Below, piece after piece: positions 1 to 64,000 of a stretch of 64,000 nt of DNA. Position 1 is the stretch's first letter. Each line of letters opens with the position of its first letter. The translations under genes were made by a program, and so were the position numbers. The DNA is from Exiguobacterium acetylicum DSM 20416 (GTDB lineage: Bacteria; Bacillota; Bacilli; Exiguobacteriales; Exiguobacteriaceae), in the NCBI RefSeq assembly GCF_000702605.1, contig NZ_JNIR01000001.1:1664501-1728500 (forward strand), given 5' to 3'. The notes beneath the pieces were generated by a model. The model worked only from the letters and a program-made list of their open reading frames with translations, searched no databases and was not told the DNA's origin.

Positions 1-391
<391 letters not shown>

Positions 392-571
392 TCATCCTTT
401 CACTGCGTTCAGCGAAATATTCCTCTGACTGATTTGCTCACATGACAATAGTGTCCAAAAAACGAAGTCCCGTGTGACTATCCTTTGAACATGTGTCTGT
501 GTACCTATTCAGTTGAGTAAACTGTATTATCATGAATCGACACGTAATAGTGTCTTGTTCATTACGTTACA

Positions 572-600
572 AGTATAAATCTGTAACACCTTAAAATCAA
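572..600 (-). promoter_or_regulatory. Sigma-A promoter for pdhA
   Basis: On the minus strand there is TTGATT (600-595), a 17-bp spacer and TATACT (577-572). Transcription would start near 565 and give a leader of about 180 nt before the pdhA ATG. The 383-759 stretch otherwise holds no gene: only this promoter, the palindrome at 632-649 and the def promoter. Confidence 0.65.
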
Positions 601-631
601 AGGAAATGTTTTATTTTTTTCACGTTTCATA

Positions 632-649
632 TTGTGAATTCAATCACAA
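632..649. promoter_or_regulatory. Rex/Fnr-type operator palindrome between pdhA and def
   Basis: TTGTGA-ATTCAA-TCACAA is a perfect 6-6-6 inverted repeat. It matches the Rex consensus (TTGTGA-N6-TCACAA) and also the Fnr/Crp-type TGTGA-N6-TCACA core, so the sequence alone cannot decide the regulator. It lies about 75 bp upstream of the predicted pdhA start and about 95 bp upstream of the def start. A function in redox control of pdh is inference. Confidence 0.55.
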
Positions 650-724
650 AACTAGAATATTCCATCTTCTGTATCATTCGATATTTTCCTACTGTGTTAG
701 TTGTCATCATTCCCCACTTTCCTA

Positions 725-733
725 TGCTATACT
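725..733 (+). promoter_or_regulatory. Extended -10 promoter for def
   Basis: TGC-TATACT is an extended -10 element; no good -35 is seen at 17 bp. The start would fall near 740, only about 20 nt upstream of the def ATG. The same TGCTATACT element precedes the HAD gene at 3401. Confidence 0.5.
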
Positions 734-759
734 TTTTGTAGACGAAAGGAGTGTTGTTC

Positions 760-1299
760 ATGATCACCATGAATGAAATCGTACGCGAAGACGTTCCTGC
801 TCTTCACGAACGGTCAGTAGAAGTGACCTTCCCTCTCAGCGATGAGGATAAGGAAACGATGCGACTCATGCGCGAGTTCCTCGCCAACAGTCAAGATGAT
901 GAAATTGCGAAGAAATACGACTTACGAAGCGGTATTGGACTTGCAGCACCACAGATCGGTGTCAACAAGCGCATGTTCGCGATCCGCTTACCGGATGGTG
1001 ACGATTTATTGGAATTTGGTATCTATAATCCAAAAATCATCAGTCATTCCGTCGAGCAGACGTATTTAACTGGCGGTGAAGGATGTTTGTCCGTCGACCG
1101 TGAAGTCGAAGGACATGTACCGCGCTATATGCGTATTACCCTAACTGGCATCGATCATAACGGAAATCCTATAAAATTACGTTTAAAAGGGATGAAAGCA
1201 ATCGTCTGCCAACATGAATACGACCATCTAGATGGCGTCATGTTTTACGATCGGATTGATAAAAAAGAACCGTTCAAGGAATACGGTCCTGCTACGTAA
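760..1299 (+). CDS. def: Peptide deformylase
   Basis: Peptide deformylase removes the formyl group from N-terminal methionine of new proteins in the cytoplasm. All three family motifs are present: [10 protein letters not shown] (residues 58-67), EGCLS (107-111, metal ligand C109) and QHEYDHLDG (151-159, the HExxH metal site with E153 as base). The 179-aa length fits the longer Gram-positive (type 2) enzymes. I chose ATG 760 because an AAAGGA ribosome site at 745-750 lies 9 nt upstream; the in-frame GTG at 751 directly abuts that site. The [10 protein letters not shown] start also resembles B. subtilis YkrB. It is monocistronic and convergent with rnjA across a shared terminator. Confidence 0.96.
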
Positions 1300-1302
1300 T
1301 AC

Positions 1303-1340
1303 AAAAATCCTCGTTTCCGTTTTCGGAGACGAGGATTTTT
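1303..1340. terminator. Bidirectional terminator between def and rnjA
   Basis: AAAAATCCTCGTTTCCG pairs with CGGAGACGAGGATTTTT across a short TTTT loop, with A/T runs on both sides. It can serve def on the plus strand and rnjA on the minus strand. Confidence 0.85.
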
Positions 1341-1344
1341 TGAA

Positions 1345-3015
1345 TCAGACTTCCATGATGATCGGCATGACCATCGGATGACGTTGTGTTTTTTCTGTTA
1401 AATACGGTGTGAGCGTATCATTGATGACTTGTTTGATATCCGTCCATTTCGTATTCCGGTTCGCAAGCGATTGATCAAGTGAGCGCTTGAGTAGACGTTC
1501 AGCATCTTTAATCAAATTACCCGACTCACGCATGTAGACGAAACCACGTGAGATGATGTCCGGTCCTGAGACGAGACGATTCGTCTTCGAGTCGAGCGTC
1601 ACGACGACGACGACGACGAGTCCCTCTTCCGAGAGGATACGACGATCGCGTAAGACGATGTTTCCGATGTCTCCGATCCCTTTTCCGTCGACATATACCG
1701 CATTCGCTTGAATCTTCCCGGTGATAGCGGCTGCATTCGCATCTAATGCGAGTACTTCACCGTTATCCATGACGAAACAGTTTTCTTCCGGTACACCAGC
1801 ATCCATCGCAAGCGACATATGCTTCTTCAGCATCCGATATTCACCGTGAATCGGCATGAAGTATTTCGGATTTAATAGACGTAACATGAGCAACTGCTCT
1901 TGTTGACTACCGTGACCTGATGTATGGATATCATTCAGTTTACCGTACATGACATCTGCGCCAGCTTTATATAGCTGATTGATCGTCTTTCCGACAGAAA
2001 CGACGTTTCCTGGGATTGGTGACGACGAGAAGATGACGAGATCATCCGGAATGATCGAGATTTGACGATGTGTTCCGTTTGCGATACGGCTAAGTGCCGC
2101 CATTGGTTCTCCTTGTGAACCGGTACAAAGGATCGTCAACTCATTTGATTTATAACGTTTCATCTCGTTCGGTTCGATAATCGTACCCTTCGGCGCTTTG
2201 ATGAAATCAAGTTCTTGACCAATCATCATGACCTTGTCCATACTACGTCCGAAAACGACGATTTTCCGTCCTGCTTCAACAGAAGCATTGACGGCTTGTT
2301 GCAGACGATAGATGTTCGACGCAAACGTCGCAAAGATGATCCGTCCTTCCGCTTTACGGAAGATGTCTGAGATCGTTTCCCCAACGACACGTTCACTCAT
2401 CGTAAACCCTTCCACTTCTGCGTTCGTTGAATCCGATAGAAGACACAAAACGCCTTCCTTACCGAGTTCAGCCATTTTCGCTAGATCAGCTGGTTCTCCG
2501 ACTGGTGTGAAATCGAACTTAAAGTCCCCTGTATGCACGATGTTCCCTTGTGGTGTTTTGACGACGACGCCGAACGAGTTTGGAATCGAGTGTGTCGTAC
2601 GGAAGAACGAGATGCTTGTCTTCCGGAACTTGATGATCGAATCTTCATCGATTTCATGCAGTTCCGCGTTGCGAAGCAACCCGTGCTCTTCAAGTTTCAC
2701 CTTGATGAGACCCATCGCAATCTTTCCTGCGTAAATCGGTAAGTTTACTTGTTTAAGCAAGAAAGGCAGACCGCCAATGTGATCTTCATGACCGTGTGTG
2801 ATGAAGACGCCTTTGACCTTGTCCTTGTTCTTGATCAAGTACGTGTAATCTGGAATGACATAGTCGATTCCGAGTAATTCATCTTCTGGGAACATGACAC
2901 CCGCGTCAATGACGATGATCTCATCTTGGAATTGAACGACATACGTGTTCTTCCCGATTTCCCCGAGTCCACCGAGTGCGAAAACGGCGGCCTGATGGTT
3001 TTTGACGAACTTCAT
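1345..3015 (-). CDS. rnjA: Ribonuclease J1
   Basis: Ribonuclease J1 is a 5'-3' exo/endonuclease central to mRNA turnover and rRNA processing in Bacillota. The 556-aa product starts [21 protein letters not shown] and carries the metallo-beta-lactamase motif HGHEDH at residues 74-79, the HTGDFKFDF block, the beta-[16 protein letters not shown] region and PIHGEYRML. These match B. subtilis RNase J1 nearly end to end. The ATG overlaps the rpoY stop in an ATGA, so the two are translationally coupled. An odd detail is a (GAC/GTC)n trinucleotide run near 1601-1618 that encodes VVVVVV late in the protein, where B. subtilis has a more mixed sequence. Confidence 0.97.
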
Positions 3016-3227
3016 TCGAACGTCGCAACCTTGAAATCAGGATGTTGTTGTTCGTATGTCAAAAATTCTCCACTGACTTCGCGGATGAACTCGATGTTGA
3101 TTTCTTTGAGGTGGTCAATCGTTGATCGCACGTCACGAATGCTTTCCCCTTCTACATACATTGTTTCTGTCCGTTCACGAACAGGTGCTTCCGAACGAAG
3201 CGGTTGGTAAAATACTTTAAAAATCAT
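3012..3227 (-). CDS. rpoY: RNA polymerase epsilon subunit
   Basis: This 71-aa protein starts [20 protein letters not shown] and matches the small RNA polymerase subunit epsilon (YkzG/RpoY, DUF1447) of Bacillota. I chose ATG 3227 because AAGGAG (3242-3237) lies a good distance upstream; the longer frame to 3287 has no such support and begins with unrelated residues. It overlaps rnjA by 4 nt (ATGA), the same pairing as in B. subtilis, so RNA synthesis and decay components are co-expressed. Confidence 0.93.
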
Positions 3228-3343
3228 GCCTAGCAACTCCTTATCAGTACATTGTTTTTTGTCCTTAGTACAGTATACACGATACATGGACTATTTTTCA
3301 TCCTTATTCGGCATGTTCCCTTCCGGCAACACGCTTTTGGTTA

Positions 3344-3352
3344 TGCTATACT
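3344..3352 (+). promoter_or_regulatory. Extended -10 promoter for the HAD phosphatase gene
   Basis: TGC-TATACT, identical to the element before def, lies about 50 bp upstream of the ATG at 3401. The ribosome site is GAAGGTG. Confidence 0.5.
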
Positions 3353-3400
3353 TTCACATGAACAGGTCATTTCGACCAATTAAAAAGAGAAGGTGAAACC

Positions 3401-4177
3401 ATGGCAAATCAGAAAGTCGTCTTTTTCGATATCGACGGAACCTTATTGCATGATGGTCATTTTGTTCCGGAATCAACAAAACAGGCAATTCGTAAGCTTC
3501 AAGAAAATGGTGTTTATGTAGCGCTCGCAACTGGACGCGGACCTGCGATGTTGTCTGGAATCCGTGAACTACTCAACATCGATACGATTATCGGCTATAA
3601 CGGGCAAATCGTCGTTCATCAAAATGAAATCATCTACAAACGTCCACAACCGAAGACGGATTTAACGCATTTAACGCAGCAAGCGAAAGAAAACGGGCAT
3701 ACACTCGTTTATCTTGGTGAAACAAAAGGCTTCACGACGAAATCAAATGACACGCATGTCGTAGATTCGCTCGGCGATCTCGACATGCCATTACCGATTC
3801 ACGATGAAGAAGCTTTCTTATCGCATGATGTTTTCCAAACGCTCGTTTACTGTACGGCCGAAGAAGAAGCGGATTATGTTAAACGGTATGACGCATTCGA
3901 TTTCATTCGTTGGCACCCACACGCAATGGATGTCATCAATGTCGGTTCTTCGAAAGCAGAAGGGATCAAACAATTCCTGAAATTGACGAACATTCGCCGC
4001 GAAGATACCTTTGCATTCGGTGATGCTTTAAACGATCTAGAGATGCTCCGCTACGTTGGAACCGGTATTGCGATGGGCAACGGACTTCCAGAAACGAAAG
4101 CTGCTGCTGATTACGTCACGAAACCGATTCTCGAAGACGGGATCGCACACGGATTAAAAGAGTTCCAACTGATTTAA
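3401..4177 (+). CDS. Cof-type HAD hydrolase (YkrA-like sugar/nucleotide phosphatase)
   Basis: This 258-aa protein is a cytoplasmic HAD-superfamily phosphatase of the Cof/type IIB group. Motif I is FFDIDGTLL with nucleophile D10 and acid D12. Motif II lies in ALATGRGP. Motif IV is FGDALNDLEML near residue 210, and between them is the C2-type cap with GYNGQIVV. B. subtilis YkrA occupies the same place between rpoY and def, so orthology is likely. The substrate is not evident; family members act on sugar phosphates or FMN. Confidence 0.88.
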   Translation: MANQKVVFFDIDGTLLHDGHFVPESTKQAIRKLQENGVYVALATGRGPAMLSGIRELLNIDTIIGYNGQIVVHQNEIIYKRPQPKTDLTHLTQQAKENGHTLVYLGETKGFTTKSNDTHVVDSLGDLDMPLPIHDEEAFLSHDVFQTLVYCTAEEEADYVKRYDAFDFIRWHPHAMDVINVGSSKAEGIKQFLKLTNIRREDTFAFGDALNDLEMLRYVGTGIAMGNGLPETKAAADYVTKPILEDGIAHGLKEFQLI

Positions 4178-4188
4178 TAAGTAGATGT

Positions 4189-4216
4189 AAAGCTGAGGCA
4201 TGCCTCAGCTTTTTTT
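4189..4216. terminator. Bidirectional terminator between the HAD gene and ktrC
   Basis: AAAGCTGAGGCA and TGCCTCAGCTTT form a perfect loopless 24-bp palindrome followed by a T-run. Its right edge reaches the ktrC stop. Confidence 0.85.
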
Positions 4217-4889
4217 AATTCTTCACTTTATGAATCGCGCGCTCTAGACGGTCGAGATCCTCATTTTCACCAATGACGACGAGATAATCTCCTTTTTCGA
4301 TCATTTCATCAGCTTGTAAAGAAATCAGAACGTTTTCTCCACGTTTAATGGCGACGACGTTCGCCCCGTATTTGCTCCGTAGATCGAGATCAATCAATGT
4401 TTGTTTCGCCATCCGATCACTAACTTTAATTTCAACGATCGAAAATTCTTGAGATAAGTCGAGATAGTCAAGAATATTTGAACTCATTAAACCGTTCGCA
4501 ATTCGGACGCCCATATCCCGTTCTGGGTGAACGATGAAATCTGCTCCGATTTTTCGTAATACTTTTTCGTGGTAATCGTTCGTCGCTTTAACGGTGATCG
4601 ATTGTACCCCGAGCTCTTTTAAAATCAATGTCGTCAAGATGGATGCTTGAATATTTTCCCCGATGGCAACGATGACATGATCGAAGTTTCGGATTCCTAG
4701 ACTTTTTAAGACATTCTCATCCGTCGTGTCCGCGATGACGGAATGCGTCGCAATTCCCATGAATTCATTGACGCGCTCCTCGTCGGAGTCAATCGCTAAA
4801 ACATCATAACCATTTTTTGATAGTTCTCGGACGATCGAGCCACCAAAGCGCCCTAGTCCAATTACTGCAAACTCTCCATTCATTTTCAC
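4215..4889 (-). CDS. ktrC: Potassium uptake regulatory subunit KtrC (RCK domain)
   Basis: KtrC is the cytosolic gating ring subunit of Ktr potassium channels. It binds ATP/ADP in RCK_N and, in B. subtilis, c-di-AMP in RCK_C. The 224-aa product has the Rossmann motif VIGLGRFGGS near residues 9-18, the DHVIVAIGENIQASILTTL block shared with B. subtilis KtrC, and a TrkA-C domain from about residue 140. ATG 4889 follows GGAGAG at 8 nt. No membrane partner (ktrD/ktrB) is adjacent, as in B. subtilis where ktrC stands alone. Confidence 0.93.
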   Translation of the reverse strand: MKMNGEFAVIGLGRFGGSIVRELSKNGYDVLAIDSDEERVNEFMGIATHSVIADTTDENVLKSLGIRNFDHVIVAIGENIQASILTTLILKELGVQSITVKATNDYHEKVLRKIGADFIVHPERDMGVRIANGLMSSNILDYLDLSQEFSIVEIKVSDRMAKQTLIDLDLRSKYGANVVAIKRGENVLISLQADEMIEKGDYLVVIGENEDLDRLERAIHKVKN

Positions 4890-4947
4890 AACTCTCCTTC
4901 ACAATCGCTCTTCCTTAGTAGTGTACCCGATTCATTTTAAAAATACT

Positions 4948-4980
4948 ATAAACGCCCCTGCGATTCGCAGAGGCGTTTAT
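4948..4980 (-). terminator. Terminator after cydB
   Basis: ATAAACGCCCCTGCG pairs with CGCAGAGGCGTTTAT with one mismatch. It lies just beyond the cydB stop and is followed on the minus strand by a T-rich stretch. Confidence 0.75.
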
Positions 4981-4987
4981 TCATCCA

Positions 4988-6010
4988 TTATTTTGAGGAT
5001 TTCCCACGCACATAATCGTTATCGAACAAGAAGAGTCGTAAAATCAAGTACAACGCCGGAATCAAGAGTAAGAGTCCGAAGATGAAGACGACGACGAGTG
5101 CGGAAGCCATTGTTTCGTTAACGACCGCTTTGTTGATATCGATATATGGATACAAGATATATGGTAAGTGCGTATAACCGTAACCAAACCATGCCACTCC
5201 ATACTGTAACATGACCGCGACGAAGGCAATTCCGTAATTCTTCTTCATGTAGACGAGTGTTACCGCAACGAGGAAGAAGATGAAACTAGCAGCGAACCAC
5301 CACCAGTTCCCGTTTAAGATGTTCTCATAGTGCCATGCCGCTTGATTTTTCAATCCAAAGAAGACGAGTGCACAGACAAGAATCGTCGGACCACTCCAGA
5401 AGAGTGCCCATTTACGAATTAGCGGAGTAGCCCCTTCATCCTTCGCTTTATCTGCGTAGAACAAAAGGAACATCGCACTGATATAGAGGACGGATACGAT
5501 AGCGAGTGCTACGACCGACCAAGAGTAAAAGTTCGTAAATAATTTTGTTCCTAAAAACTCGACTGTTTCATTCGTTTTACGAATAAAACCACCTTGACTG
5601 ATCGTCAATGTCGTTGACATCGCCGCCGGAATCAATAGACCAGTTGCTCCATATAAGAACGTATAGAACATGCTGTCGTTTGATCCATAATTGGCAAATG
5701 CATAGAAGCTACCGCGAATTGCAATCAATACAAGAACGATTGAGGCTGGCACAAGCAGTGCCGTACCGAAATAATAAGCGGTATCCGGGAAGAACCCGAC
5801 TAGTCCGACGAAGAAGAATACGAAGAAGACGTTCGTTACCTCCCACACTGGTGAGAGATAACGAAGAATCAATCGATTCGTTAAATGATCCCGCTTCGTA
5901 TATTTTGAATAAAAGGCATAAAATCCAGCACCGAAGTCAATTGAGGCAACGATGAGATATCCGTACAGGAAAGTCCAAAGGACCGTAATTCCTAGTGTTT
6001 GAACGTCCAA
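4988..6010 (-). CDS. cydB: Cytochrome bd ubiquinol oxidase subunit II
   Basis: This is the second membrane subunit of cytochrome bd oxidase, a high-affinity terminal oxidase that reduces oxygen with quinol. The 340-aa product has about 8-9 hydrophobic segments and the family opening WTFLYGYLIVASIDFGAG, where the conserved D and G residues sit. It follows subunit I by 12 nt in an operon. No cydCD exporter genes, required for assembly in many bacteria, lie in the window. Confidence 0.92.
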   Translation of the reverse strand: MDVQTLGITVLWTFLYGYLIVASIDFGAGFYAFYSKYTKRDHLTNRLILRYLSPVWEVTNVFFVFFFVGLVGFFPDTAYYFGTALLVPASIVLVLIAIRGSFYAFANYGSNDSMFYTFLYGATGLLIPAAMSTTLTISQGGFIRKTNETVEFLGTKLFTNFYSWSVVALAIVSVLYISAMFLLFYADKAKDEGATPLIRKWALFWSGPTILVCALVFFGLKNQAAWHYENILNGNWWWFAASFIFFLVAVTLVYMKKNYGIAFVAVMLQYGVAWFGYGYTHLPYILYPYIDINKAVVNETMASALVVVFIFGLLLLIPALYLILRLFLFDNDYVRGKSSK

Positions 6011-6022
6011 ATCGTTCCCTCC

Positions 6023-7420
6023 TTACTTGTTATCATCCACGAACATAGCTTCCCCACGCGCGTGGTGGTTTTCAGCAAGTTCTTGAAGTTCTTTACCAAC
6101 CGGGTTTTTCTTGAACATCCGTAATAATACGACTGTACAAATCGTACCAAGCATCAAGTACAAGGCACTGAATAGAATCAACATCGGACCAACAGCAGTT
6201 GACGTCGTCGCCGCATCTGCAGTCCGCATGATGCCGTAAAGTGTCCAAGGTTGGCGACCAATTTCAGCGTACATCCAACCTGCTTCAATTGAAATCATCG
6301 CTAGAGGTCCACCGATGAAGACACCTCTTAAAATCCATTTATTATACGGATTCAATTTTTTCAAACGGAATGCCAAGATGAACAACGCAGAGATGGCAGC
6401 CAAATACATACCAATCGAGACCATGATATCGAAGAAATAGTGAACGATCAGCGGTGCTTGATCTTCTTTAGCAAACTCATTTAGACCAATAACTTCTGTA
6501 TCTGGAGCTCCACCTGCAAGAATTGAAAGTGCATATGGGATTTTGACGGCTCCCTTAATTTCATAACTGCCGTCTTCTTGCTGATCAAGTATCCCACCAA
6601 AGATCAACTCGGCTTCACTTGTCGTTTCAAAATGCCATTCAGCAGCTGCAAGTTTTTCTGGCTGGTATTTTGCCAAGTATTTCCCTGAGAAATCTCCGAC
6701 AAGTGCCGTCGAGAAGGCAAAAATCAAACCGGCCATGACAGTGAGACGAAGAGCTTTTTTATGATAAGCCGTCTCCGCTGCTGAGAGTGTTTTTTTGCGG
6801 AGTAAGTGGAACGCCGCGATTGCCGCCAAGATGAATGCGACTGTTAAATAAGCCGATACGATGACGTGTGTTGCTTTTGTAGGTGTTGCTGTATTGAACA
6901 TTGCTTTTAATGGTTCGATTTGCGTTAGCGTTCCGTTGACGATCTTAAACCCTTCTGGTGAGTTCATGAAAGAGTTGACCGTCGTAATGAAGAATGCTGA
7001 TGCTGTCGCACCAATGACGACCGGAATCCCGATCAACCAGTGTAACCATGGGTTTTTGAACCGATCCCACGTGTACAGATAAATACCGAGGAAAATCGCT
7101 TCAAAGAAGAATGCGAATGTTTCCATGAATAGCGGTAATGCGATCGTTTGACCAGCCACTTGCATGAGTGACGGCCAAAGTAGTGATAATTGCAATCCAA
7201 TTGCCGTCCCTGTCACGACACCGACTGCGACGGTAACGACGTATCCACGCGTCCACCGTCTTGCTAATAAAATATAATCCGGATCTTTGCGTTTCAGACC
7301 GATGAATTCAGCTGCGAGTACCATGAGCGGTACCCCGACGCCAATCGTCGCGAATATAATGTGAAACGCTAATGTGAGCCCTGTCAACAATCGACTGAGC
7401 AATACGGGATCATTGAACAT
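6023..7420 (-). CDS. cydA: Cytochrome bd ubiquinol oxidase subunit I (YthA/CioA-like)
   Basis: This is the haem-bearing subunit of cytochrome bd. The 465-aa product opens with MFNDPVLLSRLLTGLTLAFH, with the b595 haem His at residue 20, then the FHIIFATIGVGVPLM helix, METFAFFFEAIFLGIYLY and GWMYAEIGRQPW. The Q-loop is short, and the whole resembles the YthA/cyanide-insensitive type more than B. subtilis CydA. About nine membrane segments are visible. The ATG at 7420 follows GAGGGGG. An upstream Rex/Fnr box suggests induction when oxygen is low or NADH is high. Confidence 0.93.
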   Translation of the reverse strand: MFNDPVLLSRLLTGLTLAFHIIFATIGVGVPLMVLAAEFIGLKRKDPDYILLARRWTRGYVVTVAVGVVTGTAIGLQLSLLWPSLMQVAGQTIALPLFMETFAFFFEAIFLGIYLYTWDRFKNPWLHWLIGIPVVIGATASAFFITTVNSFMNSPEGFKIVNGTLTQIEPLKAMFNTATPTKATHVIVSAYLTVAFILAAIAAFHLLRKKTLSAAETAYHKKALRLTVMAGLIFAFSTALVGDFSGKYLAKYQPEKLAAAEWHFETTSEAELIFGGILDQQEDGSYEIKGAVKIPYALSILAGGAPDTEVIGLNEFAKEDQAPLIVHYFFDIMVSIGMYLAAISALFILAFRLKKLNPYNKWILRGVFIGGPLAMISIEAGWMYAEIGRQPWTLYGIMRTADAATTSTAVGPMLILFSALYLMLGTICTVVLLRMFKKNPVGKELQELAENHHARGEAMFVDDNK

Positions 7421-7502
7421 GTATATAGCCCCCTCTTCCTAAAACATACTTCTCTATATGGTCTATAACCGTATCATAGAGAACATAACCCTTTATGTCT
7501 GT

Positions 7503-7531
7503 TTATAATGTTTGATGTAACAAATTGTTCA
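7503..7531 (-). promoter_or_regulatory. Candidate sigma-A promoter for cydAB
   Basis: On the minus strand TGAACA (7531-7526), a 17-bp spacer and TTATAA (7508-7503) lie about 80 bp upstream of the cydA ATG and directly downstream of the Rex-like box. Confidence 0.5.
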
Positions 7532-7538
7532 CATGTGC

Positions 7539-7556
7539 ACGTGATTTTTTTCACAA
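7539..7556. promoter_or_regulatory. Rex/Fnr-type operator upstream of cydAB
   Basis: Read on the minus strand this is TTGTGA-AAAAAA-TCACGT, 16 of 18 positions of the Rex palindrome and also TGTGA-N6-TCAC of the Fnr/Crp class. It sits 8 bp upstream of the candidate -35. Rex is the known repressor of cydABCD in B. subtilis, so the context agrees. Confidence 0.6.
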
Positions 7557-7587
7557 AATGTTCGAAAACTCCTATTCTTACATATAT

Positions 7588-7624
7588 AAAAAGCTTTCCC
7601 ATTCTTGATTTCGAAAGGGAAAGC
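7588..7624 (-). terminator. Terminator after dapL
   Basis: GCTTTCCC and GGGAAAGC pair around a 16-nt loop. The minus strand continues with CTTTTTATATATG after the stem. Confidence 0.7.
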
Positions 7625-7654
7625 AGTATGTCCTTCATTATTTCATAAAACTTT

Positions 7655-8767
7655 TTAAACGTATTCTCGGAAATAATGGTCGAGTAAATCAATCACAAAT
7701 GGAATTGCGGATTCATCTGGATTCAAAGTTGGTTGATGAAGTCCAGATGTCGGATTATCGACTCCGAGCCAAAACATCATTCCTGGAATTTCCTTCAACA
7801 TGAATCCAAAGTCTTCTCCTGTCATTGCTGCATCACATTCGATGTAGTTCGCATTCATCTTGACGAATGATGAGAATTTATCAACGATGTGTCGGTCATT
7901 GACGACCTCGTAATAACGATTTCCGAATTGTAGATCAATCTTGACGCCGAACGAAGCTTCGATTCCCCGGATGATGTCACGAACGCGTCGTTCCAGTTTT
8001 TCCATGTCTTCTCCATTGAGTGCGCGCATCGTTCCGTCAAGAACAGCTCTACCGGCGATGACGTTTTCCCGAATCCCAGCATCGACCTTTCCGATCGTGA
8101 TGACGCTACAGTTCATCGGATTGATGGATCGGCTGACGATTGTTTGCAATTGCATGATCAAGGCTGCTTGCGCAACGACTGTATCAATCGTCAAATGAGG
8201 AAATGCCGCGTGACCACTTTGACCATAGATCGTGATATGGACTTCTCGAGCACTCGCGAACAAGACGCCAGGACGGCTCGCAATCGTACCGACTGGATAT
8301 TCCGGTGCGACATGAAGACCATACATCTCACTTGGACGATATTTTTCAAACAACGGACTTTTAATCATCGGTTCTGCCCCGCCCGGACCTTCTTCCGCTG
8401 GTTGGAATAAAAAGACGACATCATCCATGACCGGCAATTCAATGATTCGTTTCATTAATCCTAACGCAATCGACGTGTGCATATCGTGACCACAGGCATG
8501 CATGAAGCCTGGATGTTCCGAGCAAAATGGAAGACCTGTCGCTTCTTCGATCGGTAACCCATCAATGTCTGCCCGGTACCCAATCGTCCGATTCCCAGTC
8601 AATCCTTTCACTCGAACGAAAACACCCGTTTCAAACGTGTCATACGTGACACGATCTGGTGGATAAGCACGAATTTGTTCCAATATAAAAGCTTGCGTCT
8701 TAAATTCCTTGAACCCTGGTTCTGGTATTTTATGAAGCGCGCGCCGCATTTCAATGGCGTATTCCAT
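7655..8767 (-). CDS. dapL: N-acetyldiaminopimelate deacetylase
   Basis: This M20-family enzyme deacetylates N-acetyl-LL-diaminopimelate in the lysine and peptidoglycan (meso-DAP) pathway. The 370-aa product has the metal-binding blocks MHACGHDMH (near residue 90), QPAEEGPGGA (catalytic Glu), a dimerisation insert with GKGGHAAFPH-like GQSGHAAFPH, and a final AMTGEDFG and HQPTLNPDE. It aligns with B. subtilis YkuR. ATG 8767 follows GGAGGAAG, which lies inside the 3' end of the upstream regulator gene; the two overlap by 17 bp. The usual partner dapH/ykuQ is not adjacent. Confidence 0.9.
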   Translation of the reverse strand: MEYAIEMRRALHKIPEPGFKEFKTQAFILEQIRAYPPDRVTYDTFETGVFVRVKGLTGNRTIGYRADIDGLPIEEATGLPFCSEHPGFMHACGHDMHTSIALGLMKRIIELPVMDDVVFLFQPAEEGPGGAEPMIKSPLFEKYRPSEMYGLHVAPEYPVGTIASRPGVLFASAREVHITIYGQSGHAAFPHLTIDTVVAQAALIMQLQTIVSRSINPMNCSVITIGKVDAGIRENVIAGRAVLDGTMRALNGEDMEKLERRVRDIIRGIEASFGVKIDLQFGNRYYEVVNDRHIVDKFSSFVKMNANYIECDAAMTGEDFGFMLKEIPGMMFWLGVDNPTSGLHQPTLNPDESAIPFVIDLLDHYFREYV

Positions 8768-9641
8768 CTGACTGACTTCCTCCTTCTTCTTTTACGATGT
8801 CCCAAAATGCTTGAACTTGTTTCAGCTCAAGCATCGATTCCGTAGACAAGATCCATGTATCTCGCTTTAATATCTTTCCGGACGATGTTTTTAACGGAAG
8901 CTGCATGACTTCATTTGATTGCTGGATCGTCGACTCGGGTAAAATCGCAAATCCAATTCCATGTAGAGCCATCTGCTTGCATGTCTCGATTTGATCGACG
9001 ACCAGCGTCCGAGAGGGGGGGCTTGCGAACCGATCTTGCCACCACTCTAAAATTTCTTGGTAGTATGTCGAATCACTCTTGAACTGGATGAACGGTCGAT
9101 CCGTCACGCGCAATTGTTCAATCGACGTCAGCTCACTATCGACTAAATAGAGCGGATCCGAGAAAAGACGTTCTTTGACACCTTTCCAGTCCGGGTTTCC
9201 ACGAATGATCCCGATATGAAAATGTTCCTCTAACATATGACGCATCATCTCACTCGACCAACCCGTGACAAGCTGGACACGGACATGCGGATAACGCTCA
9301 ACGAATCGTTTTAAGACACGCGGGAGCCAGTATTGCCCCATGATGGAAGCGACGGCAATCCGAAGCGTCCCATAAACGGCACCTTCTTCTGCTGTCAATT
9401 CACTTTTTAACTCGAGTTCCTTCCGATTCATCTCTTTTGCGAGACCGATTACTTTTTCTCCTTGTGGTGTGATGCTTAACCCACGCGATGAACGAATGAA
9501 TAATTTTGTTCCCCAGCGTCTTTCAATCGCAACGAGACGTTGACTAAGTGCAGGTTGCGAGACGAATAATCGTTCAGCAGCGCGCCTCATATTCAATTCT
9601 TCCGATAAGGTGATCAACATTTCCATTTCCGACACTTGCAA
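8751..9641 (-). CDS. ccpC: LysR-type regulator CcpC
   Basis: A 296-aa LysR-type regulator with an N-terminal winged helix (ERLFVSQPALSQRL, residues 23-36) and a substrate-binding domain containing GWSSEM, HIGIIRGNPDWKG and IETCKQMALHGIG. These blocks match CcpC/YkuM of B. subtilis, which represses citrate synthase and aconitase genes and responds to citrate. In B. subtilis ccpC also lies just upstream of the ykuQ-ykuR (dapH-dapL) genes. The start is a TTG at 9641 preceded by GAGGAG at a rather long spacing. It is divergent from bdbC. Citrate response here is inference from the family. Confidence 0.85.
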   Translation of the reverse strand: MQVSEMEMLITLSEELNMRRAAERLFVSQPALSQRLVAIERRWGTKLFIRSSRGLSITPQGEKVIGLAKEMNRKELELKSELTAEEGAVYGTLRIAVASIMGQYWLPRVLKRFVERYPHVRVQLVTGWSSEMMRHMLEEHFHIGIIRGNPDWKGVKERLFSDPLYLVDSELTSIEQLRVTDRPFIQFKSDSTYYQEILEWWQDRFASPPSRTLVVDQIETCKQMALHGIGFAILPESTIQQSNEVMQLPLKTSSGKILKRDTWILSTESMLELKQVQAFWDIVKEEGGSQSDGIRH

Positions 9642-9706
9642 TGTGAGATTCGACTCCTCATGATATAAGATGGCATTAGTTTAACACGTTAGAAAGGACG
9701 ATACAT

Positions 9707-10102
9707 ATGACACGCTATCATTTTATGTTCATCATCTCAACGATTGCAACGCTTGGCAGTCTCTATTTCAGTGAAATTCGCGGATTCATTCCCTGCCCGC
9801 TCTGTTGGTGGCAACGACTATTCATGTATACGACAGCCTTTTATTTGCTCATCTCGCTATTCCGGTCGAAAACGATTGATCCGCTCTTCGTCCGCCTGTA
9901 TGTGCTTGCCGGCTTTGGTGTCGCCTTGTACCACGTCATCCTTGAGCGCTTACCCGATGGCGAAGCGTTATGTACGAGTGGCTGTCTCATTAAATGGGTC
10001 AACTATTTTGGCTTCTTGACGATTCCGATGATGAGTCTTATTGCCTTTACATTACTCTTAGTACTAGCGTTCTATCCAGCACGTTCAAACAATGAAGCGT
10101 AA
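9707..10102 (+). CDS. bdbC: DsbB-family thiol-disulfide oxidoreductase BdbC
   Basis: BdbC is a small membrane protein that passes electrons from extracytoplasmic thiol oxidases to quinone. The 131-aa product has four hydrophobic helices. It has a first cysteine pair in FIPCPLCWWQR (CxxC near residue 30) and a second in ALCTSGC near residue 90. The GSLYFSEIRGFIPC stretch is almost identical to B. subtilis BdbC. The partner thioredoxin-like BdbD is not adjacent. ATG 9707 follows AGAAAGGA. Confidence 0.92.
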   Translation: MTRYHFMFIISTIATLGSLYFSEIRGFIPCPLCWWQRLFMYTTAFYLLISLFRSKTIDPLFVRLYVLAGFGVALYHVILERLPDGEALCTSGCLIKWVNYFGFLTIPMMSLIAFTLLLVLAFYPARSNNEA

Positions 10103-10109
10103 GACAACA

Positions 10110-10156
10110 CGATACAAATAAGGAGAAGCTATTTGAGCTTCTCCTTATTTGTATCG
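10110..10156. terminator. Long bidirectional terminator after bdbC
   Basis: A perfect 21-bp stem starts CGATACAAATAAGGAGAAGC and closes on a 5-nt ATTTG loop. It separates two convergent genes. There is no classic U-run, so release may rely on the A/T-rich stem. Confidence 0.7.
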
Positions 10157-10160
10157 TACA

Positions 10161-11432
10161 TCACGTCCAGCGATTGAAGACGCTGACGGCGCTTGAGAAC
10201 GCAAGCTCTGAGAGTTGTCCCGTACCTTCACACCAGTCCCCGACGAAAACGACACCTGCATGATCCGGAATGTGAGTCGCAAGTGGCGTTTGCCCCATTT
10301 TCCATTTGATTTCTTGTACGACTGCTCGTTTGATCGTTCGTTCTGCGACGATACGTTGTCTCCAATCTGCAAAATGAACGTCAAGCATCTGTTCGATTCC
10401 CGTTCGGACATGTCCAATATAATCGGGATCATCAAGTCGATCGTGTTCAAGATAGGCGATTGCTTGAAGGACTTGACCATCCTTCGGTGCAAGACTTGTA
10501 TCATAATGCGATAAATCCGTGATGAACGCTCGATGCGAACGGTCGTAGATGTATGAATACGGTGTTTGAATATACGGGTGAAGTCCAAGATCATACACGA
10601 ATACTTCTACTGGTTCATGACTCGCATACGGTGTAACAAATCGTTGAATGACAGTTGGGGTCGCCATTTTTAAAATTTCACGCGGTGGTACGGCAAAGAT
10701 AATCCGTTCGACGTTCCATTCTTGTTTCTTTCGATCACGGACTAAGAATCCTGTCATAGTCGATTCGACTGCTGTTATTTTTGTTTTTTTCAAGATCTCT
10801 CCACGATTCTCTAGGATGATCCGTTCCAACTCCTGTACTAACCCTTGCCACCCACCTTCGATGTATGAGACAGGCTTTCGCGTCCGAAAAAGTTTTTGAT
10901 AATACTCGAAATAGACGTCTGACGGGATTTTTTCCGGTTCTGCCGTAAAAAAGTTCGTTGATGCCAAATCAAGCATCAACTGTGCCACTTGTTCATCGAC
11001 TCGTTCTGTTTTTAACCATTGTCCGATCGATTGTAGCGGATCCCCTCGTTCGACTCGTAAAATCGTTTTAATGATCTCCCATGTGAAACGTACTTTGTTC
11101 GTTCCTTCGATGACTTCTGTTTTTAGTAATCCCCAGGCATTCGCAGGAACTGCCGTCAAATGACCTGAAAACTCATATTTCGCACGACTCGCTGAGAAAT
11201 CTAACCACGTCACTTCGATACCGAGCTGTTTCGTTAATTTGCGAAGAATCGATTGATCGCGTCCATAAATCGCATGAGCACCGTAATTAAACGTAAACCC
11301 TTTTACGGTTTGAGAGGTGGCACGTCCTCCAAGTAATCCAGCATCCCAAAGCGTGACCGGTGTTCCTTGTTTTGCGAATAATGCCGCTGCCGTCAAGCCG
11401 GATAATCCTCCACCTATGATACCAATCGTCAT
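10161..11432 (-). CDS. FAD-dependent oxidoreductase (amine oxidase/phytoene desaturase-like)
   Basis: A 423-aa flavoprotein with an N-terminal dinucleotide-binding motif GIIGGGLSGLTAAALFAKQG (residues 4-23), the acidic end of beta-2 (TLWDA), then GGRATS, typical of amine oxidases, protoporphyrinogen oxidases and carotenoid desaturases. The C-terminal FAD motif is GVVFVGDWCEGTGQL. No other carotenoid or porphyrin gene is near, so the substrate cannot be named. ATG 11432 follows AGGAGG at 7 nt. Confidence 0.82.
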   Translation of the reverse strand: MTIGIIGGGLSGLTAAALFAKQGTPVTLWDAGLLGGRATSQTVKGFTFNYGAHAIYGRDQSILRKLTKQLGIEVTWLDFSASRAKYEFSGHLTAVPANAWGLLKTEVIEGTNKVRFTWEIIKTILRVERGDPLQSIGQWLKTERVDEQVAQLMLDLASTNFFTAEPEKIPSDVYFEYYQKLFRTRKPVSYIEGGWQGLVQELERIILENRGEILKKTKITAVESTMTGFLVRDRKKQEWNVERIIFAVPPREILKMATPTVIQRFVTPYASHEPVEVFVYDLGLHPYIQTPYSYIYDRSHRAFITDLSHYDTSLAPKDGQVLQAIAYLEHDRLDDPDYIGHVRTGIEQMLDVHFADWRQRIVAERTIKRAVVQEIKWKMGQTPLATHIPDHAGVVFVGDWCEGTGQLSELAFSSAVSVFNRWT

Positions 11433-11500
11433 ACTCCCGCCTCCTCAATCGTCATTTCTTTTCTTTTCCCATAACGATTGAAGAAGAATCGAAGAACATG

Positions 11501-11533
11501 AAAAAAGACGCGATTTCAATCATGAAATCACGC
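11501..11533 (-). terminator. Terminator after nadE
   Basis: GCGTGATTTCA and TGAAATCGCGT pair around TGAT on the minus strand, followed by CTTTTTTC. Together with the nadE stop this ends that unit before the oxidoreductase gene. Confidence 0.8.
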
Positions 11534-11547
11534 CTCCTTATTCTTGA

Positions 11548-12366
11548 TTATGCTCTCCACCATTCATCGAGTGGTGAGACCGGCATATGATGCTTATGCC
11601 CAACACGTTTATACTGCGTCTCTAACTTTTCTTGACTTGCTTCTGAAATCGTCTTACCTTCCAAGTAATCATCAATTTCTTCGTATGTCATTCCGAGTGC
11701 CACTTCGTCTGGTAGTGCCGGACGGTTTTCTTCAAGATCTGCTGTCGGAACTTTTTCAATCAAGACTTCTGGTGCGTTCAAGTAACGTAAGAGTTGTTTC
11801 CCTTGCCGTTTATTCAGTCCCGTCAATGGCGTCAGATCACATGCACCATCACCATGTTTCGTGTAGAATCCTGTCACGAATTCAGCTGCATGATCCGTTC
11901 CAACGACTAAGCAGCCATAATGAGCGGCTAAATCATACTGGCTTTTCATTCGCTCCCGCGCTTTCGTATTTCCTTTACTAAAGTCGGAGAGTTCTGCACC
12001 TGTCGCTTCTTTGAACGCCTGCATCGATGCTTCGACTGCTGGTTTAATGTTCACACGAAGCGAATGATCCGGTTGAATGAACGTCAAGGCTGTCTGTGCG
12101 TCTGCTTCATCTTGTTGTTCCCCGTAAGGCAAGCGGACCGCATAAAATGCGACATCTTTCCCCTCTTCTTTTCGCAACTCTTCAACTGCCAGTTGGCATA
12201 GACGACCTGCGAGCGAAGAATCTTGTCCCCCTGAAATGCCCAATACGAATCCTTTTGCTCCAGTATGCTTGAGATACGCCTTCAAGAAGCCTACCCGCTC
12301 GCTTACTTCTTGTGCTGGATCAATGACAGGCTTTACTCCTGTTACTTGGATGATTTCTTGTTGCAT
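11548..12366 (-). CDS. nadE: NH3-dependent NAD+ synthetase
   Basis: NadE makes NAD+ from nicotinic acid adenine dinucleotide, ATP and ammonia in the cytoplasm. The 272-aa length and absence of a glutaminase domain mark the ammonia-dependent type. The ATP-pyrophosphatase P-loop is [14 protein letters not shown] (near residues 43-56); later blocks include [13 protein letters not shown] and [22 protein letters not shown] 12366 follows AAGGAGTG. It lies alone and is transcribed to its own terminator. Confidence 0.95.
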
Positions 12367-12399
12367 GAATCACTTCACTCCTTCACATTGTGTTGATCG

Positions 12400-12846
12400 T
12401 CATTTTGAATCAATCATTTGTCGATCCGTCGTTTGTTTTGCACTTGCTCCCTTGAATTGACGGATTGTCGATACGCGAACTTCCGTGCTATCACCTAAAG
12501 AGGAGATTGGTAATTCAACCGTATACTGTTTCGTTTCACGTTTCGTGAACGTATCCTTTTCAATCGCTTGCGTGAAAACTTGTTCTTTCTCAAAATCATA
12601 CGTTACGTGTTGTTTCGCATCAATCAATTGAGCCTGAAAACGTTGTGAGGAAGGATACGTCACGTTCACACTATGATCATTTGGATTCGTTAAAGATATG
12701 TCTAATTGCATCATGTCGTCCTGCTTGGTCGTTTTGACTGCGATCTGAATCGGTTCGTTCGTGGTTGTTGTTGCCTGTTGTTTCTTTTCTTGGCAACCTG
12801 CTAAACAAACAGTAAGCAGTAGCAGAATGAAAACGAGACGTTTCAT
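12400..12846 (-). CDS. Lipoprotein with BsuPI (intracellular proteinase inhibitor) domain
   Basis: A 148-aa predicted lipoprotein. The signal peptide MKRLVFILLLLTVCLAGC ends in a lipobox LAGC with the lipidated cysteine at residue 18. The mature part has the BsuPI-type beta-sandwich pattern: SLTNPNDHSVNVTYPSSQRF, QLIDAKQHVTYDFEKEQVFTQ and a later KRETKQYTVELP. The domain is named for the B. subtilis proteinase inhibitor, but in secreted proteins like this its target is unknown. It ends just before the nadE start. Confidence 0.8.
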   Translation of the reverse strand: MKRLVFILLLLTVCLAGCQEKKQQATTTTNEPIQIAVKTTKQDDMMQLDISLTNPNDHSVNVTYPSSQRFQAQLIDAKQHVTYDFEKEQVFTQAIEKDTFTKRETKQYTVELPISSLGDSTEVRVSTIRQFKGASAKQTTDRQMIDSK

Positions 12847-12881
12847 CTCATCCCTCCTTTTATCTTTATTAATTTTATCAC

Positions 12882-12913
12882 AAAAAAAAGCGAGAGAGGA
12901 TTCTCCTCTCTCG
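12882..12913 (-). terminator. Terminator after the 70-aa gene
   Basis: GCGAGAGAGGA pairs with TCCTCTCTCGC around a 2-nt loop, and the minus strand continues with TTTTTTTT. Confidence 0.85.
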
Positions 12914-12926
12914 CACGTTTATCCGC

Positions 12927-13139
12927 TTATGCCACAGGTAAAGTCGATGGATTCATCTTGAATGAAAACAATTGCTCTAATCCTGTCGCAAACAGTTCGT
13001 CACAAATATCCTCTGCCGCGTTTGCTGGTGCGACTAATGTAATCGTCCGACTGTCGATTGTTTCGATCGTTACATATACCCCTGTTTTTGTCCGTTCCTT
13101 GTATCCTACTGCTAAATCTGTTTCAGCGAAAAGTAACAT
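12927..13139 (-). CDS. Hypothetical protein, 70 aa
   Basis: I do not recognise this protein. It starts MLLFAETDLAVGYKERTKTG and contains a GVYVTIETIDSRTITLVAPA stretch that looks like beta-strands, then a short helix DICDELFATGLEQLF. There is no signal or membrane segment. A GGGGAGAATCGGGG purine tract precedes the ATG and a strong terminator follows, so it is probably a real single-gene unit. Its upstream region is the 360-bp A/T-rich gap. Confidence 0.6.
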   Translation of the reverse strand: MLLFAETDLAVGYKERTKTGVYVTIETIDSRTITLVAPANAAEDICDELFATGLEQLFSFKMNPSTLPVA

Positions 13140-13499
13140 ATCCCCGATTCTCCCCTTTTCTCATTCATAATGCCCAGCCAAGAGATGACCTACATGATTC
13201 GAATTCGTTATTGTAGATTAACTGTACCAAAGGGCAGAAAAAAGAAGAAAATTGTCATTCGACATTTCATTTCAAAACAATATTTCAATTTCATCAGGGA
13301 TATTTTGGAATGCTTGATTTAGTTGTTAGATGCAAGCGTTTTAATAAGCATTTCCAACACATTTCATTTCGATTTCAAAAAGATGACAACATAATTTTGA
13401 TTATTTTACCAGCATTTTTAGACAACAGGGAAAATATACCTAGACAATTAGTGACTCATTTTGTCGAATGATTCTCTCAAGCAATTATTTTTTAAGTTC
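13140..13499. other. A/T-rich intergenic region
   Basis: No gene is evident. At 13331-13344 TGCAAGCGTTTTAA resembles a CcpA cre site with two mismatches. GGAATGCTT (near 13307) and AAGCATTTCC (near 13346) form an interrupted inverted repeat around it. It lies upstream of the 70-aa gene and downstream of the HEAT-repeat gene; a regulatory role is only a possibility. Confidence 0.4.
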
Positions 13500-14591
13500 T
13501 CATGAACTTTCATCTATCATTCGATTCATTTGCTGCCAAACCGTTCCTAGTGCTTCTTCCCCACTCTCGATTCGCGTCAATGCGAGTTCGGCTTGTAGAG
13601 CTACTTCATATTCCCGGTCTCGGATTGCTTCACGCAGTCTTGGAATCGACTGTTCCGTTCCGACATCAAACAAGAAGCGAGCAGCTCGCCAGCGTACTAA
13701 TTTATTTTTATCCGCTAATGCTTCCATCATCATTGGTTCAGCTTCTGGCATCGCCCAATCAGAAATCGTATCGCCTGCTGTCCGACGCACAATCCCTGAC
13801 GGATCATGCAGTGCACTCGTCAAATACTCTAACAGTTCTTCACGGTGATCTTCGAACATCCCAAGCTTTACGATCGCTTGACGTCGAATTTGCATCTTCT
13901 CATCCTGTAGCAGGCGAGCATAAGCAGGAACCCATTCCATCTCAACAGGTAGTTCATCGAGCGCCGCGAATCGTTCTTTCCAATCGGTTGATTGAATCGC
14001 TTGACCGCTAAATGTAATATCTTCTCCTGCTGCGAGCGACTTAAGACGTTCGATACGTTCGACTGGATATGCAATCTCAATCTCATTCGCTACTTCACGC
14101 AAACTTTCGTCAAGATCACCGTATCGAGGTGCTTGTTCCACCCAGCGTCGATCGCTAATGACATTCTGAACGAATGGTTGGACGAATAGCGCTGCTTCTC
14201 GGAAACGTTCCGACAGCCCTTCTCGTTTTTCTTCTAATCCTTTTACACCTTTGATTTGCATTGGTACGCCTAAAATGAACTGCACGAACAGATGGACAGG
14301 TTCATACTCAGCATCTGTCTCGTGCTGTTCAACATCATTTAACGTTTCACCGAACGCACGTCGTATATCGATGACAAGCGAACGCCAATCATATTTCGGA
14401 TAACGCTCGATCGATAAAAAGTCACTGACCTGATAAACGAACTTAACGCCAGGTATTTCAAGTAATCGCTGAATGTGTTCCGGTGCGCCAAAGGCATGCT
14501 CGAATGTCTGTCCTTTTTCCGAAAAGACCTCATCAACGATGACTTTCATGTTATTTGGACTTGGTGTTGGTTCAATCGCTACGATTTTCAT
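13500..14591 (-). CDS. CvfC-like protein: Nfu N-terminal domain plus HEAT repeats
   Basis: A 363-aa protein with an Nfu/NifU N-terminal domain at about 1-85 (IVAIEPTPSPNNMKVIVDE, GAPEHIQRLLEIPGVKFVYQV) and alpha-helical HEAT-like repeats from about residue 180 (RQAIVKLGMFEDHREELL, WRAARFLFDVG). This matches B. subtilis YpgR and S. aureus 'conserved virulence factor C'. The molecular role is unknown. The metal-binding Nfu CxxC domain is absent. I chose ATG 14591 because GTGGAGGGG directly precedes it; the in-frame ATG 24 nt upstream lacks such a site. Confidence 0.85.
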   Translation of the reverse strand: MKIVAIEPTPSPNNMKVIVDEVFSEKGQTFEHAFGAPEHIQRLLEIPGVKFVYQVSDFLSIERYPKYDWRSLVIDIRRAFGETLNDVEQHETDAEYEPVHLFVQFILGVPMQIKGVKGLEEKREGLSERFREAALFVQPFVQNVISDRRWVEQAPRYGDLDESLREVANEIEIAYPVERIERLKSLAAGEDITFSGQAIQSTDWKERFAALDELPVEMEWVPAYARLLQDEKMQIRRQAIVKLGMFEDHREELLEYLTSALHDPSGIVRRTAGDTISDWAMPEAEPMMMEALADKNKLVRWRAARFLFDVGTEQSIPRLREAIRDREYEVALQAELALTRIESGEEALGTVWQQMNRMIDESS

Positions 14592-14647
14592 GTGTATCCC
14601 CTCCACTTCTATCATTTCAGATATCTAATCTGAAATGCAAAGCAAAT

Positions 14648-14671
14648 GCCCTACAGACGTGACCGTAGGGC
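14648..14671 (-). terminator. Terminator after the hydrolase/acetyltransferase unit
   Basis: GCCCTAC and GTAGGGC pair around a 10-nt loop. The minus strand continues with ATTTGCTTTGC, so the U-tract is imperfect. Confidence 0.6.
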
Positions 14672-14677
14672 AAAAAC

Positions 14678-15391
14678 TTACTTGAATGCTTCTTCAATGA
14701 TTGCAACGAAGGCATCCGGTGTCTCAAACATCCCCATGTGTCCACTGTCTGTTGACCGATGTATGAGATGATCATTCTTTGGTGCAAATGCGCTTTCCTC
14801 TGAAATCAGTTGATCTTTCGTGCCGTGAATGATGACACCTTTTACGTTTGCTTTCGTTAAGACCTTCGTCATATCTCGCCGATCTCGCATTGCAGAAAGC
14901 GCACGGATGGCTCCTTCGACCGTCATCATGTACCCGATTTCAAGTGCTTCAGCGACAGCGAACTCATCTGCCCCTTCAGCGAATAAGGACGGAACAAGAC
15001 CATTGACGAATTCTCTGACACCGACTTCTTCAACGCGCGTGATATTTTGATTTCGTTTTTGTTTCGCTTGTTCATCATCTGCTTTAGCTGTCGAGTACAC
15101 GAGACCGTATCCACTGATTTGATCCGCATACCCTTCTACGATTGCAGCTGTAATGTATCCACCAAAGGAATGCCCGATGATGATCGGCTTTTCGATACCA
15201 CGTCGATCAAGTTCATGCATGACCCATTCTGCAAAGCCTTCAATCGTATCCGGACCAACATCAAGTCCCTCATGTCCTGGTAAACTTAGTGGTAATACAT
15301 CAAAGGAATGTCGTAAATTTGCCTCTACCCGATTAAAATAATCTGTTCCTCCTGTAAATCCATGCAGGAGTACAAGTGTTTGTTTTTCCAT
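14678..15391 (-). CDS. Alpha/beta hydrolase
   Basis: A 237-aa cytoplasmic alpha/beta-hydrolase. The oxyanion motif LLHGFTGG lies at residues 8-15, the nucleophile elbow GHSFGG (Ser near 94) follows, and the catalytic His is in SGHMGMFETP near the C-terminus with an Asp in HGTKDQLIS. MenH has a similar fold, but there is no menaquinone context, so the substrate is unknown. It follows the acetyltransferase by 8 nt, so they form a two-gene operon. Confidence 0.82.
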   Translation of the reverse strand: MEKQTLVLLHGFTGGTDYFNRVEANLRHSFDVLPLSLPGHEGLDVGPDTIEGFAEWVMHELDRRGIEKPIIIGHSFGGYITAAIVEGYADQISGYGLVYSTAKADDEQAKQKRNQNITRVEEVGVREFVNGLVPSLFAEGADEFAVAEALEIGYMMTVEGAIRALSAMRDRRDMTKVLTKANVKGVIIHGTKDQLISEESAFAPKNDHLIHRSTDSGHMGMFETPDAFVAIIEEAFK

Positions 15392-15399
15392 TGACTACC

Positions 15400-15957
15400 T
15401 CATCCCTTCCATTCAGATGCGAGCATACGGTACATCGTCAAATCCATGAAACGGCCATGACTGTATGCATAATCTTCTAGTAATCCTTCTGCTTTGAATC
15501 CTAATTTTTGAACCAATGCATTAGAAGCGAGATTTTCAGGTGCGACGAGGGCGCTGATTCGATGGAGAGCAAATTCTTCAAAGCCATATGTCAGAACAGC
15601 TCTTGCCGCTTCCGAAGCGACACCACGTTGCCAATAGTCTTGACTAACTTCAAAACCAATCTCAGCCCGATGGTATTGGGATAGCCAGTTATGAAATCCG
15701 ATCGTACCGATCAATTGATTCGTTTGCGCATCAGCAATTGCCCAGCGAATCGCTTTACCGTGCGTGAACTGTTCTTTAAAGTAACTGATGACATTTTTAG
15801 CTTCATAGACCGTCACGAGCGGATCTGATCCGTAATAGTACATCACTTTATCGTCCGATAGGATTTTAAACAATTCGCGTGCGTCACGGTTTTCGAGCTC
15901 CCGTAATATGAAGCGCTCGGTCCGCAATTCCGGGAATGGCTTTCGCAAGCCCCACAT
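15400..15957 (-). CDS. GNAT N-acetyltransferase (RimJ/RimL type)
   Basis: A 185-aa acetyl-CoA-dependent acetyltransferase of the Acetyltransf_3 (RimJ/RimL/YdaF) group. It has the opening PELRTERFILREL, the GTIGFHNW and RAEIGFEVSQDYWQRGVASEA motifs (acetyl-CoA-binding Q/RxxGxG/A) and NLASNALVQKLGFKAEG. Targets in this group include ribosomal proteins and small amines, and none can be assigned here. ATG 15957 follows GAGAGGTGATGGAG. Confidence 0.85.
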   Translation of the reverse strand: MWGLRKPFPELRTERFILRELENRDARELFKILSDDKVMYYYGSDPLVTVYEAKNVISYFKEQFTHGKAIRWAIADAQTNQLIGTIGFHNWLSQYHRAEIGFEVSQDYWQRGVASEAARAVLTYGFEEFALHRISALVAPENLASNALVQKLGFKAEGLLEDYAYSHGRFMDLTMYRMLASEWKG

Positions 15958-16068
15958 GCTCCATCACCTCTCTTTATGCTTCTCTATGTAGTATGCCCGT
16001 TTTCAGAAGTAAATATCCTTTCAGGCAATTCGAAGTTTTGCTACTATTAAATTATGAAGGAGTTAGTT

Positions 16069-16821
16069 ATGGAAAGGAAGCGAAGTGGTATGTCGAGTGC
16101 GTTACTTTACTTATACGAGGACGAGGAAAATCAACGATTGACGATGTCAGGAGTACATTTCTCTGATTTCGCCGCAGCCGTCGATTTGAAACGTCCTTTA
16201 CTTATTTCAGGAAGTGATTTCAAACAGACGAAACAATCGTTTCGCACGATGCTTCATTACATCGAAGGGCATGAGATCGAACAGTTTTCACAATCAACAG
16301 ATGTCCAGCGTCATCCTTTGACTGCTATTGATATTCGCTCCTCCCATTCGCTCGATGTATTAACGGATGTCGAAATCGCGGAGTTATTATTTTTAATGCA
16401 TATGAAACGAGGTACACCGCTCCCTTTCCTTGAATCGATTGAGAATGAACTAGTTTATTTTAGCGAACACGATGGTCTTCATGCTTCGGTTTACTTGAAG
16501 GATTGGTCACGGTTAGAACAACTTATCTCCGACCTCGTACAACGGAAATTTCGTCAGCACGCACGATCCGTCGCCTCGATCGCCTTAACAGCTGAAATCA
16601 TGATTCATATCCGTCATCTCCTCAAAGAAGGAGTATTGATTGATTTCGAAAGTGCAAAACGGTCTGTTTTCTCAAGAAATATTACGATTCCTGTCTATGT
16701 AGCAGGACGGTATGAAGACATGAGCGTACTACATGAAGATTTTGAAGCGGAGAAAGAATCGATTCTTCGACGAGGAACGCTTGTTTGCCGCAAGAAGAAA
16801 TGGAGTTTTGAGTTAGATTGA
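16069..16821 (+). CDS. Hypothetical protein, 250 aa
   Basis: I do not recognise a family. The product is soluble and mixed alpha/beta, with stretches such as SALLYLYEDEENQRLTMSGVH, IEGHEIEQFSQ and ELLFLMHMKRGTPLPFLESI. It has no signal peptide or membrane helix. Of three in-frame ATGs I prefer 16069, because AAGGAG at 16057-16062 is 6 nt upstream. ATG 16090 also has a GGAAG purine tract and gives 243 aa. The gene is monocistronic with its own terminator and is divergent from the acetyltransferase. Confidence 0.75.
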   Translation: MERKRSGMSSALLYLYEDEENQRLTMSGVHFSDFAAAVDLKRPLLISGSDFKQTKQSFRTMLHYIEGHEIEQFSQSTDVQRHPLTAIDIRSSHSLDVLTDVEIAELLFLMHMKRGTPLPFLESIENELVYFSEHDGLHASVYLKDWSRLEQLISDLVQRKFRQHARSVASIALTAEIMIHIRHLLKEGVLIDFESAKRSVFSRNITIPVYVAGRYEDMSVLHEDFEAEKESILRRGTLVCRKKKWSFELD

Positions 16822-16826
16822 CCTTT

Positions 16827-16857
16827 AGCATCTTTTTCTTTTAGAAAAGGATGCTTT
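16827..16857 (+). terminator. Terminator after the 250-aa gene
   Basis: AGCATCTTTTTCT pairs with AGAAAAGGATGCT (one G-U) across a TTT loop and is followed by TTTTG. Confidence 0.75.
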
Positions 16858-16981
16858 TGTTCTATTTGAATTTCACATGACGATTCCCTCTTAACAGGTA
16901 TTCCTATCCATATGACAATATTGTTAAAAAATTTTTCGAATTTTCACACAAAATAAGACTAGCATCTTGTGAAGACTTCGC

Positions 16982-16987
16982 TATAAT
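16982..16987 (+). promoter_or_regulatory. -10 element upstream of the 106-aa gene
   Basis: A perfect TATAAT lies 82 nt upstream of the ATG at 17069. No convincing -35 is seen 16-18 bp upstream. Confidence 0.4.
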
Positions 16988-17068
16988 GAGGATAACCTTT
17001 TAAAGATAGAAGTTAGACCCGGTTTTTTATAGGGATAGTACTGGAATCAACAGAAGGAGGAATTCAAT

Positions 17069-17389
17069 ATGGATCAGTTAAAAGTGAACGGAATTGGCTC
17101 ATTCACGAAATTTGCGACAAATGGGAACATCCTGAAATTAAAGGATGCGACACTCGGTGAAGTGAAATTGTCGCTGAATGAAGCGAGTTCAATGACCATC
17201 GCCCCTGTCGATGAAGAAAATGGACTTTTCATCATTAAAGGGCAACAGCAGGAATCGCTTGTTGAACTGACGTTACCACGTCAATCCTGTGAGGTCGTTC
17301 ACGCTTGGCTCCTCCATAAATTGAAACGCCACAAAAAAAACGCGCTCGATTGCAACGAGCTGATATGTAACGTGAAACGTCTTGAGTAG
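17069..17389 (+). CDS. Hypothetical protein, 106 aa
   Basis: I do not recognise this protein. It begins MDQLKVNGIGSFTKFATNGN and looks like a small beta-rich fold (GLFIIKGQQQESLVELTLP) followed by a basic helix WLLHKLKRHKKNA. There is no signal peptide. A strong AGAAGGAGGA ribosome site precedes ATG 17069. The stop codon lies inside the stem of its own terminator. Confidence 0.65.
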   Translation: MDQLKVNGIGSFTKFATNGNILKLKDATLGEVKLSLNEASSMTIAPVDEENGLFIIKGQQQESLVELTLPRQSCEVVHAWLLHKLKRHKKNALDCNELICNVKRLE

Positions 17390-17415
17390 AGACCGTCATC
17401 TCTGCTCGAGGCGTT
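17376..17415 (+). terminator. Terminator overlapping the end of the 106-aa gene
   Basis: AACGTCTTGAGTAGAGA pairs with TCTCTGCTCGAGGCGTT with three G-U pairs and a 6-nt loop, followed by ATTTATTTT. The TAG stop (17387-17389) sits in the 5' arm. Confidence 0.7.
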
Positions 17416-17455
17416 ATTTATTTTCAAAAATTCGGTGGTGAATTTTCAGAAAATA

Positions 17456-17484
17456 TTGTTTTATTAAATTCTTCATGTTATCCT
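17456..17484 (+). promoter_or_regulatory. Promoter for the brnQ leader
   Basis: TTGTTT (17456-17461) and TATCCT (17479-17484) are 17 bp apart, about 30 nt before the leader-peptide ATG. Confidence 0.45.
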
Positions 17485-17513
17485 TAGAAAAATTCAAACA
17501 GGAGGTTTTAAAC

Positions 17514-17570
17514 ATGACACACGCAACGCTCATCCAAGAACGACTGATTGTGATTAAGAGCAGGGACTGA
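17514..17570 (+). CDS. Branched-chain amino-acid leader peptide (18 aa)
   Basis: The short frame MTHATLIQERLIVIKSRD has a near-perfect AGGAGGT ribosome site 7 nt upstream. It carries a branched-chain run L-I-Q-E-R-L-I-V-I (CTC ATC ... CTG ATT GTG ATT), with six Leu/Ile/Val codons in ten. It is followed by mutually exclusive hairpins and a terminator directly before the branched-chain amino-acid transporter gene. That is the classic layout of a transcription attenuator, in which stalling on Leu/Ile/Val codons would favour readthrough. The function is inferred from this layout. Confidence 0.75.
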   Translation: MTHATLIQERLIVIKSRD

Positions 17571-17626
17571 AGATTCATTTCTCGTTTGAGAAAATGAAGA
17601 TCCAGGCCCTTTTCGTCATTTCGACA

Positions 17627-17680
17627 AGGCGTCTGAGCAAACGACGCCTATCCACAAATTGAGTGGATGAGGCTTTTTTT
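17627..17680 (+). promoter_or_regulatory. Attenuator: competing antiterminator and terminator hairpins before brnQ
   Basis: AGGCGTC (17627-17633) can pair with GACGCCT (17643-17649). The terminator stem is GCCTATCCAC (17646-17655) with GTGGATGAGGC (17663-17673) plus seven T's (17674-17680). The two share GCCT and so exclude each other. A further hairpin, TTCATTTCTC with GAGAAAATGAA (17574-17598), sits right after the leader stop. Confidence 0.75.
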
Positions 17681-17709
17681 ATGAAATTAGGATGAATGGA
17701 GGACAACAC

Positions 17710-19035
17710 ATGTTTAAGACAAAAGATACATTTGCTTTAGGATTTATGATTTTTGCTTTATTTTTCGGTGCGGGTAACCTCATCTTCCCACCGGAACTCG
17801 GTGCGCTTGCAGGTTCACAGTTCCTTCCTGCCATCCTTGGTTTTATCGTAACGGGTGTCGGTCTTCCTTTGCTCGGCTTACTTGCAGTTGCCTCTATCGG
17901 AGGTGGCATCAAAACACTTGCTGCACCACTCCCTCGTTTTGTAGGTGCTGCTTTGACGTTTGCACTCTATGTTGCGATTGGTCCCTTTTTCGGGATTCCG
18001 CGAACATCGGTTGTCACGTATGAGCTCGGAGTCGTTCCGTTTCTCGGTGCTCCTTCACAAATGACGTTGGTCATCTCATCAAGTCTCTTTTTCCTTGCTA
18101 CACTCTATCTTGTACTACGACCAGGAAAATTACTTGAGATCATCGGACGTTTCATCACACCTTTGTTATTAATCGCTCTTGCTGCATTAAGCATCAGTAG
18201 TATCATTTCACCACTCTCGAGCGTCGCTTCACCAAACGAAGCGTATGAGACGACTGGACAGGCATTCATTCAAGGATTCCTTCAAGGATACTTAACGCTT
18301 GATGCACTCGGTGCCTTAGTATTTGGGGTCGTCGTACTGCATACACTAAAAAGCCGAGGCGTTCATGAACGAAAAGCACAATTTAAAGTCGTCACTCGTG
18401 CCGGAATCATCGCTGCCACTGCTTTGACTCTCGTCTATGTCGGACTTGGAATGATCGGACGTAACACATTTGCCGCCATCGGAAAAGTTGATGGTCCAGC
18501 ACTTCTTCAACATTATGCAAATACTGCATTCGGCTCAATCGGTTTAGCTGTACTTGGTCTTGCGATCTTGCTTGCATGTTTGACGACATCAGTTGGTCTC
18601 GTCACCGCATTTGCAGAATATATGATGACGATTTCCAACCGTGTATCTTTAAAAGCGGCAAGTATCTTCACGACTGCTCTTGGTCTTACGGTATCCATCG
18701 TCGGATTGCAGACATTGTTATCCATCGCTGTTCCGGTATTGATGTTCCTTTATCCAATCGTCATCGTCTTGATCGCATTGACATTCATACGTCATCTGTT
18801 CCGTCGTAAATCGGTCGTTTATCAATCAACTCTTGGAGTAACGATTTTCTTCTCATTCTGTAGTGCGTTGAATCAACTTTCGCTTTTCCCGGGAAATCTT
18901 AAAACGTTCTATCAATCCTTACCTTTAGTGGATCAAAGTTTAGAATGGTTATTCCCGACACTCATCGCCTTTGGTATCAGTTCATGGTTTGGACACGTTT
19001 CCAGTGCTTCTATCACACAAAAACGCGCTAGCTAG
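17710..19035 (+). CDS. brnQ: Branched-chain amino acid transporter (LIVCS family)
   Basis: BrnQ is a sodium- or proton-coupled importer of Leu, Ile and Val in the cytoplasmic membrane. The 441-aa product has about 12 hydrophobic helices. It opens with the family signature FALGFMIFALFFGAGNLIFPP (residues 8-28), then GLPLLGLLAVA, GIPRTSVVTYELGV and the ACLTTSVGLVTAFAEY block. I chose ATG 17710 because GGAGGA lies 6 nt upstream. It is expressed behind the leader-peptide attenuator, which fits its substrates. Confidence 0.93.
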   Translation: MFKTKDTFALGFMIFALFFGAGNLIFPPELGALAGSQFLPAILGFIVTGVGLPLLGLLAVASIGGGIKTLAAPLPRFVGAALTFALYVAIGPFFGIPRTSVVTYELGVVPFLGAPSQMTLVISSSLFFLATLYLVLRPGKLLEIIGRFITPLLLIALAALSISSIISPLSSVASPNEAYETTGQAFIQGFLQGYLTLDALGALVFGVVVLHTLKSRGVHERKAQFKVVTRAGIIAATALTLVYVGLGMIGRNTFAAIGKVDGPALLQHYANTAFGSIGLAVLGLAILLACLTTSVGLVTAFAEYMMTISNRVSLKAASIFTTALGLTVSIVGLQTLLSIAVPVLMFLYPIVIVLIALTFIRHLFRRKSVVYQSTLGVTIFFSFCSALNQLSLFPGNLKTFYQSLPLVDQSLEWLFPTLIAFGISSWFGHVSSASITQKRAS

Positions 19036-19100
19036 TGATTCCGCTTTCATCGCTATGGTATGATGGACAAAATGGTTATATTAATGGAGGCGTCATATAC

Positions 19101-19976
19101 ATGGATAAGATTGCTTGGATTACCGACAGCATGGCTTTTTTTGAGCCAGGAGAGGCTGAAAAAATCGGAGTCCATGTGATACCGACTTTACTCATCTTAA
19201 ACGGAGAGTCTTACCGGGAGTACGTCGATATCTCGATTGAACAACTTGATCAAAAAATGCGAGAAGATTCCCACGTTTCACCGACGACTTCTCAACCATC
19301 ATTCGGTGACTTCGTAACCTTGTATGAACAATTACTTGAAGATGGCTATGATTATGGGTATGCGATTCATATCACGAGTGGACTGAGCGGCACATATTCG
19401 AGTTCCGTCGCTGCAGCTGAAGCCGTCGGTTTCCCCTTATACGCGATTGATTCGTATACAGGTGCTGCGAATCAGCAAGAACTTGTCCGGATCGCACAAC
19501 GACTCGTTGCTGCTGGTAAAGGTCCAGATGAAGTCATGTCTACGCTTGAGACATTCAAGCACAAATCGCATTTTTATCTGATTATCGGAAATATGGAGAC
19601 GATGCGACGTAGCGGACGTGTCTCAGGAAGTCAATTTTTATTAGCAAACATGCTCAATATTAAACCAATCGCTCAATTTAATGAGGAAGGACGGCTTGTT
19701 CCATTTAAAAAAGTTCGTTCCATCAAAAAAGCTTTTAAAGAAATGGTTAGTGAAATTTCATCAAAAGTCAGCGCTCATGGTGTATATGATCGGACGCTTT
19801 ATGTCAGTCATACGCTCGCTCATGCCGCTGCAGAAGAATTACGGCGTTTGATTTCTACAGAACATCCGGAGCTTCAAGTACGCATTACCCAATTTGGTCC
19901 TTCCATCTTGGCACATGCTGGCGCTGAGACGGTCGGTGTATACTGGTTCGATGAGATTCCTTTACCGACAACTTGA
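19101..19976 (+). CDS. DegV family protein (FakB-like fatty-acid binding)
   Basis: DegV proteins bind a fatty acid, and as FakB they present it to the kinase FakA for phosphorylation and use in phospholipids. The 291-aa product opens MDKIAWITDSMAFF, with IPTLLILNGESYRE, TSQPSFGDF, the head-group loop HITSGLSGTYSS, and IDSYTGAANQQELV where DegV usually has DS(M/R). The later GRVSGSQFLLANMLNIKPI is a strong family block. ATG 19101 follows TGGAGG. Its native terminator is interrupted by the IS at 20022. Confidence 0.9.
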   Translation: MDKIAWITDSMAFFEPGEAEKIGVHVIPTLLILNGESYREYVDISIEQLDQKMREDSHVSPTTSQPSFGDFVTLYEQLLEDGYDYGYAIHITSGLSGTYSSSVAAAEAVGFPLYAIDSYTGAANQQELVRIAQRLVAAGKGPDEVMSTLETFKHKSHFYLIIGNMETMRRSGRVSGSQFLLANMLNIKPIAQFNEEGRLVPFKKVRSIKKAFKEMVSEISSKVSAHGVYDRTLYVSHTLAHAAAEELRRLISTEHPELQVRITQFGPSILAHAGAETVGVYWFDEIPLPTT

Positions 19977-19999
19977 TATCTTGCACGAAACGATAAATA

Positions 20000-20021
20000 C
20001 CGGACGGTCTCAAACAGACCG
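20000..20021 (+). terminator. Interrupted terminator A, part left of IS copy 1
   Basis: CCGGACGGTCT-CAAAC-AGACCG is the start and most of the hairpin after degV. The missing end (CCGTCCGG plus T's) is found, reverse-complemented, left of IS copy 2 at 45754-45766. Joined at the shared CCG they give an 11-bp perfect stem. Confidence 0.8.
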
Positions 20022-20050
20022 TGGGCTAACCTAAAATTTTGAGACAATAT

Positions 20051-20104
20051 AAAACACCTTCGGAGTGGTACACTTTTAAAAAGTACTAACATCGGAGGTG
20101 TTTT
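20051..20104 (+). promoter_or_regulatory. Hairpin sequestering the IS transposase ribosome site
   Basis: AAAACACCTTC (20051-20061) can pair with GGAGGTGTTTT (20094-20104), which contains the OrfA ribosome site. The upstream arm lies in the terminal repeat, so transcripts entering from outside would fold and mask translation. Copy 2 has the same at 46980-47033. Confidence 0.5.
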
Positions 20105-20107
20105 TGC

Positions 20108-20425
20108 ATGGGCAAAAACGTATATTCAAGTGAAGTAAAATGGGCAGTAGTCAAAGATAAGTTGAGTGGTAAGTTAACGACGAGAGAAATCATGGAGAAG
20201 TACGGAATCAAAAATGAATCTCAAATCAAAACATGGATGAGATGGTATCGCTCTAACAAACATTATCGATTTGATCAGCCAATCGGTAAACAATATACCT
20301 ATGGACATGGTCCAGATTCTGCGAGTGAGGATGACAAGAGAGAACGACAAATGTCACATCTGAAGATGGAAAATGAGATCTTAAAAAAGTACATGGAAAT
20401 CGAAAGAGAGTTGAGAAAGAAGTAG
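20108..20425 (+). CDS. IS3-family transposase OrfA (copy 1)
   Basis: A 105-aa DNA-binding subunit. The helix-turn-helix is TTREIMEKYGIKNESQIKTW (residues 24-43), and a leucine-zipper-like tail (MSHLKMENEILKKYMEIERELRKK) would drive multimerisation. ATG 20108 follows CGGAGG. The slippery heptamer A-AAA-AAG at 20383-20389 lies in the correct 0-frame phase for a -1 shift into OrfB. It differs from copy 2 by at least one residue (YRSNKHYRF versus YRSNEHYRF). Confidence 0.92.
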   Translation: MGKNVYSSEVKWAVVKDKLSGKLTTREIMEKYGIKNESQIKTWMRWYRSNKHYRFDQPIGKQYTYGHGPDSASEDDKRERQMSHLKMENEILKKYMEIERELRKK

Positions 20426-20484
20426 TCATAAAAATTGTAGAGTTTCTTCGGAGAAAGTATACAATCACCGCCATTCTTAGCGCT

Positions 20485-21270
20485 TTGAATGTACCAAGAG
20501 CAAGCTATTACCGTTGGATTAAGGAATCTGTGAAAGCACCTTCGGTGCTCGAAAAAACCGTCATTGAACTAAGTAAACAGACGAAGTATCGGAATGGACA
20601 TCGAAAAATAAAGGCATTATTACAGCAAATCTATCAGTTAAAAGCCAATCGGAATACCGTACAGAAAATCATGCAAAAACACCATCTCCAATGTCGGATC
20701 AAGCCGAAGCGAAGATGGAAATCTCAAGGTGAGCGCATCATAACGGCACCGGATCTCATCAAGCGCGATTTCACAGCAAGTAAACCGAATCAAAAGTGGG
20801 TGACGGATATCACCTATATCCAATACGGCAGCACGACGAAATATCTTTCCACCATTATGGATCTTTTTAATAACGAAATCGTCGCATACAAGTTATACGA
20901 GCATCAACAAACGTCTCTTGTGATTGATACGTTGAAGATAGCGCTTGAGAATCGAAACTATCCCGAAGGGGTCATCCTTCATTCGGACCAAGGAAGTGTC
21001 TATACGTCATACGCCTTTCAAGAATTCGTTAAAAGGAATCACCTAACAAGCAGTATGTCTCGTAGAGGAAACTGTTGGGACAACGCAGTTATCGAATCGT
21101 TCCACTCTAATTTAAAGTCCGAGGAATTCCAGTACGTCAAATTTAATTCACTAAGAGACCATGAGGTCTCTGAACGCGTTACTAATTACTTAAATTACTA
21201 TAACGAAGAACGAATCCAAGAAAAATTAGGCTACCTGACACCGAAAAAATACGGTGTACAGGCAGCCTAA
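20485..21270 (+). CDS. IS3-family transposase OrfB, DDE integrase core (copy 1)
   Basis: The catalytic subunit has an HTH_21-type region, then the rve core with the DDE residues in KWVTDITYIQ (first D), LHSDQGSVYTS (second D) and VIESFHSNLKSEEF (E). The coordinates give the first ATG (261 aa). The frame is open back to the slippery site at 20383, so the active product is most likely an OrfA-OrfB fusion made by -1 frameshifting. Intact motifs suggest it is functional. Confidence 0.9.
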   Translation: MNVPRASYYRWIKESVKAPSVLEKTVIELSKQTKYRNGHRKIKALLQQIYQLKANRNTVQKIMQKHHLQCRIKPKRRWKSQGERIITAPDLIKRDFTASKPNQKWVTDITYIQYGSTTKYLSTIMDLFNNEIVAYKLYEHQQTSLVIDTLKIALENRNYPEGVILHSDQGSVYTSYAFQEFVKRNHLTSSMSRRGNCWDNAVIESFHSNLKSEEFQYVKFNSLRDHEVSERVTNYLNYYNEERIQEKLGYLTPKKYGVQAA

Positions 21271-21312
21271 TCAAGGTGTTTTATATGTGTCTCATATTGC
21301 TAGGTCAGTCTA

Positions 21313-21327
21313 CGGAAGCAGTTTTTT
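21313..21327 (+). terminator. Interrupted terminator B, part right of IS copy 1
   Basis: CGGAAGCAGTTTTTTT is one arm and T-run of a terminator. Its complement, ACTGCTTCCG, pairs with the sequence right of IS copy 2 (47063-47090) rather than with the left flank of this copy. Confidence 0.75.
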
Positions 21328-21341
21328 TGTTTGGAAATATC

Positions 21342-21366
21342 AAAAAAGACCGGAGCATTCCGATCT
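21342..21366 (-). terminator. Terminator after trpS
   Basis: On the minus strand GATCGGA pairs with TCCGGTC around ATGC and is followed by TTTTTT. Confidence 0.8.
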
Positions 21367-21380
21367 CTTTTGCGTAGAAC

Positions 21381-22660
<1,280 letters not shown>

Positions 22661-22695
22661 ACCATACGATAGAAGGCACGTCACGGTGATTTCGA

Positions 22696-23076
22696 TTAAA
22701 AGTAAGAGATGATCAGCGATACGATGATGAAGATAATACCACTAGAAACATAGGGTTTCGTTCGGGCAGAAGCCCGGTTTTGCTTTTTACGGAGGACTTC
22801 TTCCTCTTCGTCATCATCTTCGTAGTAATCGCCATCAATCTCTCGAAGCTTCGCTTCTCGTTGTTTTTTAAATCCAGCTGTCATGCCACGGAAGAAACCG
22901 TTAGCCGACATGTTGGAAAAGAATCCGATTGCCATAAGCAAAAAGCCTCCAATGAACAATCCACCAGATAGATGGTACAAAATACCGTGCGTCGAATCGG
23001 TGATAGTCGCCCATATCGTATAAAGTAAGACTAGAATGACCGCAATGATGACCGGTCGGAAATAGGTCGAGCGCAT
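22696..23076 (-). CDS. Small membrane protein (DUF3899-like)
   Basis: A 126-aa protein with two N-terminal membrane helices (PVIIAVILVLLYTIWATI; GGLFIGGFLLMAIGFFS), an acidic cytosolic loop (DYYEDDDEEEEVL) and a C-terminal helix SSGIIFIIVSLIISYF. The layout resembles DUF3899 proteins, but I give that as a tentative family. I chose ATG 23076 because AGGGGGA precedes it. It is upstream of and co-directional with trpS but separated by the T-box. Confidence 0.72.
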   Translation of the reverse strand: MRSTYFRPVIIAVILVLLYTIWATITDSTHGILYHLSGGLFIGGFLLMAIGFFSNMSANGFFRGMTAGFKKQREAKLREIDGDYYEDDDEEEEVLRKKQNRASARTKPYVSSGIIFIIVSLIISYF

Positions 23077-23185
23077 GAAAATCCCCCTTAAATGCATTGA
23101 TAATCTTAGTATACGAAATTTTTAATCCTGTTACGAATCGGTAACAAACGAATGATGCAAAATAGCAAATAGTGTGACTATTTAC

Positions 23186-23214
23186 TTGACGTTAATGCTA
23201 TTCTCACATAAAAT
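23186..23214 (+). promoter_or_regulatory. Sigma-A promoter for oppA
   Basis: TTGACG (23186-23191), a 17-bp spacer and TAAAAT (23209-23214). The transcript would have a leader of about 125 nt before oppA. Confidence 0.75.
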
Positions 23215-23347
23215 CAATTTATCACTTCGTTTAAGTTTTTGAAACTAGGTCAATGCATTTTGGGGAATACATTGCAGTTTCGACGGGACGTTATTGATGT
23301 CATAGGCATTATGGCAACTTGGAAATTGAAAAGGAGATGACTTACCG

Positions 23348-24961
23348 ATGAAGAAAAAAACAGTCGGTCTCGCATTATCAGTCATGCTTGCAGGAAGCGC
23401 AGTGCTTGCTGGATGTTCGACAGGTGGCGGAGACAGTGATTCAGGTTCAACAGACGGAAAGAAAAATCTACGTTTAACGGACACTTCTGACATCACGACA
23501 GTCGATCCAGCGAAAGCTACGGATTCTGTCGCTTTCAACATGATCGGAAATACGATGGAAGGTCTTTACCGTCTCGATAAAGACGGAAAAGCGATTCCAG
23601 CACTTGCAGAAAAAACAGATATCTCAAGTGACAACTTGACGTATACGTTCACACTTCGTGACTCGAAATGGTCAGACGGTTCACCCGTCAAAGCACAAGA
23701 TTTCGAATTTGCTTGGAAACGTGCTGCTGATCCGAAAACAGCATCTAGTTACTCGTACATCTTTGACACGTTAAAAAACGGCGCTGATGTCACACAAGGT
23801 AAAAAAGCTGTCGACGAGCTCGGTGTTAAAGCACTTGACGACAAAACGTTAGAAGTAAAACTTGAGCGTCCAGCTCCGTATTTCCTTTCACTGACATCAT
23901 TCGGTACGTACACACCGATCAGTGAAGACTTCTACAAAAAGAATGAAAAAGACTTCTCGCTTAAACCAGATAAATTACTTTATAACGGTCCTTTCGTTTG
24001 GGAATCTTGGAAAACGGATTCAAAACGTGTTCTGAAGAAAAACGATAACTACTGGGATAAAGATGCTGTCAAACTCGACGAAGTTACGATCAGTGTCGTT
24101 AAAGATAACTCAACAGTAGTAAATCTTTATGATTCAAACGATATCGATTACGCAGGTCTGACTTCAGAACAAGTTGAAGCGTACAAATCGAAACCTGAAT
24201 TCAAAACAGCGCTTCGTTCTTCGATCGCTTATTTGAAATTCAATAACGAAGATGCAACGATGAAAAATGTCGATGCACGTAAAGCGATCGCTCGTGCAAT
24301 CGATCCAAAAGGAATTACGGATACGCTTCTTGCGAACGGTTCGATTCCAACAACAAGCTTCATTCCAAAAGAATTCATCAAAGATGCGTCTGGTAAAGAC
24401 TACACAAGTGACATCAACTGGTTCGATCGTGATGGAAAAGAAGCAGCAGATCTTTGGAAAAAAGCAAACGGCGATAAAAAGACGACGATTGAACTTCTTT
24501 CATTCGACAATGAGGATGCGAAGAAGATCAGTGAGTACATGAAAGGTCAAATCGAGAAAAATCTTCCGAACGTTACTGTTTCAATCAAACAACAACCGTT
24601 CAAGAACAAACTCGACCTTGAATCAAAAGGCGACTACCAACTTTCTTACTCACTTTGGGGTCCAGATTATCAAGATCCAATGTCTAACCTGTCAATCTTC
24701 GAATCAACAAATAGCCAAAACGACGTCAAATATAAGTCTGCAGCCTATGATAAATTGTTGAACGCAGCGAATGAAGAGTCTGATTTAACCAAACGTCTCG
24801 ATCTCTTCAAACAAGCGGAAGCACAATTGATTGAGAAAGATCAAGCAATCGCGCCAATCTATCAAGCTGGTTCTGCATACTTGAGCCGTCCGACGGTCAA
24901 AGATTTCAACCGTCAAGTATTCGGAGCAGATTTCCAATACAAATACGTTGATATTAAGTAA
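23348..24961 (+). CDS. oppA: Oligopeptide ABC transporter substrate-binding lipoprotein
   Basis: OppA captures peptides outside the cell for the OppBCDF importer. The 537-aa product has a lipoprotein signal ending LAGC (C22) followed by a Gly/Ser linker. The SBP_bac_5 fold contains the family blocks NTMEGLYRLDKDG, YTFTLRDSKWSDGSPVKAQDFEFAWKR (broken here as YTFTLRDSKW / SDGSPVKAQDFEFAW), LYNGPFVWESW and WGPDYQDPMS. It heads the opp operon; an imperfect terminator after it probably reduces expression of the downstream genes. Two paralogues lie at 47094 and 48941. Confidence 0.95.
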   Translation: MKKKTVGLALSVMLAGSAVLAGCSTGGGDSDSGSTDGKKNLRLTDTSDITTVDPAKATDSVAFNMIGNTMEGLYRLDKDGKAIPALAEKTDISSDNLTYTFTLRDSKWSDGSPVKAQDFEFAWKRAADPKTASSYSYIFDTLKNGADVTQGKKAVDELGVKALDDKTLEVKLERPAPYFLSLTSFGTYTPISEDFYKKNEKDFSLKPDKLLYNGPFVWESWKTDSKRVLKKNDNYWDKDAVKLDEVTISVVKDNSTVVNLYDSNDIDYAGLTSEQVEAYKSKPEFKTALRSSIAYLKFNNEDATMKNVDARKAIARAIDPKGITDTLLANGSIPTTSFIPKEFIKDASGKDYTSDINWFDRDGKEAADLWKKANGDKKTTIELLSFDNEDAKKISEYMKGQIEKNLPNVTVSIKQQPFKNKLDLESKGDYQLSYSLWGPDYQDPMSNLSIFESTNSQNDVKYKSAAYDKLLNAANEESDLTKRLDLFKQAEAQLIEKDQAIAPIYQAGSAYLSRPTVKDFNRQVFGADFQYKYVDIK

Positions 24962-24969
24962 TCGAGAAT

Positions 24970-25008
24970 GGGAGCGTCCCCTGATCAGTTCGGGTACGCT
25001 CCTGTTTT
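24970..25008 (+). terminator. Terminator between oppA and oppB
   Basis: GGAGCGTCCCC pairs with GGGTACGCTCC with one mismatch, followed by TGTTTTAT. Partial readthrough would give more OppA than OppBCDF, as is usual for such operons. Confidence 0.7.
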
Positions 25009-25072
25009 ATACTACTTTTTATGAATGGAAACTCATTTTTAGCGAAAATGTGAAAGTTTCGTAAAAAAGTAG

Positions 25073-25101
25073 TTCTAATTACTTTGTTAGCAAAGTATAA
25101 T
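25073..25101 (+). promoter_or_regulatory. Second promoter before oppB with an overlapping palindrome
   Basis: TTCTAA (25073-25078), a 17-bp spacer and TATAAT (25096-25101). The perfect inverted repeat TACTTTG-TTAG-CAAAGTA (25080-25097) fills the spacer and enters the -10, where a repressor would block it. I cannot name the regulator. The 24962-25295 gap holds the oppA terminator, this promoter and the oppB leader only. Confidence 0.5.
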
Positions 25102-25295
25102 GGAATCAAACGAAAAATTCTGACTATTGGATGAAATTAGAAAAACATCCAAGCGAACATCAAATCAAAGCACAATAAAAAAAGAATTTTTAAATTTTTA
25201 TGACAAAATTCTTGAATGTTCCGACAATTGTGGGTCATACTGATTTTATTGATGTTTCGAAAAAAACAGAAAATCTTTATAGGGGGTGCCATCTT

Positions 25296-26222
25296 ATGGG
25301 CCGTTATTTAGCTCAACGCCTGGTTTACGGCGTACTGACGTTTTTACTCATCGCTTCGTTCACTTTCTTCCTGATGGATCTGCTACCAGGTTCACCGTTC
25401 CAAAACCAGGAGAAACTTTCTCCTGAACAGTTGAATATCCTTCGGGATAAGTACAACTTGAATGATCCACTGCCACAACGCTATGCAGCGTATATGGTCA
25501 ACTTGTTCCAAGGAGATCTCGGTATTTCATTCAAATATGATAGCCGTCCGGTAACGGATTTGATTTCTGAACGAATTGGACCATCGGCTCAATTAGGAGT
25601 TCAAGCACTAGTACTCGGAGTATTATTAGGACTCGTCTTAGGTGTTGTCGCAGCGCTTCGCCACAACACAGTGATCGATTACGGTGCGATGTTCGTATCG
25701 GTTATCGGAATCTCGGTACCGTCATTCGTATTCGCCTCACTCCTTCAATACTACGTTGGCGTGAAATGGGGCGTTTTGCCAGTCGCGTTCTGGGAAAGCC
25801 CGGCGCATACCATCTTGCCGACCATATCGTTATCACTTGGGGTCACAGCCTCAATTGCTCGATTCGTCCGGACAGAGATGCTAGAAGTTACGAACCAGGA
25901 TTATGTCACGTTAGCTAAAGCAAAAGGCCTAGATGGTCAGTCGATTACTTGGAAACACATGGTTCGGAACGCCTTGATTCCGGCGATCACGATTCTTGGA
26001 CCAATGACAGCTGCATTGATTACAGGAACACTCGTCATTGAGCGGATTTTCTCTGTACCTGGTCTTGGTGAACTCTTCGTATCATCAATCACACAAAATG
26101 ACTACACAGTCATCATGGGTACGACGTTGTTCTTCTCAGCAGTCTTCATTCTCATGATTTTGATCGTCGATTTGCTGTACGGTGTCGTTGATCCACGGAT
26201 CCGTTTGGGGGGTAACAAATAA
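25296..26222 (+). CDS. oppB: Oligopeptide ABC transporter permease OppB
   Basis: A 308-aa membrane permease with six helices, opening MGRYLAQRLVYGVLTFLLIA, then the periplasmic DKYNLNDPLPQRYAAYM stretch and the EAA loop near LAKAKGLDGQSITWKHMVRN that contacts the ATPases. I chose ATG 25296 because AGGGGGT lies just upstream; a longer frame from 25200 has no such site. It overlaps oppC in TAATG. Confidence 0.94.
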   Translation: MGRYLAQRLVYGVLTFLLIASFTFFLMDLLPGSPFQNQEKLSPEQLNILRDKYNLNDPLPQRYAAYMVNLFQGDLGISFKYDSRPVTDLISERIGPSAQLGVQALVLGVLLGLVLGVVAALRHNTVIDYGAMFVSVIGISVPSFVFASLLQYYVGVKWGVLPVAFWESPAHTILPTISLSLGVTASIARFVRTEMLEVTNQDYVTLAKAKGLDGQSITWKHMVRNALIPAITILGPMTAALITGTLVIERIFSVPGLGELFVSSITQNDYTVIMGTTLFFSAVFILMILIVDLLYGVVDPRIRLGGNK

Positions 26223-27253
26223 TGGCTGAACAAAATTCAAATGCAAAAGCAGAACAGTTTGATTCATCGCTGTTCCAACACGTTGAGTTCAATGAACAAG
26301 CAGGGGAACGCCTTGCTGGTAAAAGCTTAAACTTTTGGCAAGATGCTTGGATGCGTCTACGCAAGAACAAAGCTGCGATTCTCTCACTTGCTGTCATCAT
26401 CATCATCGCGATCATGTCATTGGTCGGACCTGCGTTGTCTGGTAACGACCCTTATACCCAAACAATCACGCAAGCTAAACTTCCACCTAAAGTTACTGGT
26501 TTAGAGTGGGCTGGTTTTGACGGTATGGCGACACTTGGTGATACGCCGATTGATTTTTATAAACAAAAACAGGTGACGGAGAACTTCTGGTTCGGAACGG
26601 ACCACCTTGGTCGTGATCTTTGGTCACGTGTTTGGGAAGGAACGAAGATTTCGCTATTCATCGGTTTGATGGCAGCACTCATCGACGTTCTCGTTGGTGT
26701 CACATACGGCGGGATTTCTGCTTACTACGGTGGGCGTGTCGATAACATCATGCAACGGATTGCTGAAATTTTAACAGGTGTACCAAACTTAATCTTGATC
26801 ATCTTGTTCATCTTGATTCTTGAACCAGGGATCACGACGATCATCCTTGCGATGACGATTACCGGCTGGATTGGGATGAGCCGACTTGTTCGTGGTCAAA
26901 TCCTGAAACTAAAGAACCAAGAATTCGTTCTTGCAGCACGGACACTTGGTGCTTCTAGCGCACGATTGATCTTTAAACACTTGATTCCAAATACCTTGGG
27001 AACGATCATCATCTCACTTATGTTCACGATTCCAAGTGCGATCTTCTTCGAAGCGTTCTTAAGCTTCATCGGTTTAGGACTTGCACCACCACAACCGTCA
27101 CTCGGTACATTGATCAACGAAGGGTACAAAGAACTCAAAACGTTCCCATTCTTGCTCGTTGTCCCATCGACGGTCATCGTACTCCTCATGGTCAGCTTCA
27201 ATATGTTGGCAGATGGACTGCGTGATGCGTTCGACCCACGTTTACGACGCTAA
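26222..27253 (+). CDS. oppC: Oligopeptide ABC transporter permease OppC
   Basis: A 343-aa second permease with an N-terminal cytosolic extension (about 1-55, containing FWQDAWMRLRKNKAAILS of the OppC_N domain), six helices and the EAA loop LAARTLGASSARLIFKHLIPN. It has an extra periplasmic region after helix 1 (TGLEWAGFDGMATLGDTPID). The start codon overlaps the oppB stop, which indicates coupled translation. Confidence 0.94.
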   Translation: MAEQNSNAKAEQFDSSLFQHVEFNEQAGERLAGKSLNFWQDAWMRLRKNKAAILSLAVIIIIAIMSLVGPALSGNDPYTQTITQAKLPPKVTGLEWAGFDGMATLGDTPIDFYKQKQVTENFWFGTDHLGRDLWSRVWEGTKISLFIGLMAALIDVLVGVTYGGISAYYGGRVDNIMQRIAEILTGVPNLILIILFILILEPGITTIILAMTITGWIGMSRLVRGQILKLKNQEFVLAARTLGASSARLIFKHLIPNTLGTIIISLMFTIPSAIFFEAFLSFIGLGLAPPQPSLGTLINEGYKELKTFPFLLVVPSTVIVLLMVSFNMLADGLRDAFDPRLRR

Positions 27254-27280
27254 CGGAAACTAGAGAGGAGCTCATTCACA

Positions 27281-28354
27281 ATGGAAACTATTTTATCTGT
27301 TCGCGACCTGAATGTCGCTTTCCATACGTATGCCGGGACGGTACAAGCCGTCCGCGGTGTATCGTTTGATTTGAAAAAAGGCGAGACACTCGCAATCGTT
27401 GGTGAGTCTGGTTCTGGTAAATCGGTTACTTCAAAAGCAATCATGCGTTTGATTCCAAACCCACCAGGTGAAATCACACAAGGTGAAATCTTATTTGAAG
27501 GTCGTGACCTCGTTAAGCTTTCGGATAAAGAAATGCAAAAAGTCCGCGGTCGTGATATCGCAATGATTTTCCAAGACCCGATGACATCACTTAACCCGAC
27601 AATGACGATTTATAAACAAATCGCTGAAGGATTAAAACGTCACCAAGGCTTAACAGGCGACGCAGCGAAAAAGCGTACACTCGAACTTTTGACACTCGTA
27701 GGAATTCCGAATCCAGAAGCGCGTCTGAAACAATATCCGCACCAATTATCGGGTGGGATGCGTCAACGGATCGTCATCGCAATCGCACTTGCATGTAATC
27801 CGAAAGTGTTGATTGCCGATGAGCCGACGACTGCACTCGATGTTACGATTCAAGCTCAGATCCTTGAGTTATTGAAAGACATTCAGCAAAAAACGGGTAC
27901 AGCAATCATCTTTATTACGCACGACTTAGGTGTCGTAGCGAACATGGCTGACCGTGTAGCCGTCATGTATGCTGGTAAATTGATTGAAAAAGGTACAGTA
28001 GATGAGATCTTCTATGAGCCGCGTCATCCATATACTTGGGGACTACTAGGTTCAATGCCACGTCCATCGGATGACCGTTCACAAGATCTTCCTGCGATTC
28101 CAGGAACTCCACCGAACTTGATGCATCCACCAGTCGGTGATGCGTTTGCACCGCGTAACAAATACGCGATGAAGATTGATTTCGAGAAAGAACCACCTTT
28201 CTTCAAAATCTCAGATACACATGAAGCGGCGACGTGGTTGCTACATCCACAAGCTCCATATGTCGAACCACCCGCTGCAATCCGTGACTTGGCGTTAAAA
28301 TACCGTCCGGACAGCGTGTTCTCAAAATCGCTTCTGAAAGGCGGTCTGAAATAA
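27281..28354 (+). CDS. oppD: Oligopeptide ABC transporter ATPase OppD
   Basis: A 357-aa cytosolic ATPase. Walker A is GESGSGKS (residues 41-48), then FQDPMTSLNPTMT (Q-loop), the signature LSGGMRQR and Walker B VLIADEPTTALD, with the switch His in ITHDLG. The C-terminal oligopeptide extension HPYTWGLLGSMPR is present. It overlaps oppF by TAATG. Confidence 0.95.
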   Translation: METILSVRDLNVAFHTYAGTVQAVRGVSFDLKKGETLAIVGESGSGKSVTSKAIMRLIPNPPGEITQGEILFEGRDLVKLSDKEMQKVRGRDIAMIFQDPMTSLNPTMTIYKQIAEGLKRHQGLTGDAAKKRTLELLTLVGIPNPEARLKQYPHQLSGGMRQRIVIAIALACNPKVLIADEPTTALDVTIQAQILELLKDIQQKTGTAIIFITHDLGVVANMADRVAVMYAGKLIEKGTVDEIFYEPRHPYTWGLLGSMPRPSDDRSQDLPAIPGTPPNLMHPPVGDAFAPRNKYAMKIDFEKEPPFFKISDTHEAATWLLHPQAPYVEPPAAIRDLALKYRPDSVFSKSLLKGGLK

Positions 28355-29307
28355 TGGAAAACCGTAATAAATTACTTGAAGTAAAAAACTTGAAGCAACA
28401 TTTCAATATTGGACGTGGACGCGTCGTCAAAGCGGTTGATGGACTTTCATTTGATATCTACGAAGGCGAAGTACTTGGTCTCGTTGGAGAGTCAGGCTGT
28501 GGTAAGTCTACGACTGGTCGCTCGATTATTGGTTTATACGAAGCGACAGACGGCGAAGTCATCTTCAAAGGTGAAAACGTTCATGGTAAGAAGTCACGTA
28601 AAGACAAATTGAAATTCAACCGTGCAATGCAAATGATCTTCCAAGATCCGTATGCATCGTTAAATCCACGGATGACGGTTGGCGATATCATCGCTGAAGG
28701 AATCGATATTCACGGTTTAGCAAACTCAAAAGAAGAGCGCAATAACCGTGTGTATGATTTGCTTGAGACGGTTGGTTTGACGAAAGAACATGCGAGTCGT
28801 TACCCGCACGAGTTCTCAGGTGGTCAGCGTCAACGGATTGGTATCGCACGCGCACTTGCTGTAGAGCCGGACTTCATCATTGCGGATGAGCCGATTTCAG
28901 CACTCGACGTATCGATTCAAGCCCAAGTCGTCAACTTGATGAAAAAACTGCAACGTGATCGCAGTTTGACATACTTGTTCATCGCCCATGATTTATCGAT
29001 GGTCAAGTATATCTCAGACCGGATCGGTGTTATGTATCAGGGTCACCTCGTTGAATTGTGTGATGCGGATCGTCTGTATGAGAATCCAGTTCATGCGTAT
29101 ACGAAGTCACTTTTGTCTGCGATTCCGCTTCCGGATCCAGAGCACGAGCGGACACGTAAACGGATCATCTTCGATCGTCCGACGAGTGGACCGGTCGGTA
29201 AATCGGATGAAGATTCGAGCATTCCACCACTTCGTGAAATCGAGCCAGGTCACTTCGTTTCGATGACGGATGCAGAACTTGAAGCGTATCAAGCGCAACT
29301 CGTATAA
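28354..29307 (+). CDS. oppF: Oligopeptide ABC transporter ATPase OppF
   Basis: The second ATPase, 317 aa. Walker A is GESGCGKS (residues 45-52), Q-loop [13 protein letters not shown], signature FSGGQRQR, Walker [13 protein letters not shown] and the C-terminal [19 protein letters not shown] extension. It ends the operon at a strong bidirectional terminator. Confidence 0.95.
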
Positions 29308-29318
29308 TCGTTAAAGCA

Positions 29319-29355
29319 AAAAGGCATTTCCACGTTGATCGTGGAAATGCCTTTT
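29319..29355. terminator. Bidirectional terminator after oppF
   Basis: AAAAGGCATTTCCACG and its exact complement pair around TTGAT, flanked by A and T runs. It also overlaps the stop of the convergent HD gene. Confidence 0.9.
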
Positions 29356-29887
29356 AATTTTCTGATGCGATACGCGGTAGATGAGCAAATCGATGGACGA
29401 CTGCATCGATTGCATCAAGACGACGCATGGCTTCTTCAAAGTCAATTTTTTCGTAATGATGGAGTCCGCCCGGCTGTTCTTCCAGCGTATCCGCATCATG
29501 GACAAGTTGTTGAAGAGGTGTTCGATTGATCGCACCTGGTGGAAGATAAGAATCCGTATGCAACAGAACGGCGAGAGCAATTTCTTTTGCGCGTGCTGGT
29601 TCTTCACCAAGGCGAATTAGAAGTTTGTGAGCACGTTCAGCTCCTTTAATGGCATGAATATCATTTTGGCGATATAAATCATAGTTCCAAGTGCCATCGG
29701 TATACCATTCGTAATGACCGATATCATGTAAGAGTGCTGCCTTCGTAGCAGTGTCAGCATCTAAGCCGCGTTTCGTAGCAAGTGTTAGCGCGCGCTCCGC
29801 GACTGAAATCGCATGATTCAAGCCAGAACGAGATAAATATTTTTGAGCGATCGGATGATCGAGAATCGTGACGAGTGTTAATGCCAT
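29354..29887 (-). CDS. HD-domain phosphohydrolase
   Basis: A 177-aa metal-dependent HD-superfamily protein. The metal ligands are in LNHAISVAERA, ALLHDIGHYEW (HD pair near residue 52) and LVHDADTLEEQPGG. Substrates of this superfamily include nucleotides and phosphoesters, and none can be chosen here. ATG 29887 follows AGGAG. In B. subtilis the opp-spx interval holds other genes (yjbB, yjbC), so this is a lineage-specific neighbour. Confidence 0.82.
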   Translation of the reverse strand: MALTLVTILDHPIAQKYLSRSGLNHAISVAERALTLATKRGLDADTATKAALLHDIGHYEWYTDGTWNYDLYRQNDIHAIKGAERAHKLLIRLGEEPARAKEIALAVLLHTDSYLPPGAINRTPLQQLVHDADTLEEQPGGLHHYEKIDFEEAMRRLDAIDAVVHRFAHLPRIASEN

Positions 29888-30027
29888 GAATGAAAAACTC
29901 CTTTCTGAGCGTTGATATTTCTATACACTCTACAGAAAATTGAAAGAAATTGCAACTGTTTTTCATTTCTCAATCGACAATCTCACATATTTAATTGCTT
30001 AAAGTAGGAATAGATTTTTGAGATACG

Positions 30028-30036
30028 TGGTATACT
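30028..30036 (+). promoter_or_regulatory. Extended -10 promoter for the small transcript before spx
   Basis: TGG-TATACT at 30028-30036 lies about 75 nt upstream of the 45-aa frame. With the terminator at 30240-30278 it would define a transcript of about 235 nt. Confidence 0.5.
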
Positions 30037-30110
30037 TACTAATGTAGAAGATGATTATTTCGCTTTCGTAGGTTGTTAGTTCTGTTTCGGGCCGATTGGG
30101 GTGTCGGAAT

Positions 30111-30248
30111 ATGAAAGAACGTGACAAGAAGAAAAAGCTGAAGAAGCGCCTTTTGCGGGATATTTTAGAGAAAAAACTGAAAGAAATGAAACTTCCTAAA
30201 GCAAAAGAGACGATTTCTCAGCCATTTGATCACACGCCAGCTTGTTAA
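30111..30248 (+). CDS. Small basic protein, 45 aa (hypothetical)
   Basis: The frame starts MKERDKKKKLKKRLLRDILE and ends SQPFDHTPAC. It is very lysine-rich (about one third K/R) with a likely amphipathic helix. GGGGTG lies 7 nt upstream of ATG 30111, and the stop falls in the first arm of a 15-bp terminator. A promoter and terminator frame it as an independent unit. It could be a real micro-protein or a small regulatory RNA; I do not recognise it. Confidence 0.45.
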   Translation: MKERDKKKKLKKRLLRDILEKKLKEMKLPKAKETISQPFDHTPAC

Positions 30249-30278
30249 AGCCACGTGGTGGCTTTAACAAGCTTTTTT
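30240..30278 (+). terminator. Strong terminator upstream of spx
   Basis: GCTTGTTAAAGCCAC and GTGGCTTTAACAAGC form a perfect 15-bp stem with a GTG loop, followed by TTTTTT. Confidence 0.92.
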
Positions 30279-30420
30279 ACGAAAAGTTCTTTCATCTTTA
30301 TAAAAAAGCTAGGTTTTCTGCTTTATTAGATGTAAACTGTCAAGTAATAGAACCATCATCAATATTTGCTTATTCACATAGATATCGAATGATGTTAAAT
30401 CAGGGGGAGGATGTTTTTCA

Positions 30421-30819
30421 ATGGTAACACTCTATACTTCACCAAGTTGTACTTCTTGTCGGAAAGCACGCGCGTGGCTTGAAGAACATGAAATCCCGTT
30501 CGTTGAACGTAATATTTTTTCAGAACCATTATCGCTCGATGAAATCAAACAGATTCTTCGTATGACGGAAGATGGAACGGACGAGATTATCTCAACACGT
30601 TCAAAAGTCTTCTCGAAACTCGATGTTTCCGTTGAAAACTTATCGTTGCAGCACCTATACGATTTGATTCAAGAATATCCGGGATTATTGCGTCGTCCAA
30701 TCTTGATTGATGAAAAACGCCTTCAAGTTGGATACAACGAGGATGAAATCCGTCGATTCTTACCGCGCAAGGTGCGTACGTTCCAACTTTTGGAAGCACA
30801 GCGTCTTGTAAACGAGTAA
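30421..30819 (+). CDS. spx: Transcriptional regulator Spx
   Basis: Spx is an ArsC-like protein that binds the RNA polymerase alpha C-terminal domain and redirects transcription during thiol stress; ClpXP keeps its level low. The 132-aa product has the redox CxxC CTSC at residues 10-13 and the diagnostic [23 protein letters not shown] block. Its C-terminus is not the LAN tail of B. subtilis Spx but RLVNE. ATG 30421 follows GGGGAGG. Its adaptor gene spxH lies at 37037 and mecA directly downstream, as in B. subtilis. Confidence 0.97.
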
Positions 30820-30824
30820 TTTTG

Positions 30825-30858
30825 AAAAGCACGCTGCTTCGTGAGCAGTGTGCTTTTT
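30825..30858 (+). terminator. Terminator after spx
   Basis: AAAAGCACGCTGCT pairs with AGCAGTGTGCTTTTT around TCGTG, with one G-U. Confidence 0.85.
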
Positions 30859-30990
30859 GTTACCGATAAAAAAGGTTAAAATAAAGATAACAAAGGAATA
30901 GAAATATATCCTTCGGATTCAAAACTATGAATCCAAGTCATGTCCTCGTTCGTATTCTAGATAAGGAACGAGAAGAAAGGAGTGGACAGT

Positions 30991-31617
30991 TTGAAAATCG
31001 AACGCGTCAATGACAATACGGTCAAGTTCTTCATCACGTACACCGACATCGAACGCCGTGGTTTTGCCCGAGATGAGATTTGGTATAACCGGGAACGGGG
31101 AGAACAGTTATTCTGGCAGATGATGGACGAAGCGAATGAAAAAGAGTCCATCTCCTTCGAAGGTCCACTGTGGATACAAGTGCAAGCATTTGAAAAAGGT
31201 CTTGAAGTCACTGTAACGATCGCGAAAAATGCAGTTGATGGTGAGCAAGTCGATGAAGACGAACTCGATTCACTTTTACGATCAGCGATGTCTGAGACAG
31301 AAGATAAAGATACAGAGTTAAGCCAAGATGTTTTATTTGAAACTCGCGATTTCGAACATATCATCGCGCTCAGTCAATATGCGAACGCTCCTGTATTCGC
31401 AGAACTTGAAACAGCGCTTTATCAAAAAGATGGACTTTATTTACTGCATGTTCATTTCGAAGATGATGTGAACGTAGAAGCGCAAGAAAACGTCATGAGT
31501 TTAATCGCAGAGTATCTCCAGTTCAGCGAACAAACGATACATCCTGTCGCTGAATATGGGAAACAGATCATTGCTTCAGATGTCTTTCCGTTCATTCGGA
31601 AATATTTTCCGAACTAA
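30991..31617 (+). CDS. mecA: ClpC adaptor protein MecA
   Basis: MecA recruits substrates such as ComK to ClpCP and helps assemble the ClpC hexamer. The 208-aa product has the N-terminal substrate domain (KIERVNDNTVKFFITYTDIE, then EIWYNRERGEQLFW) and a C-terminal ClpC-binding domain ending VAEYGKQIIASDVFPFIRKY. I chose a TTG start at 30991: AAAGGAG lies 8 nt upstream, while the GTG at 30982 overlaps that site. The resulting MKIERVN matches the B. subtilis start. Confidence 0.93.
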   Translation: MKIERVNDNTVKFFITYTDIERRGFARDEIWYNRERGEQLFWQMMDEANEKESISFEGPLWIQVQAFEKGLEVTVTIAKNAVDGEQVDEDELDSLLRSAMSETEDKDTELSQDVLFETRDFEHIIALSQYANAPVFAELETALYQKDGLYLLHVHFEDDVNVEAQENVMSLIAEYLQFSEQTIHPVAEYGKQIIASDVFPFIRKYFPN

Positions 31618-31636
31618 GGTCAGAAAAAGTGCGAGG

Positions 31637-31670
31637 AAAAGGAGGATCACATATCGTGATACCTCCTTTT
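31637..31670. terminator. Bidirectional terminator between mecA and the SDR gene
   Basis: AAAAGGAGGATCAC pairs with GTGATACCTCCTTTT (one bulge) around ATATC. Confidence 0.75.
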
Positions 31671-31679
31671 GTTCTGGTA

Positions 31680-32402
31680 TTAAGTGAGGGTGTAGCCTCC
31701 ATCTACGATGAGCGCTTGACCGTTGATGTAACTCGCTTTGTTTGATAGTAAGAAACAAACGACCTCAGCGATTTCAGAAGGTTGTGCAGGTTTACCTCGA
31801 AGGTGACGTTTCATTGCGAGATCAAATTTATCTTTCCCGCCATATAACGCATGACTGAGCGCTGTATCGACTGGTCCCGGGCAAATAGCATTAAATCGGT
31901 ACTTACCATGGAATCGGGCAGCGTATGTCTTTGTTAGCGTCAGTAAAGCACTTTTAGACGATGCATAAGGCAGTAGCATTGCTGGAAACTTAACGTGACC
32001 TACGATGGCACTATTATTGACGATAGAAGCACCCTTTGAGAAGCGTTTCGTCGCAAGCTGGATGATTCGTTCGGGCGCGTGATAGTTCACTTGGAACACT
32101 TCTTTTTGTTGATCGGAGACACGTTCAGGTGCAACGGGTTTCCCGAAAGTACCTGCATTGTTGAAAATACCATCGATTTCTGGGAAATCTTCTTGTGTTT
32201 CTTCAAAGAACGCATCGATTGCAGAGGAATCAGCTAAGTCGACAGGGAAGAAATATAAACGTCCTTCTCCGTTTGATTCAAGCGAGGATCCCTTTTCTTC
32301 ATTGCGACCAATCGCAAGGACGGTATGTCCCTCCCGAATGAGTTGAAGGGAAGTTGCCTCACCAATTCCACTTGTTGCACCAGTAATGATATACGTACCC
32401 AT
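31680..32402 (-). CDS. Short-chain dehydrogenase/reductase
   Basis: A 240-aa NAD(P)-dependent oxidoreductase. The cofactor motif TGATSGIG is at residues 7-14, then NNAG (near 92), the catalytic Ser in NNSAIVG, YASSK (Tyr/Lys near 155-159) and the CPGPVDT loop. It ends with YINGQALIVDGGY, typical of classical SDRs. The substrate is unknown. It stands alone between mecA and cls. Confidence 0.87.
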   Translation of the reverse strand: MGTYIITGATSGIGEATSLQLIREGHTVLAIGRNEEKGSSLESNGEGRLYFFPVDLADSSAIDAFFEETQEDFPEIDGIFNNAGTFGKPVAPERVSDQQKEVFQVNYHAPERIIQLATKRFSKGASIVNNSAIVGHVKFPAMLLPYASSKSALLTLTKTYAARFHGKYRFNAICPGPVDTALSHALYGGKDKFDLAMKRHLRGKPAQPSEIAEVVCFLLSNKASYINGQALIVDGGYTLT

Positions 32403-32472
32403 TTAAACGCTTCCTTTCTGTCATCAGTTAAAATACGATTTGTACGATCTACATAAAAAAGGAGGGGGATTC

Positions 32473-33984
32473 ATGCTACGACGTGTACAACTTCTCATGA
32501 CCCTCATCTTGACCATCGGCTTGATTGCCTTTTTATCCTACTATTGGAGTGTCTATATGGTAGGTTGGCTGTCCATCGTCATCATCTTGGTCGTCATGAG
32601 CGTGTTCGTCATCATTTTACTTGAAAATCGGAACCCAGAACGAACGCTCGTCTGGGCACTCGTCATGATGGCATTGCCTGTCGTTGGCGTATTCGTGTAT
32701 TTCACATTTGGTCAGAATTACCGTCGAAAACGAATGTTTCGACTGAAGGCAATGCTTGATGAAGAGTCTTACATTAAATATCGTACCCAGTTTAAGGCAG
32801 GGGTACACCAATCAGTGTTCCAAGAAGGACATTATGGAAAAGTTGTGACACTTATCGATTCAATCAGTCGCCTTCCGATTTCGTATAATACACATACAAG
32901 GATCTTGACGAATGGTCAGGAAAAGTTTCCGATTCTTTTAGAAGAGATTCGTCAAGCACAGCATCATATTCATTTGGAGTACTATATCGTACGCGATGAT
33001 CAACTTGCGCTTCAGTTACAGGAAGCGTTGATTGAAAAGGCCAAGCAAGGAATCGAGGTCCGCTTTCTTTATGATGCTGTCGGATGTTTTTCGACGGATA
33101 AACATTATTTCAAGAAGATGCAGGCGGCTGGTATTGAGGTTCGTGCGTTTTTCCCCGTCGTCTTACCGTTTATTTCGAGTAAATCTAACTACCGGAATCA
33201 TCGGAAAATCGTCGTCATCGATGGAACGGTTGCTTTTACAGGCGGAATCAACATTGGCGACGAGTATATCGGTCGTGATCAACATTTTGGTTTCTGGCGT
33301 GATACTCACCTTCTTGTAAGAGGAGAGGCTGTCTCTGAACTCCAATTGATTTTTTTGCAAGACTGGTATTACATGACCGGTGAACGGCTGTTTACCCCGT
33401 TTTATATGGAGCCACTTGAGTACGTTGAAGAAGCAACAGGAGGCGTTCAAATCATTGCAAGCGGACCTGATGAGCCACATGAGGCAATGAAATCACTTTA
33501 CTTCGGGCTCATCACGGAAGCGCGTGAATCGGTCTATATTGCTTCCCCGTATTTGATACCGGACGAAGATCTCATGACAGCGCTGAAGACAGCTGCTATG
33601 GCAGGGATTGATGTCCGTATTCTACTACCGAGTTTCCCAGATCATAAAATCGTGTTTTATGCGAGCCGTTCATACTTTGATGATTTGCTACAAGCTGGTG
33701 TGAAAATCTACGAGTACAACAAAGGGTTCATGCACTCGAAAGTCATCGTCGTCGATGACGCCATCGCAACGATTGGGACAGCGAACATGGATTTACGTAG
33801 TTTTCATTTGAATTTCGAAGTGAATGCTTTTTTATACGGAACAAACTCTGTTCATGAACTGACACGTGATTTTTATGAAGATTTTAGCCATTCAACACAA
33901 GTTGATGCTGATCTGTTTCATCGGCGTCCATTACGCCGTCGATTGATTGAATCAATTTCACGTTTATTCTCACCGTTACTCTAG
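32473..33984 (+). CDS. cls: Cardiolipin synthase
   Basis: Cardiolipin synthase condenses two phosphatidylglycerols at the membrane. The 503-aa product has two N-terminal membrane helices (LLMTLILTIGLIAFLSYYW; WLSIVIILVVMSVFVIILL) and two phospholipase-D HKD motifs, NHRKIVVIDG with H243 and MHSKVIVVDD with H421. I chose ATG 32473 because GGAGGGGG lies just upstream. It shares the window with PgpA- and PAP2-type phosphatases at 44 kb that act in the same pathway. Confidence 0.93.
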   Translation: MLRRVQLLMTLILTIGLIAFLSYYWSVYMVGWLSIVIILVVMSVFVIILLENRNPERTLVWALVMMALPVVGVFVYFTFGQNYRRKRMFRLKAMLDEESYIKYRTQFKAGVHQSVFQEGHYGKVVTLIDSISRLPISYNTHTRILTNGQEKFPILLEEIRQAQHHIHLEYYIVRDDQLALQLQEALIEKAKQGIEVRFLYDAVGCFSTDKHYFKKMQAAGIEVRAFFPVVLPFISSKSNYRNHRKIVVIDGTVAFTGGINIGDEYIGRDQHFGFWRDTHLLVRGEAVSELQLIFLQDWYYMTGERLFTPFYMEPLEYVEEATGGVQIIASGPDEPHEAMKSLYFGLITEARESVYIASPYLIPDEDLMTALKTAAMAGIDVRILLPSFPDHKIVFYASRSYFDDLLQAGVKIYEYNKGFMHSKVIVVDDAIATIGTANMDLRSFHLNFEVNAFLYGTNSVHELTRDFYEDFSHSTQVDADLFHRRPLRRRLIESISRLFSPLL

Positions 33985-34002
33985 CAAAAGGGGACGATTC
34001 AG

Positions 34003-34953
34003 ATGTTTGAAGCCATTAATGCTTCTGGTAAACGCATCATGATTCACAGATTTCCCATCCATGAATTAAAAGCGATGTCCTTACGTTGTCCGTATTGCCT
34101 GAAGCCATTGCGCGTCAGGCAAGGACGACGACCACATTTTGCACATATCTCAGCTTGTTCAGGAGAAAGTAGTTTGCATATGTCCTGGAAAAAGCGTATT
34201 GCCGATTCTTTAATAAACGCAGGTATCCAAGTCGAATTTGAATGGATGACTGGAGAGAGACGTTTTGACCTGTGGATACCAGAAAGGGAACTTGGAATTG
34301 AAATTCAACGTTCTCCAATGTCGGCAGAGGAATGGATGAGACGAGCCATACTTGATGCGAAACAAGAACAAACAGTTCGGTGGATCGGATTTCATCCTTC
34401 ACAGGGTGTCACATTGCGATTGCAAGGTTGGATGCGACAAGCATTTTTACAAAATGATTATTTGGATCTAATCGTCGAGAATCAAATCCGGAGATTTCGA
34501 CATCCGGTTCCTTTTGCGAAACATCATGTCTATTGTACGGTTCAATCGCTTTCGTTATCTGATTTTCTCTCGATAGAGTCTTCATCATTTCCTCGGAAAT
34601 TTTCAATCGCTCGATGGCAAGGAATCGTTCATCGCTATCGTCGACGTCCTTTTTATCCTTCATTACCTCCACGCCTCCTAAAGGTTCCACTGTATCAAGC
34701 AGGTTTCCATCTACAAAATCTTCCCTCTTTTGTCTTTCTTCCCATCACACGTTTATTATTTCTACCCGTCCATCCCTTTGAATTTCAAATCGTCGTCTTT
34801 TTAGAGCTAAAAGGAAGATATACTTCGATCTGTCTGGAACATGCCATAAATCAACTGCTTCAGCAATTGAATCTATCAATTGAAAGAGAGTTGATTGATG
34901 CTCTTGTCAGGGAATGGATGGAGCGGATTGAGGAGGCGAATAAGCTGTTTTAG
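34003..34953 (+). CDS. coiA: Competence protein CoiA
   Basis: CoiA is a nuclease-like protein needed for DNA processing in natural transformation. The 316-aa product has an N-terminal zinc-finger-like region (CPYCLKPLRVRQGRRPHFAH, residues 27-46) and a nuclease core (RFDLWIPERELGIEIQRS). The second half is diverged. It lies between cls and pepF; in B. subtilis coiA (yjbF) also lies between mecA and pepF. Together with mecA it points to a conserved competence neighbourhood. Confidence 0.88.
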   Translation: MFEAINASGKRIMIHRFPIHELKAMSLRCPYCLKPLRVRQGRRPHFAHISACSGESSLHMSWKKRIADSLINAGIQVEFEWMTGERRFDLWIPERELGIEIQRSPMSAEEWMRRAILDAKQEQTVRWIGFHPSQGVTLRLQGWMRQAFLQNDYLDLIVENQIRRFRHPVPFAKHHVYCTVQSLSLSDFLSIESSSFPRKFSIARWQGIVHRYRRRPFYPSLPPRLLKVPLYQAGFHLQNLPSFVFLPITRLLFLPVHPFEFQIVVFLELKGRYTSICLEHAINQLLQQLNLSIERELIDALVREWMERIEEANKLF

Positions 34954-35017
34954 CAGGAGCACTTCGATTGTTTGTCGAAAAGAAAACAGGTATAACTGAA
35001 TTAAAGGAGTGAGGGAA

Positions 35018-36820
35018 ATGGCAGAAGTATTAACACGTCAAGATGTTGACGTTACAGAAACATGGAATCTAGAGTCGATTTACGCAACGAACGAAGCGTG
35101 GGAAGAAGAATTCGAATCGGTGAAAGCGATGCTTCCATTACTCGTCGAGTATAAGGGTCGTCTTGGACAGAGTGCAGAAACGCTCTATGAAGGGTTACAG
35201 TTACGAGACGAAGTCTCAAGACGCCTTTATAAGCTTTATACATACGCGCACATGCGTTATGACGAAAATACAGCAGACAGCTTCTATCAAGCCATGAACG
35301 ACCGTGCTCGGACGCTCGCGTCGCAAATCGGAGCAACACTTGCTTTCATGACACCAGAACTATTAGCTGTACCTGAGTCAACGATTGAGACGTATCTTAA
35401 TGAGAATCCAGATCTTGCGATGTATCGTCACGCATTTGATGAATTGAATCAAGAGCGTGAACACGTCCTGACGGAAGCAGAAGAAGCGATTCTTGCGAAG
35501 GCAGGAGAAGTACTCGGTCAATCCGGTACGACGTTCGGTATGTTGAACAATGCAGATCTGACATTCCCGAAAATTAAAGGGGAAGACGGAGAAGAGACAG
35601 AGTTGACACATGGTCGCTTCATCACATTCCTTGAATCATCTGATCGTTCGGTCCGTGAAGCAGCATTTAAAGCGATGTACGGAACATATGCGAAATACAC
35701 CAATACACTCGCCTCGACACTTGCTGGGTCAGTTAAGAAAGACAACTTCTATGCGGATGTCCGGAAGTTCCCATCGGCACGCGCAGCAGCTTTACACGGT
35801 AATGCGATTCCTGAGTCCGTCTATGATGGATTAGTTGAAGCGGTACATGAGCATTTACCACTGCTCCATCGTTACGTCGCCCTGCGTAAGCGGGTGCTCG
35901 GACTCGATGAACTACACGTGTATGATATGTACACACCACTCGTTTCTGAGGTGGAGATGAAAGTCTCTTACGAGGAAGCGAAACAATTGATGGTTGAAGG
36001 ACTCGCCCCGCTCGGAGCGGAGTACAAGCACATCCTCGAAGAAGGATTGTCTGAACGTTGGGTTGATGTCCGGGAGACGCGTGGTAAACGGAGTGGAGCT
36101 TACTCTTCTGGTGCTTATGATACACAGCCGTTCATTTTGATGAACTGGCAAGACAACATCAACAACCTCTTTACACTCGCACATGAATTCGGACATTCTG
36201 TCCATAGTTATTACACGCGGAAATCTCAACCATATCCATATGGTGACTATTCAATCTTCGTCGCAGAAGTCGCCTCAACGACGAATGAAGCATTATTGAA
36301 CGACTATCTATTGAAAAAAGTGACGGATCGTAAAGAAAAACTCTATCTATTGAACAATCAACTCGAAACATTCCGCGGAACATTGTTCCGACAAACGATG
36401 TTCGCCGAGTTCGAACATGCAATCCATGATGCGGCTCGTCTTGGACAATCGCTGACACCGGAATTCCTAACGTCAACGTATTATGCGTTGAATCAAAAAT
36501 ACTTCGGAGAAGAAATTGTATTAGATGAAGAAATTGGTCTAGAATGGGCTCGGATTCCACACTTCTACTACAATTATTATGTCTATCAGTATGCAACAGG
36601 TATTTCTGCTGCTGCTGCCTTGACGGATCAGATTCTAGAAGAAGGACAACCTGCTGTAGAGCGATACATCAACAATTTCTTAAAAGCGGGATCAAGTGAT
36701 TATCCAATCGAAGTGTTAAAAGCTGCGGGTGTTGATATGACAACAAAAGCACCAGTGGAAGCAGCACTTCGTCAATTTGAACGTGTCCTAGATGAATTTG
36801 AATCTTTGTTAGCAGAGTGA
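35018..36820 (+). CDS. pepF: Oligoendopeptidase F
   Basis: This M3B zinc metallopeptidase cleaves short peptides in the cytoplasm. It could process peptides brought in by Opp, whose genes lie nearby. The 600-aa product has the PepF N-terminal domain and the catalytic HEFGH at residues 389-393, with the downstream E in EVASTTNEALLNDY. I chose ATG 35018 (MAEVLTRQDVD) with AAAGGAG 8 nt upstream; the GTG at 35009 overlaps that site. Confidence 0.95.
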   Translation: MAEVLTRQDVDVTETWNLESIYATNEAWEEEFESVKAMLPLLVEYKGRLGQSAETLYEGLQLRDEVSRRLYKLYTYAHMRYDENTADSFYQAMNDRARTLASQIGATLAFMTPELLAVPESTIETYLNENPDLAMYRHAFDELNQEREHVLTEAEEAILAKAGEVLGQSGTTFGMLNNADLTFPKIKGEDGEETELTHGRFITFLESSDRSVREAAFKAMYGTYAKYTNTLASTLAGSVKKDNFYADVRKFPSARAAALHGNAIPESVYDGLVEAVHEHLPLLHRYVALRKRVLGLDELHVYDMYTPLVSEVEMKVSYEEAKQLMVEGLAPLGAEYKHILEEGLSERWVDVRETRGKRSGAYSSGAYDTQPFILMNWQDNINNLFTLAHEFGHSVHSYYTRKSQPYPYGDYSIFVAEVASTTNEALLNDYLLKKVTDRKEKLYLLNNQLETFRGTLFRQTMFAEFEHAIHDAARLGQSLTPEFLTSTYYALNQKYFGEEIVLDEEIGLEWARIPHFYYNYYVYQYATGISAAAALTDQILEEGQPAVERYINNFLKAGSSDYPIEVLKAAGVDMTTKAPVEAALRQFERVLDEFESLLAE

Positions 36821-36881
36821 CATCTTTGTGACAAAGTGAACAAAGAGTGGAAAAGAGGAGAGGTCCACGATATACTTATAT

Positions 36882-36975
36882 TGTGAAGAGGGTCACATTC
36901 CCCAGTCGATTCTCTTTTTCCCCCATCCAGTGGTCAAAAGAAAAGTCCTTCTCGTCATGAGGGACTTTTTCTTTT
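36882..36975 (+). ncRNA. Candidate small RNA between pepF and spxH
   Basis: TATACT at 36871-36876 with a weak TGGAAA 17 bp upstream could start a transcript near 36883. AAAAGTCC with GGACTTTT plus a T-run (36941-36975) would end it after about 90 nt. No frame with a ribosome site is seen. The hairpin may simply be the pepF terminator, so this is tentative. Confidence 0.3.
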
Positions 36976-36989
36976 GTCTATGATTGAAC

Positions 36990-37028
36990 ATAAAAAGGAC
37001 AGTGAAGCACGCTTCACTGTCCTTTTTA
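36990..37028. terminator. Bidirectional terminator before the spxH stop
   Basis: ATAAAAAGGACAGTGAAGC and GCTTCACTGTCCTTTTTAT form a perfect 19-bp stem around AC. It serves spxH on the minus strand and backs up the pepF unit. Confidence 0.9.
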
Positions 37029-37036
37029 TGTTTTTA

Positions 37037-37828
37037 TCATGCATGTGCCGAATCTTTTAAATGACGCCATACTTTTCCATCACAGTACGATAGAGAAGCA
37101 CATTTTTGTTGCAAGACTAGTTTTTTTAATTCATGTTCAATCTGGGATTCAGGAGCGTCATAAATAAAGGCGATTTCAGCCGTTGTTGCTGTTTCATACC
37201 GTCTCAAGAATTGTTCGAGTGGTGGCTTCGGTTGTTTTTCGATCGTATGATCTAGCAATTCACTTAAGATCGAGACATACACCAAATACTCATAAGGTCC
37301 TTCTGCTTTAATCGCTTCTTCGTCTCCGACGAAAGCAAGTGTCGGAAGAATCCGAACATCCCACTCGGTGACTAGTTCAGTTTCTTTCTCGAGCATTTGC
37401 TGAATCGTATCCGACGACACATCACGATGGAACTCTTCTAAATCCAAACCATACTCCGTCAATGCTTCTGCTAGCCGCATCAATGATGGGCGACTATAAG
37501 CACTTTCTCCTTCGACGTTATGAAGCATTCGAAGGCGTCGCATGAATCGCATACCAAACGTTTTTCCTTGAAGCTCAATTGCTTTTAGAATGACGAGTGG
37601 TGACATATCGCATGCAGATCGTGATGGAGCACATGGAATCGTTGCAATCGTCCGAAGACGGAACAGATGACCATATTCTAGCTCTAGCTTCTTGAGGACG
37701 GGTATCAACCGTAAACCATCCGTTTGTGTCACATCTAGAAAATGATAGATTTCCAGAGGTTTCGTCGGTTGTTGAATCGATGGTTCGTCCAATGAACAAT
37801 AAGATCCGTTGCATTGTGCGTGTTCCAT
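37037..37828 (-). CDS. spxH: ClpXP adaptor SpxH/YjbH (lacking CxxC)
   Basis: YjbH/SpxH delivers Spx to ClpXP for degradation. The 263-aa product has the DsbA-like layout with KPLEIYHFLDV, an ELQGKTFGMRFMRRL helix, LDLEEFHRDV and DVRILPTLAF. Where B. subtilis has DPLCPECWSLEPVIKKL, this protein has DVTQTDGLRLIPVLKKL, so both active-site cysteines are gone. Cysteines do occur elsewhere (CNGSYC at 5-10; CAPSRSAC near 67-74). Length and position after pepF match the family. ATG 37828 follows AGGAAGGGG. Confidence 0.87.
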   Translation of the reverse strand: MEHAQCNGSYCSLDEPSIQQPTKPLEIYHFLDVTQTDGLRLIPVLKKLELEYGHLFRLRTIATIPCAPSRSACDMSPLVILKAIELQGKTFGMRFMRRLRMLHNVEGESAYSRPSLMRLAEALTEYGLDLEEFHRDVSSDTIQQMLEKETELVTEWDVRILPTLAFVGDEEAIKAEGPYEYLVYVSILSELLDHTIEKQPKPPLEQFLRRYETATTAEIAFIYDAPESQIEHELKKLVLQQKCASLSYCDGKVWRHLKDSAHA

Positions 37829-37922
37829 CCGTTCACCCCTTCCTGTTGTTATCGTTACCCTATTTTAGCAACGAAAAAAAAGAAAGAGCAAAGGTTTTGC
37901 TTGTTCATTCTTACACGAAAAA

Positions 37923-38503
37923 TCAAGAAAGCGCTTTACGTTCCATGAAGCGAACGATTTTGTTTTTTGTTTTGCGCTTGGGAATGTCGTGTTCTGAAAG
38001 AAGTCGCTCGAAATCCTTTTGCCCTTGTTCGAAGTTACTGACCTCAAACTCTAACTCATAATCGGTATGTCCGAGATAGCGACTTTTATCAAGGACAAGC
38101 AATCCTTCTGGAAGAACGGTTTCGATTCGTTCTGTCTCTAATCGACCTAAATGTTCTAAAGATCCCTGTAAATCAAATGAATTTAGCTGATTGTTCATCT
38201 CTTCGGAATGAATTAGACCGTATTTGAATAAATCTTCTGCTTCAGTTGCTGATAACGTGACATGTGTCTCAAGCAACCCCTTTTCATGAGGTTGTTTTAA
38301 AGTCAGTACGAGTCCCTGTTTTTTTCACGAATCCGTAATGCAGCGCCTTTTTTACGAAGTTCAAAATCTGGTGTATCAAAATAATCATTTGCTTGCCAAA
38401 TGGGTTGTTTTGTTGACGCATAATGGGTAAATAGTGATAGATATTCTTGTTCAGACAATAAGTTCTTAAATTCGATTTCCAATTCTTGTCTAATCGGAAT
38501 CAC
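37923..38503 (-). pseudogene. yjbK: CYTH-domain protein YjbK, one-base frameshift
   Basis: YjbK is a triphosphate tunnel (CYTH) protein. The N-terminal part (38503-38303) reads IPIRQELEIEFKNLLSEQEY, then QANDYFDTPDFELRKKGAALRIREKN and runs into a stop. The other frame continues without a gap: QGLVLTLKQPHEKGLLETHVTLS (from about 38325) to KNKIVRFMERKALS at 37923. The break is in a run of seven A's (38320-38326); eight would restore the frame. The start is unsure: GTG 38503 lies too close to AAAGG, and an internal ATT or TTG is possible. It could be true decay or a sequencing error. Confidence 0.75.
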
Positions 38504-38599
38504 GCCTTTCTAGTTGAATGTCTGAAAATATGATAACATGAATGAGGTAGGAACAGGCACCGAACCAATACTATTCGATTAAAAGTGGTGACAAATCAG

Positions 38600-39245
38600 A
38601 TGACAAAAGAAAATTGGGATTTATTTCTTGCGCCGTATCAAATCGCGGTCGATGAGTTGAAAGTTAAGCTAAAAAGCGATTCGTAAACAATTTCAGCAAC
38701 GGGGAGAACATTCACCGATTGAATTTGTCACAGGACGGGTCAAACCTGTAAAGAGCATTCTTCAAAAAGCGGAACGAAAAGCAATTGCGCGCGAGTCATT
38801 AGAACAAGATATGCAGGATATCGCCGGATTACGTATCATGTGTCAATTCGTCGATGATATCATTCATGTCCTTGAGCTCTTGCGCTCGCGCGGAGATTTC
38901 AAAATCGTCGAAGAACGAAACTACATTACGCAAAAAAAGGATAGTGGCTATCGATCGTATCACGTCATCATTGCCTATCCGGTACAGACAATCGAAGGTG
39001 AAGTTCCGACATTAGTCGAAATTCAAATTCGAACGCTTGCGATGAACTTCTGGGCAACGATTGAACACTCGTTGAACTATAAGTACCAAGGAAATATTCC
39101 GGAAGAGACGCGTGAGCGATTGCGGCGTGCGGCAGAGGCAGCATTTTTGCTTGATGCGGAGATGAGCCAGCTGAAAGTAGAAATCCAAGACGCACAACTC
39201 GTCTTTCAACGCGACGCTAAGGCGTCTGAACGATTAAAAGAGTAG
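38600..39245 (+). pseudogene. relQ: Small alarmone synthetase RelQ (YjbM), one-base frameshift
   Basis: RelQ makes (p)ppGpp in the stress response. The N-terminus MTKENWDLFLAPYQIAVDEL matches YjbM but stops at 38693 after KVKLKSDS. In the next frame the protein continues AIRKQFQQRGEHSPIEFVTG and includes the synthetase blocks QDIAGLRIMCQFVDDI, SGYRSYHVII and EIQIRTLAMNFWATIEHSLNYKY. The break is in CTAAAAAGCG (38669-38678): five A's, where four would restore the frame. From 38811 a shorter frame has an internal ATG but would lack residues of the active site. Decay or sequencing error are both possible. Confidence 0.8.
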
Positions 39246-39255
39246 GGGGATGACC

Positions 39256-40059
39256 ATGCGTTTTGCAATCACGGCTCGTGATGATGAGCGATCTCATGCG
39301 CTGAAACAGCAACTCGAGCAGGCATTGACGGATCGAGGATGTATTCTTGATGTCAGCCAGCCGGAAATCGTCGTCTCGATCGGTGGAGACGGAACGATGT
39401 TACAGGCGTTTCATTCGTATCTCGATCAAGTAGAGACGATCACGCTTGTTGGGATTCATACGGGGCATCTTGGTTTTTATGCGGATTGGCGCCCTGAAGA
39501 AATGGATGAACTGATTGATCATATCGCGAAGCAGGATTTGGCGACGGTTCAATACCCATTGCTTGAACTCTCGATTGATTATGCGGATGGTTCACACAAC
39601 CAACTGCTTGCCTTGAATGAATGTACGATTAAAAGTTTTAATCAGACGCTCGTTTGCGATTTATCGATTCGAGGCGACTACTTCGAGACATTCCGAGGGG
39701 ACGGGTTGTGTGTATCGACACCGTCTGGTTCGACAGCTTACAATAAGGCACTCGGCGGAGCGATCGTTCACCCGGCGCTCGAAGCAATTCAAATTACAGA
39801 GATGGCTTCCATCAACAATCGTGTCTACCGGACGATCGGCTCACCGATGTTGCTACCGAAACATCATGATGTCGAAATTCGTCCCGTCAATCCGATTGAT
39901 TTTCAGATGACCTATGACCACTATGCTTCGATCATTCATCAAAACGTGACATCGATTCGGTGCCGGGTCTCTGATAAAAAAGTGAAATTTGCTCGTTTTC
40001 GTTCTTTCCCGTTCTGGCAACGGGTGCGGGAATCTTTCCTGGCAGACGAAAGACGTTAA
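39256..40059 (+). CDS. nadK: NAD kinase
   Basis: NAD kinase makes NADP+ from NAD+ and ATP. The 267-aa product has the GGDG motif at residues 43-46 (VVSIGGDGTMLQAF), the NE motif LALNECTIKS and CVSTPSGSTAYNKALGG. I chose ATG 39256 because AGGGGG lies 6 nt upstream; the ATG at 39250 abuts it. It follows relQ by a few bases and precedes the pseudouridine synthase, the same order as yjbM-ppnK-yjbO in B. subtilis. Confidence 0.95.
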   Translation: MRFAITARDDERSHALKQQLEQALTDRGCILDVSQPEIVVSIGGDGTMLQAFHSYLDQVETITLVGIHTGHLGFYADWRPEEMDELIDHIAKQDLATVQYPLLELSIDYADGSHNQLLALNECTIKSFNQTLVCDLSIRGDYFETFRGDGLCVSTPSGSTAYNKALGGAIVHPALEAIQITEMASINNRVYRTIGSPMLLPKHHDVEIRPVNPIDFQMTYDHYASIIHQNVTSIRCRVSDKKVKFARFRSFPFWQRVRESFLADERR

Positions 40060-40077
40060 AGTAAAGGAAATGGAAAC

Positions 40078-40962
40078 ATGAATGGATTTCAGCTACAACA
40101 GATGGTGACTGACATCGAGAATGGCTGGCGTGTCAGTCATTTTTGTACGACCCGCTTAGGAATTTCACGAAAAATGTTAGTATCGATTAAAAATCATGGG
40201 GATATCACGCGTAATGGTCAGCATGTTAACGTCCACGACGTCTTACACGCGGGTGATCATGTCCATATCTTCTTCCCGGAAGAGACACCAGCACCGGATA
40301 TGGTGGCGACAGAAGGGGAACTTGATATTTTGTTTGAAGACGATTGGTTACTCGTCGTCAATAAACCGCCAGGCATGGCATCGATCCCGTCACGATTGCA
40401 TCCAGAACGCTCATTATCGAACTATGTCCTTGGTTATTACCGAAAACAAGGAATTCCGTATGCGATCCATATCGTTAATCGGCTCGATCGTGATACGAGT
40501 GGTCTTGTCTTGTTCGCGAAACATGGGCTTGCCCATCACCGGATGAGTCTTATGCAACGATCCAATGAATTAGAACGACATTATTTAGCGTATGCACCCG
40601 GAAACGTACCGGTACAAACGATTGATCAACCGATTGGTCAAACCGATCATTCTTTCATGGAACGGATGGTACGACCAGATGGTCAACGAGCCATTACGCA
40701 TATCTTAAATAGCCGTCTAGTTCGAGCCTTTGACCAAGAAATCTCATTACTCGATATCCGACTAGAGACGGGTCGGACACACCAAATTCGTGTCCACCTT
40801 GCTTTTCTTGGGCATCCTTTGATTGGCGATACGATGTATCAAGGAAACCCGTTGCTGCCGCGTCAGGCGCTCCATAGTGCGTCAGCAACGTTCCTTCATC
40901 CTGCGACGGGAGAACGGGTTCGTTTTGAAGCACCACTTCCTGAGGATCTCCGACTGGAATGA
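40078..40962 (+). CDS. RluA/RluD-family RNA pseudouridine synthase
   Basis: A 294-aa pseudouridine synthase acting on rRNA or tRNA uridines. An S4-like N-terminal region (ISRKMLVSIKNHGDITRNGQ) precedes the catalytic domain with VVNKPPGM and HIVNRLDRDTSGLVLFAK, whose Asp is the nucleophile, then ETGRTHQIRVHLAFLGHPLIGD. It corresponds to B. subtilis YjbO. The exact target base is unknown. It is in the relQ-nadK operon. Confidence 0.92.
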   Translation: MNGFQLQQMVTDIENGWRVSHFCTTRLGISRKMLVSIKNHGDITRNGQHVNVHDVLHAGDHVHIFFPEETPAPDMVATEGELDILFEDDWLLVVNKPPGMASIPSRLHPERSLSNYVLGYYRKQGIPYAIHIVNRLDRDTSGLVLFAKHGLAHHRMSLMQRSNELERHYLAYAPGNVPVQTIDQPIGQTDHSFMERMVRPDGQRAITHILNSRLVRAFDQEISLLDIRLETGRTHQIRVHLAFLGHPLIGDTMYQGNPLLPRQALHSASATFLHPATGERVRFEAPLPEDLRLE

Positions 40963-40968
40963 TGAAGT

Positions 40969-41015
40969 ACACAAATAAAAGGCAATGGACTTGGTCCACT
41001 GCCTTTTATTTGTGT
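40969..41015. terminator. Bidirectional terminator after the pseudouridine synthase gene
   Basis: ACACAAATAAAAGGCAATGGAC pairs with GTCCACTGCCTTTTATTTGTGT (one mismatch) around TTG. It abuts the stop of the convergent SEDS gene. Confidence 0.85.
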
Positions 41016-42185
41016 TTAGTCCTCATCGAACATGGAAATCCGAGATTGAGAGGCGATTGCCATGATCAATCCTAGACCGACGAGGTTTACGATCATCGTT
41101 GATCCACCATAACTGATGAACGGTAAGGGAAGACCTGTGATCGGTAAGACACCAATCGTCATCCCGATGTTTTGGAAAATCTGGAACGTAAACATCGCGA
41201 CGTATCCTGTCACGATATAGGTGCCAAATGGATCCGCCGTTTCAAGTGCAATTTGAATCAAGCGATAGACGAACAGGAACAAGACGATCAAGACGATGGC
41301 AGCTCCAATGAAACCGTAGTGTGAGGCAATCGTCGTAAAGATGAAGTCTGTATGCAATTCTGGAACAAACACTTGCAGTTTCCCGTATCCAACGCCGAAC
41401 ATTTGCCCTGAACCTGTAGCGTTGATTGCTTGGACGAGCTGGTACGACAGATCATCCGCATATTCGAATGGTTGCAACCAAGCCATGATCCGGTTCATCG
41501 CGTGACCCGGGAAAAAGGTGGCGAGTAAATCGTTCTGGAAAAAGAACAGATAAAAGAAGATGATGACGGCGCCTGCAAACAGACCGAACATTGTCAAAAG
41601 CCATTTCCAATTTAGTCCTGATAATAACATCGCACATGCCAAGATGACGCAGAGAATCAAACCAATCCCTAAATCGGGCTGAATGATGATGAGACCGAGC
41701 GGCAAGGCTGTAACCGCGACTAACTTGATAAGTAACAAGAGATCTCTTTCATGTTGAACATAACGCGCATTGTGCTCGGTAATAACGGCAGCGAGCGTCA
41801 CGATCAAAAAGAACTTCATGAACTCAGCCGGTTGGACCGTACCGATAACGGGGAATTGATACCAACCGTATGCCCCTTTGATTTCAGTGACGATTGGTGT
41901 ACCACGGAAAATGACAAGACCGATCAATGACACGATACCTGCTCCATATAAAAACCAGTGGAATCGCTTCAACTGTTCATAATCGATGAAAATGACGACG
42001 GATAACGCCATGAAGCCGATGACATACCATTGAATTTGTTTGGCAGAGAAGTTGATGGCACTGATCGCACCTTTAAGCGAAGGTTGTGCTGTATAGATGG
42101 CGATGATACTGATGACCATCAGACAGGCGAGTAAAAAAAGCAACGTATGATCATAACGTTGTGTAAATGATTTGAATCGATTCAT
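41016..42185 (-). CDS. RodA/FtsW-type SEDS peptidoglycan glycosyltransferase
   Basis: A 389-aa membrane protein with about 10 helices. SEDS proteins polymerise peptidoglycan from lipid II together with a class B PBP. Family blocks include FQPAEFMKF (here VQPAEFMKFFLIVTLAA), VPELHTDFIFTTIASHYGFIG, with the Asp that is catalytic in RodA, and PLPFISYGGSTMIVNLVGLGL. I chose ATG 42185 because AGGGA precedes it; the 42206 GTG frame is less likely. It resembles RodA more than FtsW, but no division or elongation gene is adjacent to decide. Confidence 0.88.
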   Translation of the reverse strand: MNRFKSFTQRYDHTLLFLLACLMVISIIAIYTAQPSLKGAISAINFSAKQIQWYVIGFMALSVVIFIDYEQLKRFHWFLYGAGIVSLIGLVIFRGTPIVTEIKGAYGWYQFPVIGTVQPAEFMKFFLIVTLAAVITEHNARYVQHERDLLLLIKLVAVTALPLGLIIIQPDLGIGLILCVILACAMLLSGLNWKWLLTMFGLFAGAVIIFFYLFFFQNDLLATFFPGHAMNRIMAWLQPFEYADDLSYQLVQAINATGSGQMFGVGYGKLQVFVPELHTDFIFTTIASHYGFIGAAIVLIVLFLFVYRLIQIALETADPFGTYIVTGYVAMFTFQIFQNIGMTIGVLPITGLPLPFISYGGSTMIVNLVGLGLIMAIASQSRISMFDED

Positions 42186-42254
42186 TTCATCCCTACTTTC
42201 TATCACTTTCTATATTACCGTAATTTATCAAATCCGCAATATCAAGAGCGATGG

Positions 42255-42283
42255 TTGACAGAAGCGTTACGTTTTTGTAACCT
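42255..42283 (+). promoter_or_regulatory. Candidate promoter for fabI
   Basis: TTGACA (42255-42260), a 17-bp spacer and TAACCT (42278-42283). The -10 is weak but the -35 is perfect, and the FapR-type site begins 11 bp after it. Confidence 0.5.
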
Positions 42284-42293
42284 GAAGATAGGT

Positions 42294-42312
42294 TTTATTA
42301 CCAGGTACTAAT
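42294..42312 (+). promoter_or_regulatory. FapR-type operator upstream of fabI
   Basis: TTTATTA-CCAGG-TACTAAT has a perfect right half and 5 of 7 matches in the left half of the FapR palindrome. It lies 17 bp upstream of the fabI ATG. FapR controls fabI in B. subtilis. Confidence 0.7.
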
Positions 42313-42329
42313 TCAAGGGGGACTCTATC

Positions 42330-43103
42330 ATGAATATTTATCCTTCACTCGAAGGCAAGACGTACGTCGTCATGGGCGTCATCAACCAACGTTCGATTGC
42401 ATGGGGTATCGCACGTGCGCTCGACGCTGCTGGAGCAAGCCTGGCATTTACATATGTCGGGGAACGTTTTAAAGCACCACTTGAAAAATTAGGGCAAGAA
42501 TTATCACGTCCGGCTTCTTATTATACGTGTGATGTCACAAGTGATGAAGAAATCGAACAGGTCTTCCAAACAATCCATGCGGATCACGGTAAGATTTCAG
42601 GAATCGCTCACTCGATCGCATTCGCGGACAAAGAAGCGCTTCGTGGTGAATTCTCTGGAGTAACGCGTGAACAGTTTGCGCAAGCACTTGATATCTCAGC
42701 CTACAGCTTAACAGCAGTCGTCAAGGCGGCGAAGGATTTCTTTACGGAAGATGCATCCGTCATCACGTTGACGTACCTTGGTGGTGAGAAGATGGTTCCG
42801 AACTACAACGTCATGGGTGTTGCGAAAGCCGCATTAGATGCAAGCGTTCGTTATCTCGCTGCTGAATATGGTCAGCAAGGCGTTCGTGTCAATGCCATCT
42901 CAGCTGGTCCAATTCGGACAGTATCAGCAAAAGGTGTCGGCGACTTCAATTCGATTCTTGATAGCATCGAAGAACGTGCGCCACTTCATCGTAACGTCAC
43001 GACAGAACAAATTGGTCAAAGTGGACTGTTCTTGCTTTCACAAATGTCGAGTGGGGTGACAGGAGAAATCCTTCACGTTGATAGCGGATTCCACATTCTT
43101 TAA
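42330..43103 (+). CDS. fabI: Enoyl-ACP reductase FabI
   Basis: FabI reduces trans-2-enoyl-ACP with NAD(P)H in the last step of fatty-acid elongation. The 257-aa product has the GVINQRSIAWGIARAL cofactor loop (residues 17-32), SIAFADKEALRGEF and YNVMGVAKAALDASV, the YxxxxxxK pair, with the late segment AGPIRTVSAKGV. It is the target class of triclosan. The upstream FapR-type site suggests co-regulation with fabHF at 50.6-52.8 kb. Confidence 0.96.
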   Translation: MNIYPSLEGKTYVVMGVINQRSIAWGIARALDAAGASLAFTYVGERFKAPLEKLGQELSRPASYYTCDVTSDEEIEQVFQTIHADHGKISGIAHSIAFADKEALRGEFSGVTREQFAQALDISAYSLTAVVKAAKDFFTEDASVITLTYLGGEKMVPNYNVMGVAKAALDASVRYLAAEYGQQGVRVNAISAGPIRTVSAKGVGDFNSILDSIEERAPLHRNVTTEQIGQSGLFLLSQMSSGVTGEILHVDSGFHIL

Positions 43104-43119
43104 TAAAAGATCGATTAAG

Positions 43120-43153
43120 CCAGGCTTTCCTAAGTGGGAGGCTTGGTTTTTTT
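43120..43153 (+). terminator. Terminator after fabI
   Basis: CCAGGCTTTCC pairs with GGGAGGCTTGG with three G-U pairs around TAAGT, followed by TTTTTTT. Confidence 0.75.
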
Positions 43154-43212
43154 GTGCTGGATCGGGGAAGTATCAAATATGAACATGTTGAAGGAGAGAG
43201 GAAGTGTAATGG

Positions 43213-43431
43213 ATGAATGCAATCGATTTTACAGTCGTGCAATATGTGAACCGTCAAGTACGTGTCGATCCACAACTAAAGACTGAGCCAGTCGCTCGGA
43301 TTCAACCAATTCGCCCAATCGATGCTTATCGTGAACATGAAACTGACGATTTTTTAGAAGAACAAGCAAATGCATACGGTGTATTACCAGAACTAAAACT
43401 TCCCGGTCGAAGCTTCGACCGGGAAGTTTAA
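43213..43431 (+). CDS. Hypothetical protein, 72 aa
   Basis: I do not recognise this protein. It begins MNAIDFTVVQYVNRQVRVDP and ends LKLPGRSFDREV. The last twelve residues are encoded by a 34-bp palindrome that also works as a hairpin. GAGAGGAAG precedes ATG 43213. It is soluble with a mixed beta/alpha appearance and is convergent with the yjcG gene. Confidence 0.6.
   Translation: MNAIDFTVVQYVNRQVRVDPQLKTEPVARIQPIRPIDAYREHETDDFLEEQANAYGVLPELKLPGRSFDREV
43396..43429. repeat. Perfect 34-bp palindrome inside the end of a coding frame
   Basis: AAACTTCCCGGTCGAAG and its exact complement meet without a loop at GAAGCTTC. It spans the last codons of the 72-aa gene and the TAA, and lies 7 bp from the yjcG stop, so it probably acts as a bidirectional terminator. 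It also makes the opposite strand an open frame, which I consider a shadow. Confidence 0.8.
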
Positions 43432-43435
43432 TCAT

Positions 43436-43948
43436 TCATTGACCTGAGAAGCGGAATGTCTCATAGACACTCCAAGCACCGTTTTCCAGTTCATACAATA
43501 AAGCCATTTTCGTAACGTCCTCTTGGAAACGAATATCTTCCATCTTGAGACGTTCTAACACGTCGAACAGTTCGACATCCGACAGTTCTTGACCAATCGT
43601 GATATGTGGCAAGAAATCGTATTTCGGCTTATGTTCGAGTGGCCCTGTATGCAAAGCGCGATGTAATTGTTCTAACTCATCCGTTGGCATTACTTTAAGG
43701 AACAAGACATTGTTCGTCGGATGGAACGAACGAGCTCCTTGAATGTGCAAATTGACAGGCTTCGTTTCGGACGCGATTCGATTCAACTCCGTCACGATGT
43801 GGTCTAATTCTGTCTCATCGACTTCCATCCGCTCCCGTAGCGTGATATGAGGTGTGATCAGTGCATACTTCGAGTCATATCTCTTTCGGTATGAATTTGC
43901 AAAATCTTGAACGCGTTTCGATGGAAACAATACAACCCCGATGTTCAT
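43436..43948 (-). CDS. yjcG: 2H phosphoesterase / 2'-5' RNA ligase family protein YjcG
   Basis: A 170-aa cytoplasmic protein of the 2H phosphoesterase superfamily. The two HxT/H motifs are TPHITLRERM and LPHITIGQELS, and YELENGAWSVYETF near the end matches B. subtilis YjcG. It hydrolyses or ligates cyclic or 2'-5' phosphates in relatives, and the substrate here is unknown. ATG 43948 follows AGGGGA. Confidence 0.9.
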   Translation of the reverse strand: MNIGVVLFPSKRVQDFANSYRKRYDSKYALITPHITLRERMEVDETELDHIVTELNRIASETKPVNLHIQGARSFHPTNNVLFLKVMPTDELEQLHRALHTGPLEHKPKYDFLPHITIGQELSDVELFDVLERLKMEDIRFQEDVTKMALLYELENGAWSVYETFRFSGQ

Positions 43949-44029
43949 CGAAAATCCCCTACTTTCCCCTGAAATGATAACGCTTTACAAAATAATCATG
44001 ACGGATTCTGGCGTCGATGTCAAAGAAGT

Positions 44030-44059
44030 TTGAGAGGAGGTTCAGAATCCGTGTATACT
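44030..44059 (+). promoter_or_regulatory. Promoter for the lipid-phosphatase cluster
   Basis: TTGAGA (44030-44035), an 18-bp spacer and TATACT (44054-44059). Transcription would start near 44066, so translation from the ATG at 44061 is unlikely. Confidence 0.65.
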
Positions 44060-44093
44060 AATGAAGTACTTTGTTGGAGAGGTGGATATAGTC

Positions 44094-44636
44094 ATGAAGA
44101 AAACACATTCAAAAGAAGTCAAACAGGCAGCTATCGATAAGTTACATGAACGAGGGGTAACGATTCATGCGATTGCTGAAATCGTGTACCAGATGCAGGC
44201 CCCATACACGGTAGATCTGACAATTGAAACATGTGTCAGTTCAGTAGAACGTGTTCTTGAAAAACGTGAATTACAACATGCGATTCTCGTCGGAGCAGAA
44301 CTAGACATCTTGGCGGAAAAAGGGTTATTATCAGAACCCCTCCTGTCCATCATCCAAAGCGATGAAGGGCTATTTGGCGTAGATGAGACGATTGCGATTG
44401 GCGCCGTCAACACGTATGGTTCGATTGCGGTTACGACGTTCGGCTATTTGGATAAAGCAAAGGTCGGTATCATCAAAGAACTCGATACGAAGCTTGGGGA
44501 TGGAAAAGTCAATACGTTCATGGATGATATCGTCGCGGCCATCGCAGCAAACGCGTCCGGACGACTAGCGCATCGCTTGCGGGATAAAGAAGACTACTCA
44601 GCAGAAGAATTAGAAGAACGTAAGGGGACATACTAA
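44094..44636 (+). CDS. pgpA: Phosphatidylglycerophosphatase A-like protein (YutG)
   Basis: The 180-aa product matches the YutG/PgpA family, which in PgpA dephosphorylates phosphatidylglycerophosphate. It starts MKKTHSKEVK and contains HERGVTIHAIAEIVYQMQ, ILVGAELDILAEKGLL, DEGLFGVDETIAIGAVNTYGS and FMDDIVAAIAANASGRLAHR (family blocks). It lacks obvious membrane helices. I chose ATG 44094 because GGTGG precedes it at 9 nt and the promoter start lies after 44061. Its stop overlaps the PAP2 start (TAATG). Confidence 0.88.
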   Translation: MKKTHSKEVKQAAIDKLHERGVTIHAIAEIVYQMQAPYTVDLTIETCVSSVERVLEKRELQHAILVGAELDILAEKGLLSEPLLSIIQSDEGLFGVDETIAIGAVNTYGSIAVTTFGYLDKAKVGIIKELDTKLGDGKVNTFMDDIVAAIAANASGRLAHRLRDKEDYSAEELEERKGTY

Positions 44637-45256
44637 TGCGGGGTGCGAGAGCGGCATGGACAGGTGCGTCTATTGCTGTCGTCTTGTTCGTGATCATCGC
44701 TGTCTCGATTCGAATGACAGGCTATTTCTTATTTGATGCCCAATTATCATCATACATGTCGCAACATGTTCCTGGGGATTACGTTTCTTGGTTCACTCAA
44801 CTCGGATCAGGTCCAGGAGCGATGACGATGACAGCGTTACTTGGCATACTGAGTTATGTCTTGTGGCGAGATCGTATCGCAAGCATCTGGTATGTGCTCA
44901 TGGCAATATCGGTAGGGGTGTTGAATCAAGTCGTTAAATTCGCTTTTGTTCGAGAGCGACCTTCATTAAACGAACTGGTTGGCGGCGTAGGATACAGTTT
45001 TCCGAGCGGTCATTCTGCGATGGCATTTGCTGTCTATGCTGGATTTCTCGTTGTTGCGTTTCATCATCTAAAAACAGGTGGGAAAGTACTTGTATCGATC
45101 GTGACGATTGGATTATTCCTCGCCATGGGAGCTTCTCGAATCATTTTAAACGTTCACTATTTCTCAGATGTCATCGGTGGGTATTGTTTTGCCGGAATTC
45201 TTTTATGTAGCTCCTATGCATTCATCGTCTCCCGTAGAAAAAAAGGAGTGGCTTGA
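44636..45256 (+). CDS. PAP2-family phosphatase
   Basis: A 206-aa membrane phosphatase of the PAP2/PgpB family. The three catalytic motifs are KFAFVRERP (K...RP), SFPSGHS (PSGH) and SRIILNVHYFSDVIGG (SR...H..D). About six helices are visible. It dephosphorylates lipid phosphates such as undecaprenyl diphosphate or phosphatidylglycerophosphate. Overlap with pgpA on one side and the HAD gene on the other marks an operon of lipid-related phosphatases. Confidence 0.9.
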   Translation: MRGARAAWTGASIAVVLFVIIAVSIRMTGYFLFDAQLSSYMSQHVPGDYVSWFTQLGSGPGAMTMTALLGILSYVLWRDRIASIWYVLMAISVGVLNQVVKFAFVRERPSLNELVGGVGYSFPSGHSAMAFAVYAGFLVVAFHHLKTGGKVLVSIVTIGLFLAMGASRIILNVHYFSDVIGGYCFAGILLCSSYAFIVSRRKKGVA

Positions 45257-45753
45257 TGTTACTGTTAGATGTTGATCACAGTTTGTTATTTGATGAAGAG
45301 ACGATGCGCTCCATCAACAAGCCGACGTTGCTTGTCGAGCGAGTCGCTGGGCGACCTCGTTTCATGACGATGCGAGCGCATCTTAGATTAAAACGGTTAG
45401 TATCGATTAACGGTGTTGTTCCGGTGACGAAACGAACGATGGAAGAGTACCAGCAGTTGGAACTCTTTCAAATCGATGCGCCACCTAAGTGGGCGATCAT
45501 TGACGGTGGAAAGATTTTGCTCAAAGAAGGAAAAGTGGATCGTCGATATGAAAATTGGCTTCGTCAATTCAATAAGGAGACATCACTTAATTCCATTCTT
45601 GAGTATCTCATCGAAATGGAACAAGTTTCAATCGATGTATATCCTTCTGAGACGTTATCCAGTGTAATCACGCTGCCGCATGAACCGATTCAACGGACGA
45701 CGGACGAAGCGGTATTACTAGAAGAACTATTTCGTAAGTATGAAACGACATGA
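45256..45753 (+). CDS. Short HAD-like protein
   Basis: A 165-aa protein opening MLLLDVDHSLLFDEE, which resembles HAD motif I (DxD). No clear motif III/IV (lysine, GDxxxD) follows. The rest (KPTLLVERVAGRPRFMTM, VVPVTKRTMEEYQQL) suits a HAD cap or a degenerate fold. It ends at a proper stop before the remains of terminator A, so the IS did not truncate it. Its start overlaps the PAP2 stop in TGATG. The role is unknown. Confidence 0.65.
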   Translation: MLLLDVDHSLLFDEETMRSINKPTLLVERVAGRPRFMTMRAHLRLKRLVSINGVVPVTKRTMEEYQQLELFQIDAPPKWAIIDGGKILLKEGKVDRRYENWLRQFNKETSLNSILEYLIEMEQVSIDVYPSETLSSVITLPHEPIQRTTDEAVLLEELFRKYETT

Positions 45754-45766
45754 AAAAACCGGACGG
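45754..45766. terminator. Interrupted terminator A, part left of IS copy 2
   Basis: AAAAAACCGGACGG is the complement of the CCGTCCGG-T-run end of the degV terminator. An extra TAGAC (45767-45771) then separates it from the IS end. Confidence 0.75.
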
Positions 45767-45813
45767 TAGACTAGACTGACCTAGCAATATGAGACACATA
45801 TAAAACACCTTGA

Positions 45814-46599
45814 TTAGGCTGCCTGTACACCGTATTTTTTCGGTGTCAGGTAGCCTAATTTTTCTTGGATTCGTTCTTCGTTATAGTAATTTAAGTAATT
45901 AGTAACGCGTTCAGAGACCTCATGGTCTCTTAGTGAATTAAATTTGACGTACTGGAATTCCTCGGACTTTAAATTAGAGTGGAACGATTCGATAACTGCG
46001 TTGTCCCAACAGTTTCCTCTACGAGACATACTGCTTGTTAGGTGATTCCTTTTAACGAATTCTTGAAAGGCGTATGACGTATAGACACTTCCTTGGTCCG
46101 AATGAAGGATGACCCCTTCGGGATAGTTTCGATTCTCAAGCGCTATCTTCAACGTATCAATCACAAGAGACGTTTGTTGATGCTCGTATAACTTGTATGC
46201 GACGATTTCGTTATTAAAAAGATCCATGATGATGGAAAGATATTTCGTCGTGCTGCCGTATTGGATATAGGTGATATCCGTCACCCACTTTTGATTCGGT
46301 TTACTTGCTGTGAAATCGCGCTTGATGAGATCCGGTGCCGTTATGATGCGCTCACCTTGAGACTTCCATCTTCGCTTCGGCTTGATCCGACATTGGAGAT
46401 GGTGTTTTTGCATGATTTTCTGTACGGTATTCCGATTGGCTTTTAACTGATAGATTTGCTGTAATAATGCCTTTATTTTTCGATGTCCATTCCGATACTT
46501 GGTCTGTTTACTTAGTTCAATGACGGTTTTTTCGAGCACCGAAGGTGCTTTCACAGATTCCTTAATCCAACGGTAATAGCTTGCTCTTGGTACATTCAA
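45814..46599 (-). CDS. IS3-family transposase OrfB, DDE core (copy 2)
   Basis: 261 aa from the first ATG, with the same DDE blocks as copy 1 (KWVTDITYIQ, LHSDQGSVYTS, VIESFHSNLKSEEF). One residue differs (KYLSIIMDL versus KYLSTIMDL). The frame is open back to the slippery site at 46701-46695. Confidence 0.9.
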   Translation of the reverse strand: MNVPRASYYRWIKESVKAPSVLEKTVIELSKQTKYRNGHRKIKALLQQIYQLKANRNTVQKIMQKHHLQCRIKPKRRWKSQGERIITAPDLIKRDFTASKPNQKWVTDITYIQYGSTTKYLSIIMDLFNNEIVAYKLYEHQQTSLVIDTLKIALENRNYPEGVILHSDQGSVYTSYAFQEFVKRNHLTSSMSRRGNCWDNAVIESFHSNLKSEEFQYVKFNSLRDHEVSERVTNYLNYYNEERIQEKLGYLTPKKYGVQAA

Positions 46600-46658
46600 A
46601 GCGCTAAGAATGGCGGTGATTGTATACTTTCTCCGAAGAAACTCTACAATTTTTATGA

Positions 46659-46976
46659 CTACTTCTTTCTCAACTCTCTTTCGATTTCCATGTACTTTTT
46701 TAAGATCTCATTTTCCATCTTCAGATGTGACATTTGTCGTTCTCTCTTGTCATCCTCACTCGCAGAATCTGGACCATGTCCATAGGTATATTGTTTACCG
46801 ATTGGCTGATCAAATCGATAATGTTCGTTAGAGCGATACCATCTCATCCATGTTTTGATTTGAGATTCATTTTTGATTCCGTACTTCTCCATGATTTCTC
46901 TCGTCGTTAACTTACCACTCAGCTTATCTTTGACTACTGCCCATTTCACTTCACTTGAATATACGTTTTTGCCCAT
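46659..46976 (-). CDS. IS3-family transposase OrfA (copy 2)
   Basis: 105 aa, as in copy 1 except E for K in YRSNEHYRF. The A-AAA-AAG slippery heptamer is at 46701-46695, in phase for a -1 shift into OrfB. Confidence 0.92.
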   Translation of the reverse strand: MGKNVYSSEVKWAVVKDKLSGKLTTREIMEKYGIKNESQIKTWMRWYRSNEHYRFDQPIGKQYTYGHGPDSASEDDKRERQMSHLKMENEILKKYMEIERELRKK

Positions 46977-47062
46977 GCAAAAACACCTCCGATGTTAGTA
47001 CTTTTTAAAAGTGTACCACTCCGAAGGTGTTTTATATTGTCTCAAAATTTTAGGTTAGCCCA

Positions 47063-47090
47063 TCCGAATTAAATCGGAAGCAGTTTTTTT
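47063..47090. terminator. Interrupted terminator B, part right of IS copy 2
   Basis: TCCGAATTAAATCGGAAGCAGTTTTTTTT is the loop and 3' arm of a terminator (written here as two parts: TCCGAATTAAAT then CGGAAGCAG plus T's). The missing arm ACTGCTTCCG is the complement of 21313-21322 next to IS copy 1. Confidence 0.75.
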
Positions 47091-47093
47091 TGC

Positions 47094-48737
47094 TTATTTT
47101 CCTTCGATCGAAGCCCATTTGTACGAGAAGTCTGCGCCGAAGTTATGCTCGACGACTCCTTTAACGTATGGTTTGACGAGGAATGCACGTCCACGCTGAT
47201 AAACAGGTGAGATCGCTGCAGAGTCGAGAAGGATTTTCTCAGCTTCTTGCAATTCAGACCAGCGTTTTGCTGCATCTGTTTGTGTTTGAGCATCTTTGAT
47301 GAGTTTATCATACTCTTCGTTTGACCACTTACCACGGTTGTATGGTCCGTCTGTCAAGAAGAGATCGAGGAACGTCATCGGATCTTGGTAGTCAGGTCCC
47401 CAGCCCGCGAATGAAAACTGGAAGTCCCCTTTGTTTTCGAGATCAAGTTTGTTTTTGAATGGTTGTTGTTTGATTGTGACCTTCATACCTGGAAGGTTTT
47501 TCTCAAGTTCACCTTTCAAGAACTCACCGATTTTCTTAGCATCGTCGCTATCATAGTTCAAGAGTTCAAGATCAACCGATTTTTGACCGATTTCCTTAAG
47601 TCCCTCTTCCCAGAGTTTTTTCGCTTCGTCTGCATTATATTCGTTGAATGCTGGATACTTATCACGGAAATCTTTCCCGTCAGCATCTTTCGCGAAATCT
47701 TTTGGTACGAGATAGTTCGCTGGAAGTGATCCGTTTGCGAGGATAACATCCGTGATCCCTTTTTTATCGTAACCCATGTCGATTGCGCGACGGATTTTTT
47801 CGTTATCAAGCGCTTTTACCTTCGTGTTGAGGTAGAGGTAGAAGATTGTTGATTCACCTTTTGTTTTGAATTCTTTATTATCTTTGAACTGGGCAACGAA
47901 CTCAGATGTTAAACCTGTGCGATCGATGTCACCTTTTTCGTAAAGGTTAACACCAGTTGCAACTTCTTTAACGACCTTAACGTTGATCGTTTTAAGTTTA
48001 ACAGCATCTTTATCCCAGTAGTTATCGTTTTTGACCATTTTCCAGCCTTGCTCACGTGTCCACTCTGTTAATTTGAATGGTCCGTTATAGAGCGCTTTGT
48101 CTGCAGTCGAACCGAAGTCTTTTCCGATTTTCTTCGAGAGTTCTTCTGATTTCGGCATGAATGGTCCGAATCCAGTAAGTCCGAGGAAGTAGTCTGCAGG
48201 TGCTTTTAACTTAACTTCGAACGTTTTGTCGTCGATTGCTTTGACGCCGACAGCATCACGCTCGCCTTTTTTCGTGTTGTACTCTTCTGCACCTTCGATG
48301 TTGTAGAAGACGTATGCATACTGTGAAGCGTTCTCTGGATTAAGAACTTCTTTCCATGCATATTCAAAGTCTTTAGCTGTGATTGGAGTACCGTCAGACC
48401 ATTTCGCATCACGTAATTTGAACGTGTACGTCTTTTTGTCTTCTGATACTTCATGACTCTCAGCGATACCTGGTGTTGGTTGCTGTTTGTCATCAAGACG
48501 GTAAAGACCTTCCATCGTGTTGTTCAACACGTTGAATGAAACTGCATCTGTAGAAGTCGTCGGGTTAAGTGTCGGGATATCCGAACCTTCGATCAAGTTA
48601 AGTGTTTGATCACTAGACTTTTTGTCTGAACCTGTGTCGCCCGATTTGTCGCCTGAATCCGTTGTCGAACAAGCTGCGAGGAACGCACTTGATACGAGAG
48701 CTACTGAAGTAGCTAAAGCAAAACTTTTCTTCTTCAT
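47094..48737 (-). CDS. Oligopeptide ABC transporter substrate-binding lipoprotein (second OppA)
   Basis: A 547-aa SBP_bac_5 lipoprotein with lipobox LAAC (C22) followed by STTDSGDKSGDTGSDKK. It shares NNTMEGLYRLDDKQ, YTFKLRDAKWSDGTPITAKDF, LYNGPFKLTEW and WGPDYQDPMTF with OppA at 23348. No permease genes adjoin, so it probably serves OppBCDF. ATG 48737 follows AGGGGGG. A promoter (TTGTAA, 18 bp, TATAGT) lies at 48834-48805. Confidence 0.92.
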   Translation of the reverse strand: MKKKSFALATSVALVSSAFLAACSTTDSGDKSGDTGSDKKSSDQTLNLIEGSDIPTLNPTTSTDAVSFNVLNNTMEGLYRLDDKQQPTPGIAESHEVSEDKKTYTFKLRDAKWSDGTPITAKDFEYAWKEVLNPENASQYAYVFYNIEGAEEYNTKKGERDAVGVKAIDDKTFEVKLKAPADYFLGLTGFGPFMPKSEELSKKIGKDFGSTADKALYNGPFKLTEWTREQGWKMVKNDNYWDKDAVKLKTINVKVVKEVATGVNLYEKGDIDRTGLTSEFVAQFKDNKEFKTKGESTIFYLYLNTKVKALDNEKIRRAIDMGYDKKGITDVILANGSLPANYLVPKDFAKDADGKDFRDKYPAFNEYNADEAKKLWEEGLKEIGQKSVDLELLNYDSDDAKKIGEFLKGELEKNLPGMKVTIKQQPFKNKLDLENKGDFQFSFAGWGPDYQDPMTFLDLFLTDGPYNRGKWSNEEYDKLIKDAQTQTDAAKRWSELQEAEKILLDSAAISPVYQRGRAFLVKPYVKGVVEHNFGADFSYKWASIEGK

Positions 48738-48804
48738 GTTACGATGACCCCCCTAGGTTTCTAAAAAGTGATACTGTCAGGTTTTTGACCGAAAAAAAAG
48801 AATT

Positions 48805-48834
48805 ACTATATTCGAATCAAACCCTTCGTTACAA
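48805..48834 (-). promoter_or_regulatory. Promoter for the second oppA
   Basis: TTGTAA (48834-48829), an 18-bp spacer and TATAGT (48810-48805), with a leader of about 65 nt before the ATG. Confidence 0.5.
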
Positions 48835-48904
48835 ATAGTTTACAATGTTCTGATAATTTTGCAAACCTTTTATCCGATTTTTCTAAATATTTTTTCAAAA
48901 AAGA

Positions 48905-48932
48905 CTGGGACCTCACGAAAAAATGGTCCCAG
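48905..48932 (-). terminator. Terminator after the third OppA-like gene
   Basis: CTGGGACC and GGTCCCAG pair around a 12-nt loop. The minus strand continues TCTTTTTTG. Confidence 0.8.
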
Positions 48933-48940
48933 CTCAGTGA

Positions 48941-50497
48941 TTATTTTAGAATTTTCATTGCACGAAGTAGGTATTCCGGTCCATAAATCGGTACTTCGAT
49001 TCCTTGAATCGTATCAGAAACATATAATTTCTCTGTCGTCTGATACAAAGGAACGATGACGGCATCTTGATTGATCAACTGCCTTTCAGCTTGATGATAC
49101 AATGCTTGTTTTTTCTTCATATCTCGTACCTGCCGTGCTTTTTCGATCAGTTGATCGTACGTGTCGGATTGATAGTTTACGGAATTCAACGGATTATCTG
49201 AGACGAACTGGTTCAAATATGCAAGTGGACCTGGATAATCCGGCATCCATCCCGTTAACGTCATCGCATACTGAGCCGACTGTTCTTTATCGATCTTCTC
49301 TTCAATCCCAACTGGTTTAAGAACGATATCAATATCAGGCAACTGTCTCTCAAGATACGTCTCAAGTTGTTTCCCGATCCGTTTTGCCTGTGGATCATCA
49401 AAATTAAGCATCTCGATTCGTTGTTTCTTCTGTTGTTTACCATTTTCTTTTTTTACTTGTATCGGTTCTGTCATTAATACATTCGTATCTGTGACGACGA
49501 ATCGATTCGTCGGAATGCCTGCATATCCTAAAGGAAGTTGAACGGACTCTTTTTCCATCAAGGCGTAAGCAATTCGTTTTCGGAGTGTCTTTTCGCGGAA
49601 GGCTTCATTTTTTTGATTAAATGCGATATAAAAGACACCGCTCCGCTTTTTTTGATAGGTTGGTCGAGAGACTTGATCTTCTTGTGTCTCAACACTCTCT
49701 TGTAACGGAAGAATCGCTGCTTTACTGTTCTCATACGTACTCCATTGCGTCTGATGATCAGAGATGATGCGGCTTTTAACTTCCTCGACCGTGACAACAT
49801 TTTGTTGATGATACTGGTTGTTTTTTTTAAGCGTATATCCGTTTTTCGACATCTGTTCTAGTGTAAACGCACCATTCCCGGTGAGGTCTTGCCATTTTTT
49901 AGATGCCGGTTGCGGATAAAAAACGGACATTGCGAGTAATTCTTTTAGATTCGAAACCGGCTGATTCAGCGTGATGATCAGTTGGTCACGTCCTTTGGCC
50001 TTTACACCTAGACGTTCTGGCTTCATTTTTCCGTCATTGACGGCACGTCCATTTTCAAACACTTCAAATAAGAAACCATAGGGAGAATTTGTTTTATTGG
50101 CTGCGACACGTCGGAAACTATCGACAAAGTCTTGCGCTGTAATCGGCTGACCCTTCGCATTTTTTGTTTGTTTGAGTTGAATCGTATATGTCAGACGATC
50201 CTTTGAGACTGACATATCCTGTGCTAATCCTCTACGGACGGATGTCCCAGAAGTAAAAACATATAATCCTTCATACAGTTGTGCTAACAGTGTCTGAGAA
50301 CGGCTATCCGTTGCTAACGCAATATCGGATGTCTTCGGGAGTGATGATTCAATTAATTCAACCTTCACTGCTTGTGTCTCCTGATCTGTTTTCGTCTTTT
50401 GAGATGATGATAGACGGTATATGAGCGTACCACTGAGACCAATCAATAAACATATGATCAGTATCATGATTGATGTTTTTCTTGTGATATTAGTCAT
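48941..50497 (-). CDS. Membrane-anchored OppA-like substrate-binding protein
   Basis: A 518-aa diverged SBP_bac_5 protein (YTIQLKQTKNAKGQPITAQDFVDSF in two halves, TGNGAFTLEQM, WMPDYPGPLAYLNQF). Unlike its two paralogues it has no lipobox cysteine. The N-terminus MTNITRKTSIMILIICLLIG continues LSGTLIYRLSSSQKTKTD, which looks like an uncleaved membrane anchor. It follows fabF and precedes the second OppA, away from any permease, and may be a specialised binding protein. RBS is AAAGGAG. Confidence 0.82.
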   Translation of the reverse strand: MTNITRKTSIMILIICLLIGLSGTLIYRLSSSQKTKTDQETQAVKVELIESSLPKTSDIALATDSRSQTLLAQLYEGLYVFTSGTSVRRGLAQDMSVSKDRLTYTIQLKQTKNAKGQPITAQDFVDSFRRVAANKTNSPYGFLFEVFENGRAVNDGKMKPERLGVKAKGRDQLIITLNQPVSNLKELLAMSVFYPQPASKKWQDLTGNGAFTLEQMSKNGYTLKKNNQYHQQNVVTVEEVKSRIISDHQTQWSTYENSKAAILPLQESVETQEDQVSRPTYQKKRSGVFYIAFNQKNEAFREKTLRKRIAYALMEKESVQLPLGYAGIPTNRFVVTDTNVLMTEPIQVKKENGKQQKKQRIEMLNFDDPQAKRIGKQLETYLERQLPDIDIVLKPVGIEEKIDKEQSAQYAMTLTGWMPDYPGPLAYLNQFVSDNPLNSVNYQSDTYDQLIEKARQVRDMKKKQALYHQAERQLINQDAVIVPLYQTTEKLYVSDTIQGIEVPIYGPEYLLRAMKILK

Positions 50498-50594
50498 AAA
50501 CGACTCCTTTCTGCGTCAAACACGCATTTCTCTATTGAATCAGAAAATCAGCAAAAAAGCGACCCCCTCGTTTTTCTAAGGGAATCGCTTAATC

Positions 50595-51833
50595 TTAAGC
50601 TTCGTAACGTTTAAAGACGAGTGATGCGTTGTGTCCACCGAACCCGAGCGAGTTGCTCAGGGCATAATTCAATTTTACGCTCCGTGCACCTTCCGTCACG
50701 TAATCAAGATCACAACCTTCACTCGGCTGTTTGAGATGAATCGTTGGGTGAACGGTTTGTTCTTGTAACGATTTAATTGTTGCAATCGCCTCGACGCCAC
50801 CAGCGCCACCAAGCAAGTGACCAATCATTGATTTCGTCGAGTTGACGACGAGTTGTTTTGCCTGTTCACCGAAGACACTATGGATTGCTTTTGTTTCAAG
50901 AATGTCGTTCATCGGTGTGCTCGTTCCGTGTGCATTGATGTATCCAACTGCTTCTGGTGCGATACCTGCATCTTGGATTGCCATTGCCATCGCACGTGCT
51001 CCACCGTCTCCATCTGGATCTGGAGCTGTGATGTGGTAGGCGTCAGCTGTTAATCCATATCCACTGACTTCGGCATAGATTTTTGCACCACGCGCTACCG
51101 CATGCTCGTACTCTTCAAGAATCAAGATGCCTGCCCCTTCTCCCATGACGAATCCATCACGTCCTTCGTCAAACGGACGGCTTGCTGTCTCAGGATCGTG
51201 ATTCGTTGACATAGCTTTGTTGGCACAAAAACCAGCAAATGATAAGTTCGTGATTGGTGCTTCCGCTCCACCAGCGATCATGACATCTGCATCGCCCCGT
51301 TCGATGACACGAAGGGCTTCTCCAATGGCATTCGTTCCTGAAGCACATGCAGTGACGGAACAGTTATTCGGTCCCTTGGCTCCGGTATAGATCGATACCT
51401 GACCGCTTGCCATGTTTGGAATCATCATCGGAATGAAGAACGGGCTGACACGACGGTGTCCACGTTCGAAGTAGATCTTCGCTTGTTTCTCAATTGTCTC
51501 AACGCCACCGATTCCTGATCCAATCCAAACCCCAGCACGTTCTGCGATTTCTTTAATGTCGATTCCAGAATCTTGGACAGCTTCCATGCTTGCGACAAGT
51601 GAGTAATGAACGAAGCGGTCCATCTTACGTGCTTCTTTCGCCTCGATGAATTCTGTTACATCGAAGTTTTGTAATTCGCCAGTGACCTTCGTTGGATACT
51701 CATCGATATCGAGACGCTCCATCGGACGAATCCCGTTTGTTCCTTCTTTTAGTGCTTCCCAGAATGTATTGGCATCGTTCCCGATCGGTGTCAGTGCTCC
51801 GATTCCTGTGACTACAACGCGTTTTCTCATCAT
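50595..51833 (-). CDS. fabF: 3-oxoacyl-ACP synthase II (FabF)
   Basis: FabF elongates acyl-ACP with malonyl-ACP. The 412-aa product has the nucleophile C163 in [13 protein letters not shown], then [12 protein letters not shown] and [15 protein letters not shown] with the two catalytic histidines. It lies 1 nt after fabH in one operon. The start is one of two tandem ATGs; AAAGGAG lies about 12 nt upstream of the first. Confidence 0.96.
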
Positions 51834-51834
51834 C

Positions 51835-52779
51835 TTATGTGTTCTCTCCTTTAGTCCAAGTAATGTATGCTGCTCCCCAAGTCAATCCGGCACCAAATCC
51901 AGCAAGTACGAGTTTCGTACCAGGTGTCAGGCGTCCTTGTTGACGCGCTTCCTCAAGTGCGAGTGGGATTGATGCAGCAGATGTATTCGCGTGCTCATCG
52001 ATCGTGACGATGACCTTTTCTTGCGGAATATGCAGTCGTTCGCACGCTGCATCAATGATGCGTAGGTTTGCTTGATGCGGAATCAAGATATCGATATCTT
52101 CGAGCGTACTATCCGCTTTTTGAATGACTTTCTCAACGATTTCCGGTAATTTACGAACCGCAAACTTAAAGACTTCCCGACCGTTCATCTCGATTGGTCC
52201 ATCAATGTCCTTAAATAATAAATGTGCTCCGCGTCCATCTGTTCCAAGCTCGAAGGCATTAAGACCCGCTTGCTCAGTTGGTCCGATGACGACTGCCCCT
52301 GCACCATCTCCAAATAAGATGGCAGTTGACCGGTCTGACCAGTCGACGATACTCGACATTTTTTCAGCACCGATGACGAGCGCATGTTTTCCTTCAACTG
52401 TCGTCAACATGCTAGTAGCTGTTTGTAATGCAAAGATGAAGCCACTACATGCCGCACTAATATCGAATGCAGTCGCTCCGCGTGCTCCAAGACGCTCTTG
52501 GACGATACAGGCTGTAGATGGAAACGCGCGTCCTGTTGCCGTTCCGACGACGATCAACCCGATGTCCTCTACTGTCAATCCAGCATCATCAAGCGCTTTC
52601 TGAGCAGCTTCTGTCGCTAAGTCAGTGACATCCACATCATCGGCTGCAATCCGTCGTGCCCCGATTCCTGTCCGTGTCCGAATCCATTCATCGCTCGTAT
52701 CGAGCGTCGTTGCTAATTCATCATTCGTCACGCGCCGTGACGGCAAAGACGTTCCTAATCCTACAATCCCGATCTTCAT
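51835..52779 (-). CDS. fabH: 3-oxoacyl-ACP synthase III (FabH)
   Basis: FabH starts fatty-acid synthesis by condensing acyl-CoA with malonyl-ACP; Bacillus-type enzymes prefer branched primers. The 314-aa product has C111 in [14 protein letters not shown], His in [11 protein letters not shown] and Asn in [12 protein letters not shown]. It heads the fabH-fabF operon behind a FapR-type operator and a sigma-A promoter. B. subtilis has the same pair. Confidence 0.97.
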
Positions 52780-52797
52780 AAGGCATCCCCTTTTGTT

Positions 52798-52816
52798 ATT
52801 AGTATCTGGTACTAAT
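52798..52816 (-). promoter_or_regulatory. FapR-type operator of fabHF
   Basis: ATTAGTA-CCAGA-TACTAAT on the minus strand is a perfect 7-5-7 palindrome. It overlaps the -10 element and lies 19 bp upstream of fabH. FapR releases it when malonyl-CoA accumulates in B. subtilis. Confidence 0.88.
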
Positions 52817-52842
52817 ATAAAGCGTTAATTTGCTTTTGTCAA
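52814..52842 (-). promoter_or_regulatory. Sigma-A promoter of fabHF
   Basis: TTGACA (52842-52837), a 17-bp spacer and TATATT (52819-52814), with both boxes near consensus. The -10 overlaps the FapR palindrome. Confidence 0.85.
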
Positions 52843-52849
52843 AGAAAAA

Positions 52850-52879
52850 AGGAAGAGCATGGTCTCCCGTGCCCTTCCT
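52850..52879 (-). terminator. Terminator after mtnN
   Basis: GGAAGGGCACGG pairs with CCATGCTCTTCC on the minus strand, with one mismatch and a G-U pair, and is followed by TTTTTTC. Confidence 0.7.
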
Positions 52880-52885
52880 CATACC

Positions 52886-53584
52886 TCATTCTGCTAACGT
52901 CCGTACGACTTCCATGACCATTTTAGCGGAATTGATTGACGCAATCTCGAGGAATTCATCAAACGAGAGTGACGCTTCTTCATTGGCGCTATCTGAAATC
53001 GACCGCGTTACGACGAACGGGACACCGAACTGATGACAGACTTGTGCGATTGGTGCTGCTTCCATTTCGACGGCTGCGACTTCTGGGAAGTGCGCCTTGA
53101 TTTGAGCAGAGCGCTCTGAATCGTGGATGAACGAATCGCCTGTCGCAATCAATCCATGAACGACGCGAATCGCATCCATCCGCTCGATGACGGCTTCTGC
53201 TGTTGCAACAAGCTTCGGATCTGCTTGATAGGCAGCTGGCATTCCAGGTACCTGTCCATATTCGTATCCAAATGCCGTCACGTCGACGTCGTGGTGTCGC
53301 ACTTCTGTTGAGACGACGACATCCCCGACTGTTAACCCTTCTTTGAATCCGCCTGCTGATCCCGTATTGATGACAGCAGTTGGTTTGTAGTGGTCCAGCA
53401 ATAATGTCGTCCCGATCGCAGCATTGACTTTCCCGATTCCTGACTTCAAGATGACGACAGGAACGCTATTTAAAAGCCCTTCATAAAAATGATAGTTTGC
53501 GATGACTGTATCTTTACGTTCTGATAACTCATTACGCAATAAATTGACTTCCTCTTCCATTGCGCCGATGATTGCGATTGGCAT
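52886..53584 (-). CDS. mtnN: 5'-methylthioadenosine/S-adenosylhomocysteine nucleosidase
   Basis: This enzyme splits adenine from MTA and SAH, recycling methyl and sulphur metabolites and feeding quorum-signal and methionine pathways. The 232-aa product has IIGAMEEEV (catalytic E near residue 12), GSAGGF, the [11 protein letters not shown] block and [10 protein letters not shown] with the catalytic Asp. I chose ATG 53584 because GGAGG precedes it; the 53602 frame begins with the ribosome site itself. Confidence 0.95.
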
Positions 53585-53606
53585 GGTCCATTCCTCCATC
53601 AAACAG

Positions 53607-53626
53607 AAAGCCGGATTGCTCCGGCT
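53607..53626 (-). terminator. Weak terminator after greA
   Basis: AGCCGG and CCGGCT pair around an 8-nt loop. The minus strand continues TTTCTGTTTG, so release may be partial and mtnN could be read through. Confidence 0.4.
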
Positions 53627-53636
53627 CCTGTGTTCT

Positions 53637-54110
53637 TTATTTGATCGATGTAATTTTTACTGCGTATTCGCCACCTGGTGCTGGTACAGAGACTTGATCT
53701 CCGACTTGGTGCCCCATTAAACTTTTCGCGATTGGTGATTCGTTCGAGATTTTACCTGTAAACGGATCTGCTTCGGCACTACCAACAATTGTGTACGTAT
53801 CTTCTTCGTTATCTTCGACACTCAAGAAAGTGACTGTCGTTCCGATACCGACGACCGAGATATCCTTCTCTTCTTCCGAGATGATCGCAACATTACGAAG
53901 CATCTCTTCAAGTTGAGCAATCCGGCCTTCGACCATCGCTTGTTCTTCTTTTGCTGAATCGTATTCTGCGTTCTCTGAAAGGTCACCGAACGAACGGGCG
54001 ATCTTGATGTTCTCGACGACTTCTTTCCGGCGGACTGACTTCAATTCATTCAATTCATTTTCAATGTTCGCTTTACCTTCAAGCGTCATGTAGTATTGCT
54101 TTTCTGCCAT
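53637..54110 (-). CDS. greA: Transcription elongation factor GreA
   Basis: GreA rescues backtracked RNA polymerase by stimulating transcript cleavage. The 157-aa product begins [20 protein letters not shown]; its N-terminal coiled coil carries the acidic tip pattern [15 protein letters not shown] (D and E residues near 41-46) and its C-terminal globular domain includes [20 protein letters not shown] chose ATG 54110 with AAGGAG 10 nt upstream; GTG 54119 is too near. In B. subtilis it follows udk as here. Confidence 0.95.
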
Positions 54111-54166
54111 TTTTGTCACGCTCCTTTTTATTCCACTAGTATAGTATATTCACATCTTTTTTGGAA

Positions 54167-54814
54167 TCAATATCCTCTTTGATCGAGTGCTGAACGATAA
54201 TCAAGAATCGCTCGAATCTTCGTCACGAGTAAATCGATCGCGACATGATTCTCGCCGCCTTCCGGTACGATGATGTCCGCATATCGTTTTGTTGGTTCAC
54301 AGAACTGCAGATGCATCGGACGAACGACGTTCGTATACTGCTCAACGACTGAGTCGATCGAGCGTCCACGTTCGTTGATATCACGTTGCATCCGACGAAG
54401 AATGCGAACGTCCGCATCCGTATCGACGAACACCTTGATATCCATTAGTTCCCGTAACCGTTCGTCTTCAAGCGCTAAAATTCCTTCTACGATGATGACA
54501 TCGCGTGGTTCGAGACGAATCGTTTCTTGTGCCCGCGTGTGGGCGACATAGTCATATACCGGTTTTTCAACGGCAATGTTTTCACGGAGCGACTGAATGT
54601 GCTCAATCAACAGACCATTATCAAAAGCAAACGGGTGATCATAGTTTGCCTGATACCGCTCCTCCATTGATAAATCACTTTGATCTTTATAATACGCGTC
54701 CTGTTCAATCATGACGATTGATTCACTTGGGAACGCATCGACGAGTGAACGTGCCACCGTCGTCTTCCCTGAACCCGTTCCGCCCGCTACGCCAATTACT
54801 ACCGGTTTTTGCAT
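54167..54814 (-). CDS. udk: Uridine kinase
   Basis: Uridine kinase phosphorylates uridine and cytidine in pyrimidine salvage. The 215-aa product has the P-loop GGTGSGKTT at residues 11-19, the nucleoside-binding YDHPFAFD and [10 protein letters not shown] blocks and [11 protein letters not shown] 54814 follows GGAGG at 10 nt. It lies 16 nt downstream of trmR. In B. subtilis, yrrN and yrrO (U32 peptidase-like) sit between trmR and udk, and they are absent here. Confidence 0.93.
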
Positions 54815-54830
54815 GTCATTCGTTCCTCCA

Positions 54831-55478
54831 TCATTTCGACTTTTTCCGACTGACGGATACACCGTCACCGAGCGGAAAAATCGTCGTATCGTATTGTTCT
54901 TGTTCCATCATCCAGACCGTGAATTCCTTGACGAGACGCACGAGTCGACGTCTTCTTCGATCGAATGTCTTCGGATCGGACTCGAGGACATCTCCGTGTA
55001 AGAAGAGATTATCCGTATAAAGCACGCCGCCCTCAGGAATGAGTCGCCCATATCCTGCAAAGAATTTTTTATACTGTCCTTTAGCTGCATCAATGAAGAC
55101 CGCATCGAACTGGTCTTCAAGCGTTTCGGCTAATTCTACTGCATCACCAAAAATGATGTCAATCCGGTCCGCCACATCTGACCGGGCGATGAAGGTTTTT
55201 GCTTCTTCATACCGCTTTGCATTTCGTTCAATCGTCGTAATACGCGCATCCGGTAGCGCACGCGCCATCCGAATCGCACTATATCCGATTGCGGTTCCGA
55301 CTTCTAGAATGCGCTTCGGTTGTTGTAATCGCAGGAGCGATAACAAGACCTCGGAACCTGTCAGTTCGATGATTGGTATATGATTTTCTTCCGCATAACG
55401 CTCCATTTCTTCTAACAGAGCATCTCGAGGATGAATCATTGATTCGACATAGGTCGTGAAATCATTCACGCCATTCAC
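54831..55478 (-). CDS. trmR: tRNA 5-hydroxyuridine methyltransferase TrmR
   Basis: A 215-aa SAM-dependent O-methyltransferase of the YrrM type. TrmR makes 5-methoxyuridine at tRNA position 34 in B. subtilis. Motif I is [16 protein letters not shown] (residues 57-72), followed by [25 protein letters not shown] (metal/SAM site) and YTDNLFLHG. It follows mltG with a 62-nt gap holding a small hairpin. Confidence 0.87.
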
Positions 55479-55497
55479 TCCCTCTTCCGCATAAACA

Positions 55498-55527
55498 GGT
55501 TGACTTGAAGCGAACTTCCCGCTTCAA
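55498..55527 (-). other. Intercistronic hairpin between mltG and trmR
   Basis: TTGAAGCG and CGCTTCAA pair around a 7-nt loop without a U-run. It may stabilise or process the mRNA rather than terminate it. Confidence 0.4.
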
Positions 55528-55540
55528 CCCAACCCGTTGC

Positions 55541-56689
55541 TCATTGCTCTTTACTCGCTTCGTATTCCACCCATTCCGGCTTATACTTAACGACGTTTCG
55601 TTGATGTTCTTCATATGTCTCTTCGTATAGAATCTGTCCGCGTGGATGTTTATCACTTGGTGGACGAGCAAAGAAATAGACATATTTTGTTTTATTCGGA
55701 TTTAACACGGCAAGTACCGAATCTTTACTGACCGTCGAAATCGGACCAATCGGAATTCCTTCGTACTTATACGTATTGTACTTCGAATTATTCTCGAGAT
55801 CCTTCAGTGTCGTTAAAGCCGTGTTTTCACCTGTGCCATACCAAACCGTTGGATCCGACTGTAACTTCATGCCGTCATCCAATCGATTTTTGAAGACACC
55901 AGCGATTTCACGACGATCATCTGCTGTCGCCGCTTCACGCTCGACCATGGAACCGAGACTGAGTACTTCATGGAAGGTCATGCCTGATTTTTGAATGGCA
56001 TCCGCATTCTCATCGTAGACTTTTTCTGTTTCATCGAGCATCGTCTCGACGATTTGATCAATGCTTTTTCCTTTATCAAACTCATACGTTGCTGGGAAGA
56101 GATATCCTTCAAGTGCATACAAGACACCATTCTTCTTCACTTCATCCGTCAACATCGGATATTTTTCAATCATGCTGTCGATGAATGTCGCATCCGTCAA
56201 TTCTTTACGGACCGTCTCTTCCTTGAAGTTCGTCGCTTTCGCGATCAAAGCGATTTGACGATCCATCGTGATGCCTTCAGGTAACGTGATTTTCACATCC
56301 GCTGCCTTCATGACCGTTCCCGTCTTTAATTCATTAATGATTTCATCCGGGGACATGGCTTGTGACAGTGTATACGTACCCGCTTGGAATGACGATTCAT
56401 TCTTGTAACGGACGTAGTAACGGAAAATCGTCTCGTTTGCAATCAAGTCTTTTTCCTTTAGTAAAGAAGCAATCGAACTCGTCCCTGCTCCTAAAGGAAT
56501 TTCGACTTTGACGGATTTCGTCGCTGTTTCATCGACTGGTTCAAGCGCATTTTTCAAAAAGACATAGATGACCGCACTGGTAACTAGAAAAATCGTCAAC
56601 AATACAGAAAGGATGATTAGCGTAATCCGGCGTGATGTCCGGCGTCGCCTTTTTTCGATTTCAGCATTTTGCTTCCATTCGTTCTCCAT
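55541..56689 (-). CDS. mltG: Endolytic murein transglycosylase MltG
   Basis: MltG cleaves nascent glycan strands and sets their length. The 382-aa product has a basic cytosolic start, one membrane helix (LIILSVLLTIFLVTSAVIYVFL, residues 25-46), a LysM-like region and the YceG catalytic domain. The latter has ALEGYLFPATYEF and LGSMVEREAAT, whose E residues are catalytic. Its neighbours ruvX, ireB and alaS match the B. subtilis yrrL location. Confidence 0.93.
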   Translation of the reverse strand: MENEWKQNAEIEKRRRRTSRRITLIILSVLLTIFLVTSAVIYVFLKNALEPVDETATKSVKVEIPLGAGTSSIASLLKEKDLIANETIFRYYVRYKNESSFQAGTYTLSQAMSPDEIINELKTGTVMKAADVKITLPEGITMDRQIALIAKATNFKEETVRKELTDATFIDSMIEKYPMLTDEVKKNGVLYALEGYLFPATYEFDKGKSIDQIVETMLDETEKVYDENADAIQKSGMTFHEVLSLGSMVEREAATADDRREIAGVFKNRLDDGMKLQSDPTVWYGTGENTALTTLKDLENNSKYNTYKYEGIPIGPISTVSKDSVLAVLNPNKTKYVYFFARPPSDKHPRGQILYEETYEEHQRNVVKYKPEWVEYEASKEQ

Positions 56690-56715
56690 CGGTTCCTCCT
56701 TCTTCTCTTAAAACA

Positions 56716-56754
56716 AGGTGACATCGTAAGAGAAAGTCTCTTACGACGTCACCT
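56716..56754 (-). terminator. Terminator or processing hairpin between yrzB and mltG
   Basis: AGGTGACATCGTAAGAG pairs with CTCTTACGACGTCACCT (one mismatch) around AAAGT. The minus strand continues TGTTTTAAG, so partial termination is likely and may set mltG expression. Confidence 0.6.
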
Positions 56755-56767
56755 GTCATGAGTCGGG

Positions 56768-57061
56768 TTAGTCTAACTGGTCTTCGAGCGTGTTAAAGAC
56801 TTCTTCGATTTCATCCCAAGTCGCTGTATCGTCTTCATCGATTGGTACGAGGTTGAAGTCGTTATCTCCATCACCGTATTCGTCGAGTTCGTAAACGAAG
56901 ATATCGACTTCTTCTGCTTCGTCATAGTCTGCTCCGATTGGCTCGAGGAAGATGTATGTCTTGCTCGAACGTGGGCTTTCATAACGCAGACGTTCTACGA
57001 ATTCGAAATCATTTCCTTCGCCGTCCGGAATTACGTAACGTGTTGGTTCATTCTGTTGCAT
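56768..57061 (-). CDS. DUF1292 protein (YrzB-like), downstream copy
   Basis: A 97-aa acidic protein of DUF1292 (YrzB), which is a small cytoplasmic family of unknown function. It starts MQQNEPTRYVIPDGEGNDFE and has TYIFLEPIGADYDEAEEVDIFVYELDEY-like strands ending in an acidic tail. It overlaps the neighbouring homologue by 14 bp and shares its residue pattern. Confidence 0.85.
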   Translation of the reverse strand: MQQNEPTRYVIPDGEGNDFEFVERLRYESPRSSKTYIFLEPIGADYDEAEEVDIFVYELDEYGDGDNDFNLVPIDEDDTATWDEIEEVFNTLEDQLD

Positions 57062-57335
57062 CAGTGATCCGCTCCTTTAACGCAAGCTCGAGTTCATCCC
57101 AAGTTTGCTCATCATTTTCATCGATCAGGCTCAAGTCAAAATCATCTTCGCCTTCTCCATATTCATCGATCTCACAGATGATCAGATCATCTGCTCCTTC
57201 GTCAGGGTTACCGATCATTTCAAGAAACAGATAGGTTTTTCCTGTACGTTCACTCGAGTAACGGTACCATTCTTCGAAAAGATGTTCGCCGCCCTCTTCA
57301 TCTGGAAAGAGATACTGACGTTTTTCTTCAGCCAT
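57048..57335 (-). CDS. DUF1292 protein (YrzB-like), upstream copy
   Basis: A 95-aa homologue: MAEEKRQYLFPDEEGGEHLF, RTGKTYLFLEMIGNPDEGADD and an acidic EYGEGEDDFD tail. I chose ATG 57335 because GGGGGAG precedes it; 57353 is too near the ruvX stop and lacks family residues. The two copies arose by tandem duplication, as B. subtilis has one yrzB here. Confidence 0.83.
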   Translation of the reverse strand: MAEEKRQYLFPDEEGGEHLFEEWYRYSSERTGKTYLFLEMIGNPDEGADDLIICEIDEYGEGEDDFDLSLIDENDEQTWDELELALKERITDATE

Positions 57336-57349
57336 CGGTTTCTCCCCCT

Positions 57350-57772
57350 TCATCGGTTCGTCCGATCCAAGTACGATTGCAGGATCATGACGGCAGCCAT
57401 CTTATCGATGACTTGTTTACGCTTTTTACGACTGACATCGGCATCGATCAGCATCCGTTCTGCTTGCATCGTCGTCAACCGTTCATCCATGAAGACGACT
57501 TCAAGCCCGGTATGCTGTTCGATTTCCTTCGCAAAAGCTTCACTTGCTTCTGCGCGGGGACCGATGGAACCGTTCATGTTTTTCGGAAGACCAATGACTA
57601 GGATTTCGACATTGTATGTCTTCATGATGACATCGAGCCGTTTGAAGGCTTCTGGGTAATCCGGTTCCGTCCACTTGACCGTCTCAACGCCTTGCGCCGT
57701 CCAGCCCATCAAGTCACTGACCGCTACCCCGATCGTCTTCGAACCGACATCTAGTCCCATTGCACGTTTCAT
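57350..57772 (-). CDS. ruvX: YqgF/RuvX-type Holliday junction resolvase-like protein (YrrK)
   Basis: A 140-aa RNase H-fold nuclease of the YqgF family, implicated in rRNA 5'-end processing and in resolving branched DNA. It has [15 protein letters not shown] with the first catalytic Asp (D8), [29 protein letters not shown] (E) and [15 protein letters not shown] (D). It adjoins ireB by a 4-nt overlap. B. subtilis yrrK is in the same place. Confidence 0.92.
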
Positions 57773-58038
57773 TTTGAATTTCCACTCTCCGCCAAATAAG
57801 ATTTCACGAGTTCTTCGAGCAATTCGTCGCGTTCAATCTTACGAATTAAATTACGTGCGTCATTATGACGAGGAATGTAAGCAGGATCTCCTGAAAGGAG
57901 ATAGCCGACGATTTGGTTGATCGGATGATATCCTTTTTCTTCTAAAGCATGATAGACCGTCAACAACACATCACGTGTTGCTGCTTTGTTATCGTCTTCC
58001 GGAAAGTTGAATTTCATCGTTTGATCCATCTGACTCAC
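57769..58038 (-). CDS. ireB: IreB-family regulatory protein (YrzL)
   Basis: An 89-aa all-helical protein of the UPF0297/IreB family; Enterococcus IreB is a phosphoprotein downstream of the PASTA kinase IreK. Family block: [20 protein letters not shown] (residues 9-28), [20 protein letters not shown] and [21 protein letters not shown] chose GTG 58038 because AGAGGTG lies 6 nt upstream and the resulting start ([10 protein letters not shown]) resembles B. subtilis YrzL; ATGs at 58044 and 58062 fit less well. Confidence 0.88.
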
Positions 58039-58072
58039 GTTCATCACCTCTTTCATATACACTACGTTTCTA

Positions 58073-60715
58073 TTATGCCAGTGATTGCACGTATTGTGAA
58101 GCGTACGCGAGTGCTTCTTCTAATTTCGACGCATCTTTTCCACCAGCTTGAGCCATGTCAGGGCGACCGCCACCGCCCCCACCGCAGCGTGTTGCGACTT
58201 CCTTGATCAATTTACCAGCATGATAGCCTTGGTCGATTAAATCTTTTGAGACGCTTGCGACGAGATTGACTTTCTCACCTTGCGCACTCCCGAGAACGAT
58301 GATCGCTGATCCGAGTGAGCTCTTCAGCTCATCCATCATGCCGCGAAGAGCGTCCATGTCTGAGACGTCGACACGTTTCGCAAGCACACGCACACCGTTG
58401 ATTTCTTCCACATCATCCTTGAGCGAAGCAGCTTCAATGTTCGCAAGTTTTGCTTGCAACGATTCGTTTGCTCGTTCCGTCTCACGAAGCTGTTGTTGCA
58501 GTGCTTCGATGCGGACAGGAACTTCTGTCGTCTTCGTCTTCAGAACAGCTGCTGCTTGTTCGAGTGTTTCTAAGTGTTGGTTCATGACACGATACGCACC
58601 TGCACCCGTTACCGCTTCGATTCGGCGTGTACCTGCACCGATACCAGACTCCGAAACAATCTTGAACAAGCCGATTTCGGCTGTGTTTCCGACGTGGATT
58701 CCGCCACACAACTCGATCGAGTATGTGCCTGCTGAGACGACGCGGACCGTTTCACCGTACTTCTCACCGAACAATGCCATCGCGCCTTTTGCTTTTGCAT
58801 CAGCGATGTTCATCTCTTCGATATCGACCGGTAGCGATGCCCAGATTGCTTGGTTGACGTCTTGTTCAATCTTCGTCAACTCTTCTTGTGTCACTGCACC
58901 GAAGTGTGAGAAATCGAAGCGAAGACGTTCTGGAGAAACGAGTGATCCCGCTTGGTTAACGTGTGTTCCGAGCGTATCTTTCAATGCTTTATGAAGCAAG
59001 TGTGTTGCCGTATGGTTTTTCGTGACGGCTTTACGTTCTGCTGCTTCGACCGTTGCAACGACATCTGCCGCTTCCGTTGCGATCCCTGTACGAACGATGA
59101 CCGTATGCAAGTTTTGACCGTTTGGTGCTTTTTGAACATCTTTAACATCAAGAACGAAGTCTTTGCCTTCGATTGTTCCTGTATCTGCGACTTCACCACC
59201 GCTTTCAGCGTAGAACGGCGTGATGTCGAGAATGACTTGTGCTTCTTCACCAGCAGCGACTTCTGTGACTCGTTCTCCATCATGCACTAAAGCGATGATT
59301 TTTGCATCCGCCTTAAGGTCGGTATAGCCGACGAACGTACTTTTATCTTTTAGCGTCGAGAGGACTTCCGATTGCTGTTGCATCGAACCACTCTCTTCAC
59401 GTGCCGCACGTGCACGCTGACGTTGCGCATCCATCGCTAATTTGAAGCCTTCTTCATCGACAGACATCTGATGATCTTCTGCATACTCGACTGTCAACTC
59501 AAGTGGGAAACCATATGTGTCATACAGACGGAACGCATCTTCGCCGCTGATGACATGCTCACCGTTCGCCTTAGACGTCTGAGCGACTGTGTTCAAGATT
59601 GCAAGACCGTCATGAAGTGTCTCATGGAAACGTTCTTCTTCGTTTTTGATGACGCGTTTGATGAAGTCCGCTTTTTCCGGAACTTGTGGGTAGAAGTCGA
59701 CCATGACGTTCCCGACCGTATCGACGAGTTCATACATGAACGGACGCTCGATTCCAAGCATCTTCGCATAACGCACCGCACGGCGTAGTAAACGACGAAG
59801 GACATATCCACGTCCTTCATTCGAAGGAAGCGCACCATCACCGATTGCGAATGATACGGTACGGATGTGGTCTGCGATGACTTTGAATGCTACATCAAGT
59901 TTCGAATCATCACGGTAGATTTTACCGCTGATTTCTTCTGTCTTATGAATGATCGGCATGAACAGATCCGTATCGAAGTTCGTCGGCACGTCCTGCATGA
60001 CACACGCCATCCGTTCAAGTCCCATCCCTGTATCGATGTTTTTACGCGGAAGTTCCGTATAGTTGCCGTGTCCATCGTGGTTGTATTGACTGAAGACGAT
60101 ATTCCAGATCTCGAGATAGCGTTCGTTTTCGCCACCTGGGTAGAGTTCTGAATCGTTCGGATCGTCTCCGAAAGCTGGACCACGATCGAAGAAGATTTCC
60201 GTGTTCGGACCAGATGGACCTTCACCGATTTCCCAGAAGTTATCTTCAAGTGGAATGATCCGCTCAGCCGGCACGCCGAGTTCAAGCCAGATTTGACGCG
60301 CTGCGTCATCTTCCGGGTGAATCGTGACCGAAAGACGTTCCGGATCAAGACCGTACCAGTCATCACTCGTCAAGAGCTCCCAGCCCCATTTGATTGCATC
60401 TTCACGGAAGTAATCACCGACGGAGAAGTTTCCGAGCATCTCGAAGAATGTGTGGTGACGCGCTGTTTTCCCAACGTTTTCGATATCGTTCGTCCGGATT
60501 GATTTTTGTGCGTTGACAATCCGTGGATTATCAGGAATGACACGACCATCGAAATATTTCTTGAGTGTTGCAACACCCGAGTTGATCCACAAGAGCGATG
60601 GATCTTCGACCGGTACGAGTGAAGCACTCGGTTCGATCGCATGTCCTTTGCTTTGGAAGAAATCAAGATACATCTGACGGATTTGTGCACCCGTTAATGG
60701 TTTTAGAGCTTTCAT
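58073..60715 (-). CDS. alaS: Alanyl-tRNA synthetase
   Basis: This class II synthetase charges tRNA-Ala. The 880-aa product has [20 protein letters not shown], then [38 protein letters not shown] and [17 protein letters not shown] of the catalytic core, the editing-domain [11 protein letters not shown] metal motif and a [16 protein letters not shown] signature, with a C-terminal DHHA1-like end. A T-box leader precedes it. The gene lies with ireB and ruvX as in many Bacillota. Confidence 0.97.
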
Positions 60716-60748
60716 GAACAGTTACCCCCATTGGTTTTATTTGGACGC

Positions 60749-60965
60749 AAAAAAGCGATGTCTTCATCCCTGAAAAGGGACGAAAGCATCGCTTCCGTGG
60801 TACCACCCTCGTTCGTAAGCAATCCATTGCCTACCTCGAACATCTGATAACGGGGATGACCCGCAGGTGTTTACACCCGACTCCGGAAGGAGCTTCAAAG
60901 GGACTCGAGAAAGTGATTGCAGCAGACTCACTTCTCTCTGGACTCGAGTTTTCCTTTTACTTATC
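60749..60965 (-). promoter_or_regulatory. T-box leader of alaS
   Basis: The T-box GGGTGGTACCACGG lies at 60808-60795 on the minus strand, and the terminator GCGATGCTTTCGTCCC/GGGATGAAGACATCGC with TTTTTT lies at 60794-60749. Stem I has AGTAA near 60959 and a GAA-GCT-CC context, giving a GCU (Ala) specifier at 60893-60891. The 5' limit is approximate. Confidence 0.92.
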
Positions 60966-61001
60966 TTCCATCAACGTGTTACGTCCATTCATCTATCGTG
61001 A

Positions 61002-61029
61002 TTATTACCTATCGCACAGCATCCGTCAA
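61002..61029 (-). promoter_or_regulatory. Promoter of alaS
   Basis: TTGACG (61029-61024), a 16-bp spacer and TAATAA (61007-61002). The -35 overlaps the recD2 stop codon (61026-61028). Confidence 0.65.
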
Positions 61030-63251
61030 GTCTTTGTCACACCACCGAGTCGTTCAATCAATCGTGTACGGCGCCGGGGTTCCTCTTCTTGCGACGCTTT
61101 ATGGAATGCTCGTGGGTCGCCGAACAGCAATAAACTCGACTTCGCACGGGTAACCGCCGTATAAATCAAATTTCGGGAATGCTTGAACGCCCCCGTGAAA
61201 TAGACCGGCATCAAGACGATTGGAAACTCGGATCCTTGCGCCTTATGGATCGTGATCGCATAAGCATGCGTGAATTGATCCCAGTCACTTCGGTTATACT
61301 CGACTTCCGTCTGGTCGAAGCGTGCGATGATCTTATCCACCTTGTCGACATTCTCTTTAGCGAAGAAGATGTTGACGATTTCTCCGATATCTCCGTTATA
61401 AACGTTTTCTTCTGCATTGTTGACGAGCTGGAGAATCTTATCTCCGGTCCGGTAAATCCGCGTGCCTTGTTTAACTTCCCGTTTCTTTGGTTCTTCCGGG
61501 TTGTAGACGCGTTGCAAGGCGACATTTAACTCGTCGATTCCGACTTGACCACGGTAAGTCGGTGCAAGAATCTGAACATCGAATTTCGAATAGCCTTTCG
61601 CAAGTGCTTTTTCTGCGAAAGCTGAAATACCGCGTAACGTCTCTTGCGGAGACGCGGTATAGAAGCGACGATCCGCAAGTGGTGCCAACAAATCAGCAGA
61701 CGTCGTCCGGTTCTTCAAATCGTGGGCAAGCCGTAAAATCGAAGAATCTTCCGCTTGGCGATGGACGACGTTCAGACGAACGACGGGAATCCCTTCCGTG
61801 TCCATCAAGTCTGCCAGTACCTGCCCAGGACCTACGGATGGCAACTGATCGCGGTCACCGACGAACAAAATTTTCATACCGTTCGGAACAGCACGGAGCA
61901 GACTCGATAACAAGTAGATATCAATCATTGATGACTCATCGATGATCAGTACTTTTCCCGTGATCGGCTGATCTTCATTCAGTTGGAAGTTCGTTCCGTC
62001 ATACTTCAACAGACGATGAATCGTCATCGCTGGAACGTCCGTTGCTTCCGACAAACGTTTAGCGGCGCGTCCGGTCGGTGCAACAAGGACATACGGATAG
62101 ACATCTCCCGTCTTGACGCGACTTTTCTCAAGTGGCCAATCATGAATTTCTTGCAAGGCATGTAAAATTCCCTTGATGACGGTCGTCTTACCGGTCCCTG
62201 GTCCACCGGTCAGAACCATCAATGGTGCTTTAACCGCTAACTCGATCGCTTCCCGCTGCTGTGCGGCATATTCCATGCCAAACTGTTCTTCGAGGTGCCC
62301 AATCGCTTCAAGAATCGTCGCGACATCGACTTCCTGTTCGGCACCGTTCGCCATGACGCGAGCCAGTTCTTTCGCCGCTCGAACTTCCGCATAAAAGATC
62401 GTCGGTAAATACAAACAACCTTCTTCAAGCTTGACCTTATCTTCAGCGAGCAACAGTTCAATCGCTTGTTCCAGCCGTTCTCCTGGGTCTTCACCAAGCA
62501 ACCGGGGTGCCCGTTGTAATAGTGAGTCGACCGTCGCAAAGGCATGTCCCTCTCCTGCTTCTTGTTCTAATATATGCATGATCGAAGCAGCGACACGTTC
62601 CGGATGTAATCCGACAAGTCCGAGATGTGAGGCGATATGATCGGCTGTCTTAAAACCAATCCCGTTCACTTCATACATCAAGGAATACGGATTCTCTCGA
62701 ATTCGCGCCATGGCGTCCCCTTCGTAAGCAGCATAGATTTTCGCCGCTAGTTTTGGTGTGACATCAAATGGCGCTAAGAATAGCATCAACTGATCGACAC
62801 CGTATAACGTAGCGAGTCGACTCAATATGATATCCGCTTGATTTTGTTTTAACCCAGGCACCTGATTCAGTACTCGCTCATCCTTCAAAATGAGGTCCAC
62901 TGCCTCTTCTCCGAGAGCATCGACGATATTTTTCGCTGTCTTCGGACCAATGCCGGTGAACGAACCATTCGTCAAGAAGCGGATCGTTGCCTGTTTTGTC
63001 ATCGGAACCGATCGACGAATCAGCTCCGCCTTCAGTTGTTTTCCGAAGCGAGGATGATCAACGAGACGACCAAATGCTTGATACGTTCCTCCGAGTTCGA
63101 TTCCGACCCCTGTACCCGTGATGACGAGCTCGGTTTCTTTCAGTTCAAAGTTTTTTTCTTTGACGGCGACCAATACAATGGAGTGTGCTTCTTCTTCAGA
63201 AGAAAAGAGCACACGTTTGACGCGCCCGACGACTTGATGGGGGTGCTCCAT
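61026..63251 (-). CDS. recD2: RecD2-type DNA helicase
   Basis: RecD2 is a 5'-3' superfamily 1B helicase that limits recombination and helps replication forks in B. subtilis (YrrC). The 741-aa product has an N-terminal OB-like region, helix-hairpin-helix repeats (FTGIGPKTAKNIVDALG, VNGIGFKTADHIASHLG) and the motor with Walker A TGGPGTGKTT, motif II IIDESSMID, GDRDQLPSVGPGQVL and the final QGSEFPIVLMPV and YTAVTRAKSSLLLFG. ATG 63251 follows AAGGTG. It ends inside the alaS promoter. Confidence 0.93.
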   Translation of the reverse strand: MEHPHQVVGRVKRVLFSSEEEAHSIVLVAVKEKNFELKETELVITGTGVGIELGGTYQAFGRLVDHPRFGKQLKAELIRRSVPMTKQATIRFLTNGSFTGIGPKTAKNIVDALGEEAVDLILKDERVLNQVPGLKQNQADIILSRLATLYGVDQLMLFLAPFDVTPKLAAKIYAAYEGDAMARIRENPYSLMYEVNGIGFKTADHIASHLGLVGLHPERVAASIMHILEQEAGEGHAFATVDSLLQRAPRLLGEDPGERLEQAIELLLAEDKVKLEEGCLYLPTIFYAEVRAAKELARVMANGAEQEVDVATILEAIGHLEEQFGMEYAAQQREAIELAVKAPLMVLTGGPGTGKTTVIKGILHALQEIHDWPLEKSRVKTGDVYPYVLVAPTGRAAKRLSEATDVPAMTIHRLLKYDGTNFQLNEDQPITGKVLIIDESSMIDIYLLSSLLRAVPNGMKILFVGDRDQLPSVGPGQVLADLMDTEGIPVVRLNVVHRQAEDSSILRLAHDLKNRTTSADLLAPLADRRFYTASPQETLRGISAFAEKALAKGYSKFDVQILAPTYRGQVGIDELNVALQRVYNPEEPKKREVKQGTRIYRTGDKILQLVNNAEENVYNGDIGEIVNIFFAKENVDKVDKIIARFDQTEVEYNRSDWDQFTHAYAITIHKAQGSEFPIVLMPVYFTGAFKHSRNLIYTAVTRAKSSLLLFGDPRAFHKASQEEEPRRRTRLIERLGGVTKT

Positions 63252-63367
63252 CACTCCACCTTCTTTCTCTCTTTTTCATTCGCTGCTTTCATCATAGCAT
63301 TCGTTTACCGGATTTTAAATCAGGGAAAGATACCCTGAAACATTTCGTTAAGAGGAGGAGTTCAAGG

Positions 63368-63916
63368 ATGGCACGTTTACCGATTGCAGGATTGTGTGAA
63401 TTAGTACTGGAAGTCGAGGATATGGACCGTGCGGTTGGCTTTTGGAATGGGACACTTGGTATTCCGATCGTCGAGCAATGGGCACCTGAGGATGCAGAAC
63501 CGAGCAAGGAACAATCTAAACAGGACGGAGTTTGGGCAACGTGGCTCTACATTGGCGGTAACACCCGACTCGGTCTATGGCTGAAGCGAGACTTCACGAT
63601 GGAAGAACGAACGGTCAAACACTTACCAGTGTCCGAATGGGACACGTTGTATGACGAAGGTGGTGTCCATGTCCACTGTGCTTTCTACGTTGAGAAGGAA
63701 GAGTTCCAACAAGCCTTGAATCAACTGCGCGAAGCTTCGATCACCGTGAAGCTCAGAGAGTGGGATGAACAGGAGACCTCGAATCAAAAAGAGCATTCAG
63801 CTTATTTCAAGGATACGGAAAATAACGTCATCGAACTGTACACGAAAAACATGGATGAAGCCTATGAAGACTTTTCCGGTCCACCACTTCGTGTCATCCG
63901 TGAAGTTGGGAATTAA
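63368..63916 (+). CDS. VOC (glyoxalase/bleomycin-resistance) family protein
   Basis: A 182-aa vicinal-oxygen-chelate protein with two beta-alpha-beta modules: LCELVLEVEDMDRAVGFWNG with the DxxxxxxFW pattern, then TRLGLWLKRD, and a second with GGVHVHCAFYVEKEEFQQAL and YFKDTENNVIELYTKNMDE (metal-ligand E). The catalysed reaction or ligand is unknown. RBS is AGAGGAGG. It is convergent with the gene at the right edge. Confidence 0.85.
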   Translation: MARLPIAGLCELVLEVEDMDRAVGFWNGTLGIPIVEQWAPEDAEPSKEQSKQDGVWATWLYIGGNTRLGLWLKRDFTMEERTVKHLPVSEWDTLYDEGGVHVHCAFYVEKEEFQQALNQLREASITVKLREWDEQETSNQKEHSAYFKDTENNVIELYTKNMDEAYEDFSGPPLRVIREVGN

Positions 63917-63923
63917 ATAGCAC

Positions 63924-63957
63924 AAAAAAGACGACTCCAGATGGAATCGTCTTTTTT
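63924..63957. terminator. Bidirectional terminator after the VOC gene
   Basis: AAAAAAGACGACTCC pairs with GGAATCGTCTTTTTT with one mismatch around AGAT. Confidence 0.85.
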
Positions 63958-63960
63958 GGA

Positions 63961-64000
63961 TCAGTCTGCTTGTTTTAATAACGCATCCATCTTCGCTTTT
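63961..64000 (-). CDS. C-terminal tail of a minus-strand gene (partial)
   Basis: The only readable frame ending here is KAKMDALLKQAD followed by a TGA stop at 63963-63961, directly before a terminator. The rest lies beyond the window. B. subtilis has the TPR gene yrrB next to recD2, but the tail is too short to assign. Confidence 0.6.
   Translation of the reverse strand, partial: KAKMDALLKQAD

Follow-up and report, generated by a model that had tools for sequence, protein, structure and literature searches.

Recombination between oppositely oriented IS copies is a familiar mechanism, and inversion of the DNA between them is its familiar product. As described in PMC1525189, the IS3-family elements IS1397 and ISKpn1 insert in palindromic units of enterobacteria, and ISPsy8 occupies REPs of P. 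syringae, where it duplicates 3 bp at the axis of symmetry of a predicted hairpin. IS1272 and TnSha1, of the IS1182 family in staphylococci, use hairpin targets with no primary sequence specificity, five of seven target hairpins being confirmed as terminators by RNA-seq, and IS1272 removes the stem-loop by a blunt deletion and makes no target duplication (PMC4923244). According to PMC3522654, class C group II introns are retroelements that insert downstream of the terminator stem-loop, while IS1447 represents an IS3 group of Firmicutes for which the accessible part of PMC6211511 reports no terminator targeting.

Here we describe a 24.45-kb inverted block in an Exiguobacterium chromosome, bounded by two 1,291-bp IS3-family copies in opposite orientation. 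It lies in the window, the whole stretch of 64,000 nucleotides that was analysed, with the following features.

19035..19976, + strand: degV-family gene
20022..21312, + strand: IS copy 1, IS3 family, 1,291 bp, ends TGGGCTAACC...GGTCAGTCTA
20108..20425, + strand: orfA of copy 1 (HTH), with the slippery-type motif TTAAAAAAG near its end
20485..21270, + strand: orfB of copy 1 (rve/DDE transposase)
21313..45766, no strand: inverted block from trpS to ORF166, based on relatives' gene order, empty sites and GC skew
21381..22382, - strand: trpS
45253..45753, + strand: ORF166, without a Pfam or NCBIfam match
45772..47062, - strand: IS copy 2, canonical 1,291 bp
45814..46599, - strand: orfB of copy 2
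46659..46976, - strand: orfA of copy 2
47094..48737, - strand: oppA-type substrate-binding protein (SBP_bac_5)

The two copies are 99.5% identical, with 7 differing positions. OrfB matches the IS3 family model NF033516 with 271 bits (cut-off 160; rve E-value 2.6e-26), and orfA alone reaches 35 bits. The frame offset of 2 between orfA and orfB and the A-rich slippery motif close to the orfA end form the IS3-type arrangement, and the offset is consistent with -1 frameshifting. Of the 5'-TG...CA-3' ends typical of the IS3 family, the element has TG on the left; its right end is TA, or CA in some relatives, e.g. that of M. halosaccharovorans.

The first-pass annotation had proposed that the segment between the opposed copies is inverted, and gene order in 18 same-genus genomes bears this out. 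In all 18, degV adjoins ORF166, the two being convergent, and trpS adjoins and converges on the oppA gene found here at 47094, directly in 16 genomes and with another IS in between in 2; the un-inverted neighbours are thus found in 18/18, and none of these IS-free relatives carries the present order. The terminators at degV/ORF166 and trpS/oppA are uninterrupted in the nearest relatives, and no match of more than 100 bp to the window IS was found at either locus in the 18 relatives (1.5 kb read on each side). The trpS-ORF166 span is 24.36-24.39 kb in the 17 relatives with both genes on one contig and 24.37 kb here, and GC skew is opposite in sign between the block (+0.035) and its flanks (-0.067 and -0.074). 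Opposed IS copies, the un-inverted order in IS-free relatives and exchanged flanks, the three marks of an IS-mediated inversion, are all present: a 24-kb piece of chromosome has been flipped between two IS copies, in the orientation given by one assembly.

The exchange of flanks can be read from two intrinsic terminators, each of them split between the two copies.

20000..20021, + strand: terminator part A, CCGGACGGTCT-CAAAC-AGACCG, comprising the 5' arm, the loop and the start of the 3' arm and ending in the duplication CCG
21313..21328, + strand: terminator part B, CGGAAGCAG plus T7
45753..45766, - strand: terminator part C, AAAAAACCGGACGG, the remaining 3' arm and T-run
45767..45771, no strand: five extra bases TAGAC, which repeat the IS end and are missing at the sites in relatives
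47063..47091, + strand: terminator part D, TCCGAATTAAATCGGAAGCAG plus T8

Part A, left of copy 1, pairs with part C, left of copy 2, in an 11-bp stem with the target duplication CCG, and parts B and D, right of copies 1 and 2, form a 10-bp stem with the duplication TCCG/CGGA. The stems, duplications and halves are those of the first-pass annotation, which had placed the start of the left strip of copy 2 one base off 45753 and had overlooked TAGAC before the canonical IS end. These five bases, which separate copy 2 from its left flank, have no firm explanation. When all flanks of the 10 copies in the genome were paired against each other, the exchanged window pairs scored 20 and 23, and the pairs as they now stand gave 9 and no hit; exchanged pairing at the window copies exceeds chance. 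Of the other eight copies, six find their best partner in their own flank, and two, L003 and L005, are uninformative.

Insertion in terminators extends beyond the window, a rule for this IS that the first-pass annotation did not contain. The IS lies in a terminator hairpin at 14 of 17 Exiguobacterium sites (10 from this genome, 4 from G016 and 3 from G003), against 56 of 3,000 positions drawn at random from this genome, and at 29 of the 42 loci that could be scored in other Firmicutes, against the same background. Left out of the 17 were a tandem pair in G003 (L161), the G010/Leaf196 element L053, whose two ends are both of the left type, and all fragments; L132, the same Leaf196 element as L053, is counted among the 42, which come from 74 loci (L084-L157) with both ends found in 57 and the flank too short in 15 of these. 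With L101 and L102 dropped for doubtful left ends and an exchanged Metabacillus pair re-paired, the pooled count is 45 of 57 sites, or 41 of 53 without the 4 paired by complementarity, versus 353 of 20,000 background positions, all of which are from this genome while 40 of the 57 sites lie in, or were re-paired from, genomes of other genera. A target duplication of 3 or 4 bp, within the 3-5 bp of the IS3 family, is present at 14 of the 17 Exiguobacterium sites, two of them counted after re-pairing the window flanks with the 5 extra bases set aside.

Base counts over the 57 sites show an A-tract at -29..-24, a T-tract at +10..+19 and no other strong base preference. At the 14 Exiguobacterium hairpin sites the cut falls on the 3' side of the loop centre in 11, within 1.5 nt of it in 3 and on the 5' side in none; at the 29 hairpin sites elsewhere the corresponding numbers are 19, 8 and 2. 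Most insertions of this IS clade are inside intrinsic terminators, as a rule some 6 nt to the 3' side of the loop centre and with the right end of the element towards the T-run. Twelve of the 57 sites fall outside a hairpin by our criterion, one of them within a spo0A-like gene of this genome. Since 6 of these 12 have both tracts, as do 0.8% of background positions, the tracts seem to have an effect of their own, although a sample of surviving sites is unable to tell it apart from that of the hairpin. One of the six, L119, abuts a 466-codon reading frame that looks ABC-transporter-like by eye. A spacing rule of A- and T-tracts with no role for the hairpin was considered and seems less likely: given both tracts, a hairpin is present in 40 of 46 sites versus 42 of 194 background positions.

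Selection could give a similar picture if insertions at gene ends survive and gene ends hold terminators. Every count was indeed taken from surviving insertions, and both window breakpoints lie between convergent genes. Moreover, two other IS families of the genus occur at or beside terminators: the IS1182-family element occupies terminator sites from which the hairpin has been removed, and some IS30-family copies lie beside terminators, so that terminators attract or tolerate several IS families. Yet by the same criterion these families are inside the hairpin at just 1/19 (IS1182, both ends found at 19/19 loci) and 1/20 (IS30, both ends found at 20 of 21 loci given), and the three families differ from one another in where they sit relative to the hairpin and in their tract signatures. 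The strong bias in cut position and orientation within the hairpin, like the tracts at half of the non-hairpin sites, also argues against selection as the only cause, which we regard as unlikely.

The element also carries terminator-like hairpins of its own.

20051..20104, + strand: inward-facing terminator-like hairpin at the IS left end, just before orfA, z -5.1
21224..21272, - strand: inward-facing terminator-like hairpin at the IS right end, overlapping the 3' end of orfB, z -9.2

A generic terminator scan (loops 3-8) found neither, and folding found both. Such inward-facing hairpins are present at the two ends in 40/41, and in 33/34 distinct relatives, counts made without a shuffled control. 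These conserved hairpins may stop transcripts that would otherwise run on through the broken host terminator. The right-end hairpin overlaps coding sequence, which we counted against such a role.

We propose that two IS copies inserted in opposite orientations into the degV/ORF166 and trpS/oppA terminators, 24.5 kb apart, where the transposase would recognise A-tract/hairpin/T-tract DNA and each insertion would have made a 3-4 bp target duplication. The copies would then have undergone RecA-type homologous recombination, with the crossover probably in IS nt 562-700, which turned the block round so that each copy now stands beside half of one terminator and half of the other. We give this reading, two insertions into terminators followed by recombination between the copies, a probability of roughly 0.8; the terminator halves are readable around the copies because the clade mostly inserts inside intrinsic terminators. 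Among 13 full-length copies compared for SNPs, L002 has 562C and 700A, window copy 2 has 562C only, copy 1 has 700A only and the rest have neither; a single crossover between 562 and 700 would explain both window copies. Against the crossover counts 1033T: both window copies have it and none of the other 11 does, so that conversion at a later stage, common descent or a recurrent mutation has to be invoked.

An assembly error, with wrong flanks joined at the two IS copies of a genome that is in fact un-inverted, would look the same in flank exchange, skew and chimeric IS sequence, and the orientation comes from one assembly. However, this assembly is a single contig of 3.16 Mb that runs through 10 full IS copies and 5 full 16S genes, including a pair of 16S genes separated by about 5.6 kb, which points to long reads, and the pairing of six of the other eight IS copies with their own flanks speaks against misjoining; we hold an artefact to be unlikely, slightly more so than selection alone. 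Least probable is that a single IS moved into the second terminator by one-step intramolecular replicative transposition, giving the inversion with a copy at each end: although this would produce the same distribution of target duplications and a 1033T common to both copies, it ranks below the crossover because the copies differ and have alleles in common with different other copies, the pattern that recombination of two separate, older copies should leave, and the usual copy-out-paste-in route of IS3 elements is not known to yield inversions of this kind.

Flank pairing also revealed a second rearrangement, at an exchanged IS pair in Metabacillus halosaccharovorans, with support from gene order; both exchanged pairs found in this way agree with the gene order of relatives. 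Compared with IS-copy inversions in general, mechanism and product are the same, and here the junctions bear a palindromic record of matching flanks. Like the window IS, IS1397, ISKpn1 and ISPsy8 are IS3-family elements in palindromic target DNA, but their targets (PMC1525189) are repeated REP/PU sequences, whereas the window IS enters unrelated intrinsic terminators sharing only A-tract, hairpin and T-tract; a REP/PU-specific type was rejected, the 57 sites having no common repeated palindrome and base counts showing only the two tracts. IS1272, of another family, removes the stem-loop (PMC4923244), while the window IS keeps the whole hairpin, with 3-4 bp duplications and a preferred orientation. 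Hairpin replacement of the IS1272 type was rejected as well, since the joined flanks rebuild the whole hairpin found empty in relatives and duplications are present. Class C group II introns likewise use intrinsic terminators as an address, but as retroelements and downstream of the stem-loop (PMC3522654). A literature search of open-licence papers returned no title or abstract in which an IS3 element is described as using intrinsic terminators as targets, which is weak evidence of novelty.

The inversion itself is ordinary, and the preference for terminators is one variant of the hairpin targeting already known. We see an even chance that an IS3 clade across many Firmicutes genera uses the intrinsic terminator as its address, with tracts about 30 bp apart and a palindrome between them, the right end towards the T-run and the element's own inward terminators replacing the broken one. 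If so, oriented, tract-spaced insertion with target duplication would be a mode added to REP-specific IS and IS1272 hairpin targeting, and settling in terminators with terminator-like hairpins of its own would be a neat, low-cost way of life for the clade. Each insertion would also keep a palindromic record of its matching flanks that exposes later recombination between copies. In practice, the palindromic flanks let a single genome be searched, with no reference needed, for earlier recombination or assembly errors at this IS.

The window carries two opposed copies of a 1,291-bp IS3-family element (the IS), which encodes an HTH orfA and a DDE orfB, the latter matching the IS3 family model. The 3.28-Mb source genome, of the genus Exiguobacterium, holds 10 full copies, one of which splits a spo0A-like gene, with the receiver domain on one side and Spo0A_C on the other (L005, G000:C1:523392-524682). 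A 1.5-kb stretch of the genome's third contig matches an E. acetylicum plasmid at 99.9% identity. Ends and flanks of the window copies were read directly:

20022-21312, + strand, IS copy 1
45772-47062, - strand, IS copy 2

The first-pass annotation had proposed that the block between them was inverted, and this is borne out by gene order and base composition. The search returned 18 genomes of the same genus, each with ORF166 and trpS. The degV-family gene neighbours ORF166 in convergent orientation in 18/18, and oppA is the immediate convergent neighbour of trpS in 16, the pair being split in the other two by an IS1182-family element (genome G016) and an IS30-family element (G004). The comparison with relatives lacking the IS, which the annotation had called for, returned the present window order in none of the 18, and no match to the IS longer than 100 bp was found in the loci read around either breakpoint place in these genomes. 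The trpS-ORF166 span is 24.37 kb here; 17 relatives have the two genes on a single contig, and in these it is 24.36-24.39 kb. GC skew is +0.035 in the block, opposite to the left (-0.067) and right (-0.074) flanks, and is negative in all nine 20-kb stretches sampled from 1.28 to 2.58 Mb. The swapped terminator halves were likewise recovered: joining the window flanks rebuilds both terminators, with the 11- and 10-bp stems and the duplications CCG and CGGA (annotated as TCCG), and in the nearest relatives both terminators stand uninterrupted, except for the G016 insertion at trpS/oppA.

Left of copy 2, five extra bases, TAGAC (45767-45771), repeat the IS end, are absent from the relatives' sites and stand between the copy and its target duplication; a G016 copy, L067, may have one extra base at the same place. 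The trpS/oppA gap is used by three IS families, namely the IS here, the IS1182-family element in G016 (L036/L168) and the IS30-family element in G004 (L038/L169). T-box leaders (Rfam RF00230) lie at 22434-22639 (- strand), upstream of trpS, and at 60773-60983 (- strand).

SNPs were compared across 13 full-length IS copies, nine from the source genome and four from G016, with L008, one base shorter, omitted. The alleles 562C and 700A occur together in L002, 562C alone in window copy 2 and 700A alone in copy 1, and neither is found in the rest; 116A of the L003-L005 group is also in copy 1, and 831T of L048 also in copy 2. Judged from the alleles, a single reciprocal exchange between IS nt 562 and 700 would explain these together. 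Two observations count against so simple an account: 1033T is in both window copies and in 0/11 other full-length copies, and 835T of copy 1 is also found in L007 and L049. A wrong assembly join at the repeated IS would leave an identical mosaic, but 10 full copies of the IS are resolved in the chromosome contig, as are 5 full 16S genes, the latter from a search that scored 26 of 39 candidate stretches.

Exchanged flanks also occur beyond the window. In a matrix of pairing between left and right flanks, covering eight genomes with 2-10 copies each (35 in total), the best partner was the copy's own other flank, at a score of at least 11, for 25 copies. Four were reciprocally exchanged: the window pair and two copies of Metabacillus halosaccharovorans DSM 25387 (L105 and L106), whose exchanged pairings score 28 and 17 and whose own pairings give 10 and no match. 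Six copies (L003, L005, L113, L116, L119, L124) had no own pairing of at least 11. Chance off-diagonal scores reach 19, none being both reciprocal and above the own pairings. The L105/L106 exchange predicts that relatives have a MATE gene beside bshB2 and a DCC1-like gene beside a 187-aa ORF. Among 20 relatives searched, with 14 read per prediction, the first adjacency was found in 12/14 (in the other two the locus is cut off or cdaS replaces the MATE gene) and the second in 14/14. The relatives' gene order thus supports a putative rearrangement, or scaffold join, spanning about 2 Mb; the record being a draft scaffold, an artefact of assembly must be taken seriously there as an alternative.

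Most copies of the IS lie inside terminators. A site was scored as a hairpin site when the junction lay within a hairpin that had a T- or A-run, a stem of 7 or more, 3 or more G-C pairs and a score of at least 11. This was the case for 14/17 Exiguobacterium sites (all but L003, L005 and L162), including 8/10 in the source genome, against 56 of 3,000 random positions of that genome. In other records, 42 loci of transposase relatives could be scored, almost all of them outside Exiguobacterium (L132 belongs to this genus), and 29 qualified. Pooled, 45/57 sites lie in hairpins versus 353/20,000 positions of the source genome, or 41/53 without the four sites paired by complementarity. When the sites are aligned, positions -29 to -24 form an A-tract and positions +10 to +19 a T-tract, with no strong base preference beyond these tracts. 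Of the 14 Exiguobacterium hairpin sites, 11 have the cut 3' of the loop centre (in IS orientation), three have it no more than 1.5 nt from the centre and none has it 5'; the 29 hairpin loci of other records give 19, 8 and 2. L053/L132 of Exiguobacterium sp. Leaf196, an IS relative with left-type sequence at both ends (TGGGCTAACC...AGGTTAGCCCA), and L067 of G016 apparently occupy the same terminator, a few bases apart. In G003, two IS copies abut directly head-to-tail, the first truncated at its right end (L161, C6:206627-209165).

Two other IS families of the genus served as controls:

L226-L246 (G016), 19 full IS1182-family copies
L033, L183, L179, L188 and window 10104-10158, empty sites of the IS1182-family element
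L256-L285 (G004, G016 and G007), IS30-family copies

By the same hairpin criterion they gave 1/19 (IS1182 family) and 1/20 (IS30 family), each with its own tract signatures, and the inside-the-hairpin signature is therefore a trait of the IS3-family element. The IS1182-family element sits between an A-tract and a T-tract with the hairpin removed in 5/5 copies for which a relative offered an empty site, some 28-32 bp being missing, and more at window site 10104-10158. IS30-family copies have a terminator within 45 bases of a junction in 8/20 cases (left 5/20, right 4/20, one copy both), with the opposite tract signature, a T-tract on the left (-12 to -6) and an A-tract on the right (+5 to +11). 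Thus, several IS families are attracted to or tolerated at or near terminators, each in a manner of its own, and selection must contribute to the association.

Palindrome-targeting elements of the IS3 family have been described from REP sequences (PMC1525189). An IS1182-family element, IS1272, goes into hairpins, 5/7 of them confirmed terminators, deleting the stem-loop and leaving no duplication (PMC4923244), and for class C group II introns the insertion site lies downstream of terminators (PMC3522654). The hairpin replacement in G016 fits the IS1272 behaviour as described there. The present IS3 clade differs in that the hairpin is kept, 3-4 bp are duplicated and one orientation is strongly preferred. 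No description of this terminator-inserting clade was found among the open-licence papers searched.

The element itself carries a hairpin followed by a T-run at each end, pointing inward, as predicted by folding:

20051-20104, + strand, left-end hairpin, z -5.1
21272-21224, - strand, right-end hairpin, z -9.2

Such hairpins with T-runs are found at 40/41 right ends and 33/34 left ends of distinct relatives, counts made without a shuffled control, and they differ in sequence among relatives (e.g. AAAACACC/GGTGTTTT and AAAAGCACC/GGTGCTTTT). Some of the conservation of the right hairpin may be that of the protein, because this hairpin and the end of orfB overlap. The IS-end hairpins would likely keep outside transcription from reaching the transposase genes, and would probably also stop transcripts whose own terminator the insertion broke.
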